Virus record (IMG/VR): IMGVR_UViG_3300031539_000081
Span: 1 to 44,660 of that record
Reading direction: 5' to 3' (one strand)
From: a virus
DNA: 44,660 bases
How positions within the stretch are numbered: position 1 is the first letter of the stretch; each line of letters opens with the position of its first letter. The translations under genes and the position numbers were made by a program. The notes beneath the pieces were generated by a model. The model was not told the origin of the DNA. It was given only the letters and a program-made list of their open reading frames with translations, and ran no database searches. Below, in pieces: positions 1 through 44,660 of this stretch.

Positions 1-212
1 GAGCCGAGCGAGCCAACCGTCGACAACCGAGCGCGCGACGTGCGCCGCGTCTTGCGCGATCTTCGCGTGGCGGGCGGCGGTGTCACGCGCCGACTCGGCG
101 AGCACGTCGACAACCGCCGCGACGAGCCCGGCGTCGAGGTGTCGGTCGAAGGCGGCGCAACGCTCGAACCACGCGTCGGCGTCGGCGTACCGTCGCAACG
201 TGCGCTCGTCGA
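1..212. repeat. left copy of terminal direct repeat
   Basis: Bases 1-212 match 44449-44660 base for base except at position 85 (A here, G at 44533). The difference is silent in the gene crossing the junction (Arg CGT versus CGC, minus strand). The copies lie inside a coding gene, so circular closure or permutation with assembly overlap fits better than a functional fixed-end repeat. Unit length without the overlap is 44448 bp. Confidence 0.95.
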
Positions 213-369
213 AGCCGTCGAGCGCCTCGCTAGCGCCTCGAAGGCTTCGCGGGCTCGGTTGGTCGCGGTAGGCGAGAAAGCATCGCCAGCGGGCTTCGGT
301 GTCGCACGGTTGGCGGTTCCAGGGTTGGTCGAGATCGTATTCGGTCGGCGTCGGTCGCATGTTGGGCAT
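1..369 (-). CDS. probable terminase small subunit, N-terminal part (continues at right end)
   Basis: The minus-strand frame opens with ATG at 369 and runs off the left edge after exactly 123 codons. It continues in frame at 44448-44248, giving about 189 residues in the circularised molecule. The N-terminus carries a Trp/Arg-rich stretch (PWNRQPCDTEARWRCFLAYR) followed by a PSPRSLRGASEAL helix and a helical, Ala-rich middle. Small terminases of this class begin with such a Trp/Tyr-rich helix-turn-helix region that binds packaging DNA. It is the first gene of the leftward late direction and shares its 5' side with the AT-rich island. A second ATG lies at 360. The assignment rests on the N-terminal pattern and the missing terS slot beside terL; a generic DNA-binding protein is the alternative. 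Confidence 0.5.
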   Translation of the reverse strand, partial: MPNMRPTPTEYDLDQPWNRQPCDTEARWRCFLAYRDQPSPRSLRGASEALDGFDERTLRRYADADAWFERCAAFDRHLDAGLVAAVVDVLAESARDTAARHAKIAQDAAHVARSVVDGWLARL

Positions 370-414
370 TATAGGGGCAAAAGTGCAAACGGTGCAATGT
401 CGCACACTTACGAC

Positions 415-688
415 TGAGACATCTACTGAGCACGCCTTTTCCTGAACAATCCCGCGAGGTTAGCCTATAGGTGTCTCAGTGCTCACCGTCTCGCCCTACT
501 TATTAGTACAGATCCCTTGTATCATGTATCCAATATACCTACACTATACTACTACCCTACTCTTACCTCTTACATCTATATATCTACTGAGACACTGAGA
601 CAGTATATAGTAAGTATAGAAGATCATTAGGCTTTCTGGCCCGCTCACTAGCTCAAACGCAAGTGAGACACCGTGAGCCAGTGAGACA
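415..688. repeat. TGAGACA iterons, six copies
   Basis: TGAGACA occurs on the plus strand at 415-421, 588-594, 596-602, 664-670 and 682-688, and on the minus strand at 472-478. The middle pair is spaced 8 bp apart and the last pair 18 bp apart. Six copies of a 7-mer in 274 bp is far above chance. They look like binding sites for an initiator or regulator. Confidence 0.75.
576..610. repeat. imperfect inverted repeat in AT-rich core
   Basis: CTATATATCTACTG (576-589) is mirrored by CAGTATATAG (601-610), missing two bases in the right arm. The loop holds the two close TGAGACA iterons. It could be an unwinding element or an operator. Confidence 0.5.
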
Positions 689-694
689 CCGTGA
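662..694. repeat. 15-bp tandem repeat, period 18
   Basis: AGTGAGACACCGTGA occurs at 662-676 and again at 680-694, separated by three bases. Each copy includes one TGAGACA iteron. The pair lies about 50 bases upstream of the candidate early promoter. Confidence 0.8.
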
Positions 695-742
695 CCTAAC
701 ACCTCGACTTCGTTCGGGTTTTATCCGTCGCGCCCCTTGTTC

Positions 743-771
743 TTGACCCCGATCGCCCTCATGGGTTATAG
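743..771 (+). promoter_or_regulatory. candidate sigma70-type early promoter
   Basis: TTGACC (743-748) and TTATAG (766-771) are separated by 17 bases. A start about 7 bases after the -10 would fall near 778, only a few bases before the ATG at 782, so the first early transcript would be almost leaderless. No Shine-Dalgarno sequence precedes that ATG, which fits. Predicted from sequence only. Confidence 0.5.
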
Positions 772-775
772 ATCG

Positions 776-796
776 CCCCTTATGGCATTAAAGGGG
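776..796. promoter_or_regulatory. inverted repeat over the start codon, possible autoregulatory operator
   Basis: CCCCTT (776-781) and AAGGGG (791-796) flank the ATG at 782. The left arm CCCCTTAT resembles half of the ATAAGG-N4-CCTTAT dyads at 43.8-44.2 kb. It overlaps the predicted transcription start, where a repressor would block initiation. Confidence 0.4.
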
Positions 797-1090
797 TTCG
801 CCGAAAGGCTTCGCGCCGCCCGCGCCGCCGCCGACATGACGCAAGGCAACGTCGCGAGCGCGCTAGGGTATACACCGCAAACCGTTGCCAATTGGGAGCG
901 CGATCGAACCGAGCCGTGCGCGACGGATCTCGCCCGCCTCGCCGCGGTCTATCGAGTGTCGGCCGACTGGCTCTTGACCGGCGCCGCGCGCATGCCTCAC
1001 CGCTTCGAGCGCGCAACGTGCGCTCACGGCGTGCCCGTCGCCGAGCGTTGCCGAGCGTGCGAGCACGAGCCCGCCGGGGCGATGGCATGA
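782..1090 (+). CDS. XRE-family helix-turn-helix regulator with C-terminal Cys cluster
   Basis: This 102-residue protein has a typical XRE/Cro-cI domain in its first 65 residues: FAERLRAARAAADMTQ, then GYTPQTVANWERDRTEP as the turn and recognition helix, then a conserved SADWLLTG ending. The C-terminal tail holds CAHG, CRAC and further Cys/His residues, a possible small metal site. ATG 782 is chosen because it begins directly at the domain; ATG 761 and TTG 737 are in frame upstream but would overlap the candidate promoter. Its stop overlaps the primase start (ATGA at 1087). It probably controls the early operon and perhaps the divergent late side. No protease-cleaved cI-type domain is present. 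Confidence 0.85.
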   Translation: MALKGFAERLRAARAAADMTQGNVASALGYTPQTVANWERDRTEPCATDLARLAAVYRVSADWLLTGAARMPHRFERATCAHGVPVAERCRACEHEPAGAMA

Positions 1091-3495
1091 TCCATCGAGT
1101 GAGCCTCTTTCGCGGCGCCCGCGACAACACGCCGACGCCCGCCGAGTTCACTTGGCAAGGCTTCGTCGAGGCGCTCTTGCCTCACGCCTTCGAGCCCGAA
1201 GACTCGAAGTTGTCTTGCGACGCGTTCTCGCCCGCCGCCTTCGACGGCTTGCGCTCGAACGACAACGTGCTCGGGCTCTCGCTCTTCGTCGCCGATCTCG
1301 ACGGTGTGACCGACGAGCAAGTCGCCGCCTTCGTCGCCGCCGCCGCCGCTCACGGTTGGGCAATGCTCGTTCACTCGACGTGGCGACACCACACCGATCC
1401 GAACCGCTTGCGCGCCGTGTTGCCGCTCTCGCGCGAGGTGAGCGCCGACGAATGGCCCGAAGTGTGGTCGGCGATCAACGACGCGCTCGGCGGGCTCTCG
1501 GATCCTAAGTGCAAGGATCCGGCGCGACTGTATTTCGGCGCGTTCGCGCCCGACGTGCCCGAAGCGCGCGAAGCCGCCTTCGATCACGTCTTCGACGGCT
1601 CGCTCGTCGACGTCGACGCCTTGCTCGGCATGCCGCCCGCTAACGCGCCGCCCGACTCGGGCGACCCCTTGCCGCCCGTCGGTGGTGAAACGGTCACGCG
1701 CGAGTCGCTAGAGCGCTTCGCGACGGCATTGCGACGCAAGCGCGACGAGCGGTCGCAAGAGCGCGGCGAGTCTCTTCGACGTGTCGTCGCCGGCGAGGCT
1801 TTCGCCGAGCCCGGATCGATCGACAACACGTTGTTCGCCTTGTCGCTCGTGCTCGCCGAACGTTGGCCCGACGCCGCGCCCGATAGCCTCGCCCGACACT
1901 TCGAAGCGAGCCTCGCGATCATGGCTCGCAACGCGCCCGACTATGCAATGTCGGTCGAGCAAGCCTCATACAAGATCCGCCGCGCGCAACTCGCGATCCG
2001 CGAACGCCAACAACAAGAGCAAGCCGAGCACAACGCCGCGCTCGAACGACGGATCACCGACGCGTTCGGCACCGACCGCTCGCACCCCTACACCGACGAA
2101 GAGATCGCGACGTTCCCGTCGCATCGTTGGATCATTCAAAAGGGGCGGTCTTATTATTCGCTCGTGCTCGGCGCCTACCATGGCCCCTACACGCAAGACG
2201 AAGCGCAAACGGCGATCGTTCGAGATCTAGCGCCAGCGCACACCGCCGGCGTCGAGTTGTTCACGATCAACACGCAAGGCGAACGAAGCGTGAAGCCGTT
2301 GCCGAGGATCGTGCGCGAGTTCGGCTTCGTCGCGAGCGACGTCGCCGTGTCGCTCGGCGCGCAACGCGCCTACTTCGACGAAGGCACGCGAACGATCGTC
2401 GAGGCGCCGTGCCCGTTGCGCAAGATCACGCCGCGCTATCACGCCGAGATCGACGCGTGGTTGTGCGCGCTCGCCGGCCCGACGCACGTGCACTTGCTCA
2501 AAGCGTGGATCGCGGCGGCGACGCGCCTCGACGTGCCTTGCACGGCGTTGTTCTTGACCGGGCATAAGCACACCGGAAAGAGCGTGTTACCCGAGGGGCT
2601 CTCGCGCTTGTGGTCGGCGCTCGGCTTTCCGACGCCGCTCGAAGACGTGCTCGGGACCAATTTCAACGACGCGCAATTGCGTTGCCCGCTCGTGTTCGCC
2701 GACGAGCGCTTGCCGACCGATCACCGCGGTCGAGTTCTAAACGCCGAGTTGCGGCACTACATACAAGCCCGACGCCGACCGCTTCGGCGCAAGTTCATGC
2801 CGAACGCCGACATGCTCGGCGCCGTGCGCTTAATTATCTCGGCGAACAACGAAGAGATCCTCGCGACAACCGAGAACCTTTCGAACCACGATATCGGCGC
2901 GATCGTCGATCGATATTTGCATATCGTTTGCCGCGTCGAAGCCTTCGAACTACTGCAACGGATCGACTCGTCGAAGTGGGTCGAAGGCGACATGATCGCC
3001 GAGCACGCGTTGTGGTTGCGCGACAACAACACGTTCGCCGATAACGGTCGCTTTCTCGTGCACGCCGAAGACAACGCGTTGCACTCGCGCTTGATCGCGT
3101 CGTCGGGCATTCGCTCGGCGGTGTTGCAGTTTTGCGTGGGCTACTTGCTCGACCCCGGCCCGCTCGACGCGAACGCCCGCGGGCAGGGTTGGATCCGCGT
3201 TCACGACGGGCGCTTGTGCGTCAACACGCAAGCGCTCGTGCGTTGTTGGTCGTTGTATGTCTCGAACGAGCATTGCCCGCCGACGGGGCTCTTGTCGCAA
3301 GCGCTCGCCGCGCTCTCGACCGACTATCGACCGCGGTTGCATATGCCCGGCGGGCGCCGCCCGAACTACCGCGTGATCGATCCCGATCACCTCACTTCGT
3401 GGGCGATCCGCGAGGGGCTCGCGACGCCCGACGAGATCACCGAAGCGCTCTCACACAACACCGAAGACAACGCGAAACACCTCGCGCCCAACTAA
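1087..3495 (+). CDS. primase-helicase (AEP-like primase fused to SF3/D5-like helicase)
   Basis: This 802-residue replication protein has two parts. The N-terminal part has an acidic pair ADLDG (D70, D72), a basic strand NRLRAVLPLSR (about 106-116) and KCKDPARLYFGAF (about 141-153). That order matches archaeo-eukaryotic-type primase/polymerase domains found next to phage helicases. The C-terminal part has Walker A GHKHTGKS (492-499) and an acidic Walker B ending ADER (538-541), followed by an arginine-rich strand as in D5/DUF5906-type helicases. Such proteins open the origin and prime synthesis. It is the first replication gene after the regulator and overlaps it by 4 bases. The primase fold is inferred from motif order; the ATPase is clear. 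Confidence 0.8.
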   Translation: MIHRVSLFRGARDNTPTPAEFTWQGFVEALLPHAFEPEDSKLSCDAFSPAAFDGLRSNDNVLGLSLFVADLDGVTDEQVAAFVAAAAAHGWAMLVHSTWRHHTDPNRLRAVLPLSREVSADEWPEVWSAINDALGGLSDPKCKDPARLYFGAFAPDVPEAREAAFDHVFDGSLVDVDALLGMPPANAPPDSGDPLPPVGGETVTRESLERFATALRRKRDERSQERGESLRRVVAGEAFAEPGSIDNTLFALSLVLAERWPDAAPDSLARHFEASLAIMARNAPDYAMSVEQASYKIRRAQLAIRERQQQEQAEHNAALERRITDAFGTDRSHPYTDEEIATFPSHRWIIQKGRSYYSLVLGAYHGPYTQDEAQTAIVRDLAPAHTAGVELFTINTQGERSVKPLPRIVREFGFVASDVAVSLGAQRAYFDEGTRTIVEAPCPLRKITPRYHAEIDAWLCALAGPTHVHLLKAWIAAATRLDVPCTALFLTGHKHTGKSVLPEGLSRLWSALGFPTPLEDVLGTNFNDAQLRCPLVFADERLPTDHRGRVLNAELRHYIQARRRPLRRKFMPNADMLGAVRLIISANNEEILATTENLSNHDIGAIVDRYLHIVCRVEAFELLQRIDSSKWVEGDMIAEHALWLRDNNTFADNGRFLVHAEDNALHSRLIASSGIRSAVLQFCVGYLLDPGPLDANARGQGWIRVHDGRLCVNTQALVRCWSLYVSNEHCPPTGLLSQALAALSTDYRPRLHMPGGRRPNYRVIDPDHLTSWAIREGLATPDEITEALSHNTEDNAKHLAPN

Positions 3496-3504
3496 GGATC
3501 AAAC

Positions 3505-4098
3505 ATGACACTCGCACCGAAGCCGAACCCCGCCACGCAAGCCCGAGTCGACGCCCACGACGGCGCCGCCCGAGCGAAAGAGAAAGCCGACGCCGCCGAG
3601 TTGACGCTCGCGCGCTACCACGCGCAAGCGACCGCGCTCGGCGTACAGTCGATCCGCTTCGAGATCGAGCCCGACGGGATCGTCGTGATCCTTCGAGGCA
3701 ACGTCGAAGGGCGCAACGTAAGCGTCGAGGTGTTGTGCCCGAACGGCAAGCCGTTCGCAACGTTCGCCGTCGCCGCGCTTCACTCGTTCGAGTCGGGCAT
3801 GTCGACGAAGACGATCTCGCTCACGCCGAACACGCCGCCCGACGTGCCATTGCCCGAGCCCGAGCACGACAAGGCAACCGCCGCCGAGATCGCGAAGCGC
3901 GCCGCCTACTCGCAACACGGCGACATTCGCAAGCCCGCGCCCGCTGGCGCCGGCAAGCGCAAGCCGCTCGGCTTGCCGTTGTGCAAACAATGCGAGACAC
4001 AACCCGTATATCAGGCAACCGCCGAGTTTTGCGGTTCGGCGTGCGCGCGACAATGGCACACCGACAACGCCGGGCGGATCGCGAAGTCGAGTCGGTGA
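3505..4098 (+). CDS. hypothetical protein with C-terminal zinc-ribbon-like motif
   Basis: This 197-residue protein has no recognised family. Residues 1-50 form a charged helix rich in Ala and Lys. A beta-rich middle (QSIRFEIEPDGIVVILRG and following) leads into a Pro-rich linker. The C-terminus has CKQC and, about 14 residues on, CGSAC, a four-Cys zinc-binding pattern. A good ribosome site (AAGGATC) lies before ATG 3505. It sits between the primase and a Cas4-like nuclease and overlaps the latter by 4 bases (GTGA), which suggests a role in DNA metabolism. Confidence 0.75.
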   Translation: MTLAPKPNPATQARVDAHDGAARAKEKADAAELTLARYHAQATALGVQSIRFEIEPDGIVVILRGNVEGRNVSVEVLCPNGKPFATFAVAALHSFESGMSTKTISLTPNTPPDVPLPEPEHDKATAAEIAKRAAYSQHGDIRKPAPAGAGKRKPLGLPLCKQCETQPVYQATAEFCGSACARQWHTDNAGRIAKSSR

Positions 4099-5360
4099 AC
4101 GCGCCGGCGACATACACGTCGAGCGCGAGCCAGATCTCGACCGCCGAGGATTGCTTGCGCAAGTGGGCGGGGCTCAAGATCGAGGGGCTCGAAGACAAGG
4201 GCAACCGTTTCTCGCAACAAGGCTCGCGCGTGCACAAGATCTTAGAACATTGGTTCGTCGACGCCACGCCGCCGCCGGCAACCGACGACGGGCGGATCGC
4301 GCAAGCGATCTTGCGGCACTTGCCGCCGCCGCAAACGCCGGGGCTCACGGTCGAGCGCTACTTGACGATCACGCTCGGCGGCGTACCGTTCCGCGGTTAC
4401 GTCGACGTGTCGATCATTCACGAGCGCGACGTGCCCTTCGTGAGCGACCACAAGACGACGAGCGATCTCGTGTGGGCGAAGAGCGCCGAAGATCTCGCGA
4501 GCGACGTACAGTCGACGCTATACGCCGCCGACGGCATGTTGCTCGCCGCCGGCGAGACCGAACTCGACGCGTTGCCGCTCGACGCGCCGTGCGATTTACA
4601 GTGGACCTACGGGCGCACGCGCGGCGCGCCCGTGTCGTTGCCCGTTGTTCGTCGAGTCACGCTCGAAGAGATCCGACCACGGCTCGACAAGACCGCCGCG
4701 ACGGCGACGCTACTTCGAGAACTCAAACACGCCGAGCCCCATTGGCTCGACGTGCCGCACGACGCTAGCGCGTGCGACAAATACGGCGGTTGTCCTTTCA
4801 AGGGCAACGGTTGCAACCTCACACCACAAGAACGGATCCAATCGATCATGGCACAAGAAACACAACACTCGGCATTCCTGAACAAGTTGCGCAACAAGCG
4901 CGCGAACGGCGCGGGCACACCGACCGAGATACACCCCGCGCCCGCCGCCGTCGCGACGTCGAGCGGCGTCGTGAACCCGCCGAGCGCGCCGGCAACCGCC
5001 GCCGCCTCGCCGCCCGAGCCCGAGCCCGAGCCCGCCAAGAAACCACGCAAGCCGCGGCAAACGAAAGCCGCCGCCGCGCAAGCCGCCGCCGCGCAAGCCG
5101 CCGCCGACGGTGCCGAAGTTGCCGCGACGGGCGTCGACACGACCGAACTCGACGCCGCCGTCGCTCGGGCGAACGCCGAGCCCGCGACGCCGGCGCCACA
5201 AGCGACCGTGAGCGCCTCGACGGCGACGGCGGGCACGCGTGCGGCTCAACCCGTCGCGCCGCCCGTAGCGGGCGCCGTGGCGGGCAACGTGCTCGACATG
5301 CTCAACTCTCAATTCGTCGCCGGGTTCAAGGCGGGGTTCGAGGCGGGGCGCGACTCATGA
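4095..5360 (+). CDS. Cas4/RecB-type PD-(D/E)XK nuclease with Ala/Pro/Glu-rich tail
   Basis: This 421-residue protein starts at GTG 4095, overlapping the previous stop. The nuclease core has GYVDV (D104) and SDHKT (D118, K120), the metal-binding D-(D/E)xK pattern. Cys20 together with Cys227, Cys233 and Cys240 matches the four-Cys iron-sulfur clamp of Cas4 and AddB nucleases. From about residue 265 the sequence becomes low-complexity Ala/Pro/Glu/Lys for over 120 residues. It ends in a predicted amphipathic helix (VLDMLNSQFVAGFKAGFEAG). Such nucleases resect DNA ends in phage recombination and replication. The long tail is not part of the core family and may tether the enzyme to a partner. Confidence 0.8.
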   Translation: MNAPATYTSSASQISTAEDCLRKWAGLKIEGLEDKGNRFSQQGSRVHKILEHWFVDATPPPATDDGRIAQAILRHLPPPQTPGLTVERYLTITLGGVPFRGYVDVSIIHERDVPFVSDHKTTSDLVWAKSAEDLASDVQSTLYAADGMLLAAGETELDALPLDAPCDLQWTYGRTRGAPVSLPVVRRVTLEEIRPRLDKTAATATLLRELKHAEPHWLDVPHDASACDKYGGCPFKGNGCNLTPQERIQSIMAQETQHSAFLNKLRNKRANGAGTPTEIHPAPAAVATSSGVVNPPSAPATAAASPPEPEPEPAKKPRKPRQTKAAAAQAAAAQAAADGAEVAATGVDTTELDAAVARANAEPATPAPQATVSASTATAGTRAAQPVAPPVAGAVAGNVLDMLNSQFVAGFKAGFEAGRDS

Positions 5361-5920
5361 GCGCAACCGCCTTGCTCGTCGTCGACACCGAAACGGGCGG
5401 GCTCGATCCCGCCGAGTCGTGCATTGTGTCGATCGCCGCGCGCGTGCTCGTGATCGGCAAGGGCACGCTCGAACCCGGCGCGTTCTTTGACACGAAGATC
5501 AAGCCCGACCGCCCCGTCGGCGACAAGGCGGCGGCGGTGAACGGGTACACCGCCGAAGCATGGGTCGACGCGCCGCCCGCCGGGCTCGCGCTCAACCTCT
5601 TTCGGCAATGGGTCGAGTCGGTGTGCCGCGAATACGATCGGCCCATGTGGTGCGGTTGCAACCCGTTGTTCGATCTCAAGTTCTACAACTCGGATCGCAA
5701 GCGCTTCGGGCTCGTCGAGCCCGACGGGTTGTCGTATCGCGTGATCGACGTTCAAAGCATGGCGATCCCGTTGCTCTTCGCCGGCGAGGTGTCGTCGGTC
5801 TCGCTCGCCGCCTTGCGCACGTGGGCGGGGCTCGAAGGCGAGCAAACGCACACCGCGCTCGGCGACGTCGACGACACGTGCGCCGTCGTCGGCGCGTTGC
5901 TCTTGCGGGGTCGGTCATGA
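5357..5920 (+). CDS. DnaQ-like 3'-5' exonuclease (DEDDh)
   Basis: This 187-residue stand-alone exonuclease carries the full DEDDh set: D10 and E12 in VVDTETGG, D106 in NPLFDLKF, H165 and D170 in HTALGDVDD. Family members remove nucleotides from 3' ends for proofreading or end processing. The phage polymerase has its own exonuclease domain, so this enzyme more likely trims ends or recycles nucleotides. Both ends overlap neighbours by 4 bases (ATGA), showing tight translational coupling with the Cas4-like nuclease before it. Confidence 0.85.
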   Translation: MSATALLVVDTETGGLDPAESCIVSIAARVLVIGKGTLEPGAFFDTKIKPDRPVGDKAAAVNGYTAEAWVDAPPAGLALNLFRQWVESVCREYDRPMWCGCNPLFDLKFYNSDRKRFGLVEPDGLSYRVIDVQSMAIPLLFAGEVSSVSLAALRTWAGLEGEQTHTALGDVDDTCAVVGALLLRGRS

Positions 5921-6348
5921 GCGAACCGATCGATCTCGGCGTCGTCGAAGTGCCGACGCCCGAGAAACTCGACGAGCCGTGGATCTTTCGCGCGGCTTGC
6001 CATCTCAAGAAACCCGAAGCAACCGCCGGCGTGTTGTGCTTCGGGTTGATCCTCGATCTCGGGTTCGGGATCTATCGCCAGATCGACGCAATGCTCGAAG
6101 GCGTGATCGTCGCGTCGGGCAAGTCGGATCTCGCCGTGTCGTTCGCCGACAATTGGGCGGCGAACGGGCAACCGAACCCGCTCGAAGTGTGCACGCTCAA
6201 CCGCAACGGCGACTTGTGGTCGGTGCACGTGTATCGGATCGAACTCGATCTCGAAACGCTCGACGTGCTCGGGCGCACGTCGCTCGGCGACGCGCTCGAA
6301 GAGCAAGGGCTTGCCGTACAGATCAAAGACGCCGAGATCGACGCGTAA
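5917..6348 (+). CDS. hypothetical protein in replication operon
   Basis: This 143-residue acidic protein has no recognised family. It reads as alternating short helices and strands, with a hydrophobic central segment (GVLCFGLILDLGFGIYRQ) and a later strand pair around LWSVHVYRIELDLETLDV. No signal peptide or metal motif is visible. It starts at ATG 5917 inside the previous stop and ends three bases before the helicase start, so it is co-translated with the exonuclease and helicase. Confidence 0.75.
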   Translation: MSEPIDLGVVEVPTPEKLDEPWIFRAACHLKKPEATAGVLCFGLILDLGFGIYRQIDAMLEGVIVASGKSDLAVSFADNWAANGQPNPLEVCTLNRNGDLWSVHVYRIELDLETLDVLGRTSLGDALEEQGLAVQIKDAEIDA

Positions 6349-6351
6349 GAC

Positions 6352-8076
6352 ATGCCCGACATATTCCAACAAGCGGCGCGGGCGGCGGGCGTGAATGCCG
6401 TTCGCTTGAACGACGAGTTGCGGCGGATCGAACGCTTGCCGCGCCGCTTGTGGGATGCGAGCGCCGAGAGCCTCGCCGACGAGTTGACCGAGATCCTCAA
6501 GACGCCCGACGGGCGAATGCGGCTTCGACCGATACAAGCCGTCGCGCTCGCCGAGATCGGCACCGTGGGCGGGCTCTTCGGCCCGCTACGGGTTGGCGCG
6601 GGCAAGACGTTGATCACGCTCTTAGCGCCCGCCGTGGCGTTCGCCGAGCGCCCGTTGTTGCTCGTGCCCGCGTCGCTCGTCGGCAAGACGAAGCGCGACG
6701 AAGACTTGTTGCGCTATCATTGGCGGTTGCCCAATTGGATCCGCGTCATGTCTTACGAATGGCTCGGGCGCGTGCAAGCCGCCGAAGCGCTCGACGCCTA
6801 CGAACCCGATCTCGTGATCGCCGACGAAGTGCACCGACTCAAGAACCCGCGCGCCGCCGTGACGCGCCGCGTTCGTCGATACATGGCGAACCATGTCGAC
6901 ACGAGGTTCGTCGGCATGTCGGGCACGATCACGAAGCGCTCGATCAAAGACTTCGCGCACGTGCTTCGTTGGACGCACAAGCCCGTCGACGCGCCGTTGC
7001 CGCGCACACACACCGATCTAGAGTTGTGGGCTGACGCGCTCGACGAGCGCAAGGGGCAAACCCGTCGAGCCGACCCCGGCGCGCTCGCCGTGTTCTGCAA
7101 CGACGACGAGTCGACGTTGTGGGCGACCGAGCCTCGCAAGGCGGCGCGCCGTGCGTTTCGCCGGCGGTTGATCGAGACGCCCGGCGTCGTCGCTACGAAA
7201 GAAACACCGATCGACGCGTCGATCGTGGTGAACGCTCTCGAACCGAAGTCGACGCCGTGGATCCGACAAGCCTTCGAGACTCTTCGTTACACGTGGGAAA
7301 CGCCCGACGGGCACCCCATTGCCGACGGGCTCGCAATGTTTCGGCACGCGCGCGAACTCGCGCTCGGGTTCTATTACGTGTGGGATCCGCGCCCGCCTCG
7401 CGACTGGCTCGACGCGCGCAAGGCATGGGCGGCGCACGTGCGACGCGTGCTCGCTCACTCGCGCACGCTCGATAGCGAGTTGCAGGTTAGGCAACGCGAC
7501 GGCGACGTCGAGGTGTGTCGGGCATGGCTCGACGTGCGCGACACGTTCGAGCCGAACACGATCCCGCGATGGATCGACGAGAGCGTCGTCGAGTTCTGCG
7601 CCCGCTGGCTCAACCGACACGGCGGGATCGTTTGGACCGAACACACTTGTTTCGCCGAGCGGCTCGCCGAGTTGTCGGGCGCGCCCTACTTCGGGCGCAA
7701 GGGGCTCGACGCGAACGGCAACATGATCGAGAACGCGACCGGCCCGATTATCGCGTCGATCGCGAGCAACTCGACGGGGCGCAACTTGCAAGCGTGGTCT
7801 AAGAACTTGATCACGAGCATGCCGGCAAACGGCATGCAAACCGAGCAACTCTTCGGGCGCACACACCGCGACGGGCAACTCGCCGACGAAGTTCGCTTCG
7901 ACGTGCTCACGACATGCGCCGAGCACGTCGGCGCGTTTTATCAGGCAACCCGCGACGCCGAGTTCGTGTTCGACGCGACGGGCTCACCGCAAAAGATCTT
8001 GTTGGCGGATCACGACATGCCGACACCAACTTCGGTTGCTCTTCGAAGTGAAGCGCAATGGGATAAGCAACTCTGA
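6352..8076 (+). CDS. SF2 DEVH helicase
   Basis: This 574-residue helicase shows Walker A VGAGKT (81-86), DEVH (158-161), motif III SGT (190-192) and motif VI EQLFGRTHRDGQ (ending Q509). The Q-GRTHRDGQ form of motif VI and the ADEVHRLKN Walker B are typical of SNF2/phage DEAD-like SF2 helicases. ATP-driven remodelling or unwinding at forks or recombination intermediates is expected. The ATG at 6352 follows the preceding stop by three bases. It has no fused nuclease domain. Confidence 0.85.
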   Translation: MPDIFQQAARAAGVNAVRLNDELRRIERLPRRLWDASAESLADELTEILKTPDGRMRLRPIQAVALAEIGTVGGLFGPLRVGAGKTLITLLAPAVAFAERPLLLVPASLVGKTKRDEDLLRYHWRLPNWIRVMSYEWLGRVQAAEALDAYEPDLVIADEVHRLKNPRAAVTRRVRRYMANHVDTRFVGMSGTITKRSIKDFAHVLRWTHKPVDAPLPRTHTDLELWADALDERKGQTRRADPGALAVFCNDDESTLWATEPRKAARRAFRRRLIETPGVVATKETPIDASIVVNALEPKSTPWIRQAFETLRYTWETPDGHPIADGLAMFRHARELALGFYYVWDPRPPRDWLDARKAWAAHVRRVLAHSRTLDSELQVRQRDGDVEVCRAWLDVRDTFEPNTIPRWIDESVVEFCARWLNRHGGIVWTEHTCFAERLAELSGAPYFGRKGLDANGNMIENATGPIIASIASNSTGRNLQAWSKNLITSMPANGMQTEQLFGRTHRDGQLADEVRFDVLTTCAEHVGAFYQATRDAEFVFDATGSPQKILLADHDMPTPTSVALRSEAQWDKQL

Positions 8077-8100
8077 GAAACAAGAAAGCGAGATCAAGAC

Positions 8101-8604
8101 ATGGGACTTTTTGACAACATAGGCGACGCCGAGATCTTCGAGCGTGGCAAGTATCTAACCGGCGGCTTTCGCGGCGTGCTCGAAGTGAAGCGCACGATCG
8201 CGAAAGAGACGATCAAGAGCGGGATCGGCTTCATTGTCGAGTTCGCCGTCGTCGAGTCGAACATGCCCGACGCTCACCCCGTCGGCGCGAAAGCCACGTG
8301 GTTTCAAAAGATGAGCGACAAGACCGTCGCGTTTCCTTCGATCAAGGCATTCGCCGCCGCGGTCGCGGGTTACGAGACACACCAAACGACCGAGATCGAC
8401 GACGAAGTGTCGCCACACTTGCAAGGGCTCTTGCAACACGCGACCGACAACCCCGCCGACAACGATCTCGTCGGGCAACTCGTGCGCGTCGAGACCGAGC
8501 AAGTCAAGACGCGAAACGATCGCGACTTCACTCGCCATATGTGGTCGCCGTATGTCGACCGCGAAGAGCACGTGATCGACGCCGCCGACGAGGTGTCGGC
8601 GTAA
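8101..8604 (+). CDS. phage ssDNA-binding-like protein
   Basis: This 167-residue protein begins MGLFDNIGDAEIFERGKYLT and continues with strands ending in FIVEFAVVESN and VGAKATWFQKM. That opening and the 'long-form E-V-x-S, P-x-G-x-x-W' pattern are seen in phage proteins annotated as ssDNA-binding or DUF669-like, which sit beside phage polymerases as here. The C-terminus is acidic, as in many ssDNA-binding proteins. An A-rich, purine-rich leader precedes ATG 8101. It would coat single strands for the adjacent polymerase. The exact family is inferred. Confidence 0.6.
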   Translation: MGLFDNIGDAEIFERGKYLTGGFRGVLEVKRTIAKETIKSGIGFIVEFAVVESNMPDAHPVGAKATWFQKMSDKTVAFPSIKAFAAAVAGYETHQTTEIDDEVSPHLQGLLQHATDNPADNDLVGQLVRVETEQVKTRNDRDFTRHMWSPYVDREEHVIDAADEVSA

Positions 8605-8605
8605 C

Positions 8606-10432
8606 ATGACCGACCGACGAGAACCCGTTGCCTTCGACACCGAAACGGCGTTGATCGCGCCGGGGTTACAAGCGCCGCCTCTTGTGTGCGTGAGTATCGC
8701 CGACGCGCTCGACTCTGAACTCGTGCACCACGTCGAGGCGCGCGAATGGATCGAAGGCTTGCTCGCAAGCGATCGGGTTCTCGTCGGTCACAACGTCGCG
8801 TTCGACTTCGGTGTCGTCGCGGCTCGTTGGCCCGATCTCATGCCGGCGATCTTCGCGAAGTATGAACGCGGCGAAGTCGTCGACACTCTAATCAGGCAAA
8901 AGTTGATCGACATTGCGTCGTCGTCGCGCGGGTTCAAGCGCTATTCGCTCGAAGAACTCGCGCGACGTTGGCTCGGGATCAAGGTCGACAAGAGCGACGA
9001 CACATGGCGCAAGCGTTACGGCGAACTCTTCGACGTTCCGCTCGCGTGGTGGCCACAAGAGGCGCGCGACTATGCACTCGACGACGCTCGGTTGACGCTC
9101 GCGATCTGGCGCGCTCAAGAGTCGCAAAACCGACACCTCGCCGACGAGTTCAGGCAAGCCCGCGCGGCGTGGTGGCTTCACCTCATGCGTTGTTGGGGCA
9201 TGCGAACCGACGGCGCCGCCGTCGAGGCGCTCGCGACGAAGTTGCAAGCGAGGCACGACGCGCTCGAAGGCGGGCTCGTGTCGGCGGGGCTCATGCGCGC
9301 CGACGGCTCGCGCAACGTGAAAGCCGCCGGCGACCGCATGCGCGCCGTTTGCAAGTCGAAGGGGCTCGCGCTCGTCGTGACGCCGAAAGGCGCGCCTAAG
9401 CTATCTCACGAGGTGTGCGAGGCGGTCGGCGACGAGTTGCTCGAACACTATGCCGAGGTGTCGGGGCTCAAAACGAAGTTGAGCAACTTCGTCGCGCTCT
9501 TGCGCAAGGGTACGTCGACGCCGTTGCAACCCTACTTCGATTCGTTGAAAGAAACGGGGCGCACGTCGTCGTCGCCGAACGTTCAAAACTTGCCGCGAAA
9601 GGGCGGGGTTCGCGAGTGTTTCGTGCCGCGCCCCGGCAACGTCTTCGCCGCCGCCGACTATTCGGGTTTTGAGTTGCGGTCGGTGTCTCAAGTAATGCTC
9701 GCCGTCGGTGTGTGCACGCGCTCGAAACTCGCCGACGCGCTCAACAAGGGGTTCGATCCGCATCTTGAGATCGCTCGACGGATCGTCGGTTGCACTTACG
9801 CCGAAGCCGAGCGCCGACTCGCCGCCGGCGACGAAGAGATCGACACGGCGAGGCAAGTCGGCAAGGTCGCGAACTTCGGCTTTCCGGGCGGGCTCGGGAT
9901 CAAGACGTTCGTCTTGTATGCGCGCAAGGGTTACGGCGTCACGATCACCGAAGACGAAGCCGCCGCGCTCAAACGCTATTGGTTCGAAGCATGGCCCGAG
10001 TTCGTGCCTTACTTTGCGTGGATCTCGAACCAATGCGAGAGCGGGCCGGCGAAGATCGAGCAAGTGTTCGTTCGACGCTACCGCGGCGGCGCGTCGTATT
10101 GCGAGGCGGCGAACTCGATGTTTCAAGGGCTCGCCGCCGACGCGGCGAAACACGCCGGGTTCTTGATCGCGCGGGCGTGTTACGTCGACACGGCGTCGCC
10201 GTTGTTCGGCGCGAGGATCGTCAACTTCGTGCACGACGAGTTCATTGTCGAAGTTGCCGAAGAGCGCGCCGCCGAAGCCGCCGAAGAGTTGTCGCGCCTC
10301 ATGGTCGAAGGCGCGTCGAAGTTCTTGCCCGACGTGCCGCCGATCGCCGTGCCCTACCTCATGCGGCGTTGGTCGAAGGGCGCGAAGCCCGTGCGAGACA
10401 ACGAAGGGCGGTTGATCCCGTGGGCGGCGTGA
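8606..10432 (+). CDS. polA: family A DNA polymerase with 3'-5' exonuclease
   Basis: This 608-residue polymerase has an N-terminal proofreading domain with D11/E13 in AFDTET, D67 in GHNVAFDFG and a YALDDARLT ExoIII motif. The polymerase domain has motif A AADYSGFELR (D351), the O-helix RQVGKVANFGFPGG (R416, K420, F424) and motif C FVHDEF (H543, D544, E545). There is no 5'-3' exonuclease domain, as in T7-type phage enzymes. The residue matching the conserved O-helix Tyr (Klenow Y766) is Gly, a variation seen in some phage polymerases. It starts right after the ssDNA-binding-like gene and overlaps the resolvase gene. Confidence 0.95.
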   Translation: MTDRREPVAFDTETALIAPGLQAPPLVCVSIADALDSELVHHVEAREWIEGLLASDRVLVGHNVAFDFGVVAARWPDLMPAIFAKYERGEVVDTLIRQKLIDIASSSRGFKRYSLEELARRWLGIKVDKSDDTWRKRYGELFDVPLAWWPQEARDYALDDARLTLAIWRAQESQNRHLADEFRQARAAWWLHLMRCWGMRTDGAAVEALATKLQARHDALEGGLVSAGLMRADGSRNVKAAGDRMRAVCKSKGLALVVTPKGAPKLSHEVCEAVGDELLEHYAEVSGLKTKLSNFVALLRKGTSTPLQPYFDSLKETGRTSSSPNVQNLPRKGGVRECFVPRPGNVFAAADYSGFELRSVSQVMLAVGVCTRSKLADALNKGFDPHLEIARRIVGCTYAEAERRLAAGDEEIDTARQVGKVANFGFPGGLGIKTFVLYARKGYGVTITEDEAAALKRYWFEAWPEFVPYFAWISNQCESGPAKIEQVFVRRYRGGASYCEAANSMFQGLAADAAKHAGFLIARACYVDTASPLFGARIVNFVHDEFIVEVAEERAAEAAEELSRLMVEGASKFLPDVPPIAVPYLMRRWSKGAKPVRDNEGRLIPWAA

Positions 10433-10878
10433 TCGCAATTGACCCCGGCAAGCGCTCGGGCGTCGCGCTCTTTCGTCGAGCCTTGCTCGCCGACGACTGG
10501 CGACTCGTCGAGGCGCTCACTATGACCGAGCGCGAGATCCTCGAACGCCCGCGCCAGTTGCTCGGCGACGTGCTCGTCGTGATCGAGTTGCCCGTGATCT
10601 ACCCGACGCGCAAGACACCGCCCGCCGACTTGATCGATCTCGCCGTCATGGTCGGCGACTTGCGCGGGTTCTACCGCCGCCACGGCTTCGAGGTGCGGCT
10701 TGTGACGCCGCGCAATTGGAAAGGCACCGTGCCGAAGTCGATCCACAACAAGCGCACGCTTGCCGCTCTCACGCCCGAAGAGCGGGCATTGCTACCGCGT
10801 CGCCCACGGGCGCGAGACTACGATCACAACATGCTCGACGCCGTGGGGCTCGGGCTATGGGGAACGAAACGAACATGA
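10429..10878 (+). CDS. RuvC-like Holliday junction resolvase
   Basis: This 149-residue RNase H-fold nuclease opens with IAIDPGKRSG (D5), then VVIELP (E53) and ends YDHNMLDAVGLGLW (D132, D137). These match the acidic tetrad of RuvC-type resolvases, which cut four-way junctions. It would clear branches from replicating DNA before packaging. GTG 10429 (overlap GTGA) is chosen; GTG 10420 is in frame and adds three residues. It ends in an ATGA overlap with the next gene. Confidence 0.8.
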   Translation: MIAIDPGKRSGVALFRRALLADDWRLVEALTMTEREILERPRQLLGDVLVVIELPVIYPTRKTPPADLIDLAVMVGDLRGFYRRHGFEVRLVTPRNWKGTVPKSIHNKRTLAALTPEERALLPRRPRARDYDHNMLDAVGLGLWGTKRT

Positions 10879-11513
10879 GCGACGCCACGCAACAAGCCAC
10901 GAAGACGACAACCGCCGCGCTTGCCACGGTGCAAGCCGAACTCGAAGCGCTCGACGGTTGGACGATCGACAACGAAGACGACAACGCGCTCGCCGGTGAG
11001 GCGCTTCGCGACGTGAAGCGACGACACAAGACGCTCGAAGCCGAGCGAAAGAAGATCGCCGGCCCGTTGCTCGAAGCGAAACGCGCCGTCGACGCGTTGT
11101 TCAAGCCGCCGCGCGAGGCGCTCGAACAAGCCGAGCGAATGATCAAGGGCAAGATCGCGGGTTACCTCGAAGCCGTCGCCGAGCGCAACACCGCCGCCGT
11201 CGAGGTAGCGTCGAGCGCTGAGAACCTCGACGACGCCGCCGACGCGCTCGCGACTATCGAGCACGTCGAGGCGCCCGCCGGCGTGAACGTGCGCCACGTG
11301 TGGCGCCCTCGCGTGCAATCCGAAGAGTTGCTCGATCGTCGGTTCATGTCGCCCGACATGAACAAGATCAAGGCATGGGCGAAAGAGCACGTCGACGCCG
11401 ACGGCAAGCCGCTCGCGATCCCCGGCGTGCTCTTCGAGCGCGAAGCGATCGTGTCGTCGCGCGAGGTGAAGCAAGCGAAGATCGAACACGTCGAGATCGA
11501 GGTGTCGACGTGA
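10875..11513 (+). CDS. coiled-coil phage protein of replication module
   Basis: This 212-residue, strongly helical protein has residues 20-105 that look like one long antiparallel coiled coil: a KRRHKTLEAERKKIAGPLLEAK stretch, then a KPPREALEQAERMIKGKI stretch. The second part (about 125-205) has short strands, including APAGVNVRHVWRPRV. Proteins with this 'ERKKI..PL..AK..VD.LFKP' pattern are common in phage recombination and replication clusters, without an assigned function. Both ends overlap neighbours by 4 bases. Confidence 0.75.
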   Translation: MSDATQQATKTTTAALATVQAELEALDGWTIDNEDDNALAGEALRDVKRRHKTLEAERKKIAGPLLEAKRAVDALFKPPREALEQAERMIKGKIAGYLEAVAERNTAAVEVASSAENLDDAADALATIEHVEAPAGVNVRHVWRPRVQSEELLDRRFMSPDMNKIKAWAKEHVDADGKPLAIPGVLFEREAIVSSREVKQAKIEHVEIEVST

Positions 11514-11830
11514 GCAAGGCGAAGACGACGAAGCGCAAGCCGCGCTCGTCGACGGTACACCTCGAAGTCGCGAGCATGTCGATCGACGGCGGCGAGCCGA
11601 TCAAGTTCGGCGACAAGACGCCCGACATGATCAACTCGCCGCCGCACTACACCGCCGGCAAGTTCGAGTCGATCGAGGTGATCGAGGATCAAGGGCACGG
11701 GCGCGGGTTCTGCTACGGAAACGCGCTCAAGTATCTACACCGCGCCCCGCACAAGGGAACCGAGCGCGCCGACTTGCTCAAAGCGATCTGGTATGTCGAG
11801 CGGCTCGTCGCTCAACTCGACGGCGGATAG
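11510..11830 (+). CDS. DUF3310 protein
   Basis: This 106-residue protein has NSPPHYTAGKFESIEVIEDQ followed by GNALKYLHRAPHKGTERADLLKAIWYVERL, the signature of DUF3310 (SaV-like) phage proteins, sometimes annotated as nucleotide kinases without proof. About 40 Lys/Arg-rich residues precede the domain. It starts at GTG 11510 (GTGA overlap) and is the last plus-strand gene of the early block. Its 3' end overlaps the converging late gene by 19 bases, so there is no spacer for a separate terminator. Confidence 0.85.
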   Translation: MSKAKTTKRKPRSSTVHLEVASMSIDGGEPIKFGDKTPDMINSPPHYTAGKFESIEVIEDQGHGRGFCYGNALKYLHRAPHKGTERADLLKAIWYVERLVAQLDGG

Positions 11831-12159
11831 AACGGCGACGGTTCGACTTCGAAGCGCTTCTCGTCGGCGGCGTTCACGCCGAGCGGATCGGCGCTCGTGC
11901 CCTCGAAGCGATAGGGCCACGGCTTCACCGCCTTGTCGCCGTTCAACGGCAAGACCACGCCGAACTCCCAACGACCGACGCTCGGGTTGTCGAGCGCGAC
12001 TTGCAACACCGCGACGGGGTTGCCGTCGCCTTCGAGGTATTGCAGCAACACCACGTCGGGATCGGCGGCGACACCGGCGGCGTCGGTGAAGTCGACGAAC
12101 ATTGTCACGCGTTGCCCTTGCGGGTAACTGGCGATCGGATCTTCGGGAAACGTCGGCAT
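11812..12159 (-). CDS. hypothetical beta-rich virion protein, last late gene
   Basis: This 115-residue protein has alternating strands (RVTMFVDFTDAAGV, VVLLQYLEG, RWEFGVVLPL, WPYRFEG) with an Ig- or FN3-like rhythm and an acidic C-terminus. It is the most distal gene of the leftward tail-fibre block and is probably a small tail or fibre component. The start is ATG 12159. Its end overlaps the DUF3310 gene tail to tail. Confidence 0.65.
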   Translation of the reverse strand: MPTFPEDPIASYPQGQRVTMFVDFTDAAGVAADPDVVLLQYLEGDGNPVAVLQVALDNPSVGRWEFGVVLPLNGDKAVKPWPYRFEGTSADPLGVNAADEKRFEVEPSPFYPPSS

Positions 12160-12162
12160 ATC

Positions 12163-12453
12163 TCAACACTCCGGGGCGGTGTCGCCCGCCGTGGCGCCGC
12201 TTGTTGCGGTGTCGTCGAGGCTAGCCCCGCTCGTGCTCTGAGCGCCCGTAAGAGCGCCCGACGTCTTCGAGGCGGCAACCGCCGCCCCGCTCGTCGAAAC
12301 GGCGCCCACGACGCCGCTCGACGCCGCCGTGTCGCCATTGCAGGCAACCCCGCCGCCGAGCCCGAGAACGACGCGCCCGCGAAGCGCGAGCAACGGCGAC
12401 GAGAACCCGACGCCGCCGAGCGAGAGCGCGACGGATTGCGCGAGCCCGATCAC
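12163..12453 (-). CDS. low-complexity protein with TSGA repeats
   Basis: This 96-residue Gly/Ala/Ser/Thr-rich protein starts at GTG 12453, overlapping the previous stop. Its second half contains four TSGA units about 9-12 residues apart, in a sequence made almost only of small residues, between two Cys residues (positions about 38 and 96). It has few Lys or Arg residues. Repetitive, small-residue sequence of this kind is seen in fibre-like or surface-exposed virion proteins. No family is recognised. Confidence 0.65.
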   Translation of the reverse strand: MIGLAQSVALSLGGVGFSSPLLALRGRVVLGLGGGVACNGDTAASSGVVGAVSTSGAAVAASKTSGALTGAQSTSGASLDDTATSGATAGDTAPEC

Positions 12454-13244
12454 GGTTGCCTCGCGAGCGTGACCGTCGTTCCCACGACCGAGATCACAAT
12501 GTTGATCGGCGTCGCGTTCGCGAGCGCTTGAACGAAGCCGCCCGGAAAGTCAAACGACGCCGGCGCGGCGATGTTGAGCCCGAGCGACGCCCACACCTCT
12601 TGCAACTGGATTGCTTCGGCGGCGGTGAGCCCGGCGCCGACCCATGAACCGCCGCCGTGGTTCGCCGACAAGAGCGTGTCGACGTCGGCGGCGGTGTGCG
12701 TCGAGAACCCCGTCGCGGTGATCCACGCAATGTCGCCTTGCGCGATCGTCGCGGCGTGCTCGGCGGTGTTCGTCGCCTCGCGAGTTGCGGCGGCGCTCTC
12801 GGCTTCACGGCTCGACACCGTGGCGTCGAGGTTCGTCGACACGAGCGGCTCGATCGCGGCGGTGTCGGCGAGCACGGCGTCGAGCGCGTCGGTGAATTGA
12901 ATCACGTCGACGTCGTTGCCGCTCTCGCCGCCGGCGGTGATCTCGTATTGCACGAGCAACGACGCGGCGGCGGCGGGCACCGTGATCGCGCTCAAGTCGA
13001 AGCCGCCGTCGACGGCATAAAAGCCGGGGTTCGTCGTCGCTTGAACTTCGGCGAGCGCGAGCGTCGGCGACGCGTGCCCGGCGTCTTTGAACACGCCGTC
13101 GGCGAAGTCGAGAAACTGGCTCAAGTCGTCGCCGTTGAACAAGCGAGCGATCACGGTGAGCCCGCCGATCCCGCCGTCGCGCGTGATCAACACACCGATC
13201 GGCACGTTCGTCGATACTCGTGCGGCTTGGATTGTTTGGCCCAT
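12450..13244 (-). CDS. putative tail-fibre/virion protein
   Basis: This 264-residue protein has an N-terminal beta domain (VPIGVLITRDGGIGGLTVIA to about 110), which resembles the N-terminal domain of phage virion proteins whose modules describe ligand or spacer functions. A long Ala/Glu/Thr-rich helical stretch (about 125-190) follows, then a conserved-looking LTAAEAIQLQEVWASLGL helix. The end is a small beta domain. It is likely to be part of the distal tail. No catalytic motif is seen. Confidence 0.65.
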   Translation of the reverse strand: MGQTIQAARVSTNVPIGVLITRDGGIGGLTVIARLFNGDDLSQFLDFADGVFKDAGHASPTLALAEVQATTNPGFYAVDGGFDLSAITVPAAAASLLVQYEITAGGESGNDVDVIQFTDALDAVLADTAAIEPLVSTNLDATVSSREAESAAATREATNTAEHAATIAQGDIAWITATGFSTHTAADVDTLLSANHGGGSWVGAGLTAAEAIQLQEVWASLGLNIAAPASFDFPGGFVQALANATPINIVISVVGTTVTLARQP

Positions 13245-13247
13245 GTC

Positions 13248-14450
13248 TTACGCTACCTCGCCCCTATGTTGCCGGCGTCGGAATTGACACGCGAACCCCG
13301 GCGCGGCGAGCGTAGGGTGCCCGTGCGCCGCGAACCTATACGTGCGCGTTTCGCCGACGGTTCGAAACGTGAAGCAAAGCGCCGACGTTGTTTCATGCCC
13401 CGAAGTCTTGATCACCTCTTGCACGAGCGGCGACAAGTCGGGCGTCGAGATCGATTGCCCCGACGAGCGCGCGATCGGGTTCCAAATAATCGGCGTGCCC
13501 GCCTCTTTCGCGAGCGTGTCGAAGTGAACGTCGACGTGCCCCGGATAGTTGCCGTTATTGAGTCGAACGGCGGCGGCGGCGGCGGTGTGATAGTGCGCGC
13601 CGCCGACGCCGAGAAACTGTCGCTTTTGCATCCACGCAACGAAGTCGACAAGGTTCGCTACGTAGGGCACCGACGGGCGAAGCACCGTCCAATAATTGCC
13701 GGGCGGCAACACGACGTCGGGCGCGAATGCATACGTGATCGCCGAGCCCGCCGCCGCCGCCGAGAGCGTCGAGTTGAGCACGGGCGCGCTCACGCCGAGA
13801 TCGATCCCGTCGGGTTGCAACCCCGCGCCGCCGGGCATGAGCCCCTCGGCTTGAATAGCGGCGACCATTGAACCGACGGGGTTGCCAAAGCGTCGCATTT
13901 GTAGGATCGCACGAGCGACCGACCACGACGGGCCAACGGGCACCGTGAACGCGCCCGCCGTGCGCTCGCGCAACCCGGCGAGCGCGTTCATGCCGAACCC
14001 CGAATAATCGCCGAGCCCGTTGTCGACGAACGGCGTGCCGCCCGTGTCTTCGAGTCGTTGGTCGAAGACTCCCCAACCGTCGCGCCGCCATACATTCGGG
14101 CCGAAGCCGCCGGGCGGTTTCCACGCGAGGCGCGAGTCTAGCGGGCCGGCGCGAGGCGAGTCGTCGATCATGACGTTGCAAGAGATCGCGCCGCCCGCCG
14201 TCCACGATCCCGCCGCCGTGAATGTCACGGCGCAATTCGTGAGCGCGGTTTCTATGTTGGCGCCGCGGTCGAGCCCTTTCAATTCCCCGATCGGGATCAC
14301 GACGGCGGCGCCGCCTTGCAACCCGAGAAAGAAGTTTCCAGCGATCAACGTCGTCGCGAGCGGCGCTTGCACGGATTGAAATACCGAAAACGAAGTGTCG
14401 TCGATCGCTTGCGACGTGAAGCCGACGGCGAGTTGCGGCGCGGTTGTCAC
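13248..14450 (-). CDS. putative distal tail/adhesin protein
   Basis: This 400-residue protein starts at GTG 14450. The first part is beta-rich, reading as a jelly-roll or galectin-like sandwich (IETALTNCAVTFTAAG, AISCNVMIDD). A middle repeats the same style (GSAITYAFAPDVVLPPGNYW; HVDVHFDTLAK). The Trp/Gly-rich pattern suggests a carbohydrate- or surface-binding role. It follows the small genes behind the propeller-like fibre and precedes the most distal tail genes. Function is inferred from position and composition only. Confidence 0.65.
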   Translation of the reverse strand: MTTAPQLAVGFTSQAIDDTSFSVFQSVQAPLATTLIAGNFFLGLQGGAAVVIPIGELKGLDRGANIETALTNCAVTFTAAGSWTAGGAISCNVMIDDSPRAGPLDSRLAWKPPGGFGPNVWRRDGWGVFDQRLEDTGGTPFVDNGLGDYSGFGMNALAGLRERTAGAFTVPVGPSWSVARAILQMRRFGNPVGSMVAAIQAEGLMPGGAGLQPDGIDLGVSAPVLNSTLSAAAAGSAITYAFAPDVVLPPGNYWTVLRPSVPYVANLVDFVAWMQKRQFLGVGGAHYHTAAAAAVRLNNGNYPGHVDVHFDTLAKEAGTPIIWNPIARSSGQSISTPDLSPLVQEVIKTSGHETTSALCFTFRTVGETRTYRFAAHGHPTLAAPGFACQFRRRQHRGEVA

Positions 14451-14608
14451 GGCTTCGCCTCGACGAGCAAGTTGTCGATCACGACGGCGCCGTGCGAGTC
14501 GCGCCGGATCATGGCTCGCGCTTTGAGCAAGCCTCGCAAGCGGTTCGCCTTGCCGACGTCGCCGTCGCGTCGCACGACGACGGCTCGCGCTTTCACTTGC
14601 TTAGACAA
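14447..14608 (-). CDS. small basic protein filling a gap between fibre genes
   Basis: A 53-residue frame from TTG 14608 (or 49 residues from GTG 14596) ends with a stop that overlaps the next gene's GTG start (GTGA). It is Arg/Lys/Val-rich, with KARAVVVRRDGDVGKANRLR followed by GLLKARAMIRRDSHGAVVID. Codon choice matches the neighbours and it exactly fills the 150-base gap in an otherwise gapless operon. It is short and lacks an ATG, so standard gene callers would drop it. No function is known. Confidence 0.55.
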   Translation of the reverse strand: MSKQVKARAVVVRRDGDVGKANRLRGLLKARAMIRRDSHGAVVIDNLLVEAKP

Positions 14609-14840
14609 CTTCGACCCCAATGATCAAAACGACGCCGACGATCTCGTCGTCTTCGTACACCGCGAACATGCCTTCGGCGTCGCTCCAATCGCGCACCACG
14701 GCGTCGACGCCCACGTCGTCGAGGTAGGCTTCGAGCGCTTGCGCTTGCAACTCGACGCGCAACGACTCGGGCTCGATCGAGTTGATATCGACGAGCGACG
14801 AGTCGGGCGGCAACGCGATCGGATCCCACAACGGCAACAT
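14601..14840 (-). CDS. small acidic hypothetical protein
   Basis: This 79-residue acidic protein starts at ATG 14840, one base after the upstream stop. It has LRVELQAQALEAYLDDVGVD followed by MFAVYEDDEIVGVVLIIGVEV, a helix then a strand pair. It lies in the distal tail block and is probably a small virion or fibre-assembly protein. No family is recognised. A GTG at 14849 could extend it by three residues. Confidence 0.65.
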   Translation of the reverse strand: MLPLWDPIALPPDSSLVDINSIEPESLRVELQAQALEAYLDDVGVDAVVRDWSDAEGMFAVYEDDEIVGVVLIIGVEVV

Positions 14841-14841
14841 G

Positions 14842-15219
14842 TCATGCACCCCGCTCGACGCCGACGACTTGAACGTGCGCCATGACGGGGCGCGCGAGCC
14901 CCGACGAGACGATCGGCAACTCAAGCCAAAGCCAGTCGCCGGCGGGCACGTCGACGAACGGGCCAGAATAGATCACGCCCGTCGTCGTGTTGTTCACGCC
15001 CGAGTCGGATTGTAGCAACGTGCCCGCGCCTTGATCGTCGGCGTTCGGCGAGAACCGCAACTCGAAGTCGAACGATCCCGAGCCGCCGATCTTGAGCGCG
15101 CGGATCTCTTGCACGACGAGCAAGCGCGGCACGAAGAGCCGCGGAATGTCGTCGTTACTAACCGGGTTCTCGACCGGGAACGTATACACGCGCTTGTTCG
15201 CTAGCTTGATCGCGCCCAT
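14842..15219 (-). CDS. hypothetical beta-sandwich virion protein
   Basis: This 125-residue protein is almost all beta strand, with SGSFDFELRFSPNADDQ, GVIYSGPFVDVPAGDWLWLE and ARPVMAHVQVVGVE. The pattern resembles small phage tail proteins with a jelly-roll fold. It lies next to the propeller-like fibre gene and is probably a fibre-tip or fibre-attachment component. The start is ATG 15219, one base after the upstream stop. Confidence 0.65.
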   Translation of the reverse strand: MGAIKLANKRVYTFPVENPVSNDDIPRLFVPRLLVVQEIRALKIGGSGSFDFELRFSPNADDQGAGTLLQSDSGVNNTTTGVIYSGPFVDVPAGDWLWLELPIVSSGLARPVMAHVQVVGVERGA

Positions 15220-15220
15220 G

Positions 15221-16540
15221 TCATGTAACCGTCGGGATCAACAACGTGCCGTCGGCGTCGAAGAGCGACTCGCCGATCGCGAACGAGAACGTGAGGCAAC
15301 CTTGATTCGGGTTGTCTTCGTTCGCGATTGCGAATTGCCCTTCGTTGCGAGAATAGTAGATCTGGCGAGGCGCGTTCGTGCCCGGCCCGTCGGTGCACGG
15401 GATCGCTTTGATCCGCCAGTTCACACCGCCGTCGACGGAATAGCGGATCGCACGCGGATCCGAGAACGAGTTGCAAGCGACATACAACCCGCCGCCGTCG
15501 GTTGCGAGGCAACGCGGGGCGAAGTTGCCGACGGCGTAGGTTACGAGCAACGTGTAGTTCACGCCGTCGGTTGAGGTGTAACAACTCTTGCTCGACGTAA
15601 GAACGAACACCGATCGGGCGTCGTCCCAAATAATCGCGCGCGCCGATTCACCGACGACGAGCCCGACCGGCGTTGCGCGCGTGAAAGTGAACCCGTCGCT
15701 CGACGTCCAAACGTCGAGCGTCGGTGCGAGACCGTCGCCGACGACAACGATCAACCCCGCCGAAGACACCGCGACGATCTCGGCAATCGCCGAGTTTAGG
15801 GGCGTCGCCGCGCGCGACACGAGAGCCGCCGAAACGGCTTGCGTGTAGATCGCGGGTTGCGGTGTTACCGCCATGTTCGTGCCGCCGACATAGATCCATC
15901 GTTGGTGCGTCTCGTCGTAGGTGTGTTGACGGATCGACGACGTGCCCACACCGGGCACTAGATAGATCAACCAACCGCCGCCCGTTGTGAGTTCGGCAAT
16001 GTTGCAAGGGTTCGTCGCCGCCGAGTGAGAAAGAACCGTGAACAAGCCGACGTGCGCGGGCGCTTGATCGGGTCTCTTGCTAACCGCCCACGTCCAAGTT
16101 TTCGCATCGCCAGTCGGGCCGGTCTCTTGCCACGCCGTGCCGCCGCCGCCGACTTGTGAATGCCCGGCGCCGAGCGCGCGAGAGTTGCTCACTTCGTCGG
16201 CGCGCCCGCCGACGATCCAAGTCAACAAGCCTTCGTCGTAGGTGACACACTCGGTCGAGTTGATCTGCGCCGCGCCAATGTCGCGCGGTTCGGTGATCCA
16301 CCAATTCATCACTTGGATCGACGAGAGATATTGAATCCACTTTCCGATCTCGTTGAACTTGTGGTTGAGGTGTTGCGCGGTCGGGTTCTCTTCGGGCAAA
16401 TAGCCGTCGTCACGCTTGCCCGCGCCGGGCTCGACTTTCGTCGGCGTCGCGTCCCACGGGCGCGCGGGATCGACCATGTTGTCGTCGTTCGCCCACGAAG
16501 GGATGGGCACGCCGGGGTGTCTAAGTTGTTTGTTTGCCAT
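15221..16540 (-). CDS. tail fibre with beta-propeller (BNR/Asp-box-like) repeats
   Basis: This 439-residue protein has residues 1-90 forming an attachment region (KWIQYLSSIQVMNWWITEPR). The remainder carries recurring Asp-box-like signatures, such as VWTSSDGFTFTRA, CYTSTDGVNYTLL and YSVDGGVNWRIK, each followed by strands. Asp-box repeats are typical of sialidase-like propellers used by phages to bind or trim surface glycans. A good ribosome site (AAGGAAA) precedes ATG 16540. It probably recognises the host receptor. No complete sialidase active site could be confirmed. Confidence 0.7.
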   Translation of the reverse strand: MANKQLRHPGVPIPSWANDDNMVDPARPWDATPTKVEPGAGKRDDGYLPEENPTAQHLNHKFNEIGKWIQYLSSIQVMNWWITEPRDIGAAQINSTECVTYDEGLLTWIVGGRADEVSNSRALGAGHSQVGGGGTAWQETGPTGDAKTWTWAVSKRPDQAPAHVGLFTVLSHSAATNPCNIAELTTGGGWLIYLVPGVGTSSIRQHTYDETHQRWIYVGGTNMAVTPQPAIYTQAVSAALVSRAATPLNSAIAEIVAVSSAGLIVVVGDGLAPTLDVWTSSDGFTFTRATPVGLVVGESARAIIWDDARSVFVLTSSKSCYTSTDGVNYTLLVTYAVGNFAPRCLATDGGGLYVACNSFSDPRAIRYSVDGGVNWRIKAIPCTDGPGTNAPRQIYYSRNEGQFAIANEDNPNQGCLTFSFAIGESLFDADGTLLIPTVT

Positions 16541-16551
16541 GTCTCGTTTCC

Positions 16552-17175
16552 TTATTCCGGCCCGAACACCGCGTCGAGTTTACCGCCGCTTTGGCCCGAC
16601 ACCGTATCACCTAGCCCGCCGCCCGTTGCCGGCGCGCCCGACGTGTCGTCGTTCATTGTGAGTTTATCCGCGGGCAACGCGAGCGTGTCGTTGAATTGCA
16701 AGAGCAAGCGCACGCCGCCGGGGTCGGTCGCTTCGAGCAACTCTTCGATCAAGTCAGCATCGCCCGACGTGAGCGGATCTAGCACGGTAACGCGAAGTTG
16801 CGCGGGCGGCTCTTCGCGCAACTTGAACGACTCGCCGTCGACGAGTAACAAGAGCGCAACTTTGATCACGTCTTCGGGCGTCGAGTCGCTCAAGTTGATC
16901 GCGATGCGAGCGCGGATCGACGTTCGATATCGGTTGTCGTCGCTCGTCGTTCTCGGTTGCCCGACTAGATTGCCGATCACGTTCAATTGCACGCCGACCG
17001 CGTTGTCGAGATCTCGTTCGAGAATGATCTCGAAGAGCGCATCTTCGACGTCTTGCAACTGCCGAAGGTAGACTCGGATCAACGCTTCGAGATCGGGCTT
17101 GTTCTGGAATTGCTCGATCAAGCGCGACACGCGCCCCTCGTGATCCGTGAATTGGGTTATGAGTTCGCCCGCCAT
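16552..17175 (-). CDS. DUF2612-like baseplate protein (gpI position)
   Basis: This 207-residue protein is helical in residues 1-130, with ALFEIILERDLDNAVGVQLN, then VIGNLVGQPRT, YRTSIRARIAINLSDSTPED and IKVALLLL. This is the DUF2612 pattern (G-x-Q-L-x-x-I-G, then R and N-x-S). Such proteins follow gpJ in small contractile baseplates and connect it to the fibres. The C-terminus becomes Gly/Asp/Thr-rich. Here it is separated from gpJ by the lysis genes. Confidence 0.75.
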   Translation of the reverse strand: MAGELITQFTDHEGRVSRLIEQFQNKPDLEALIRVYLRQLQDVEDALFEIILERDLDNAVGVQLNVIGNLVGQPRTTSDDNRYRTSIRARIAINLSDSTPEDVIKVALLLLVDGESFKLREEPPAQLRVTVLDPLTSGDADLIEELLEATDPGGVRLLLQFNDTLALPADKLTMNDDTSGAPATGGGLGDTVSGQSGGKLDAVFGPE

Positions 17176-17179
17176 GATC

Positions 17180-17563
17180 TTACCTTGTCGCCAGATAGTG
17201 AACGACGAGCCCGACGATCGCCGACGTGATCAACGTCGTCGCGATCGAGAGCGCCCACCACTTGATCTTGTCGTTCGCCGACGTCGCCTTGTCGAGCGCC
17301 TTCGTTACGATAGCGAGATCGTGTTGCCCGCTCGCGTCGGCGTGCCCTTCGAGTTTCCCGAGTCGCGAGTCGATCGCCCGCAACCGTTGATCGAGAAACT
17401 TGCCGCGCTCTTCGTCACGCGTTTGAACCCGAGCGATCTCGGTTGAGATCTTGCCGAGTTCGGAAACGAGTCGGGCTTGTTCTTCGGGGTTCATGCTTCG
17501 GGGGATCTCAACTTGCGACGACTCGGGCGGGAGTGTTGGAAGTAGCGCGATCGTGTTGCTCAT
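17180..17563 (-). CDS. XhlA-like coiled-coil protein with C-terminal membrane segment
   Basis: This 127-residue protein starts at ATG 17563, overlapping the endolysin stop (ATGA). Residues about 25-75 form a heptad coiled coil (ISTEIARVQTRDEERGKFLD and RLRAIDSRLGKLEG). A single hydrophobic segment, WWALSIATTLITSAIVGLVV, ends the protein. This coiled-coil plus C-terminal anchor resembles XhlA-type holin accessory proteins. It would act in the inner membrane during lysis. It could instead be an inner-membrane spanin-like protein, but the anchor is at the C-terminus rather than the N-terminus. Confidence 0.7.
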   Translation of the reverse strand: MSNTIALLPTLPPESSQVEIPRSMNPEEQARLVSELGKISTEIARVQTRDEERGKFLDQRLRAIDSRLGKLEGHADASGQHDLAIVTKALDKATSANDKIKWWALSIATTLITSAIVGLVVHYLATR

Positions 17564-19167
17564 GCCATCGCCTCTCGAACCATGTCGAGGTATGTCGACA
17601 TGGGAAAGCCACGACCGGGATCGGTGTGGTTGGTTCGCCCCTTGCCCGGCCCGCGCGTTACTTGATAGTGAGTCGTGATCCCGCGCTCGCCTCGAAGCAA
17701 GCCCGCCGCGTCGACGAACACCGTCGGGATATTCCAGCGCGTACAGATCGCCGCGGTGATCTTCGCCGAGCGCGCGAGCATGCGACGCGAGAACGGATCG
17801 AACCATTCGTCGGCCGACTGGCGAGCGAAGCCCGCGTGTTCGAGTTGAATGCCTCGACGGTTCAACCCCGGCGCCGCCCATGCGACGTGCTCTTCGGGCA
17901 CGCACAAGATCGTCGAGTCGTCGTCGAGCGCATAGTGCCACGACGCGCGCGGCGCTCGCGCCCCGCTCGCGCCCCATGCCGCCGTGCGATCCGCCGAGTA
18001 ACTCGCCTCGACGATCTCGATCGTGTGGATCACAACGTTGTCGACGGTCGTTCGGTTGGCTCGTGTGAAGTTGGTCGCGAGCACGGTGTCGGTGATCGCG
18101 CCGTCGGGCTCGTCGCGCTCGACGGGCTCGACGCCGACGGCGCGCCACGACTCGGCGCCGACGACGCCCGTGCCTTCGAGCCCGCGTTCGCGTTGCCAAC
18201 CGATCGTGGCGTTGTGCGTCATGTTGCCGAAGTCGCCGTCGTCGTTCCAAGGGGCGAGCGAGTAGCCCGCCGACAAGAGGATCCGTTGCCAGTCGGCGAC
18301 CGCCTCGCCCTTCGAGCCTCGAAGCAAGAGCGGGCGCGCCTCGCTCGACGGCGGGGCGGGCAAGGTGTCGGGCGGCTCTGAGCGCCCCGCTACGGCGTCG
18401 CGACATTCGGGGTGCACAACGAAGGGCACGGCGCCCGCGGGCGCCACACGGGGCGACGTGGCGCCGGCAAGTGCTAGATCGGCGAGGTTCACCGCCTCGC
18501 CGCCGTGGCGGGCGGCGGTCTTGACGTAAATTCCGCCCATACTGTAATCGAAGAAAGCGCGGTAGGCGTGCGCCCATTGGGCGGGTTGCACGAGCCAACC
18601 CGAGCCCGACGAGTTGCGCGAGCCCCAACCGACGGCGCCGGCGAGGCGCCAACCATACTCGCACGCGTGCCCGGCGCGCACGCCGTCGGCGTCGCCGTAG
18701 GGGTGCAAGACGTAGCACTTGATCGACGCGCTCATGAGCCCGCCGGCGTCGTCGCGAGCGAGCGCGTCGGCGTGCGCTTTGGCGGCGCTCTTCGTCATGC
18801 CGGCGGCGCCGTTCGGCACGCCGAGCAACGACGGCAAGGTGTGCGGGCCGACTTGAACTTGCCGCGCGTCTTCGGCGGCGACGTCCCACAACGCCGGCGT
18901 CGGGCTCATGACGTCGAGCCCGCGCGCTTTGAGTTCGAGCGCGATCAAGTCGACGGCTTCGCCCGAGAGCCCGAGCAAGAACACGTGATCGTCGGGCTCA
19001 CCGATCGCCAGCGGGGCGCGCATGATCTCGAACTCGAAGTCGCCGTCGACGACGGTGATCCAATCGATCACGAAGTCGCCCGCCTCGATCGCTTCGAGGA
19101 TCGCGGCGGTGTAACCGTCGCCGAGTTGCTCGGGCACCTTGTCACGCCACCACGTTGATCCATTCAT
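17560..19167 (-). CDS. modular endolysin: peptidoglycan-binding and amidase domains
   Basis: This 535-residue protein cuts cell-wall peptidoglycan. Residues about 278-345 are a PGBD repeat (LLLRGSKGEAVADWQRILLS, DGDFGNMTHNATIGWQRERG). Residues about 370-535 are an Amidase_2-type domain with VVIHTIE (first Zn His), WHYALDDDSTILCVPEEHVAW and a late TNHTDPG motif (second His and Asp). The first roughly 275 residues are not recognised and hold their own short conserved-looking patches (ALWDVAAEDARQV; SSGSGWLVQPAQW). No signal peptide is visible, so export needs the holin. The protein is long for a phage endolysin. Confidence 0.85.
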   Translation of the reverse strand: MNGSTWWRDKVPEQLGDGYTAAILEAIEAGDFVIDWITVVDGDFEFEIMRAPLAIGEPDDHVFLLGLSGEAVDLIALELKARGLDVMSPTPALWDVAAEDARQVQVGPHTLPSLLGVPNGAAGMTKSAAKAHADALARDDAGGLMSASIKCYVLHPYGDADGVRAGHACEYGWRLAGAVGWGSRNSSGSGWLVQPAQWAHAYRAFFDYSMGGIYVKTAARHGGEAVNLADLALAGATSPRVAPAGAVPFVVHPECRDAVAGRSEPPDTLPAPPSSEARPLLLRGSKGEAVADWQRILLSAGYSLAPWNDDGDFGNMTHNATIGWQRERGLEGTGVVGAESWRAVGVEPVERDEPDGAITDTVLATNFTRANRTTVDNVVIHTIEIVEASYSADRTAAWGASGARAPRASWHYALDDDSTILCVPEEHVAWAAPGLNRRGIQLEHAGFARQSADEWFDPFSRRMLARSAKITAAICTRWNIPTVFVDAAGLLRGERGITTHYQVTRGPGKGRTNHTDPGRGFPMSTYLDMVREAMA

Positions 19168-19748
19168 AGCGCCGCCTTGAACTCGTCGACGGTCGGCAAC
19201 TCGAAGGGCTCGGGCGCGGGCGCGTCGGTCTCGGCGCCGCCGTCGGGCGGGGTCGCCGACGGGATCCCGAGCCCGTCGATCAACTCGCGCGCGTCTTCGT
19301 ATAGCTTCACCGCCTTGTCGCGCTCTTCGCCTTCGACCGCTTCGCGCACCAACTTGATCGCGTCGGCGACCGCCTTCGAGTTGTCGAGGCTAGGGTGCCG
19401 ATCGAAGTAGGCTTGCGACTTCGAGGTGAGCCCGTCGAGGATCGAGAGCGCGTCGCCGACAACGTGCGCGGCTTGCGACGCCTTGCCGAGCACGCCGCCG
19501 CACGACACGAGCACGGGCGAGAGCGCGACGAGCAACACGAGCGCCGCCGTCGAGGCTTTCGCCTTGCCGCTCGGCGGCTTCGCCTTGCCGTTCGGCGTCA
19601 CGAGTTGACGCGTAACGATCGAGAGCACGACGGCGGCGACCGCAAGGATCGCGGCTTGTTGTTCGAGCGACAACTTGAGCCCGAACGAAACGGCGAGAAT
19701 GATCGCCGCTTGCACGGCGCCGAGGATCAAGGCGGGTTCTGTTTTCAT
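19164..19748 (-). CDS. holin-like protein with internal lipoprotein signal
   Basis: This 194-residue protein has hydrophobic segments at about 7-26 and 32-49, like a two-segment holin. After a Lys-rich linker (residues 53-64) comes a third segment ending in a lipobox LVSC|GG (Cys83). The C-terminal 110 residues are helical and acidic, ending in a Pro/Ala-rich tail, like an outer-membrane spanin or its soluble part. The internal GTG at 19601 (codon 50) would start a textbook lipoprotein. Either one gene makes two products or it is a fusion. It overlaps the endolysin gene by 4 bases. Confidence 0.65.
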   Translation of the reverse strand: MKTEPALILGAVQAAIILAVSFGLKLSLEQQAAILAVAAVVLSIVTRQLVTPNGKAKPPSGKAKASTAALVLLVALSPVLVSCGGVLGKASQAAHVVGDALSILDGLTSKSQAYFDRHPSLDNSKAVADAIKLVREAVEGEERDKAVKLYEDARELIDGLGIPSATPPDGGAETDAPAPEPFELPTVDEFKAAL

Positions 19749-19765
19749 GTCTTCGACTTTCGAGG

Positions 19766-20959
19766 TTAGGGAACGGGCAAGATCGATTCGGTCACAAGGA
19801 TCCGTGAGGTGTCGAAGCGCGCGATCTCGCGCGCGGCGATCGGCAAGTTGACGATCGTTACAGGAAACGCCGCGAAGCCGAGTTGCGTCGAGGTGACGTC
19901 GAAGATCCCCGGAAACGCCATAGCGGTTTCAGTGATCTTGTTTGCGATCACGTCGCGCCCGAGCAACAAGTCGGTGTTGTTCAACGCAACGATCGCGGCT
20001 TCGAGCGCCGCCGATCCGGCGTAACCCGTCGCAATATTCACCGACACGAAGATCTCGATCCACACCTCGCGCTCGGTCGGTCGCGAGAACCCGATCGGGT
20101 GAAACGCGCCGATCGTGTCGGTTGCGATCCCCGACTCCAACCCGAACGCGAGCACGCCGGCGGGCTTAGTGTCCCATATGAGTTGAGCGATCTCGGCGTT
20201 CGTCAATACGGGCGGCGTGCCGTCGAACACAACGACTTCGATCGAGTGAGGCGGCAAGCCCGTGATCGGATCGGTTATGTCGGTTGTGTTCTCGAAGACG
20301 CTCACTTGTTGCACGCCTTCGTCGGCGAGCACGTCGGCGCGGATCGCGTCGAGCGTTGCCGAGCCCGTCGCGCGCAACTCCTCTTCGCGGCGTTGCCGCA
20401 ACTCGGCGTCGGTGTCGATCTCTTTGCCGGGCACGGCGTCGAGCGGGTTCGTAACCGTGTTCCAACCGACGACGGGCGTCGAGATCACGGTGATCGTTCC
20501 CGCGTTTGCGATCGTCGCGCCGGCGAACTCGGCTTCGAACTCGACCGACTGAACACCGCCGATCGAAGTGAAGTCGACGACGGGCGACCAACGGTTGTCG
20601 GGATCGCCGACGACGTTCGCGAAGTGTGTGCCCGCCGTGAGCACGGCGGCGGCGTCGACGTCGACGTCGAGGCTAACGCGCGACTTGGTTGCGCCCTCGC
20701 GTAGCGTGCCCGTGAGCGCCGAGAGTTTCTCAAGTAAGAAACCCTCGGCGGCGTCGGGGTTGAAACCGTTATAGGCAACTTGCGCAACCTCCCACACCTC
20801 ACGAAGTTGTGCCGCGAAGATCCCGTTTAGTTGCCCGAGCGGTTCGTCGGGCGCCGTGTTCAACGTCGCGTCGATCTCGGCTTTCTCTTGCGTCGACAAC
20901 TCGTCGAGGATCTCTTCGATCGTTTTGATCTGCAAACCTGTAGCGTCGACGAAGGGCAT
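19766..20959 (-). CDS. baseplate wedge protein, gpJ family
   Basis: This 397-residue protein opens MPFVDATGLQIKTIEEILDE and contains the gpJ-like block DTDAELRQRREEELRATGSA with following LADEGVQQVSVFENTTD, the signature of baseplate J proteins of Mu and P2. In the virion it links the central hub to the outer baseplate. It overlaps the upstream wedge gene by one base (TAATG). Confidence 0.9.
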   Translation of the reverse strand: MPFVDATGLQIKTIEEILDELSTQEKAEIDATLNTAPDEPLGQLNGIFAAQLREVWEVAQVAYNGFNPDAAEGFLLEKLSALTGTLREGATKSRVSLDVDVDAAAVLTAGTHFANVVGDPDNRWSPVVDFTSIGGVQSVEFEAEFAGATIANAGTITVISTPVVGWNTVTNPLDAVPGKEIDTDAELRQRREEELRATGSATLDAIRADVLADEGVQQVSVFENTTDITDPITGLPPHSIEVVVFDGTPPVLTNAEIAQLIWDTKPAGVLAFGLESGIATDTIGAFHPIGFSRPTEREVWIEIFVSVNIATGYAGSAALEAAIVALNNTDLLLGRDVIANKITETAMAFPGIFDVTSTQLGFAAFPVTIVNLPIAAREIARFDTSRILVTESILPVP

Positions 20960-21441
20960 TAGAAAAGATCTCCCGCGCGATCGGTGAGTGTGATTATGAA
21001 CTCGTCGGGTTGCGCGCGAAACACGACGCCGGCGGTCAAGACGATCTCAAGAGGATCGACGACGAACGATCGAGCGCCCTTGTTGAATGTCGTCGTCATG
21101 CGAGCAACCGATTGCACGCCGGGCGTCGAGAGGATCGCTTGTCGGAAGATCGATTGCACAAGACTAATATCGGGGTTCTTGACGAACACCGCTTCGAAGT
21201 ATGGGATCCCTTGCCGGGTATCGAGAAACCATTCGCCCTTAAAGAACTTCAAACGCGACACGAGCCGCAAGCGGATCGCCTCGACGCCGCGCACGACGCG
21301 AGGCGGGATCTCAATATCGCCCGTCGCCTCGACGCGAGCGAGCGTTGCATACGGCAAGAGCCCGTCGAGATCGCCGTCGGCGCTCGTGACGACAAGGGGC
21401 GGTGTTATCGAGAGCGGGAAACTATAAGAGGGTAGGGGCAT
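20959..21441 (-). CDS. gp46/gp25-like baseplate wedge protein
   Basis: This 160-residue protein starts at ATG 21441, just past the upstream stop. The block GEWFLDTRQGIPYFEAVFVK, then PDISLVQSIFRQAILSTPGV, matches Mu gp46 and related gp25/LysM-like wedge proteins that precede gpJ. It stabilises the sheath-baseplate junction. In-frame ATG codons lie further upstream but would run back into the previous gene. Confidence 0.8.
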   Translation of the reverse strand: MPLPSYSFPLSITPPLVVTSADGDLDGLLPYATLARVEATGDIEIPPRVVRGVEAIRLRLVSRLKFFKGEWFLDTRQGIPYFEAVFVKNPDISLVQSIFRQAILSTPGVQSVARMTTTFNKGARSFVVDPLEIVLTAGVVFRAQPDEFIITLTDRAGDLF

Positions 21442-21443
21442 GG

Positions 21444-21860
21444 TTAACTCGCTTCGTTCCCGCTCGTGTCGACGGCGAACACCTCGAACGTCGGCGGCGT
21501 AGTCCAACCGCCGTTACGTTTCACAATGAAACGAAAGCCGCCGGCGATCGAAGCGCGTGTCGATAGGTTCGAGAATTGACCGCGAAACGAGAACCCGTCG
21601 TGAACGACGCACGGCTCGCCGGCGAGCGTGACGATCACGATCACGCGACGAAGTAACGACACGTTGTCGAGCACGTCGAATTGCACGGCGTCGGATCGCG
21701 AGAGCGGCGTGCCGACGGCGGGCACGAAGTTCTCGATCGTCGGCGGCGTCGTGTCGCCGCCGGCGCCGAGCGAATAGAACGATCCATCGAGCAGCCCTTC
21801 GAGCAAGGTGCCCGAAGCGACGTCGCTCAAGTCGTAAAGTGATCCGTTTTGATCTGCCAT
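21444..21860 (-). CDS. Ig-like structural protein
   Basis: This 138-residue protein has a central block (TTPPTIENFVPAVGTPLSRS, AVQFDVLDNVSLLRRVIVIV, FEVFAVDTSGN) that reads as a bacterial/phage Ig-like domain with the typical 'D-x-S-G-N' ending. The first 30 residues are a separate, flexible leader. Ig-like modules decorate phage tails and bind surface sugars. It lies between an unidentified virion protein and the wedge, so it is likely a baseplate decoration. Confidence 0.65.
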   Translation of the reverse strand: MADQNGSLYDLSDVASGTLLEGLLDGSFYSLGAGGDTTPPTIENFVPAVGTPLSRSDAVQFDVLDNVSLLRRVIVIVTLAGEPCVVHDGFSFRGQFSNLSTRASIAGGFRFIVKRNGGWTTPPTFEVFAVDTSGNEAS

Positions 21861-21864
21861 GTCT

Positions 21865-22854
21865 TCACGCGATCAACATTGTCGAACCGTCGCCGACCCA
21901 CGGCACGATCAAGTCGCCGACTGTTACGAATTGCCGCGTTAGATCCGCGGGGTATGCGTCGCCGTCGGCGGGGTTCGTCGAGCCCCACCAAAGATCGAAC
22001 ACCTCGCCGTGACGCCCGCGTGAACCGGCGAGCGTCGAGAACAATCCGATCGGAAAAAACGGCCACGCGTTGCCGTCGAGATCGTTCGCCCACGTTTGCG
22101 TTTGCCCGAGCATGCTCGACACCGCGCCCTCGCTAGTGAGATAGAGCGAGTTCACCACGCCGCCGGCGCGGCTTCGAGTGACCGTGTTTATGTCGTTCAA
22201 GTGTGAATAGCTCGGCGTGTACGCCGTCGCGGCGTAATAGTTGACGGGCGCGACGCAAAGCCACGGCGGCGACCAACCCGAAACGGGTAGTTTCGGTTTC
22301 TCGATCGCCATAAGCATACGGATCACGCCGGCAACGTAGATCCACCAACGAGTGCAATCGCCGTCGTCGCTCATTTGCATATGTAGAATGCCGGGGTTCA
22401 CGGTGAGATCCAACCCCGCCGCCCATTGGTGTCGGTTGGCCGTCGCGCTCGTGTCGATCTCGTCGGCGGCGGTCGGTCGGTTCGTCGCCGTGCCGCCAGT
22501 GAAGCCGACCGCCTCACTAATAAACGAACTCATGATCGTAGATTGCCCGCCGCCGCTCTTTATGCACTCGACGCAAAACTCGATCCCGAGCGCGGCGTTT
22601 GCGAGCACGATCCACGAATGGTTCGCGCCGGCGTTGTCGTGCACGTTGCAAGCGAGCGCCGAGATCCACAAGTCGACGCCGACGTTGCCCACACCGTCGC
22701 TTGAACTAACGACCGTCCAAGGCGACGAGCCCGCCGTCGTTAGGAACGTTTTCCACTGGAACATGAGTTCGCCATATCCGACGAACGTGCCGCCGACGGC
22801 GATCGAATTGTTCACGTCGAAGTTCCAAGTTTTCGTGAGTACAGGTAGCGCCAT
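21865..22854 (-). CDS. hypothetical virion protein between spike and wedge genes
   Basis: This 329-residue protein starts at ATG 22854, preceded by a ribosome site AAGGATCA. It opens MALPVLTKTWNFDVNNSIAV, an opening I associate with phage structural proteins of unassigned function. It is beta-rich with many Trp and Tyr residues, and no transmembrane segment or enzyme motif is evident. A slot between spike and wedge genes suggests a baseplate-attached accessory or adhesin. Confidence 0.65.
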   Translation of the reverse strand: MALPVLTKTWNFDVNNSIAVGGTFVGYGELMFQWKTFLTTAGSSPWTVVSSSDGVGNVGVDLWISALACNVHDNAGANHSWIVLANAALGIEFCVECIKSGGGQSTIMSSFISEAVGFTGGTATNRPTAADEIDTSATANRHQWAAGLDLTVNPGILHMQMSDDGDCTRWWIYVAGVIRMLMAIEKPKLPVSGWSPPWLCVAPVNYYAATAYTPSYSHLNDINTVTRSRAGGVVNSLYLTSEGAVSSMLGQTQTWANDLDGNAWPFFPIGLFSTLAGSRGRHGEVFDLWWGSTNPADGDAYPADLTRQFVTVGDLIVPWVGDGSTMLIA

Positions 22855-22865
22855 GATCGTGATCC

Positions 22866-23531
22866 TTATTCGCTCTTGAGTTTCGTCGCGGCCATGCTCG
22901 GCGGCGTGCCAACCGCCGTCCAACCCGCAACCGCTAGCTTCGCTTTCACGTCGGCGGCGCCGCCCGGACCGATCGCGATCGTCGCCGCTGATATCGCCGT
23001 TACCATCTCAAAGAACCGCAACGAGACAAGGTTCGAGAGTGCAACGAACTCACTCGCGCCCGCGCCGACCGTGAGGTGTGTCGCCGGCGGGTTCACCTCG
23101 ACGACGGCGGCGGCGGGGTTCGTTGGCAACACGTCGCCGTCGGGCGCCACGCCGGGGATCGCGACGGCGTGCGACAAGTCGTGCCGCCGAAGATCGCCGG
23201 GGTCGGCGACGTCGCCCGACTGGCGCCAGTTGCCGATCGCCGACGAGCAAAAGATCACGAGCACGTGATCACCTTTCGCGATCGGCCACGTTGCCGAGAA
23301 CGCCGCCGAGCGCGGGAACAACACGGGCACGTTCGGCAACACGGGCAACTCTTCGTGTTGCGTGTTGCCGACGCTATCAGTGATCGCGCGGCGCACCATT
23401 GGCAACACGTCGGCGGTTTGCGTCGCGGCGTTGTATGTCTCGACGCGGCAAGGCAAGGCAACGTGCACGTCGAGCAAGCGTGAGTCGATCCCCTTGCGAA
23501 TGATCTCGGCGAGTGTGGGTTCGGCGCTCAT
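22866..23531 (-). CDS. baseplate spike protein (Gp138/Mu gp45-like)
   Basis: This 221-residue protein has residues 22-50 reading VHVALPCRVETYNAATQTAD followed by VLPMV, the OB-fold opening of Gp138/gp45 spike proteins. A Gly-rich, repeat-like beta stretch (about 125-165) and a short helical C-terminus follow. It would form the membrane-piercing trimer at the tail tip. It sits between the hub and wedge genes, as in Pam3 and Mu. Confidence 0.8.
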   Translation of the reverse strand: MSAEPTLAEIIRKGIDSRLLDVHVALPCRVETYNAATQTADVLPMVRRAITDSVGNTQHEELPVLPNVPVLFPRSAAFSATWPIAKGDHVLVIFCSSAIGNWRQSGDVADPGDLRRHDLSHAVAIPGVAPDGDVLPTNPAAAVVEVNPPATHLTVGAGASEFVALSNLVSLRFFEMVTAISAATIAIGPGGAADVKAKLAVAGWTAVGTPPSMAATKLKSE

Positions 23532-23534
23532 GAG

Positions 23535-24422
23535 TCAACCAAGTTTCTTTGCTTCGAGATCGATATACCAATTCTCGGCGGCGGTGTTTCCCGAGTAGTT
23601 GCAAGTCTCGACGCGGTAGTTGCCCGAGAGCCGCTCGCTTTCCAACACGAGCAAGCGCCCCGGAAAGATATCGGGGATCATGAGCGACTGAGCGGTGAGA
23701 ACCCCGGCGACGTCGATCGACGGCGTGCCGACGAGCCCGGTGTCGGGCGTGAGTAGCGTCGCCGTCGCGGCGAGCGGCGCGGCATTCTGCAACAACTGCA
23801 ACGCGCCCTCTTGGATCGACCATTCAAAACCGAGCGATTGCGCGATCCGATTCATAACTTGCGACGCCGAGCCCGAGAGCACGCCGCCTTGCGGGAACAA
23901 CAACGGCGCGCTCGCGAGCGCGGCGGCGGCGGTCGACAAGTTGCCCGCGTTCACGCCGAGCGCCTTTTGCACTTGAGCGATCACGCTCGCGTTCGGTGTG
24001 CCTTTCGCGATCGAAAGGTTCACGCGTGATCGTTGATACTCTTTCTCGCCGTCGCCCGAACCGAGCGTCGTGATCAAGTCGGCGCCTTCGCGTGTCGTAT
24101 AAGCAACGCGCAACGTGCCCGAGTAGATCAACGAGGTTTGCTCTTCGTAGCCCGCCTCGATCGTGCACGCGATCCCCGGCGGCGGCTTCGGCGGCGGCTC
24201 GCCTTTCGCAACCGATCCCGGCAACGTTCCCTTGTCTTCGAGCGCCGAGCGGTTGTCGGCGTTCAAATTCCAGATCTGGATCTCGGCGGTGTTCGGCTCG
24301 GGTTTCAAAGAACGCACAACCGAGAACGAGAGATCGAGCGAGTTGCCCGGCGAAGCGGGATCGACGACGAGTTCGATCGTATCGACGACGACTCGCGCGG
24401 CGCGCTTAAATAGCAACGTCAT
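23535..24422 (-). CDS. baseplate hub protein (gp27/gp44-like)
   Basis: This 295-residue protein has a first strand block (IELVVDPASPGNSLDLSFSV, AEIQIWNLN, CTIEAGYEEQTSLIYSGTLR) that is typical of phage hub proteins, followed by GDGEKEYQRSRVNLSIAKGT and a helix-rich middle. Such proteins form the ring through which the tube and spike pass. ATG 24422 overlaps the neighbour by 4 bases. Confidence 0.75.
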   Translation of the reverse strand: MTLLFKRAARVVVDTIELVVDPASPGNSLDLSFSVVRSLKPEPNTAEIQIWNLNADNRSALEDKGTLPGSVAKGEPPPKPPPGIACTIEAGYEEQTSLIYSGTLRVAYTTREGADLITTLGSGDGEKEYQRSRVNLSIAKGTPNASVIAQVQKALGVNAGNLSTAAAALASAPLLFPQGGVLSGSASQVMNRIAQSLGFEWSIQEGALQLLQNAAPLAATATLLTPDTGLVGTPSIDVAGVLTAQSLMIPDIFPGRLLVLESERLSGNYRVETCNYSGNTAAENWYIDLEAKKLG

Positions 24423-24760
24423 GCGAACTCGCTCAAGTCTTCGTCGCTCTTGTAATAGAACAACCGAACGCGCGTGCCGAAGTCGCGGAACGTCGGCGGC
24501 TTGCCGCCGCTTTCAAGATCGATCGGGATCAACTCGCCCGGCGGCAAGTCGGGGTTGAAATGCTGGCGAGTGAGCAAGCCCCAATTCGAGATCACTTTGA
24601 CGCCGAGTAACACGTTGTCTTCGTCTTGGTTCTTGATCGACATGTAGAACCGTTGCTCACGGTGCGACCAATCGAACCGAAACAAATAGTCGCGATCCTC
24701 AAGACGAACGCGCTCTTGATACAACGGCTCGCCGGGAAACACGGGAACGATCAACGGCAT
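24419..24760 (-). CDS. baseplate plug protein (Pam3 gp18-like)
   Basis: This 113-residue protein starts at ATG 24760, overlapping the previous stop by one base. It opens with MPLIVPVFPGEPLYQERVRL, and later has RDYLFRFDWSHREQRFYMSI and VLLGVKVISNWGLLTRQHF, the strand pattern of small phage baseplate plug proteins (cyanophage Pam3 gp18). In those phages it closes the channel between tube and hub. Its order (Dit-like, plug, hub, spike) is exactly that of such baseplates. Confidence 0.75.
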   Translation of the reverse strand: MPLIVPVFPGEPLYQERVRLEDRDYLFRFDWSHREQRFYMSIKNQDEDNVLLGVKVISNWGLLTRQHFNPDLPPGELIPIDLESGGKPPTFRDFGTRVRLFYYKSDEDLSEFA

Positions 24761-25479
24761 TAGATCAACCCCAACGCTTTCGCTTGCTCGAAGGCGATCG
24801 AGCCGCTCTTCGCCTTGTCTTCGCCCTCGCCCGGCGGCTTCGCGCCTTGCCCGCCCTTGTTCTGCAACGGGATCCCGCCGGGCACGTCGTCTTGTGGAAC
24901 GGGCGGCGCTTCGACCTTGCCCGACTCGACGACACGCAAGCGGCGCACGTCGATCCCGAACGCGACGCCGGCGTCGCCCGCCGAGCGCGGCGCGGCGACA
25001 CGTTCGATCACCATGCTTTCGTAGAACCGGATCGGTGTGATGATACGAAGCAACACGCCGTTCGTCTGCAACTCGCGCAACACCTCGTATGTTTCCCAAA
25101 TAGCGTTGAACGGCGCCGAGAACGTGAGCACGTTCACCGTTTGATCCGCCGGCCCGAAGAGCGAGCCGAGCGCTTGAATGCCGGCGCGATACAACGCGCC
25201 GGGCGTCGGCTCGACGGGGATCGTGTATGTCGCCGGCGTGATCTTGATCGCCGAGATCGCGCCGCGTTGCGTGATCGGGTTCGGAAAGATCGGTTGGTTC
25301 GACGTGTATGCCGTGAGCGACAAGCGGTCGGGCAACGGGCGAATGTGGTCGCTAATGTTCGCGCCGACTTCGACGGGGTGATCCGTGACCTCGGCAACGC
25401 TTTCGTGGTTCTCGCTCTCGATCACGTCGAACGTAATGATCCGGCCCGAGTCGTCGTCGGGCAAAAGGAATGCCGTCAT
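24760..25479 (-). CDS. Dit-like tail protein
   Basis: This 239-residue protein has an N-terminal block (ESENHESVAEVTDHPVEVGA, DHIRPLPDRLSLTAYTSNQP) that matches the Dit-like tail protein N-terminal domain, usually directly after the tape measure as here. The last 50 residues are a charged, Gly/Pro-rich tail (GGIPLQNKGGQGAKPPGEG). It connects tube end and hub. The gene overlaps the tape measure by 4 bases. Confidence 0.8.
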   Translation of the reverse strand: MTAFLLPDDDSGRIITFDVIESENHESVAEVTDHPVEVGANISDHIRPLPDRLSLTAYTSNQPIFPNPITQRGAISAIKITPATYTIPVEPTPGALYRAGIQALGSLFGPADQTVNVLTFSAPFNAIWETYEVLRELQTNGVLLRIITPIRFYESMVIERVAAPRSAGDAGVAFGIDVRRLRVVESGKVEAPPVPQDDVPGGIPLQNKGGQGAKPPGEGEDKAKSGSIAFEQAKALGLI

Positions 25480-27224
25480 GCTGGCGCCTCGATCACTTGG
25501 TTGAGCGCGTCGAGTGTTGCTCGGCGGTTGTCGCGCAACTCCGATCGCACGCCTTGCCGCAACTTCGAGATCGACGCGTCGCTTGCCGAGCCGCCCGACA
25601 CCGACAAGGCAATGTCGCTTTTGAATATAACGCCGCCCGCCGGCGCGCCCGAGCCGCCTCGCACGGGCGCCGAGATAGACGAAGGGGCGGCGAGGCTCGT
25701 CGCGGCGAGCGTGGCTTGTGCGGTCACACGGGCGGCGGCACGGGCGGCGTCGAGAGCGCCGACGCCGATCCCTTCGACGAAGGGCGCGCCGATCATCTTC
25801 GCGGCAACCTTAGACGGCGAACCAATGCCGAGCGCTTTCGCGCCCGCTTTCAACGCGCCTTTCGCAACGTCGACGACGGCTTTCGCGACGGCTTTCGCGC
25901 CGTCGGTGATCCCGTCGATAATGCCGTCGATAATTGCCGTCGCGAGATCGATCGCGTCGTTCGACAATCCGATCGCCGCGGCGACGATCGCCGCGCTCAT
26001 ATCCGAGAACCACGTGCCGAGATCTGAAAGTATGAGCGAGATCCCCTCGCCCATCTCGTCGATAAACGCGTCGAGCGCCTCGCCGATCATGTCGAACGTG
26101 AAAACGATATCGGCAACAATGTCTTGCCCCGGCGGGCCAAAGATCGCTTCGAGATCGTCGTCTAACTTTTTGAAGTCGCCCGTTTTGAGAACGTCGCCGA
26201 CCGCCGTGCCGATCGACTTGATCCCGTTCACGACCGCCGCCGCCGAACCCGTGCCGAAGATCTTGTCGATGAATGTCCCGATCAACGAACCGCGCCCGCT
26301 GAACAACGCGATCAAGTCGTCGACGACTAGGAACAAGAGAATGAACTTTGCGAGCGGCAAGATCGCCGCGCGCCCGAGTCGCAAGAGCGAGCCGCCGAAC
26401 TTCGCGATCGCCAACTTGCCGAGCACGAGACCGAGCGCAACAAGGATCGACTTGAACGACTCGGCGGTGATCCCCGACTTCGAGATCCACGACACCGCCT
26501 TCGACAACCCGAGCGTTAGTTGATTCAACGCGGGCAACAACGCGACGGCGAGTTTCGACTTGAGCGAAGTCGTCGCGATCTCGAACTCCGTGAAGCGGTC
26601 TTGCGCCGCTTCGGCGAGCGGGATCAATTCATCCGACAAGCCGCCGCCGAACTCTTCGAGTTTCGCGAGCGCTTCGTCGAGCCCTTGCGCGCCTTTCGCG
26701 AAGAGCGGCAAGAGCGCCGCGCCCGCGCGCCCGAAGACTTGTTGCGCGAGCCCGACGGCTTTCGTCTTGTCTTCGAGCGCGCCGAGCGCGATCCCGCTTT
26801 CGCGCGCGAGTTGGCTCGACGTTTTCAGATTGCCGTTTGCGTCTTCGAAGTCGACGCCCAACGTCTTGAACGCGTCGCCCGCTTGCTTCGATCCTTGTTG
26901 CGCAAGCAACGCGTTCTTGCCGAGGATTCGGAACCCTTGGTTGAGCGATTGCGTTTCGACGCCCGCGAAACTGGCGGCGGTTTGCCACGCTTGCAACTCT
27001 TTCGACGAGAGCCCGAGTTGCGTCGCCGTCTTGCCGAGCGAGTCGCCGGCGTCGACCATGCCAGTTACGAAGTTCTTGATCCCGCGCGCAACAATGCCGG
27101 CGCCGATTGTTACGCCGAGCGTTTGCAACGAACCGACAACGCCGGCGATCCCGCCTTGCGCTTTCTTGAGCCCGCCTTGATCGAATTGAAACCCGAACCG
27201 GGCAATGATCTCTCGAAGTGCCAT
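25476..27224 (-). CDS. tail tape measure protein
   Basis: This 582-residue protein is long, helical and Ala/Gly-rich. Residues 1-190 have a typical phage tape-measure pattern (AGDSLGKTATQLGLSSKELQ, FRILGKNALLAQQGSKQAGD). Several hydrophobic helices occur in the middle (about 230-320 and 380-450). At about 1.5 angstrom per residue it predicts a short tail of roughly 85-90 nm. It follows the frameshifted chaperone gene by four bases, the standard position. Confidence 0.9.
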   Translation of the reverse strand: MALREIIARFGFQFDQGGLKKAQGGIAGVVGSLQTLGVTIGAGIVARGIKNFVTGMVDAGDSLGKTATQLGLSSKELQAWQTAASFAGVETQSLNQGFRILGKNALLAQQGSKQAGDAFKTLGVDFEDANGNLKTSSQLARESGIALGALEDKTKAVGLAQQVFGRAGAALLPLFAKGAQGLDEALAKLEEFGGGLSDELIPLAEAAQDRFTEFEIATTSLKSKLAVALLPALNQLTLGLSKAVSWISKSGITAESFKSILVALGLVLGKLAIAKFGGSLLRLGRAAILPLAKFILLFLVVDDLIALFSGRGSLIGTFIDKIFGTGSAAAVVNGIKSIGTAVGDVLKTGDFKKLDDDLEAIFGPPGQDIVADIVFTFDMIGEALDAFIDEMGEGISLILSDLGTWFSDMSAAIVAAAIGLSNDAIDLATAIIDGIIDGITDGAKAVAKAVVDVAKGALKAGAKALGIGSPSKVAAKMIGAPFVEGIGVGALDAARAAARVTAQATLAATSLAAPSSISAPVRGGSGAPAGGVIFKSDIALSVSGGSASDASISKLRQGVRSELRDNRRATLDALNQVIEAPA

Positions 27225-27228
27225 CGCG

Positions 27229-27869
27229 TTACTTTCTCGGGCTCTCGCCCCGGCGCCGGTCTAGCTCTTCGAGCAAGTCGATCACGTCGTGGGCATCATA
27301 CAGATCGTCGAGGCTCCAATCGTTCTCGATCTCGGCGAGTGAGTCTCGAAAGTGTTTCGACGTGGCGACTTTCCAGATCGACCATTCGCCGACTAGGTGT
27401 TCGGGGATATCGACGGCGACGCGGCGCCCGCCTTGCTTGCCGAAGCCGGGAGATCGTTTGCCGCTTTCCGCACGATCCCGCCCGCGTCTAAAAAAGATCC
27501 GAAGTTAGCCTCGACGGCGAAGAGCAACCATTGCCCGAGTTCAAGATACGCGCCGGCAAAGTGCAAGTCGAAGAGCCCCTCGGTCGTGAGCGGCATCGTC
27601 TTGCCGTCGACTTCGATCGCCGTCGTCTTCGAGAACGTGTCGCAAAGATAATCGAAGTCGTCTTCGCTCACGCTCTCGGCGAGGTTCGCGACGACGTTGC
27701 CGACGGCTTGCATGTCGAAGTCGCCGTCGCTCTTGAGCGCCTCGCCGGCGGCGCCTCCTACCATCTTGAGCAAGCGCACGAGAACGCGCCCGCCGTGGCG
27801 TGCGCCGAATTGCGTCACGTGATACGTGACGCCGCGATCACCGATCTGTTTTGCTTTGGTTTCTCTCAT
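27229..27869 (-). CDS. tail assembly chaperone, -1 frameshift fusion product
   Basis: The product of ribosomal slippage at 27489-27495 would have 127 residues from the first frame plus 86 from the -1 frame, 213 in total. The extension frame is open from the slip site to the stop at 27229 and ends with a clean helical tail (SIWKVATSKHFRDSLAEIEN, DWSLDDLYDAHDVIDLLEEL). That 'D-x-x-D-A-H-x-x-x-x-x-L-E-E' end is typical of long chaperones such as lambda gpGT and P2 E+E'. The chaperone holds the tape measure during tail assembly. The frame has no start codon of its own in a sensible place. Confidence 0.8.
27393..27869 (-). CDS. tail assembly chaperone, unshifted product
   Basis: This 158-residue protein from ATG 27869 stops at 27393. 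It has GARHGGRVLVRLLKMVGGAA, DMQAVGNVVANLAESVSEDD and a segment AYLELGQWLLFAVEANFGSF just before the slip site. The last 30 residues (after FGSF) become Ala/Ser-rich without predicted structure, as expected for sequence whose other frame is the conserved one. This is the short gpG-like form. Confidence 0.85.
   Translation of the reverse strand: MRETKAKQIGDRGVTYHVTQFGARHGGRVLVRLLKMVGGAAGEALKSDGDFDMQAVGNVVANLAESVSEDDFDYLCDTFSKTTAIEVDGKTMPLTTEGLFDLHFAGAYLELGQWLLFAVEANFGSFLDAGGIVRKAANDLPASASKAGAASPSISPNT
27489..27495 (-). other. -1 programmed frameshift slippery heptamer T TTT TTA
   Basis: On the minus strand the zero frame reads TCT TTT TTA, so the heptamer T-TTT-TTA has the canonical X-XXY-YYZ phasing. 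A -1 slip continues AGA CGC into the open extension frame. Runs of six T are otherwise very rare in this high-G+C genome. Confidence 0.85.
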
Positions 27870-27905
27870 GGTTCCCTATACCGATCCCGTGCGTTGTTGT
27901 GGTTG

Positions 27906-28337
27906 CTAGTTGCCGCCGTCGAACCGTTCGAGCGACGCGACGCGGATCGTCCATTCGCGCGCCGTCGGCTCGCGATCGAACGACACGTCGGGCGGCTTCG
28001 AGATCCAACACTCGGCGGCGGCGTATAGCGCGAGCCCTTGGTTGTCTTTCACGAGCAACGGGCCGACGCCCGCGCCGTTGCCGGCGAGGCGGTCGACGTT
28101 GTTCAAGCCCGACAAGAGCGCGTTGCCGTCGCTAGATTGCATGAGGATCACCGACACCGTTGCGCGGCGGTCGTTCGTCTTCGAGCGCGTCACCTCGCCG
28201 TCGGTCCCTACCTTGTCGAGAAAGTCGTCGGCCTCTTGCTCGATGCGCAAGAACTCGCCGTCGTCGTAACCGCTCAAGATCGGCAAGCCCGCGATCACGA
28301 CCGTGACCTCGTTCGCGTCGTATACTTTGAAACCCAT
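27906..28337 (-). CDS. tail tube protein (DUF3277)
   Basis: This 143-residue protein matches the DUF3277 tube family: early VYDANEVTVVIAGLPILSGY, then KVGTDGEVTRSKTNDRRATV and VILMQSSDGNALLSGL, with a closing domain around EWTIRVASLERF. It forms the rigid inner tube that the sheath drives through the envelope. Its place between sheath and chaperone is canonical. Confidence 0.9.
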   Translation of the reverse strand: MGFKVYDANEVTVVIAGLPILSGYDDGEFLRIEQEADDFLDKVGTDGEVTRSKTNDRRATVSVILMQSSDGNALLSGLNNVDRLAGNGAGVGPLLVKDNQGLALYAAAECWISKPPDVSFDREPTAREWTIRVASLERFDGGN

Positions 28338-28352
28338 TGGCTTGATCCTTTC

Positions 28353-29681
28353 TTAGACCGAGAGAACGCCCGTGATCACCAATTGGTGGATCGCGCCGGC
28401 GAGTGTTGCGGTGAAGTTGACGTCGGGCAAGACGCGCCCCGCCTTGTCGGCGGGATCAATGTCGGCGACGAGGGGCGCCGTGACGACGGGCGCGGGATCG
28501 GCGGCGAGCCCGCCGGCGGTGATCCCTTGGTTGAGTTGCGCGAGAACTTGCGCCGTCATGAGCCCGACACCCTTGTCGGTGTAGGGCACCTTGGGATTGT
28601 TGATCAACACGCCGAAGATCCGTTCTTTGATCCGCGCGTCGAGCCAGTCAATAAAGCGAGTCACGTCGACGTATTCACCCGACGCGGTGATCCCGAACGT
28701 CGTCACGTTCACGCCGGCGATCGTGCGATACACGTTGCCGCCCTTCGACTCGATCACGCTCACTTGCCCGCCGGTCAAGTTCGCGTCGACTTGCACGCTC
28801 GCGAGAGTCTTGAACGCCCACGTGCTCGAACCGGGGTCGCTCGGCAAACGGTTGCCGCCCCATGCCGCGCCCGTCCAATTGAGCAAGCGCGCTTGCGAGT
28901 AAATGATCGCCGTGCGCGCATAGGCGAACGATTGCAGATCCGACATGACGTCGGTTGTCACCACGTTGTCGACGACTTCGGTGTCGCTCGTGTTGCAAAG
29001 AAAGATCTTCTTTCGCGCTTCGACCCACGCGGCGGCGGCGAGGATCTCGGCTTCACTGTTCGAGTCTAAGAGCAACGCATACCAACCGTCGGGATCGACG
29101 GTCTCGATCGCCGTCAAGTCGGCGGCGAGACCGGGGTCGGCGGTCGTGTCTTTGAATTGCAAGTCGTCGGGCTTGTCGCTCACGCGAACATAGTCGACGA
29201 GATCGCCGGCGGTGTCGGTCACGACCGTGATCACACCGACGGCGGGCGTCGAAGAGATCCCGACAATAGCGTCGATCAACGCGTCGAGCGCGACGGCAAC
29301 CGTCGTCGGCGTCGCCGCGGCGAGCACGGTATACGAGATCGCCGTCGTTGTGACGCCGACCACAATGTCGAACTCGTATACGTAACCCTCGGTCACGTTG
29401 ATCACTTCGAGCGTGACCGTTTGCGCGGCGGGCGTCGTGCGCTTGCCGATCTTCCACTTGGCGGGCTTCGGGTTCTGCGACGCGATCTTCGTCGCGATCA
29501 ACACGGCGGGATCGGTTGCGGGCCAACCGTCGTCGGTCATGGCGGTGAGCGACTTATACTCGCGAACGACGCTCGCGAACACGTTGTGGAAGCGCGCGAT
29601 CAACGGCGTGCCGAAGCCGAGCCGCGACACCGTTGTCGTTTGCGCGGTGATCGAAACTGAAATGATATCTTCGAGGCTCAT
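28353..29681 (-). CDS. tail sheath protein (DUF3383)
   Basis: This 442-residue protein matches DUF3383 sheaths of small myophages: N-terminal VSITAQTTTVSRLGFGTPLI, a middle DGWYALLLDSNSEAEILAAA with AWVEARKKIFLCNTSD, and a C-terminal WLDARIKERIFGVLINNPKV and KVPYTDKGVGLM. The presence of this gene shows a contractile tail. The region 100-190 is a beta-rich insertion domain that would point outward. Confidence 0.92.
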   Translation of the reverse strand: MSLEDIISVSITAQTTTVSRLGFGTPLIARFHNVFASVVREYKSLTAMTDDGWPATDPAVLIATKIASQNPKPAKWKIGKRTTPAAQTVTLEVINVTEGYVYEFDIVVGVTTTAISYTVLAAATPTTVAVALDALIDAIVGISSTPAVGVITVVTDTAGDLVDYVRVSDKPDDLQFKDTTADPGLAADLTAIETVDPDGWYALLLDSNSEAEILAAAAWVEARKKIFLCNTSDTEVVDNVVTTDVMSDLQSFAYARTAIIYSQARLLNWTGAAWGGNRLPSDPGSSTWAFKTLASVQVDANLTGGQVSVIESKGGNVYRTIAGVNVTTFGITASGEYVDVTRFIDWLDARIKERIFGVLINNPKVPYTDKGVGLMTAQVLAQLNQGITAGGLAADPAPVVTAPLVADIDPADKAGRVLPDVNFTATLAGAIHQLVITGVLSV

Positions 29682-29692
29682 GCCGATAGCTC

Positions 29693-30289
29693 CTAGCGGG
29701 TGATCACGGTGCCGGGGTTGTCGACGGGGTTGTCGACGGTCTCGATCGTTTGCACGTGGTTGTTGTTAGTCGACGAGCCCGAACCTGAGCCAGTCGTAGA
29801 TCGATCGTCGGCGATACAGATCCCGACGTTCAAGATCAAGTCGAGCGTTGCGACCGAAGTCACGCGATCGTCGGCGACAACGTTCGGCAAGTCGATCGCT
29901 TGACTCACTCGCACGAGCGCAATGTTTAGCGCGCGAAGCCGCGCAAGCGACGAGCCGAAACGAATGCGCGTTCGGATCTCTTCGACGGCGTTCATTGCGA
30001 ACCGATCGTCGTCGTGGCGGAACGACTCGACGCGAACGTCGAGGCTCACGCGTCGGTGCCCGGCGGCTTGCTCTTCGAGCGTCGGCAACGGGATCGGTTG
30101 TGCAAGATCGACGTAACGTTGATCGTCGATCCCGATCCCCTCGACTGAGCGCACGCGCACGAGCGTGATCGCTTGCTCTTTCGGATCAACATACGGTCGG
30201 CGCTTGTCGACCCACACCGTTTGCAACCCCGACAACACGTTGAACAACGAGAGCAACTCGGGCCGGATTGTTTCCCACGGGATCGCCAT
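29693..30289 (-). CDS. phage neck terminator protein
   Basis: This 198-residue protein has the N-terminus typical of tail-terminator/neck proteins upstream of the sheath in these phages (RPELLSLFNVLSGLQTVWVD), then beta strands with RRVSLDVRVESFRHDDDR. The last 35 residues are Ser/Gly/Asn/Thr-rich and probably flexible. It would cap the tail and join it to the connector. It overlaps the upstream gene by one base. Confidence 0.7.
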   Translation of the reverse strand: MAIPWETIRPELLSLFNVLSGLQTVWVDKRRPYVDPKEQAITLVRVRSVEGIGIDDQRYVDLAQPIPLPTLEEQAAGHRRVSLDVRVESFRHDDDRFAMNAVEEIRTRIRFGSSLARLRALNIALVRVSQAIDLPNVVADDRVTSVATLDLILNVGICIADDRSTTGSGSGSSTNNNHVQTIETVDNPVDNPGTVITR

Positions 30290-30741
30290 TATTCAACCTC
30301 GTGGGAGATCGACGTTACAAGTTGCCCCGTGTCGATCAACGTTGTGTTCGAGCCTTCGTCGCCCGACTTGATAGTCGCCGGCGAAACGCGCCCGTCTTGT
30401 ATGAACTTTTGCGCCGACGCGGCGAGAAAGAGCCCCATCTTTTCGAGCGCTTCGTCGTAGGTGTTCGCGCCCTTTACAACCGACTCGCCGAAGCGGCGCT
30501 CGACGGCTTCGTGTTTGCTCTTGTCTTGATCGGCCCATGCACGAATAAAGGATCGCTCGGGATGATTGCCGAGCCCGAACTCGTGAATGCTCGCGACGTC
30601 GACGGTCGTTGTGCCGCCGTCGCCGCCGCCGCCGCCGAGAACGCCGACTTTCACGGCGCGCCCGCGGGCGGCTTTCTTGACGCGGCGAACGAGCGCTTTC
30701 AACCCGTTGTCGCGATCAATAATTCGAACACCTCGTGCCAT
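30289..30741 (-). CDS. HK97 gp10-like head-tail joining protein
   Basis: This 150-residue protein has KAARGRAVKVGVLGGGGGDGG, then VASIHEFGLGNHPERSFIRA, the 'A-x-I-H-E-F-G ... P-x-R-x-F-x-R' core of gp10/virion-morphogenesis joining proteins, and a C-terminal SNTTLIDTGQLVTSISHEVE. It forms part of the neck. Position between connector and terminator agrees. Confidence 0.85.
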   Translation of the reverse strand: MARGVRIIDRDNGLKALVRRVKKAARGRAVKVGVLGGGGGDGGTTTVDVASIHEFGLGNHPERSFIRAWADQDKSKHEAVERRFGESVVKGANTYDEALEKMGLFLAASAQKFIQDGRVSPATIKSGDEGSNTTLIDTGQLVTSISHEVE

Positions 30742-30744
30742 GGT

Positions 30745-31026
30745 TCACGCAACCCGAAAGCCCGGCGTCACGCTTCGCATGAGTTGCGCGAAGTGTGTGC
30801 CGTATGTTGTCGATCCGTCTTTGCTCATGAGCCGCGCTTGTTGCCCGAACGGGGTGATCGCAAGTAGGTGCGCGGCTTTCCAGCGCACGCCGTCGTCGGT
30901 CTTGTCGCGCCACACGTCGACGTCGACGTTGCGCGTTGCTTCGTCGATAGCCTCTTCGATCATAGACTTCGAGGCGGGCTCGAACTCGGGAAAGCGGGCA
31001 AGAAACGATCGACGATCTACCGCCAT
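30745..31026 (-). CDS. DUF4054 head-tail connector protein
   Basis: This 93-residue protein has RRSFLARFPEFEPASKSMIE, RNVDVDVWRDKTDDGVRWKA and AHLLAITPFGQQARLM, the DUF4054 adaptor pattern. Family members form the ring below the portal. Start ATG 31026 is three bases after the upstream stop. Confidence 0.85.
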   Translation of the reverse strand: MAVDRRSFLARFPEFEPASKSMIEEAIDEATRNVDVDVWRDKTDDGVRWKAAHLLAITPFGQQARLMSKDGSTTYGTHFAQLMRSVTPGFRVA

Positions 31027-31029
31027 GAT

Positions 31030-31596
31030 CTAGCCTTCGTCTTCGTCGAGCGCGAGTTCGGCGAGGCGGTTGTCGATCGCTTCGTCGATCGTCTTGCGCT
31101 TGTCGGCTTCGGCCCATGCTTCGAGCGTGTCGACGTCGCCCTCGACGGCGATCAACGGCAACGCGTCTTCGACTTTCAACCCGGCGAGGCTCTTTCGATC
31201 CTTCGACGTGTTCTCGGTTGTCGGCGGCGTCTTCGGCGGCAAGCGCTTCGACACCTCGGCGCGCTTCGCGTCTTCGCGCTTCGCGACTTCGGCTTCGAGC
31301 GCGGGGTGCCATTGCACTGGAACGTTCGGGTTCTTGAGCGCGGCGCCGAGTTCTTTCGAGGTGAACTCGGCGAGTTCTTTCGCGCTCGGCGGCACGGTCG
31401 GATCGGGCATGTCTTCGTCGAGATCGACTTCGATCATGTCGAGCGCAAGCCAACGAGCAACCGCGCCGTGCGCTTTCGCCTTCGACCAATACGTCGCGTC
31501 GAGCATGTTCTTGCCGGGGAGCCAGCGCGGCGGAATAAAGCCGGGGATCCTTGGACCCCACAAGAGCCGCGCTTCGTTGTTGGTTAGACTTGCCAT
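31030..31596 (-). CDS. hypothetical head-completion protein
   Basis: This 188-residue protein sits between the major capsid and connector genes. Residues 1-55 (SLTNNEARLLWGPRIPGFIP, PGKNMLDATYWSKAKAHGAV) look like a folded N-terminal domain. An acidic Pro-rich linker follows, then a Lys/Glu helix and a small helical C-terminal domain (DALPLIAVEGDVDTLEAWAE). The last domain resembles short helix-extension-helix domains. No function is assigned; a head or neck accessory role is likely from position. Confidence 0.7.
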   Translation of the reverse strand: MASLTNNEARLLWGPRIPGFIPPRWLPGKNMLDATYWSKAKAHGAVARWLALDMIEVDLDEDMPDPTVPPSAKELAEFTSKELGAALKNPNVPVQWHPALEAEVAKREDAKRAEVSKRLPPKTPPTTENTSKDRKSLAGLKVEDALPLIAVEGDVDTLEAWAEADKRKTIDEAIDNRLAELALDEDEG

Positions 31597-31626
31597 CGTG
31601 AGATCCTTTCGTGCGTTCGCCGAGAA

Positions 31627-31655
31627 AGCCCGAGGCGCTTGCGCGCTCTCGGGCT
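31627..31655 (-). terminator. GC-rich hairpin after major capsid gene
   Basis: AGCCCGAG (31627-31634) pairs with CTCGGGCT (31648-31655), with further GCGC pairing inside the loop. On the minus strand it lies between the capsid stop and the next gene and is followed by TTCTC, not a real U-run. It could be a partial terminator or an mRNA stabiliser that raises capsid yield. Confidence 0.5.
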
Positions 31656-31675
31656 CACTCGAAGAGCGCGACTTG

Positions 31676-32647
31676 TTAGCCGCTCAGATCGTCCATGTAA
31701 GCGATCGCGAGCGGGTATTGCACGCGCACGCCGCCGACTCGCGAGTGAGTCGGGATCACGAACTCCAAGTTGCGCGCTTGCGGCGGAAACTGTTCGAAGG
31801 GTTGCGGCTCGACCGCGGCGAGAACCTCTTCGGATCGCTGGTAGGCAATCGCGCGAGACACACCGCCGGCGCCGGCGGCGTTCAACTTGTTCCACTGATC
31901 GACGTCGGTGATATACGGGTTGTTGTCGAGAAAGAAACGCAACACGGTCTTGTCGGCGTCGCCCGTCGTCGACATGGGCGTCGAGTTGATCCGCTGAAAC
32001 GCGATGTTCGAAAGCAAGAGCGTGTTCGGAATGAACGTTTCGAGCGTCGCGAGAATGATCGAGTTCACGAGTTCGTTCAGATCCTCAATCATCTGTAGCG
32101 GCGTCGCGATCGACGTCACCCACGTGCCCGTGACGGCGGGCACGATCGGCACGTTCGCGTTGTTCGACATGCCGCCGAGCCCGGCGTCGGCATTGCCGAA
32201 CGCAACAATGTCGTCGAACGCTTGCTCATGAGCACGACGCGCGGCGCGAGCGCGGCGAGCGTCGAGTTGTGATCCCGACATGGCGGCGCGCCTCATGTCT
32301 TGGATCGAGAACCCGTAGCTAGCGCCGAGCGACTTGATCGGTGCGGGAAACTCTTTCGCGAGCGAGTCGACGCGCGGCAAGTCGTCGGCGTAGTTCGCGA
32401 TCAACTTCGCCATGCCGAACATGTTCCACTGACGATAAGTGAAGAACTCGGCGCCCGCGTCGACGCTCGTGTCGATCGGAACGAACCGCCGCGCTTTCAA
32501 CTCGGCGTATTTCACGTCGTAGGTTTGCGCGTAGATGTGTTCGAGTTGCCGAGCGAGCGCGGCGGTCTCGCCGGCGTCGAGTCGAATGTTGCAGTGCTGA
32601 TATACGTCGTCGCGCAAGCGCGCGAGAAATGCTTCGGTGAATGCCAT
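31676..32647 (-). CDS. major capsid protein (DUF2184-like)
   Basis: This 323-residue protein is typical of major capsid proteins in this group of myophages: a helical N-arm, then RRFVPIDTSVDAGAEFFTYR, NYADDLPRVDSLAKEFPAPI and GFSIQDMRRAAMSG, and a C-terminus RVGGVRVQYPLAIAYMDDL. It sits directly after the small cement-like protein. An AAGGGATC ribosome site precedes ATG 32647. HK97 fold is expected for the family. Confidence 0.9.
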   Translation of the reverse strand: MAFTEAFLARLRDDVYQHCNIRLDAGETAALARQLEHIYAQTYDVKYAELKARRFVPIDTSVDAGAEFFTYRQWNMFGMAKLIANYADDLPRVDSLAKEFPAPIKSLGASYGFSIQDMRRAAMSGSQLDARRARAARRAHEQAFDDIVAFGNADAGLGGMSNNANVPIVPAVTGTWVTSIATPLQMIEDLNELVNSIILATLETFIPNTLLLSNIAFQRINSTPMSTTGDADKTVLRFFLDNNPYITDVDQWNKLNAAGAGGVSRAIAYQRSEEVLAAVEPQPFEQFPPQARNLEFVIPTHSRVGGVRVQYPLAIAYMDDLSG

Positions 32648-32686
32648 CGGTTGATCCCTTTTGCTTTTCTTGTTTCAGCCTACGGA

Positions 32687-33238
32687 CTAGACCGACGGCA
32701 AGTTGAGTTGCACGAGCGCGACGCGTTGCACGCCCGCTTGATCGAAGTCGACGTCGCGGTGTGCCGAACGAAACACCGCGTTCGGCAACGCCGCCGCCGA
32801 AGCGGTGTCGACGTCGGAACGGAACGCGCCGAGCACGGTGCCGCCGGCGCCGGCGGCGTAGCGAACGAACGCCGGCGTGTTTGCGACGACGGCGGCGGCG
32901 GGATCAACGAGAACCCAGATCCGGCCCGAGCCGTTCAACGGCAACATGTCTTCGACGTCGTATTCGTTGCCGGCGGCAAGAGCCGCCGCCGTGGTCGCCG
33001 GCATTTTGCTCGCGTCGTACATGAGCACGCCGAGCCCGTCGCCGTCGGTGATCTCGGCGGCGGTTGTCGGCGCGATTGCTTGTGCCTCGGCGTCGGTGCC
33101 CGGCACAAGAAAAGTTCCGGCGGCGTTGCCGGCGGCGTCTTCGGCGAGGCGCGAGATCGTGTCTTGCACGATCCCCGAGTCGGCGACGAGCCCGGCGCGA
33201 GCGACGGGCATTGCGATTGCGTGTAGCGTTTGCGGCAT
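32687..33238 (-). CDS. capsid cement/decoration protein
   Basis: This 183-residue protein starts at ATG 33238. The opening HAIAMPVARAGLVADSGIVQ, followed by DTISRLAEDAAGNAAGTFLV, is characteristic of small cement proteins (Gp24-like) encoded between scaffold/protease and major capsid genes. Two or three beta-rich stretches follow. It would bind between capsomers and stabilise the head. ATG 33238 is preferred because residues before it show no domain. Confidence 0.75.
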   Translation of the reverse strand: MPQTLHAIAMPVARAGLVADSGIVQDTISRLAEDAAGNAAGTFLVPGTDAEAQAIAPTTAAEITDGDGLGVLMYDASKMPATTAAALAAGNEYDVEDMLPLNGSGRIWVLVDPAAAVVANTPAFVRYAAGAGGTVLGAFRSDVDTASAAALPNAVFRSAHRDVDFDQAGVQRVALVQLNLPSV

Positions 33239-33260
33239 TGTCTTGATCCCTTTCGAAAGC

Positions 33261-33854
33261 CTAGTTGCTTCGCGAGAAACGAAGCGGCTTCGAAGCCGCG
33301 TCGCGGTTGTTTTCGAGCATGCGCTTACGCGCGGCGTCGGCGTCGTTGCGATCGACGGTCTCGTCGTTCGCGTCGTTCTTGTCTTCGCGCGACGAAGCAA
33401 CGGCGGCGGAACGAACCGCGCCGATCCCCTTGCCGCCTTCGTCGTGTCGGCGGCTCGACTTCGTGCTCGCCTCGAAGTAGGCGCGCACGTAGTCGTCGCT
33501 CTTGCCCTCGGCTTCGAACGCCTTGTCGTCGTGGCGGATCGTCTCGACCATGATCTCGCGATCGGTCTTGCCGTCGAGTTTCGACTCGGCGCCGAGCACG
33601 CGTCGGGCGTTGCTCACGAGCGCGACGCGCTCGGTCACGAGCGAGTCGAGGCGCGTCGGATCGTTCGCCTCGACGAGCGCCTTGTCGGCGGCGTCGGCGC
33701 GAGCGGTCGCGGCGTCGGCGGTTGCGGTCGCCGTGTCGCGCTCGGTCTTGAGCGTTGCGCGCTCGTCGTCGTTTCGCTTGTCGCGAAGCGTGAGCGCTTG
33801 AATGAACTCGGGCGAGTTCGTGTCGTAGGTCACGCCGTCGATCGTGTATTTCAT
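33261..33854 (-). CDS. nested scaffold protein (internal start)
   Basis: Within the protease gene, ATG 33854 begins MKYTIDGVTYDTNSPEFIQA and gives 197 residues in the same frame. A GAGGA sequence lies about ten bases upstream. The product is a long charged coiled coil (ERATLKTERDTATATADAAT and onward), typical of scaffolds, and lacks the protease domain. The lambda C/Nu3 pair is the best-known example of this layout. Confidence 0.6.
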   Translation of the reverse strand: MKYTIDGVTYDTNSPEFIQALTLRDKRNDDERATLKTERDTATATADAATARADAADKALVEANDPTRLDSLVTERVALVSNARRVLGAESKLDGKTDREIMVETIRHDDKAFEAEGKSDDYVRAYFEASTKSSRRHDEGGKGIGAVRSAAVASSREDKNDANDETVDRNDADAARKRMLENNRDAASKPLRFSRSN

Positions 33855-34457
33855 GGGTCGAGGATCCTCGGATTGTTTCGACGACGGATCGCCCGCCGCT
33901 AGTTGGTTGCCGTTTGAGTCAAGTCGCAACGCGACTTCGTTGCCGGCCCGACCCCAACCCGCCGGCCCTAGTGCCACGTGGTTGTATCGGATCGAACGTT
34001 GGATCGCGTCGTAGCGCTCGCCGGCGAACTCGCCCGGCGTCTCGTCGAGGCGGCACGAGTAACCGCACGACAACTCGCGCAACGCTTCGGGGTCGCCGTC
34101 GGCGCGCTCGACGTCGGTGATCGCGCCGGCGTCTTGGATCATGAGCCGCGCCGACACGAACGATCCGAATTGCTTCACGTCTTCGCCGACGTGCCCGACC
34201 GTGAGCGATCGCCAGTTGCTAGGGCTCACGGCGCGGTCGGGGTGTCGGTTCGTCACGGGCGCCGAGCGCAACGTGTCGAGCGAGTCTTCGGCGAACACTT
34301 CGTCGGGGTGCCGCAACTCGCGAACCGTCGAGCCGTCGGCGCGCGTGTAACTGAACACGCCAACCCGAGTGAGGTTCGCGGGCACGCGCATGCCGCCTTG
34401 TGGTGTGCGCGTTACCTTCGAGAACCGCCCGAAGTCGAGCCGTTGAACTTCGCCCAT
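33261..34457 (-). CDS. head maturation protease-scaffold (DUF2213)
   Basis: This 398-residue protein opens with GRFSKVTRTPQGGMRVPANL and contains ELRHPDEVFAEDSLDTLRSA, PVTNRHPDRAVSPSN and ELSCGYSCRLDETPGEF with a nearby NHVALGPAGWGR. This is the DUF2213 head protease core (Asn/His/Ser-containing patches). After about residue 200 it becomes a scaffold-like coiled coil with an acidic, Arg-rich end. It processes and templates the prohead. Start ATG 34457. Confidence 0.85.
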   Translation of the reverse strand: MGEVQRLDFGRFSKVTRTPQGGMRVPANLTRVGVFSYTRADGSTVRELRHPDEVFAEDSLDTLRSAPVTNRHPDRAVSPSNWRSLTVGHVGEDVKQFGSFVSARLMIQDAGAITDVERADGDPEALRELSCGYSCRLDETPGEFAGERYDAIQRSIRYNHVALGPAGWGRAGNEVALRLDSNGNQLAAGDPSSKQSEDPRPMKYTIDGVTYDTNSPEFIQALTLRDKRNDDERATLKTERDTATATADAATARADAADKALVEANDPTRLDSLVTERVALVSNARRVLGAESKLDGKTDREIMVETIRHDDKAFEAEGKSDDYVRAYFEASTKSSRRHDEGGKGIGAVRSAAVASSREDKNDANDETVDRNDADAARKRMLENNRDAASKPLRFSRSN

Positions 34458-34523
34458 GGATCAACGGACTAGCACAACTATCGGCAAACCGGCAATTGCC
34501 TATAGTGATAACCCTAAGAGGTT

Positions 34524-35426
34524 TTAAGGCTCTAGCCCTTCGAGTTCAGGCAACACCGGAAACGCCGTACACCGGCATTGATAGTCCTCGCCGGGGTGCA
34601 AGCGCCGCCCGTCGCCGACGTCGGGCGGGTTGTCCCAACGATGCACCGTGCCGTCGAGCGAAGCGTGATCGGTCGAGTCTTTGGGGTCGAGACCGCGCAC
34701 GCGATCGTCGCCGCTTGTGGTCCAAATATACGACTCGATCCCGACGTTCGTTTGCCGTTGCTTCGTGATCTGCGAATTGAGCGTGAGCGTTTGATCGCGC
34801 GCGAGCAAGTCGGCTTTCGAGCGCGTCACACCGAAGCGCTCTTCGATTTGCTTTCGCAACACCTCGACGCGCAAGCCCGACGGCTCGGCGCGCTCTAACA
34901 GTTGCGTGATCTCGACGAGTTCTTGACCGGCCAACGACTTGATCCGCGACACGTTGATCGCTCGCCAGTTGTCGACGAACGCCGCGACGCCGGGGTCGGC
35001 TTCGCGGATCGCGATCCCGATCACTCGTTGGATCTCGACACCGTTCGCCGTGGCGACTCGCTTGCCGATCACGTCGAGCGCGTTGTCGAGATTGCGCTCG
35101 TCGAATATGTCGGCGAGGTGTAACTCGATCGCCGACAACCGAGCGAGCACGCGCGCCGGGGTTCGGGCGTCGGCTCGTGTTCGGGCGTCGGGCTCGTCGG
35201 GCGCGCTCGTCGCGCCGGGCGTCGGCTCGAACTCGACGAGCGCGGGAAACAAGAGGCGCTCGATCACCGCCTCGAAGAGCGCGAGCCGCCGCCGCAACTC
35301 TTTCGACATGGCGAGCGCGGCGGCTCTCGGCGGGCGCGCCGAGTTCGCCCGCCTCACGGCGCGGCTCGGGTTGCCCCTTGCGAGCGCTCGGCGGCGCCGT
35401 GAGGCGGTGATCGTTGCTAGCGCCAC
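34524..35426 (-). CDS. Mu gpF-like head morphogenesis protein
   Basis: This 300-residue protein starts at GTG 35426, two codons past the portal stop. Its C-terminus (IWTTSGDDRVRGLDPKDSTD, HASLDGTVHRWDNPPDVGDG, GEDYQCRCTAFPVLPE) is the signature of SPP1 gp7/Mu gpF minor head proteins. The N-terminal 40 residues are Arg-rich, as in proteins that contact DNA. A few copies are injected or placed at the portal vertex in relatives. Confidence 0.88.
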   Translation of the reverse strand: MALATITASRRRRALARGNPSRAVRRANSARPPRAAALAMSKELRRRLALFEAVIERLLFPALVEFEPTPGATSAPDEPDARTRADARTPARVLARLSAIELHLADIFDERNLDNALDVIGKRVATANGVEIQRVIGIAIREADPGVAAFVDNWRAINVSRIKSLAGQELVEITQLLERAEPSGLRVEVLRKQIEERFGVTRSKADLLARDQTLTLNSQITKQRQTNVGIESYIWTTSGDDRVRGLDPKDSTDHASLDGTVHRWDNPPDVGDGRRLHPGEDYQCRCTAFPVLPELEGLEP

Positions 35427-35429
35427 GGC

Positions 35430-37226
35430 TCACACCTCGCCGTCGTCGGGCTCGTCGTCGTCGCCCTGAGCGCCGCCGGCGGGCTCGTCGTCGTCGCCCT
35501 GAGCGCCGCCCACGGCGGGCGCGCCAAACGGCGCCGCTTGTTGGGCGACCACGGCGGCGGGCATGTCGGGCGCGGGATCGATCTCTTCGGCGGCGACGTC
35601 GCCGGCGGCGGCGCCGACGGCTTCGCCCTCGGCGACCTTGCGCGCCTTGAACTCGGCGATCGTCAACTTGCCTTCGTCGGGGTTCGGCCACGGTGCGAGC
35701 CCGCTCGCCGCGCGCCCTTCGTTTACGGTTGTAATGATCGCAATGTCGGTCGGCGCGAGCACGACCGAACCCGCGCTTGCGGGCTCGTTGGTCTCGACGG
35801 GTTCGGTCGGCTCGTCGGTTGTCGGCATGTTGCCGTCGACGGGCTCGGGCTCGACGCCCGCCGCCTTGTCGGCTTCGAGCATGGTCTCGCGCAACTCGCG
35901 ATCGATTTGTGTTTCAGCCGACCAACCCTCGGCACGGAACCTCGACAACGCGATCTCTTCGGGCAACACAACGCCGGCGTCGATATAGATCTTGTCGGCT
36001 TCGGCGTGAGTCTTTTCGAGGCTCGCTTGCTCGACGGGCGTCGGTTGCCACAACGGCGAGAACTTGATCTTGAAGTCGACGGGGTTGCCGCTCGTTGGCC
36101 CGTCTTTGGCGAGCGTGAGAACGCGCACCAACTTTTCGAGTTGCGGTTGCAACTCGTTCTCTTGCGCCGTTTGGATCGAGTCGTAGAACCAACGAAAGTC
36201 ACTCTCGCCCGTGGCGTTCATGCCGGCGGGCGATTGCCCCATGAGGATCGTAACTGGCACTTCGGCGGCGGCGGCGAGCCGCAACATGAACTTGTCGAGC
36301 ATGGCTTGCGCGTCGGTGAACGACGACGACTCGCGCTTGAACTCTTCGCCGCCGTCGGCGTCGAGCAAGAGCGCACGCGCAACCGAGCGCGACATGTCGA
36401 CGAGTTGCATGCGCGTTTGCAACACGTCTTTTTGCCCGCCGGCGATCATGCTCATGAGCCCTTGGATCTTGAACACGGCTTGACTCGCGTCGCTCATGAG
36501 GTGTTCGGCGGCTTGCCACACGTTGTCGAATTGTCTCAGTTGCGCATAGATCGCGGTGATCACCGAATGATCCCAATTGCCCAAACGATCGCGCTCTTCG
36601 TCGCTTGTGTGTGCGCCGCCGAACACGAGCATGCGCGAACGGTGAACGACGAGGTTCGTCGCGCCGCGTCGAGGTGTGACTCGATACGTTTGCGGCTCAC
36701 CAAAGAACTCGTCGTTTAGTGGGTCGGCGAACCACGTGTCGGGCGTGAGGTGTCGCTTGTCGACGACGTGTAGAAACTTCACCGACTTGATCGCCGCTTC
36801 GTTCAACGGCTCGTCGGCTTCGCCGCCGTCGTCGGCTCCAATGATCACCGCCGCGCCGCCGTACAGTCGCCCCCAGATCATAGCGTCGCGAACCTTGCGC
36901 CCCGCTTTGAGCCGTCGCAAGTCGGCGCCGATATCGCTCGACGCTTCGGTGTCGTCTTCGACGTTCACGGCGAAGCCCTTGCGCATCATCTCTTGTGGTT
37001 TCAAAGCAACGACTCGCCGAGCCATATCGCTTTGGTGATACATCGCCGTGAGTTCAGTTTCGCGAACCTCGCTCAAGTTGACGAACGATCCGAATTGCGT
37101 CTTGTCGCGCGCCGTGCCCAACCCAGTGAACACGTTTTGCCAATTGTCCGATCGCACGAGACGCAACGCGCCCCACACCGCCGAGCCTTGTTCGAGAACC
37201 TTCGTTAGATAGTTTTGATTGCTCAT
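35430..37226 (-). CDS. portal protein (DUF1073)
   Basis: This 598-residue protein starts at ATG 37226, two bases after the terminase stop. It has MARRVVALKPQEMMRKGFAV, MIWGRLYGGAAVIIGADDGG, TYRVTPRRGATNLVVHRSRM and LMGQSPAGMNATGESDFRWF, the DUF1073 portal pattern. The C-terminal 150 residues are low complexity: Asp/Glu/Pro/Ala-rich with a short tandem repeat. The portal forms the DNA channel at one capsid vertex. Confidence 0.9.
   Translation of the reverse strand: MSNQNYLTKVLEQGSAVWGALRLVRSDNWQNVFTGLGTARDKTQFGSFVNLSEVRETELTAMYHQSDMARRVVALKPQEMMRKGFAVNVEDDTEASSDIGADLRRLKAGRKVRDAMIWGRLYGGAAVIIGADDGGEADEPLNEAAIKSVKFLHVVDKRHLTPDTWFADPLNDEFFGEPQTYRVTPRRGATNLVVHRSRMLVFGGAHTSDEERDRLGNWDHSVITAIYAQLRQFDNVWQAAEHLMSDASQAVFKIQGLMSMIAGGQKDVLQTRMQLVDMSRSVARALLLDADGGEEFKRESSSFTDAQAMLDKFMLRLAAAAEVPVTILMGQSPAGMNATGESDFRWFYDSIQTAQENELQPQLEKLVRVLTLAKDGPTSGNPVDFKIKFSPLWQPTPVEQASLEKTHAEADKIYIDAGVVLPEEIALSRFRAEGWSAETQIDRELRETMLEADKAAGVEPEPVDGNMPTTDEPTEPVETNEPASAGSVVLAPTDIAIITTVNEGRAASGLAPWPNPDEGKLTIAEFKARKVAEGEAVGAAAGDVAAEEIDPAPDMPAAVVAQQAAPFGAPAVGGAQGDDDEPAGGAQGDDDEPDDGEV
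35448..35510. repeat. 33-bp tandem repeat in portal C-terminus
   Basis: A 30-base sequence at 35448-35477 recurs exactly at 35481-35510 (period 33). On the minus strand it encodes two copies of the 11-residue unit GGAQGDDDEP(A/D). It forms a flexible acidic tail, probably grown by slippage. Confidence 0.9.
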
Positions 37227-37228
37227 GA

Positions 37229-38764
37229 TCAACCGTCGGCGAGTTGTTGTTGCACGGCGCGCATCGCTTCGACGAGCGGAACGTTGCGGGCCATGAGTCG
37301 GATTAGGGCTTGCGTTGTTTGATCTACCATGTCGTCGTTCACCCCGCGCGGAAACGTGGCGACTTGGTTGCGGTAGGCGGGCACCCACACCGCTTGCTCG
37401 TCGTGCGGCAAGAACACGTTGCCCGCCTCGAACAAGCCCGAGCACGCGTGCGCGCGTGCCTCTTTCCCGCCGCGCGGATCAACAAGAACGAGCCCCGAGA
37501 TCTTCTTTTTGAGCGCGTCGACGATCGCCGGCCCGTTCGCCTTGTCTTCGACGATCTTCGTGAACGCGAGCGGGTATCGTTTCGACACGGCGACCACGGC
37601 GCGGCAAGACTCGACGAACGACATGCGCGCGCACACTTGATCGATCAAGTAGGCGTCGGGCGCCTTGTAAAGCCACACACCGCCCGCAACGAAGTCGGTG
37701 CCGTCGGTGCCCTTAAACGTCATATCCCACGACTGGATCCACACACCGCCGTCGGGCAACACGCGGCACTCTTCGTCGCGACACGGATATTTGTCGTCGA
37801 CGGGCACGGGCTTGCCCGGCGTCTTCGACCAATAACGGAACCACGACTTTTGAAAGATCCCGCCCGACGCCGGCGTCGGTCGTTGTTGGTTCTGCGCGGC
37901 GGCGACACTTGGACCCATGCCCGTTGTTTCGTCTTCGCGCACGACGCTCTCGGGAAAGCGCTCGGGCCAAAGCAACTCGCTCTCGACGCGGCGAGGATCT
38001 TCGGGCGTGCACTCGGGATCCCGACAAGGGCAAACCTTGTCGGGCTCGGCGCGCATAGGCAAACACAAGTGAACCCAACCGCCCTCGCTCAACATCTCGC
38101 CGGCGAGATCGTCTTCGTGCAAGCGTTGCATAACGATCACGCGTCGGAACGTTGCGGCGTTCGCGCGGCGGCTTGCCATGGTTTCTTTCCACCACGTCGA
38201 GACCGAGCCGATCGCGCGCTTCGTCACGGCGAGAGATCCGCGAACGTCGTGCGGCTTGATCGGATCGTCGACGACTTGAATGTCGGCGTGTCGCCCCGTC
38301 GCCTTGCCGGCGACACTCGTTGCGAAACGAAAGCCGCCGTCGGTGTTGTCGAAGTCAGTCGCCGCCGGTCTAAGTTCGGTGAGCCGCGGCGCGAACCTCT
38401 TTTGAAACCACTTTGATTGCAACACGCGCAACATGCGCCGCCCGTCGCGCGCCGACAACGTGGCGTCGTAACTTGCAAACATGAACTTCGTCGAAGGGTT
38501 CTTGATCCATTCCCACAACGGCCAGAACACCGACACCGTGAGCGACTTCATTGTGCCCGGCGGCACGTTGATCACGAGACGCGAGATCTCGTTTCGGCTC
38601 ACGCGTTCGAGATAGTCGCACAAGATCCCGATATGCCAATTGTCAACGAACGCCGACGGCTCGACGTGCGCGAACGCCATGCGAACGAAACGGTGCAACG
38701 ATCCGGGCTCGTCGCGCAACACGGCTTCGCGGTCGAGTTGCTCGATCGGGATCCGTCGGTTCAC
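37229..38764 (-). CDS. terL: terminase large subunit
   Basis: This 511-residue protein starts at GTG 38764 (GTGA overlap). The ATPase has LVINVPPGTMKS (Walker A-like, 63-74), FMFASYDATLSARDGRRMLR and HADIQVVDDPIKPHD (Walker B region). The nuclease half has IQSWDMTFKGTDGTDFV, KIVEDKANGPAIVDAL and GVNDDMVDQTTQAL, the three acidic sites. It translocates and cuts phage DNA at packaging. Between the domains is CPCRDPECTPEDP, a Cys-rich patch that may bind metal. The Walker A is the Thr-Met-Lys form common in this subgroup. Confidence 0.93.
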   Translation of the reverse strand: MNRRIPIEQLDREAVLRDEPGSLHRFVRMAFAHVEPSAFVDNWHIGILCDYLERVSRNEISRLVINVPPGTMKSLTVSVFWPLWEWIKNPSTKFMFASYDATLSARDGRRMLRVLQSKWFQKRFAPRLTELRPAATDFDNTDGGFRFATSVAGKATGRHADIQVVDDPIKPHDVRGSLAVTKRAIGSVSTWWKETMASRRANAATFRRVIVMQRLHEDDLAGEMLSEGGWVHLCLPMRAEPDKVCPCRDPECTPEDPRRVESELLWPERFPESVVREDETTGMGPSVAAAQNQQRPTPASGGIFQKSWFRYWSKTPGKPVPVDDKYPCRDEECRVLPDGGVWIQSWDMTFKGTDGTDFVAGGVWLYKAPDAYLIDQVCARMSFVESCRAVVAVSKRYPLAFTKIVEDKANGPAIVDALKKKISGLVLVDPRGGKEARAHACSGLFEAGNVFLPHDEQAVWVPAYRNQVATFPRGVNDDMVDQTTQALIRLMARNVPLVEAMRAVQQQLADG

Positions 38765-39144
38765 TCGAAGAGATCCTCGCTCGTCGGCAACTTCGCGGCG
38801 GGCTTCGCCGGCGGGCGCGTCGGGCGCGGCGGCGGTTGCCAGTGTTCGGGCGCGGGCTCGGGCGCGGCGTCGGGGCGGCGCTCGGGCAACTCGTCGCGGT
38901 CGAGTTCGGCGAGGCGCTTCGCCGCCCATTGTTCGAACTCACGTTGCCGATCTTCGAGCGCGTCGAAGTCTTCGTCGTGTTTCTCTTCGAGCGCCTCGAC
39001 GGCGGCGCGCGTCGTGTCGTAAGACTTCGCCGCCGCCGTCGTGTCGGGCGGCTTGATCCAACCGAGCGCGCCCGCCACGCCGAGCACGAGCGCGCTCACG
39101 GTTGCGATCGTTTGCTTGTGGCTTGTCGGGATCTCGTCGGGCAT
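38761..39144 (-). CDS. single-pass membrane coiled-coil protein upstream of terL
   Basis: This 127-residue protein has one hydrophobic segment near the N-terminus (IATVSALVLGVAGALGWI). A charged helix rich in Glu/Asp/Lys follows (RAAVEALEEKHDEDFDALED), and a Pro/Ala-rich tail (PPPRPTRPPAKPAAK). This layout is that of small membrane-anchored spanin-like or accessory proteins. Its location before terL rather than in the lysis cassette is unusual. The SD-like GGGGC immediately upstream overlaps the previous stop codon. Confidence 0.65.
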   Translation of the reverse strand: MPDEIPTSHKQTIATVSALVLGVAGALGWIKPPDTTAAAKSYDTTRAAVEALEEKHDEDFDALEDRQREFEQWAAKRLAELDRDELPERRPDAAPEPAPEHWQPPPRPTRPPAKPAAKLPTSEDLFE

Positions 39145-39151
39145 GCGCCCC

Positions 39152-39877
39152 TTATAGCCTACACCGCCCGATCGCGTCGAATGCCTCGCCGAAGACGTTG
39201 CCGCCGTCCGCCTCGTCGAGACACGTCGCCTCGTCGCGCATGCTCGGCGTGACCGGCGGCAACCACACGATCACGTTCGCGTGTGTCGGTTGGCTCGACG
39301 GGCCGTCGGGCGTGTCGAAGGCGATCCGCCTCGAAGGCACACACAACGGAAAGTCGATCGGTTGCGGCACGTCGAGCCCTTGCGCCGAGCGCAAGATCTC
39401 AAGAGTGAAGCCGACGAAGATCGCCGCCTCGACTTCGCCCGTGCGCCATGCTTCGGCGAGCGTTGCCCACCACAACGCCGCGTTCGAGCGCGTGCCGCAA
39501 CCCTTGAACGCGTCGGGCACGAGCCCGCCCGGCGGGTTGCAGAACACGCGACCGCACCACGGCTCGACGAGCCCGTCGGGCGCGAGCCCGCCCGGCCCGT
39601 AGAACGCCGCCGCGCGCACGGTCTCGTTCGCGAGCGTGCACGACGCGGGGTCGAGATCGATCTCGCCGAGCGTTGTGCGCGCCGCCTCGATGATCTCGCT
39701 CGGCGTGTAGTGCTCGGCGCTCTTCGACGAGTGTTGCGCGAGCCCGACTCGCACGCCGCCCGAGCCCTTGCACGCTCGACACTCGCCGCCGCGCGACGAC
39801 TCGCCGCCGCCGCCGCACGCGACACACTCGACGAGCCCGTGTTCGAGTCGAAGGCGGTGTCGTTCGAGCGGGCTCAC
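39152..39877 (-). CDS. dam: phage N6-adenine methyltransferase (Dam type) with N-terminal Zn ribbon
   Basis: This 241-residue protein starts at GTG 39877 (GTGA overlap). It has HSSKSAEHYTPSEIIEAART, GEIDLDPASC (72-80) and VFCNPPGG (NPP at 114-116, catalytic motif IV), the layout of phage Dam-type methylases (PF05869). It would methylate adenine, plausibly in GATC, which is unusually frequent here. Residues 18-37 hold C18, C21, C33 and C36 in a DnaJ-like CxxCxGxG arrangement that is not part of the methylase core. Methylation could protect phage DNA from restriction or mark it for packaging. Confidence 0.85.
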   Translation of the reverse strand: MSPLERHRLRLEHGLVECVACGGGGESSRGGECRACKGSGGVRVGLAQHSSKSAEHYTPSEIIEAARTTLGEIDLDPASCTLANETVRAAAFYGPGGLAPDGLVEPWCGRVFCNPPGGLVPDAFKGCGTRSNAALWWATLAEAWRTGEVEAAIFVGFTLEILRSAQGLDVPQPIDFPLCVPSRRIAFDTPDGPSSQPTHANVIVWLPPVTPSMRDEATCLDEADGGNVFGEAFDAIGRCRL

Positions 39878-40071
39878 GACGGAACCTCGATCCCGTGCTC
39901 GTCGCGCGCCGCCTTGCGCCGCGCTTGCAACTCTTCGAGCCCGGCGACGATCTCGGCGATCGTCGTCGGCGAGATCGTTTTGAGCAACTCGATCGCTTCG
40001 TCGTCTTCGAGATCCTCGAAGTCGATCTCGTCGACGAGCGCGATCAACTTCGTGAGTTCGTGCGCGTTCAT
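39874..40071 (-). CDS. small acidic helical protein
   Basis: This 65-residue protein starts at ATG 40071, overlapping the regulator's stop (ATGA). It is helical and acidic (MNAHELTKLIALVDEIDFED, DDEAIELLKTISPTTIAEIV, GLEELQARRKAARD). It lies between a small XRE regulator and the methylase and overlaps both, so all three are co-translated. It could be a partner or inhibitor of either. No family is recognised. Confidence 0.65.
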   Translation of the reverse strand: MNAHELTKLIALVDEIDFEDLEDDEAIELLKTISPTTIAEIVAGLEELQARRKAARDEHGIEVPS

Positions 40072-40334
40072 GGCGACACCTCGCCGACGAGACGCGTCTC
40101 GATCTCGACGCCGAGCGCGGCGGCGCAACGGTCGAAGAGCGCTTCGGTGATCGAGGCGCTCGCGAAGATCTCGACGATCCGCGGTTGCTTCACGCCGAGC
40201 CGCTCGGCGAATTGCTCTTGAGTTAGCCCCGACTCGTCGAAGGCTTCGCGGATCAAGTCGGCGAACGGGCGTTCGCGACTCGGGCCGGCGACAGTAGACT
40301 CGCGCCGTTTTCGGCGTCGTTGGTTCTTTGGCAT
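40068..40334 (-). CDS. small XRE-family regulator
   Basis: This 88-residue protein has a basic N-terminal arm (NQRRRKRRES) and an XRE domain FADLIREAFDESGLTQEQFA, ERLGVKQPRIVEIFASASIT, then a closing helix. It resembles antitoxin-type or Cro-like regulators. It is transcribed divergently from the plus-strand transglycosylase gene, and a perfect inverted repeat lies between them. An AATAAGGAAAC ribosome site precedes ATG 40334. It probably represses both directions. Confidence 0.8.
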   Translation of the reverse strand: MPKNQRRRKRRESTVAGPSRERPFADLIREAFDESGLTQEQFAERLGVKQPRIVEIFASASITEALFDRCAAALGVEIETRLVGEVSP

Positions 40335-40344
40335 GTTTCCTTAT

Positions 40345-40370
40345 TAGCACGAGCGCGACAACTCGTGCTA
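40345..40370. promoter_or_regulatory. 9-bp inverted repeat between divergent genes, probable operator
   Basis: TAGCACGAG (40345-40353) and CTCGTGCTA (40362-40370) are perfect 9-bp arms with an 8-base spacer. A second overlapping dyad, ACAACT/AGTTGT, spans 40358-40375. The 47-base gap holds little else, so it must also contain the start signals for both genes. The adjacent XRE protein is the likely ligand. Confidence 0.65.
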
Positions 40371-40381
40371 GTTGTGCGCCC

Positions 40382-40924
40382 ATGCTACAAGCCGCAACAA
40401 TCGCCGCGTTAATCGCGCTGCTAACCCCGCCCGCCAACCACAAGCCCGCGGGCGAAGAGCCCGACGACGTGCGCGCTCGATACGCCGTGATCGCCGAAGC
40501 CGTGCACGGCGAGGCGGGCGACGACACGAGCCTCGCGTTGTTCTTGCTCACGGTCGCGAAGCACGAGTCGACGTTTCGTCGCGACGTGCACTCGGGCGCG
40601 ATGCGCGGCGACAACGGGTTCGCGTGGTCGCTCTTTCAACTCAATATCGGATCGCGCAAGACGACGACGAAGATCCCGCAAACCGACTTTACGCTCGGCG
40701 AGATCGTCGGCGTCGACGACGCGTCGACGAAGCGCGCGACGAAGGCGGCGTCGGTGTATCTTCGCCCGGCGATCAAGCGTTGCAACGGCGCGCCCCGTTG
40801 CGTGTTCATGAACTATGGCGGGCTCTCGAAGAAAGAGTCGCGCAAGCCGTCGCGCGCGAAGCAACTCGACGCCCGCGTCGCGACATACCATCGACTGGCG
40901 GCAAGAGTCGCCAAACGAAAGTGA
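40382..40924 (+). CDS. lytic transglycosylase (SLT-like), plus strand
   Basis: This 180-residue protein from ATG 40382 begins with a short hydrophobic, possibly secretory segment (MLQAATIAALIALLTPPANH). It then has VHGEAGDDTSLALFLLTVAK with HESTFR (catalytic Glu62), and AWSLFQLNIG (83-90), matching the 'ES ... Q' motifs of SLT-type transglycosylases. A second domain ends with CVFMNYGGLSKKESR. It is the only plus-strand gene in the right half, so it is expressed apart from the late genes. It could help entry or lysis, or modify the wall early. ATG 40382 is preferred over upstream starts because it begins at the signal-like segment. Confidence 0.75.
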   Translation: MLQAATIAALIALLTPPANHKPAGEEPDDVRARYAVIAEAVHGEAGDDTSLALFLLTVAKHESTFRRDVHSGAMRGDNGFAWSLFQLNIGSRKTTTKIPQTDFTLGEIVGVDDASTKRATKAASVYLRPAIKRCNGAPRCVFMNYGGLSKKESRKPSRAKQLDARVATYHRLAARVAKRK

Positions 40925-40962
40925 GCCCCGCGCGCTACGAACGCACGGGGCACGCGGGGCTC
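40923..40962 (+). terminator. GC-rich hairpin between convergent genes
   Basis: GAGCCCCGCG (40923-40932) and CGCGGGGCTC (40953-40962) form perfect 10-bp arms around a 20-base loop. It begins inside the transglycosylase stop codon and lies before the converging gene end at 41000, so it can serve both strands. No U-run follows. Confidence 0.6.
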
Positions 40963-40999
40963 GTGTCGGCGTTGATAGGGCAACGCCGGCGCCGTGAGG

Positions 41000-41191
41000 C
41001 TAGCTCATGCCGTGCTCGTCGAGCAAGGCATGCCCGAACAAGCCGAACGCCGTCGCGGCGTCTTGCGCCGTTGTGAGGCGCTCAAAGAACCACGCCCGCC
41101 GGTGTTCGCCTTCGTCGACGAGAACGGCGAAGACTCGCACGGGGCGACCGCGTTCGAGCACAACCGCCAGCAAGATCTGGTAGGGGTTCAC
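41000..41191 (-). CDS. small hypothetical protein, end of accessory chain
   Basis: This 63-residue protein starts at GTG 41191, overlapping the previous stop by 4 bases. It has PYQILLAVVLERGRPVRVFA, VLVDEGEHRRAWFFERLTTA and AFGLFGHALLDEHG, a strand pair then helices. It is the last of a chain of six genes with GTGA overlaps. No function is recognised. Confidence 0.65.
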   Translation of the reverse strand: MNPYQILLAVVLERGRPVRVFAVLVDEGEHRRAWFFERLTTAQDAATAFGLFGHALLDEHGMS

Positions 41192-41355
41192 GGCTTGCAC
41201 TTGCCTTCGAGCGTTCGGGCGATCCGTTCGAGCGCTCGCGCTTCGTCGCTCTTTCCCGCCGCCGTGGCGGGTTGTGAGGCGCCGACGAGCGCGGCGAACA
41301 CGCAACCCGCGACGAAGGCGGCGAGCGCACTAGCGGCGCCGTGGTAGCGGCTCAC
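41188..41355 (-). CDS. small membrane or secreted protein
   Basis: This 55-residue protein starts at GTG 41355 (GTGA). One hydrophobic segment (ASALAAFVAGCVFAALVGAS) is followed by PATAAGKSDE, resembling a signal peptide with an AxA-like cleavage site, then a short charged helix ALERIARTLEG and a Cys near the end. It may be an exported peptide or a membrane anchor. Too short for confident family assignment. Confidence 0.6.
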   Translation of the reverse strand: MSRYHGAASALAAFVAGCVFAALVGASQPATAAGKSDEARALERIARTLEGKCKP

Positions 41356-41567
41356 GTCGCCCTCGACACGTGCCGACACTGGCGCGAGCAACACGCGCCG
41401 CAACGACCGTTCACGCACCACGCGCCGAACCCCGGCGCGCCGAGCCGCGGCTTGCTCTTGCCGCACGCGTTGCACACCGCCCGCACAACGCGCCCGTCGG
41501 CGTCGAGGTGTGCGCGGCAACACGAGCACGAGAACGCGTGCGGATAGCACCTCACGGCGGCGCTCAC
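41352..41567 (-). CDS. Cys-rich small protein (zinc ribbon-like)
   Basis: This 71-residue protein starts at GTG 41567. It contains eleven Cys: one in RCYPH, then CSCC, CNAC, C..GRCGACC and a final CRH, with His residues between. The arrangement suggests two zinc-binding knuckles. Such proteins often bind nucleic acid or a host protein. It overlaps both neighbours by 4 bases (GTGA). Confidence 0.65.
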   Translation of the reverse strand: MSAAVRCYPHAFSCSCCRAHLDADGRVVRAVCNACGKSKPRLGAPGFGAWCVNGRCGACCSRQCRHVSRAT

Positions 41568-41710
41568 GACGCCCGCCCTTCGTTGCGTCGCGCTTGCTCT
41601 TCGGCGTCGGCTCGTTGCTTCGGCGTGCCCGACTTGTGCATATCGCGCCACAACGCCGCGCACGCTCGAAGGCGGGCGGGCGTCATAGGCTCGAAGCGTG
41701 GGGCGCTCAC
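41564..41710 (-). CDS. small basic helical protein
   Basis: This 48-residue protein starts at GTG 41710 and ends inside the next start (GTGA). It is Arg/Ala-rich and mostly helical (MTPARLRACAALWRDMHKSG followed by TPKQRADAEEQARRNE). Length and charge fit a small DNA- or protein-binding factor. It would be below the length cut-off of many gene callers, but its overlap pattern matches all neighbours. Confidence 0.6.
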   Translation of the reverse strand: MSAPRFEPMTPARLRACAALWRDMHKSGTPKQRADAEEQARRNEGRAS

Positions 41711-42060
41711 GGCGACACCTCGACGGCGTGCCCGTCGCGATCGTAGCCCTTCGACATGCAAGCCTCGCACACCACGCGCTCGGCGCCGCTCGGCGCGAAG
41801 ACGACGCACCCCGTCGTCGGCTCGGCGCAATCGGCGCACGGTCGGCGCTCGACGCCGAGCAACTCGACGGCTTCGCCGAAGTAGTAGCGGGCGCCGCACG
41901 AGAACCCGTTGCGCTCGAACTCGGCGGGGCTCACGCCGCCGTAATAGCCCTCGGCGCCGGTGTAGTGATCGACGGCGATCACGACGCGCTCGACGCCGTG
42001 CTCGTCGACGAACGTCGTCGCCTCGCCTCGCCAGTCGGGCCGGCGCTCGCCGGCGCTCAC
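41707..42060 (-). CDS. hypothetical protein with zinc-finger-like Cys pairs
   Basis: This 117-residue protein starts at GTG 42060 (GTGA). The first half is beta-rich (WRGEATTFVDEHGVERVVIA, VDHYTGAEGYYGGVSPAEFE). The second half has RRPCADCAEPTTGCVVF and AERVVCEACMSKGY, a CxxC-x(n)-CxxC pattern. It is probably a small metal-binding protein of the accessory cluster. No named family. Confidence 0.65.
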   Translation of the reverse strand: MSAGERRPDWRGEATTFVDEHGVERVVIAVDHYTGAEGYYGGVSPAEFERNGFSCGARYYFGEAVELLGVERRPCADCAEPTTGCVVFAPSGAERVVCEACMSKGYDRDGHAVEVSP

Positions 42061-42554
42061 GACGCCACCTTGATCGCGGCGTCGCGGGCGGCTTGCTCGC
42101 GCACGTCTTCGAGTTCGTATCGTGCGGCGTCGGCTTGCTTCGTCGCGGCGACGGCAACCCGCGCGGCGTCGTCGCTCACGACGCCCGCCTCGACGAGTCG
42201 CACGAGCACGTCGACGGGATCGACGTAGTTCTCGATCTTCGAGTAGCGCAAGAACGAGTCGAGCGAGTCGTCGACGACGAGCGCGTCGAGAAACTCGGCA
42301 TAGTCTTCGAGGCTTCGGCGCCCGAGATCGATCCCGTAACCGCTCAACCGTTGAACGGTGATCGTGCGGATCGTGATCGTCTCGTCGCCGCCGCCGAAGT
42401 TCTCGACGCTCTCGCGCACGGTCACGAAGTATCGACCGGGCTCGAACGTCGCCGCCTTGCGCCAGTCGTGGCGGGCGCGCCCGTCGGCGGCGGGGTTGAG
42501 GATCGGGCTCGTCGTGGCGGGCAAGGTGTAGGCGCCGGATCGTAGGGTTCGCAT
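42057..42554 (-). CDS. hypothetical protein, head of accessory chain
   Basis: This 165-residue protein has residues 35-75 reading as strands (PGRYFVTVRESVENFGGGDE, TITIRTITVQRLSGYGIDLG). A helical second half follows (SLEDYAEFLDALVVDDSLDS and DAARYELEDVREQAARDAA). No known family. It is preceded by a hairpin and an AAGGAAA ribosome site, so it begins a transcription or translation unit. Confidence 0.7.
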   Translation of the reverse strand: MRTLRSGAYTLPATTSPILNPAADGRARHDWRKAATFEPGRYFVTVRESVENFGGGDETITIRTITVQRLSGYGIDLGRRSLEDYAEFLDALVVDDSLDSFLRYSKIENYVDPVDVLVRLVEAGVVSDDAARVAVAATKQADAARYELEDVREQAARDAAIKVAS

Positions 42555-42616
42555 GGGTTCGGTTCTCTTTCGCGTTGGGGGCGCCGTGGCGGGCGCCGGT
42601 TCGTTTCCTTATACCA

Positions 42617-42656
42617 CAAGAGCCCCGCGACGCTCGACGGCGTGGCGGGGCTCTTG
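42617..42656 (-). terminator. strong hairpin downstream of DUF932-like gene
   Basis: CAAGAGCCCCGC (42617-42628) and GCGGGGCTCTTG (42645-42656) are perfect 12-bp arms with a 16-base loop. On the minus strand it follows the DUF932-like gene by 15 bases and precedes the next gene. There is no U-run, so it may work as a partial terminator or mRNA barrier. The stem core AGCCCCGC is shared with the hairpin at 40923. Confidence 0.65.
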
Positions 42657-42671
42657 CGGGGCGCAATGGGT

Positions 42672-43748
42672 CTAGTTCGTGTCGGCGAGCATGGCTTCGA
42701 GCAAGCCCTTGCCGAGCAAGTCGGCGTCGACGCCGGCGTCGGTCGCTTGCCCGACGGTCATGCTCTCGACGCGACCGTCGGCGAGGATCACGTCGACAAG
42801 GTGCAAACACTCTTCGACGCGCTTGCCGCGCGCGCCGAACAGCATCGAACCGACCGCCGAGCCGCGCGTCGTTCGGCTCGTGCCATCCTCGTTGCGGTCG
42901 ACGAGATACGTGCCCGCGTTCCAAAGCGTGGCGAGGTTACCCGCGCCGCCGACGCGGTTGCAGGGTAGGGCGGCGGCGACGCGTGCGGCGGCGCGGCGGT
43001 TCTCGGCGAGCGTGACCGCACGAGCGCTCGGCGCGGCTTCGCCCGGCGCGGCGACGGCTTCGGGAAAGAACGCGTCGAAGGCGGCACGGGCGGCGGCGCC
43101 GGGCAAGTGCACGAGCGCGGCGCGGTCGAAGAGCGCCGACACGGCGGCGCCTTGCTCGGCGACGGCGACCATGCCGGCGGCGAGGCGGTTCACTTTCTCG
43201 TCGAGCGACGCGGTGTGGCGGATCTTGCACCAATCGCCGCCCGAGCGCTTCGCCGAGCCGAGCATGCTCGCCATTTGGTTTGCGCAAAACGGGCGCCCGA
43301 CAATGCCGCCGCCGACGAGCAACGTGTCGCCGTCGAAGCCGTCGCCGAGCACGAGCGTCGAGGTGAGCCCGCTCTTGTGGTTGCTCTCGACCGAGAACAT
43401 TGCCGCGACCTTAGAGCCCCAACCGTGCGAGCCGAACGGCTTCGCGCCGGCGGCGACGGCGGCGTTCACGAGTTCACGCCATTGCGCGGCGCTCGTCGCG
43501 TTGAACCGTGAGCCGTTGATCCCGAGCACGCGGCGCCCGCCGTCGCGATACTCGCCGACGATCGCGCGCTTGTTGCCCGCCTTGATATGCGAGCCGCCGT
43601 CGTTCGCGAACACGCTCGCCTCGCGCACGTCGACGGGCCATTGCCCGGCGCGCTCGGCGTTGTCAATCATCTCGGCGGCGGTCGACACGGCGAGCGTGAG
43701 CGGGGTTCCGAAAGTGGCGGCGGCGGCGATGTTGTTTTCGAGGGTCAT
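42672..43748 (-). CDS. DUF932-like protein
   Basis: This 358-residue protein starts at ATG 43748. It has an N-terminal MTLENNIAAAATFGTPLTLA, a central VVGRPFCANQMASMLGSAKR-like region (read in part as FCANQMASML) with KIRHTASLDEKV, and a C-terminal NLATLWNAGTYLVDRNEDGT followed by a short MLFGARGKRVEECLHL end. The 'CxNQM ... K-x-R-H-T ... LW..GTY.VD' order is that of DUF932 phage/plasmid proteins, whose role is unknown. It is the first gene after the repeat-bearing island, so it may be expressed early or strongly. Other identities are possible. Confidence 0.6.
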   Translation of the reverse strand: MTLENNIAAAATFGTPLTLAVSTAAEMIDNAERAGQWPVDVREASVFANDGGSHIKAGNKRAIVGEYRDGGRRVLGINGSRFNATSAAQWRELVNAAVAAGAKPFGSHGWGSKVAAMFSVESNHKSGLTSTLVLGDGFDGDTLLVGGGIVGRPFCANQMASMLGSAKRSGGDWCKIRHTASLDEKVNRLAAGMVAVAEQGAAVSALFDRAALVHLPGAAARAAFDAFFPEAVAAPGEAAPSARAVTLAENRRAAARVAAALPCNRVGGAGNLATLWNAGTYLVDRNEDGTSRTTRGSAVGSMLFGARGKRVEECLHLVDVILADGRVESMTVGQATDAGVDADLLGKGLLEAMLADTN

Positions 43749-43799
43749 GGTCTTGTTCTTTCGTGGGCCGACTTGATTGCCGGATCTCTGTTCTCCCAC

Positions 43800-43815
43800 A
43801 TAAGGCTATCCTTAT
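43800..43815. promoter_or_regulatory. dyad site 1 (ATAAGG-N4-CCTTAT)
   Basis: ATAAGG ctat CCTTAT, perfect 6-bp arms with a 4-base spacer. It lies about 50 bases upstream of the DUF932-like start, inside its likely promoter. Confidence 0.75.
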
Positions 43816-43819
43816 CAAC

Positions 43820-43847
43820 AATTATCTCGTCGCCCGTCGAGATAGTT
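43820..43847. repeat. inverted repeat
   Basis: AATTATCTCG (43820-43829) and CGAGATAGTT (43838-43847) are 10-bp arms with one mismatch and an 8-base spacer, immediately next to dyad site 1. Confidence 0.6.
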
Positions 43848-43923
43848 GCGAGAGCCCGCCGCCTCACTCGGCGAGCCCGAGAGAATAGGAACGGGCGCGC
43901 GCGTAGCATGCGCCGTGCCACGT

Positions 43924-43939
43924 ATAAGGAAAGCCTTAT
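43924..43939. promoter_or_regulatory. dyad site 2 (ATAAGG-N4-CCTTAT)
   Basis: ATAAGG aaag CCTTAT, perfect arms. The site continues with GGCACG and a nearby CTTGC, which are shared with site 4, so the repeat unit is larger than the dyad itself. Confidence 0.75.
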
Positions 43940-43987
43940 GGCACGGTGCTTGCTTTGGTCGCTTGTTCAGGTAGGGCGCTTGCGCCT

Positions 43988-44003
43988 ATAAGCCTACCCT
44001 TAT
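43988..44003. promoter_or_regulatory. dyad site 3, one mismatch
   Basis: ATAAGC ctac CCTTAT, one mismatch in the left arm. A half-site CCTTATAGGG follows at 44024-44033. Confidence 0.6.
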
Positions 44004-44090
44004 AACGACACTTCGGCACACTTCCTTATAGGGATTGCTCGCGCTCAGGGGTGCCGCCACGGCGTCGAGGCTCTAGATCGACCCCTTGCC

Positions 44091-44109
44091 CGTTTTCGGC
44101 TCGAAAACG
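44091..44109. repeat. short hairpin
   Basis: CGTTTTCG (44091-44098) and CGAAAACG (44102-44109), perfect 8-bp arms with a 3-base loop. It could act as an operator or a small terminator. Confidence 0.6.
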
Positions 44110-44142
44110 CCGTAGCGCGGTTCGACTTAACACTTGTTCAGT

Positions 44143-44158
44143 ATAAGGTTTGCCTTAT
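44143..44158. promoter_or_regulatory. dyad site 4 (ATAAGG-N4-CCTTAT)
   Basis: ATAAGG tttg CCTTAT, perfect arms. It is flanked by GT upstream and GGCACG then CTTGC downstream as at site 2. Confidence 0.75.
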
Positions 44159-44183
44159 GGCACGAGCCTTGCACACCTACACG

Positions 44184-44223
44184 AAAACGGCCCACCTACA
44201 CAGGGGGGTGTGTAGGTGGGCCG
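44184..44223 (-). terminator. intrinsic terminator downstream of small terminase
   Basis: A perfect 15-bp stem is formed by 44188-44202 and 44209-44223, with a six-base C loop in the minus-strand RNA. The stem is followed on the minus strand by TTTT (44187-44184). It lies about 25 bases past the small terminase stop and separates that gene from the next leftward gene. Confidence 0.9.
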
Positions 44224-44247
44224 ACGCCACGAAAGAACGAACGAGCC

Positions 44248-44660
44248 CTACTCTAGCACGCCCGCCTTCGACTCGATCGCTCGCATGGTCTCGATCTCGT
44301 CGAGCGTGAGCCTCGACAAGTCGAACTCGACGCCGTGGTGAACGCGCTCGGTTGCCTCGCCGCGCACGAGTCGCTCGATCGTGATCATGTCTTTGAGCAT
44401 GCCTCGCACGTCGTTCGGCGACCAACCGTCGAGCGCCTCGCCGGCGGCGAGCCGAGCGAGCCAACCGTCGACAACCGAGCGCGCGACGTGCGCCGCGTCT
44501 TGCGCGATCTTCGCGTGGCGGGCGGCGGTGTCGCGCGCCGACTCGGCGAGCACGTCGACAACCGCCGCGACGAGCCCGGCGTCGAGGTGTCGGTCGAAGG
44601 CGGCGCAACGCTCGAACCACGCGTCGGCGTCGGCGTACCGTCGCAACGTGCGCTCGTCGA
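44248..44660 (-). CDS. probable terminase small subunit, C-terminal part (continues from left end)
   Basis: This open frame enters from the right edge and stops at TAG 44248-44250. Joined to bases 1-369 it gives the complete roughly 189-residue protein. The C-terminal 66 residues contain LAAGEALDGWSPNDVRGMLK followed by DMITIERLVRGEATERV and LSRLTLDEIETMRAIESKAG, all helical, consistent with an oligomerisation and portal-contact region. A short ATG start at 44646 would only give a fragment and is not used. Confidence 0.5.
   Translation of the reverse strand, partial: DERTLRRYADADAWFERCAAFDRHLDAGLVAAVVDVLAESARDTAARHAKIAQDAAHVARSVVDGWLARLAAGEALDGWSPNDVRGMLKDMITIERLVRGEATERVHHGVEFDLSRLTLDEIETMRAIESKAGVLE
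44449..44660. repeat. right copy of terminal direct repeat
   Basis: Same sequence as bases 1-212 apart from G at 44533 (A at 85). See the left copy. Confidence 0.95.

Follow-up and report, generated by a model that had tools for sequence, protein, structure and literature searches.

Many short DNA words, CTG/CAG foremost, are nearly excluded from the genome of a contractile-tail phage, and some are spared where they overlap GATC

Why would a bacterial virus almost do without one trinucleotide and its complement? The question is raised by the window, which is the whole stretch of DNA that was analysed (1..44660; 44,660 nt). It is apparently the whole genome of a contractile-tail bacterial virus and carries a word-exclusion signature throughout. 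Comparison of the end sequences revealed that head and tail overlap by ~200 bp, therefore the genome is probably complete. The genome features a primase/helicase-like replication protein (1087..3495, plus strand), a family A DNA polymerase (8606..10432, plus strand), a tail sheath (28353..29681, minus strand; phrog_205, E 6e-90) and a major capsid protein (31676..32647, minus strand; PF09950, E 4e-56). The recognised nucleases are all replication- or recombination-type exonucleases. When the first 25 kb were compared with 50,697 phage records by megablast, there were zero matches, and no isolate has a polymerase above about 30% identity to that of the window. The polymerase was used to find relatives and to build a tree. 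The tRNA genes were examined for hints of the host and yielded none.

The window contains 81 CTG and 81 CAG, 162 in all. Base composition predicts about 808–839 of each (observed/expected 0.10), a dinucleotide Markov model predicts 442–456 of each (observed/expected 0.18), and the depletion is present in each 1-kb bin. The most over-represented trinucleotides are TTG and CAA. The original prediction had counted 5 CTG/CAG in 1081–3480 and 2 in 9001–10380, and both counts are exact. It also claimed that the avoidance reaches beyond the Leu CTG and Gln CAG codons, and this is borne out in the coding region (1087..43748; 144 CTG/CAG), where both words are low in every codon phase. In frame, Leu is encoded by CTG 18 times versus 394 for TTG and 666 for CTC, and Gln by CAG 46 times versus 365 for CAA. 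For phases 1 and 2, synonymous codons were shuffled among positions, which preserves the protein and the codon usage. CTG occurs 21 times in phase 1 versus 81 expected (z −9.0) and 34 times in phase 2 versus 160 (z −17.2), and CAG occurs 14 times versus 99 (z −11.0) and 8 times versus 98 (z −12.4), respectively. The avoidance of C before TG that had been noticed by eye is also present: two-fold pyrimidine codons end in C or T in a ratio of 2222:434 generally and of 19:38 before TG. The depletion is equal on the sense and antisense strands, thus the outcome named in advance as contradicting a DNA-level constraint, out-of-frame counts (phases 2 and 3 in that numbering) no lower than in codon-shuffled sequences, is the opposite of what was found, with z from −9 to −17. 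Selection on double-stranded DNA is supported because the depletion affects all phases and both strands, and because words that overlap GATC are exempt, as described below. No earlier report of phage CTG/CAG exclusion was found in the literature searched.

CTG/CAG had also been described as much more common in the non-coding islands. This is correct for the first island (370..781; 48% GC), which holds 10, but several of these lie inside copies of the repeat CTGAGACA / GTGAGACAC at about 413–694, and the excess consists mostly of CTGAGACA-like copies. These repeats are possibly an origin or operator array. The second island (43749..44247; 57% GC) holds 5 CTG/CAG and features the repeats GTATAAGG..GCCTTATGGCACG. 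The claim does not extend to several other non-coding blocks, which have zero CTG/CAG, nor to the relatives, in which coding and non-coding CTG rates are alike.

The depletion is a mosaic. In held-out genes, observed/expected CTG ranges among sequence contexts from 39/921 to 45/69 (0.04 to 0.65) in the window, and from 9/407 to 79/59 in the relative G002. Strongly depleted contexts include CCTGG (1/167), AGCTG (0/87) and GCTGC (3/140), and the neutral contexts include CGACTG (19/21) and CTGCAA (15/15). A uniform 3-bp exclusion, assumed at first, was given up in view of these contexts. A single reader with a 3-bp CTG/CAG specificity, be it through a CRISPR PAM or as a nuclease or nickase of very short specificity, is quite improbable. 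CTG/CAG is the most often strongly depleted trinucleotide in the phage family, AT-rich TAA aside, and PAM depletion in phages is documented (PMC4246573, PMC12174588). However, such a reader would remove a 2–4 bp word uniformly with any flanks, and the depletion varies more than tenfold among flanking contexts, some of which are neutral. PAM recognition would also be indifferent to an overlap with GATC.

CTG/CAG is not the only excluded word. The first inspection of the sequence overlooked GGA/TCC, TGG/CCA, CATC/GATG, AGCT, GGCC and many palindromic hexamers. In the window GGA, CATC, AGCT, GGCC and ATGGA are nearly excluded, and 18 of the 56 palindromic hexamers with an expectation of at least 4 are absent, including CTGCAG, CAGCTG, CTCGAG, GAGCTC, CCCGGG and GGGCCC. 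Lambda lacks 2 and myxophage Mx8 lacks 3. The avoided words are thus partly palindromic (the 18 hexamers) and partly not (CTG/CAG, GGA, CATC, ATGGA), and they lie far below their composition expectation on both strands. The window and nearly all tabulated relatives have no CTGCAG in their coding regions, G001 being the exception, and most tabulated genomes have no CTCGAG there. Rules based on half-palindromes or palindrome centres were discarded: they do not fit the enrichment of GATC beside the exclusion of AGCT and GGCC.

GATC marks the places where an excluded word is tolerated. GGA is retained when its adenine falls within GATC, and GGATC occurs at 2.69 times expectation, which equals other NGATC words (AGATC 2.47, TGATC 2.86). 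Outside GATC, GGAC, GGAG and GGATG occur at 0.06, 0.04 and 0.07 of expectation. The same holds for ATGGA: in nine genomes, which were chosen as exempt after inspection of the data, ATGGATC occurs 62 times versus 22 expected and the remaining ATGGA 18 times versus 256. In the window, 8 retained ATGGA sites are ATGGATC, located at 7569..7575 (plus strand), near 8746 and 34456 (plus strand) and near 1091, 15895, 19159, 21783 and 38506 (minus strand). The other two retained sites are at 27950 and 31692 on the minus strand (ATGGACGATC). CTG beside GATC is only partly exempt, with GATCTG 95 versus 53 expected and CTGATC 3 versus 61 in four genomes. CTG's own adenine never falls within GATC. Overlap with GATC alone counts, since a test for an influence of GATC at longer range on neighbouring CTG or GGA was negative. 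The tolerated GGATC and ATGGATC are what a modification of GATC would give, and they suggest that GATC is adenine-methylated in the phage DNA.

A candidate for the enzyme is encoded at 39152..39877 on the minus strand, a predicted Dam-family DNA N6-adenine methyltransferase. The product features a Cys-rich, zinc-ribbon-like N-terminal part and an IDLDPAS motif, and it matches the phrog_111 DNA methyltransferase (E 2.7e-12). The Pfam Dam family PF05869 is matched by 3 of 9 family members (best E 1.2e-4) and not by the window protein itself. The usual catalytic D/N-PP-Y/F/W motif is absent; NPPGG is found instead and is invariant in 9 homologues. A structure model of moderate confidence (pLDDT 75.6) matches viral DNA N-6-adenine-methyltransferases (E 1e-4), and against the PDB it has weak matches to M.EcoKI and M.TaqI (E 3e-3 at best). 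This protein may write the GATC shield. The link is loose, since GATC is also enriched in G004 and G021, and the ATGGATC exemption is present in G008, although none of the three has a close methyltransferase homologue.

The exclusion of ATGGA is common to a whole group of relatives and costs amino acid pairs in the proteome. In 14 ATGGA-excluding genomes, Met-[Asp/Glu] dipeptides occur 38 times versus 251 expected, and the control dipeptides Met-[NQKR] 393 times versus 353. Beside the GATC exemption, this loss is a second footprint of selection that acts on the double-stranded DNA. A group-wide exclusion is what an inherited enzyme predicts, and it favours self-avoidance, in which a nuclease encoded by the phage would degrade host DNA and leave the phage genome intact, since its words are absent there. 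Nevertheless, self-avoidance is very improbable, as the list of excluded words turns over between close relatives, 162 CTG/CAG are still present, and the nucleases recognised in the window are of the replication or recombination type. The low-CTG state requires at least 5 changes on the polymerase tree, and close relatives diverge in observed/expected CTG (G004 1.5, G010 0.7, window 0.1). In G004 and G007 the excluded word is CTC/GAG, and CTG is favoured in most or all phases. A search for gene content that tracks low CTG gave no clean correlate. In G002, CTCGAG is in threefold excess; a second methyltransferase motif was sought there and not found.

The turnover also bears on the suggestion that primase start sites are avoided. 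The E. coli DnaG primase starts at CTG, and this coincidence of trinucleotide is all that favours it. Avoidance of such sites is extremely improbable, because G004 and G007 have similar replication genes and favour CTG while excluding CTC, and because the exclusion depends on flanking bases and reaches unrelated words.

Three metagenome-assembled genomes with related phage polymerases (G027, G028, G029) all belong to one phylum, which would place the hosts there. About 100 genomes of this phylum were surveyed. Their CTG is 0.46–1.5 of expectation, mostly 0.6–1.0, and none is near 0.10; CG is about 1.3, TCG about 2 and GATC 1.2–3.7. The host DNA thus leans the same way as the phage, and a genome signature, in which the phage imitates or mutates like a host with CTG/CAG-poor DNA, would also fit the similar coding and non-coding rates of the relatives and the excess of TTG/CAA. 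It is nonetheless unlikely, and the imitation proposed by the original prediction is weak: the lowest sampled host locus is at 0.46, pooled host DNA shows no avoidance of CTGCAG or CTCGAG and no CTGATC/GATCTG asymmetry, and close phage relatives differ in direction. Additionally, a mutation bias would neither spare GGATC nor delete Met-Asp/Glu pairs. Avoidance of restriction-type sites fits better than imitation of the host, avoidance of primase sites, a mutation bias or a uniform 3-bp reader.

We favour, at somewhat better than even confidence, an extreme avoidance of many restriction-type sites combined with Dam shielding. The fast turnover of the low-CTG state between lineages counts in its favour, as do the absent hexamers, the mosaic of contexts, the GATC exemption and the dipeptide loss. 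Selection on double-stranded DNA would remove many short words that are read by restriction-type defences of the hosts, asymmetric words as well as type II-like palindromes of six or four bases. CTG/CAG would be the core common to many of them, so that its loss is the sum of context-dependent exclusions and follows no single 3-bp rule. A second layer would be the methylation of adenine in GATC, for which the Dam-family enzyme of the phage itself is the probable agent. As excluded words survive where their adenine lies inside GATC, N6-methyladenine would block the reader. The reader is presumably a restriction system. Of the three causes originally offered, restriction fits best, with the amendment that not one CTG motif but many words are involved, CTG/CAG being their most frequent core. 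We know of no single restriction specificity that accounts for the full word set. Phages seldom avoid asymmetric, type I, IIG or III sites (Rusinov 2018, PMC6286503), which counts against a restriction-type account. A rather unlikely variant is a host defence that reads very short non-palindromic adenine words (CAG, GGA, GAG), depends on their flanks and is sensitive to N6-methyladenine; the phages would respond by purging these words throughout the genome and by Dam shielding. Such a defence would be unlike any characterised restriction system. Under avoidance with shielding, an apparent imprint of DNA methylation would be legible in plain sequence data, and metagenomic sequence alone would reveal the defences that uncultured phages encounter and the words that their methylases protect.

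Restriction-site avoidance is well known and is usually mild, palindromic and studied site by site; here dozens of words are purged together, a trinucleotide is cut tenfold, and a dipeptide is lost from the proteome of ATGGA-excluding relatives. This lytic-type phage has lost palindromic type II-like sites outright, which resembles the avoidance surveyed in dsDNA phages by Rusinov et al. (2018, PMC6286503), where it is found chiefly at orthodox palindromic type II sites. Unlike in that survey, 18 hexamers are absent together with the trinucleotide cut, and asymmetric words are near zero (ATGGA, and AAAT in relatives). The genome is also similar to phages with anti-restriction adenine methylases (Dam family PF05869; Mx8 Mox) in carrying a predicted adenine methyltransferase gene, and differs from the Mox case in that protection appears readable as retained GATC-overlapping words. 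Mox of Mx8 modifies CTCGAG and CTGCAG. The same two hexamers are missing from most of the window's phage family. Annotation and literature alike give the mox product of myxophage Mx8 as a DNA adenine methylase (PMC6070905). Lastly, the genome-wide loss of short words under defence-driven selection resembles phage PAM depletion (Kupczok and Bollback 2014, PMC4246573), from which it differs in being context-dependent and apparently shaped by methylation.

CTG and CAG are nearly excluded from the DNA of the window, as the original prediction held, with 81 copies of each, which is 0.10 of the expectation from composition and 0.18 of that from a dinucleotide model. The local counts made by eye (5 in 1081-3480 and 2 in 9001-10380) are exact, and the preference for T over C before TG is a real pattern. 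In phases 1 and 2, both words fall far below the counts from a codon-position shuffle that keeps the proteins and the codon usage (z of -9 to -17). A protein-preserving composition null gave an overall ratio of 0.10, with sense and antisense about alike, counts from the two strands not being independent observations. The depletion in both phases together with the equal loss in sense and antisense reveals that the constraint operates on double-stranded DNA, as had been proposed. CTG/CAG had also been described as more common in the non-coding islands; an excess exists, but it lies mostly inside a repeat array.

This non-coding array, at 413-694, contains both direct and inverted TGAGACAC-like repeats and is a possible replication origin or operator. 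Close to the gene for the small terminase, non-coding ATAAGG..CCTTATGGCACG repeats (43799-43815, 43922-43953, and 44141-44172) are perhaps phage promoters. The 44,660-bp record is probably a complete genome, because its two ends overlap by ~200 bp. Its genes, called by a simple self-trained caller, run rightward up to ~11.8 kb and then nearly all leftward. The window is a contractile-tail phage, with genes for sheath, tape measure, major capsid, portal, terminase, and an amidase endolysin as well as a family A polymerase and primase/helicase.

Decision trees on CTG contexts were trained on half of the genes and tested on the other half. In the held-out genes of the window, contexts predicted to be forbidden hold 39 CTG versus 921 expected and those predicted to be free hold 45 versus 69; the corresponding values for the related genome G002 are 9 versus 407 and 79 versus 59. 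The context differences are still significant in all five low-CTG sets once flank effects are divided out. The most strongly forbidden contexts include CCTGG, AGCTG, and GCTGC, while CGACTG, CTGCAA, and GATCTG are free. These three forbidden contexts fall within common type II specificities (CCWGG, AGCT, and GCWGC). CTG exclusion is a mosaic of contexts, which a single 3-bp reader or a PAM would not produce. Additionally, exclusion is not confined to CTG. The same tests revealed exclusion of GGA (0.28), CATC/GATG (0.15), AGCT, GGCC, and CTCC, and 18 of 56 palindromic hexamers have no copy in the window, compared with 2 of 64 in lambda, 3 of 32 in the myxophage Mx8, and 4 of 64 in the nearest deposited relative.

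GGA followed by C, G, or TG is nearly forbidden in the window (GGAC 0.06, GGAG 0.04, and GGATG 0.07 of expectation) and GGAA, GGATA, and GGATT are reduced to 0.3–0.4; GGATC reaches 2.69, on par with AGATC (2.47) and TGATC (2.86). Nine genomes, grouped after the pattern had been seen, contain 62 ATGGATC versus 22 expected and 18 of all other ATGGA versus 256 expected. This sparing requires overlap with GATC and shows no fall-off with distance, and GATC itself is about threefold above the protein-preserving null. The simplest reading of these word counts is that the GATC adenine is methylated, which would block a reader of GGA or ATGGA. The CTG part of the footprint is less clear, because the adenine partner of CTG lies outside GATC both in GATCTG, which is spared (95 versus 53 expected in four genomes), and in CTGATC, which is not (3 versus 61).

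The gene at 39152-39877 is a predicted Dam-family methyltransferase, based on profile phrog_111, PF05869 in 3 of 9 homologues, and, moderately, the fold. Its NPPG motif is unusual: the homologues share NPPGG where NPPY/F/W would be typical. An N-terminal DnaJ-like cysteine-rich part is present in several of these homologues. Among the related genomes, G004 has no homologue and G005 and G007 have only distant ones (40–43%), and ATGGATC is not spared in these three (2 versus ~11 expected, corrected for GATC bias). The exemption is present in G008 with no homologue, so it may also come from a host Dam or a different gene. The Mox methylase of Mx8 reportedly protects CTCGAG and CTGCAG. Mox is an adenine methylase (PMC6070905).

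Synonymous codons offer no escape from ATG followed by GA. In 14 ATGGA-excluding genomes (G004, G005, G007, locus L063, and ten others including the window), Met-Asp and Met-Glu occur 38 times versus 251 expected, and control pairs of Met with Asn, Gln, Lys, or Arg occur 393 times versus 353. The window has one such Met-Asp/Met-Glu pair versus 21 expected, and a comparison set of ten other genomes has 163 versus 189. The scarcity apparently serves avoidance of ATGGA, a DNA word purged at the cost of amino-acid changes.

Relatives collected via the window's polymerase each have their own list of excluded words. AAAT/ATTT, for which we know of no reader, is nearly missing on both strands of G001, G002, G003, and G010 (loci L090-L097 and L104-L106), with 1–6 copies versus 49–111 expected (for example, 1 versus 111). 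CTC/GAG is excluded in G004 and G007, where CTG is over-represented in most phases. CTGCAG is absent from nearly all relatives, and the low-CTG state (ratio < 0.35) changes at least five times on the polymerase tree. Most relatives wholly lack CTCGAG; it is 2.4- to 3-fold enriched in G002 (L093-L095) and L063, and an extra methyltransferase motif sought in G002 was not found. GATC is nearly or wholly missing in family members L043 (0/68), L052 (0/63), and L077-L079; the window group, in contrast, enriches it. The MAG contig Ki3-D2 (L131) wholly lacks CTAG, CCAGG, GGACC, and several palindromic hexamers.

Relatives of the polymerase were located on contigs of three MAGs (G027, G028, and G029) that share one phylum, which we infer looks like Myxococcota, with further matches in Oligoflexia and Bdellovibrionales bins. 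CTG is at 0.46–1.5 of expectation in ~100 genomes of this phylum and its pooled DNA shows no CTGCAG or CTCGAG loss and no CTGATC asymmetry; therefore, the window phage is outside the sampled host range. In its general signature (high CG, TCG, and GATC), the phage nevertheless tends in the direction of this phylum.

The best account of these sequence patterns would be extreme restriction-type word avoidance with GATC shielding. It would belong to a known kind, restriction-site avoidance (PMC6286503); new here are the asymmetric words, the trinucleotide core, the many words at once, and the apparent methylation imprint.

Follow-up and report, generated by a model that had tools for sequence, protein, structure and literature searches.

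A putative operator array of ATAAGG-N4-CCTTAT dyads ahead of the leftward operon in an uncultured virus group

The window, by which we mean the whole stretch of 44,660 nucleotides analysed here, begins with 212 bases (1-212) that recur at 44449-44660 with a single mismatch at position 85, and the record therefore closes into a circle of 44,448 bp, though no end class marks it as such. The gene for the small terminase subunit (terS) lies on the minus strand across the record junction, comprising positions 1-360 and 44248-44448, the former encoding an N-terminal part that matches phrog_6299 (terminase small subunit, E 4e-7), and is followed by a terminator hairpin at 44188-44223 (minus strand) with a 15-bp stem and then TTTT. 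Rightward genes start at 782 with a small helix-turn-helix (HTH) protein of the XRE type (XRE1, 782-1090, plus strand), a P22-C2/DicA-like repressor and the first gene of the replication (early) operon, which continues with primase-like and exonuclease-like proteins, a helicase and DNA polymerase A; the stop codon of XRE1 and the start of the primase-like gene (1087) overlap. Leftward genes run from 43748, beginning with a DUF932/TIGR03299-like gene (42672-43748, minus strand) whose product matches Pfam PF06067 (E 4e-4) and NCBIfam TIGR03299 (1e-7), both under the cut-off, and continuing with small genes, a second HTH_3 protein (XRE2, 40068-40334, minus strand), terL, portal, head, neck, tape measure, baseplate and lysis genes. 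The presence of baseplate proteins suggests a myovirus-like virus. Integrase-type lysogeny was rejected, as neither PF00589 nor PF07508, representing tyrosine and large serine integrases, was matched in any of the three records tested. An Rfam scan of the window returned nothing at gathering cut-offs.

A non-coding island (43749-44247, minus strand), bounded by the start codon of the DUF932-like gene (ATG at 43748) on one side and terS, ending at 44248, on the other, forms the leader of the leftward operon and contains four copies of the dyad ATAAGG-N4-CCTTAT. We number them along the minus-strand operon from s1 to s4. The first, s1 (44143-44158), is perfect and is followed on the minus strand by a conserved ACTGAACAAGTGTTAAG; s2 (43988-44003) carries one mismatch and has the spacer GTAG in all four genomes that possess it; s3 (43924-43939) is perfect and has GTGCC/GGCAC arms on either side; and the gene-proximal s4 (43800-43815), the last before the DUF932-like gene, is again perfect, with the spacer ATAG in four of the five genomes having it. 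A lone ATAAGG half-site at 44024-44029 (minus strand) stands 26 nt upstream of s2 and is found at 25 nt in two of the relatives described below, G006 and G007. The CTGAACA that follows s1 also occurs between s2 and s3, and another palindrome, CGTTTTCGAGnCGAAAACG, lies between s1 and s2 (about 44050-44110 of the window, minus strand) and takes a changed form in relatives.

These are the only matches with two or fewer mismatches in the whole window, as against a mean of 0.09 and a maximum of 2 in 100 dinucleotide shuffles, and the three perfect copies and one imperfect copy claimed in the earlier note are thus confirmed in number and in place. By count alone the dyad is outdone in the window by a few GC-rich gapped palindromes, for example CGCCGA-N5 with five copies versus three exact dyads, and it stands out by its clustering and conservation rather than by its number. 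When gapped palindromes in the four islands were listed without bias, the dyad family came first, ATAAG-N6-CTTAT having 14 copies and being present in all four. The additional flank that the same note saw in common between the sites at 43924 and 44143 also holds, extending over 32 nt at 81% identity, and the GTGCC/GGCAC flanks common to s1 and s3 are consistent with duplication of a longer unit. At s3 these arms form part of a longer inverted repeat (window 43915-43960; L017 6845-6895) whose stem is strong in G007 (z -4.07) and weaker in the window (z -1.58).

Scans with DUF932, XRE1, TerS and TerL identified five related records, all uncultured: G001 (L005), G002 (L006), G006 (L016), G007 (L017) and L059. 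The four genomes compared in full have a common gene order. Four perfect dyads in G001, and three perfect and one single-mismatch dyad in G007, occupy the same gap in the same order as in the window and at similar spacings (155/64/124 in the window, 144/57/108 in G001 and 144/59/169 in G007), so that the motif scan of the window and its relatives, which had been proposed as a check, found the dyads kept in place. G006 has three dyads, one of them partly deleted. A deletion (L016 3920-4770) has removed its s3 and s4, and of the DUF932-like gene only the back half is left, joined to the region of s2. G002 keeps s4 alone, in front of a gene unrelated to DUF932, and L059 has at least one dyad (s4), its contig beginning 4 nt before this site. 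When four genomes are compared two by two over the s1-s2 segment, 22-24 of the 24 positions in the dyad halves are the same, as against 51-70% of the other columns. Across the 17 dyad sites in six genomes the halves are near-invariant and the N4 centre differs between positions. Read in the late direction, 16 of 17 sites have a purine next after the dyad, and 14 of 17 do in the opposite direction, so that the full site may be 18 nt long, YATAAGG-N4-CCTTATR. That relatives keep these palindromes in the same place makes it very probable that a regulator made by the virus itself docks on them, an ordinary kind of switch.

Among the 80 TerL loci listed, three of which belong to this clade (G006 and G007 not being included), the other 77 have no dyad with one or no mismatch in the adjoining DNA covered, which is at most 10 kb on either side. 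The 16-mer ATAAGGATAGCCTTAT matched 26 stretches, three of them known relatives (L014, L032, L049) and each of the other 23 with a lone dyad; 21 of these 23 lie in contigs with a GC content of 0.41 or less, the other two being L031 (GC 0.58) and L041 (GC 0.52). The 21 we take as chance, lone copies of ATAAGGATAGCCTTAT being common in other viral contigs. A pattern including the extended dyad flank gave no match, and a two-dyad pattern matched G001 only. Megablast of positions 20000-44660 gave no cultured relative. In tblastn searches against phages the DUF932-like protein and XRE2 had no match and TerS had one weak partial match, XRE1 gave partial HTH matches in 14 records at less than 60% identity, and the portal protein matched 1767 records, every one below 60% identity. 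No prophage copy was confirmed in genome contigs with TerS (34 stretches) or XRE1 (596 stretches), and a literature search by title and abstract found no paper on the dyad motif or its pairing with a regulator.

The clustering of the dyads in a non-coding gap would also suit plasmid-like partition or replication-origin repeats, which the earlier note had offered beside operators. We consider this barely credible: neither ParB (PF02195) nor ParA (PF13614) was matched in any of the three records tested, in searches that were positive in 10 and 14 of 14 control genomes, and the spacing of the dyads differs among relatives. A better origin candidate is a second repeat family, TGAGAC/TGAGACAC, at 415-690 between terS and XRE1. 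Five genomes (the window, G001, G006, G007 and G002) carry 6-11 copies of it in this gap, whose GC content is 0.45-0.56; six of the eight TGAGAC copies of the window fall within 421 bp. These repeats are a candidate origin or pac site. Packaging has also to be weighed for the dyads themselves, as the array adjoins terS, and full-length records are cut at differing points, as expected of circularly permuted genomes. It is nevertheless very unlikely that the small terminase subunit reads the array as a pac site, as G002 retains one perfect dyad with a TerS only 43% identical to that of G001, an exact two-fold dyad over promoters suits a dimeric HTH repressor better, and the TGAGACAC repeats beyond terS are an equal candidate.

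Palindromes in a leader may also act as RNA, and some of the dyads do fold better than shuffled sequence (z -4.07 for s3 of G007 and z -2.58 for s2 of the window). A structured leader in which the dyads serve as hairpins is still highly improbable, given a covariation term of +0.69 kcal/mol, which leaves the consensus fold with no net covariation support, a mismatch in s2 (G against G) that is kept uncompensated in the window and G007, and the invariance of the letters themselves rather than of pairing alone.

The gene-proximal site overlaps a sigma-70-like promoter in three of the four genomes in which this could be assessed, namely G001 (TTGACC-17-TATACT), G007 (TTGACC-17-TATATC) and G002 (TTGCCT-18-TATACT); the fourth is the window, where no -35 element was seen at s4 (best 2 of 6), and in L059 the region is outside the contig. 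A promoter tool called none in the island of the window, and of the stretches scanned from the window, G001 and G007 it called the G001 promoter alone. At the other end of the array s1 is followed by TATACT in four of four genomes, with no -35 in any. This last feature, together with the TATNNN that follows every dyad and the CII-like family (phrog_4836) among the matches of XRE1, could indicate that the dyads are activator or phage-promoter elements, with CCTTAT-A/G forming part of the -10 and the bound factor turning leftward (late) transcription on. Such a positive role seems unlikely to us. The TAT is forced by the dyad itself, the opposite direction also reads TAT-purine in 14 of 17 sites, and at s4 of G001, G007 and G002 a -35 is present, where a dimer would block RNA polymerase.

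A degenerate dyad agreeing at 9 of 12 positions lies at 768-783 (plus strand), where it covers the XRE1 start codon and the -10 box before it. Read in a fixed register its counterparts score 11/12 in G007, 10/12 in G006, 8/12 in G001 and 6/12 in G002, and random 66-nt windows were as good at frequencies of 0 for G007 and for G006, 0.0045 for the window, 0.02 for G001 and 0.83 for G002. As the TATA of the -10 box and the ATG account for five of the 12 letters, only G007 and G006 have strong dyads at this position. By eye the XRE1 promoters read TTGACC-18-TATAGA in the window, TTGCCC-17-TATAAG in G007, TTGCTC-18-TATACC in G002 and TTGCAA-18-TATGTA in G001, with none clear in G006. Since the ATG follows the -10 box by about 9 nt, the XRE1 message may be leaderless.

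The right half of this dyad is the half-site at 776, one of two CCCCTTAT copies at gene starts, with that at 39148, from which a regulon had been suggested. Both copies are present, and the former has better counterparts in two relatives; the latter is most simply explained as the Shine-Dalgarno sequence of the gene starting at 39144 (ATAAGGGGCGC-ATG, minus strand). CCTTAT occurs six times outside the island, and four of the six read as ATAAGG on the minus strand 4-9 nt before an ATG (16550, 22864, 39150 and 40339), in the manner of a Shine-Dalgarno sequence. Upstream of the gene after DUF932 there is a conserved TATAAGGAA (window 42607-42612; L005 2906, L016 4950, L017 7733), which is followed by a GC hairpin in most genomes and whose position is not that of a ribosome site.

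The virus encodes a repressor homologous to P22 C2: XRE1 aligns to C2 without gaps, and its profile (A2) matches 1adr/2r1j at E 6e-8 to 7e-8. XRE1 also matches DicA and RstR profiles below the cut-off. Its structural model (mean pLDDT 69) resembles P22 C2 and ImmR (Foldseek, 1adr at rank 8, E 3e-3), the best matches by E-value being the HTH domain of the enzyme HppE. A C-terminal CxH...CxxC motif, possibly a zinc knuckle, is found in all four aligned orthologs. Residues 32-33, which by analogy we take to be the specificity positions of 434 and P22, differ in all four orthologs (PQ, SA, AT and VA), while the dyad is constant. XRE2 is found in all six genomes and its recognition helix, Q-x-R-x-x-E, is invariant in all of them, the Q, R and E presumably occupying positions equivalent to 28, 30 and 33 of 434. 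XRE1, which has a dyad at its own start, was accordingly dropped as a certain binder, its recognition-helix positions varying while those of XRE2 do not. The binder would be one of the two proteins, and we lean slightly to XRE1, the assignment to it being tentative.

That XRE2 alone binds the dyads is possible, if somewhat doubtful. It would then feed back on its own leftward operon and shut the early operon through the XRE1-start dyad, and its presence in every genome and inside the controlled operon, as well as the correspondence of the invariant Q, R and E with an invariant half-site containing GG, are in keeping with such a role. On the other side, the start of XRE2 has no dyad and only an ATAAGG Shine-Dalgarno, the protein has weak similarity to solved repressor-DNA complexes, and it is 45% identical between the window and G002.

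With either regulator, the array probably represents a set of operators through which a dimer of a phage XRE protein represses the leftward operon. The original suggestion of operators gains support from the relatives (same motif, gap and order) and from the dyad over the XRE1 start. Set against it are the lack of a -35 at s4 of the window, the XRE1-start dyad that is absent in G002 and weak in G001, the variable residues 32-33 of XRE1 and site start-to-start spacings of 46-169 bp. We infer that each 16- to 18-bp site would be bound by a dimer of a small XRE (lambda-repressor-fold) protein, that a dimer on s4 would lie across the leftward promoter, on its spacer and -10, and so block transcription, and that s1-s3, as upstream sites, would contribute occupancy or looping. 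The operon thus held off would comprise the DUF932-like gene, XRE2, terL, portal, head, tail and lysis genes. In some members the weaker dyad at the start of XRE1 would temper the early (replication) operon, and relief might come by titration as genomes multiply. A further version, which we regard as quite unlikely, is a timer coupled to replication in a phage without an integrase: the early operon would supply a repressor that weakly controls its own synthesis, the four strong operators carried by each genome would keep the late operon off until, with rising genome numbers, operators exceed repressor and late genes come on, and the late switch would need neither an antiterminator nor a phage RNA polymerase.

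Published accounts describe the central segment of P22 C2 and 434 repressor sites as read by groove shape (PMC3711457), and the related 933W repressor is likewise cited for a centre read in this way (PMC3317979). For the present viruses, a myovirus group for which searches of the phage collection, at their sensitivity, brought up no close relative, the analysis supplies a concrete operator motif together with two regulators as candidates, and gene timing in the group becomes testable on short DNA fragments. If a repressor does hold the late operon in the absence of an integrase, this would contrast with timing by antiterminators or phage RNA polymerases.

Among known systems, HigA/HTH_37-type regulators resemble XRE2 in its HTH with a QPR recognition helix and in weak HigA matches, whereas no partner toxin gene was identified here and XRE2 falls under the curated NCBIfam cut-offs. 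With the lambda operators OL and OR, bound by CI and Cro, the array has in common that there are several operators and that XRE1, like cro in lambda, opens the rightward replication operon. It differs in having no adjacent operator triplet and no divergent cI gene, and in a leftward operon that holds late genes. Cooperative operators of the lambda type lie 20-25 bp apart, and no such clustering was found at the start-to-start spacings of 46-169 bp seen here. The operators of the P22 C2/434/DicA type differ from the present array in that four widely spaced sites lie here about 1 kb from XRE1, beyond terS, with a different half-site and no integrase found. They resemble it in a small XRE repressor colinear with P22 C2 and in conserved dyad halves around a variable 4-bp centre (17 sites in six genomes); a site over promoter-like sequence, as in that type, is seen in G001, G007 and G002, the window having no -35 and L059 being cut short. 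Read as operators, the dyads are an array of a known kind with a new motif, in an uncultured virus group.
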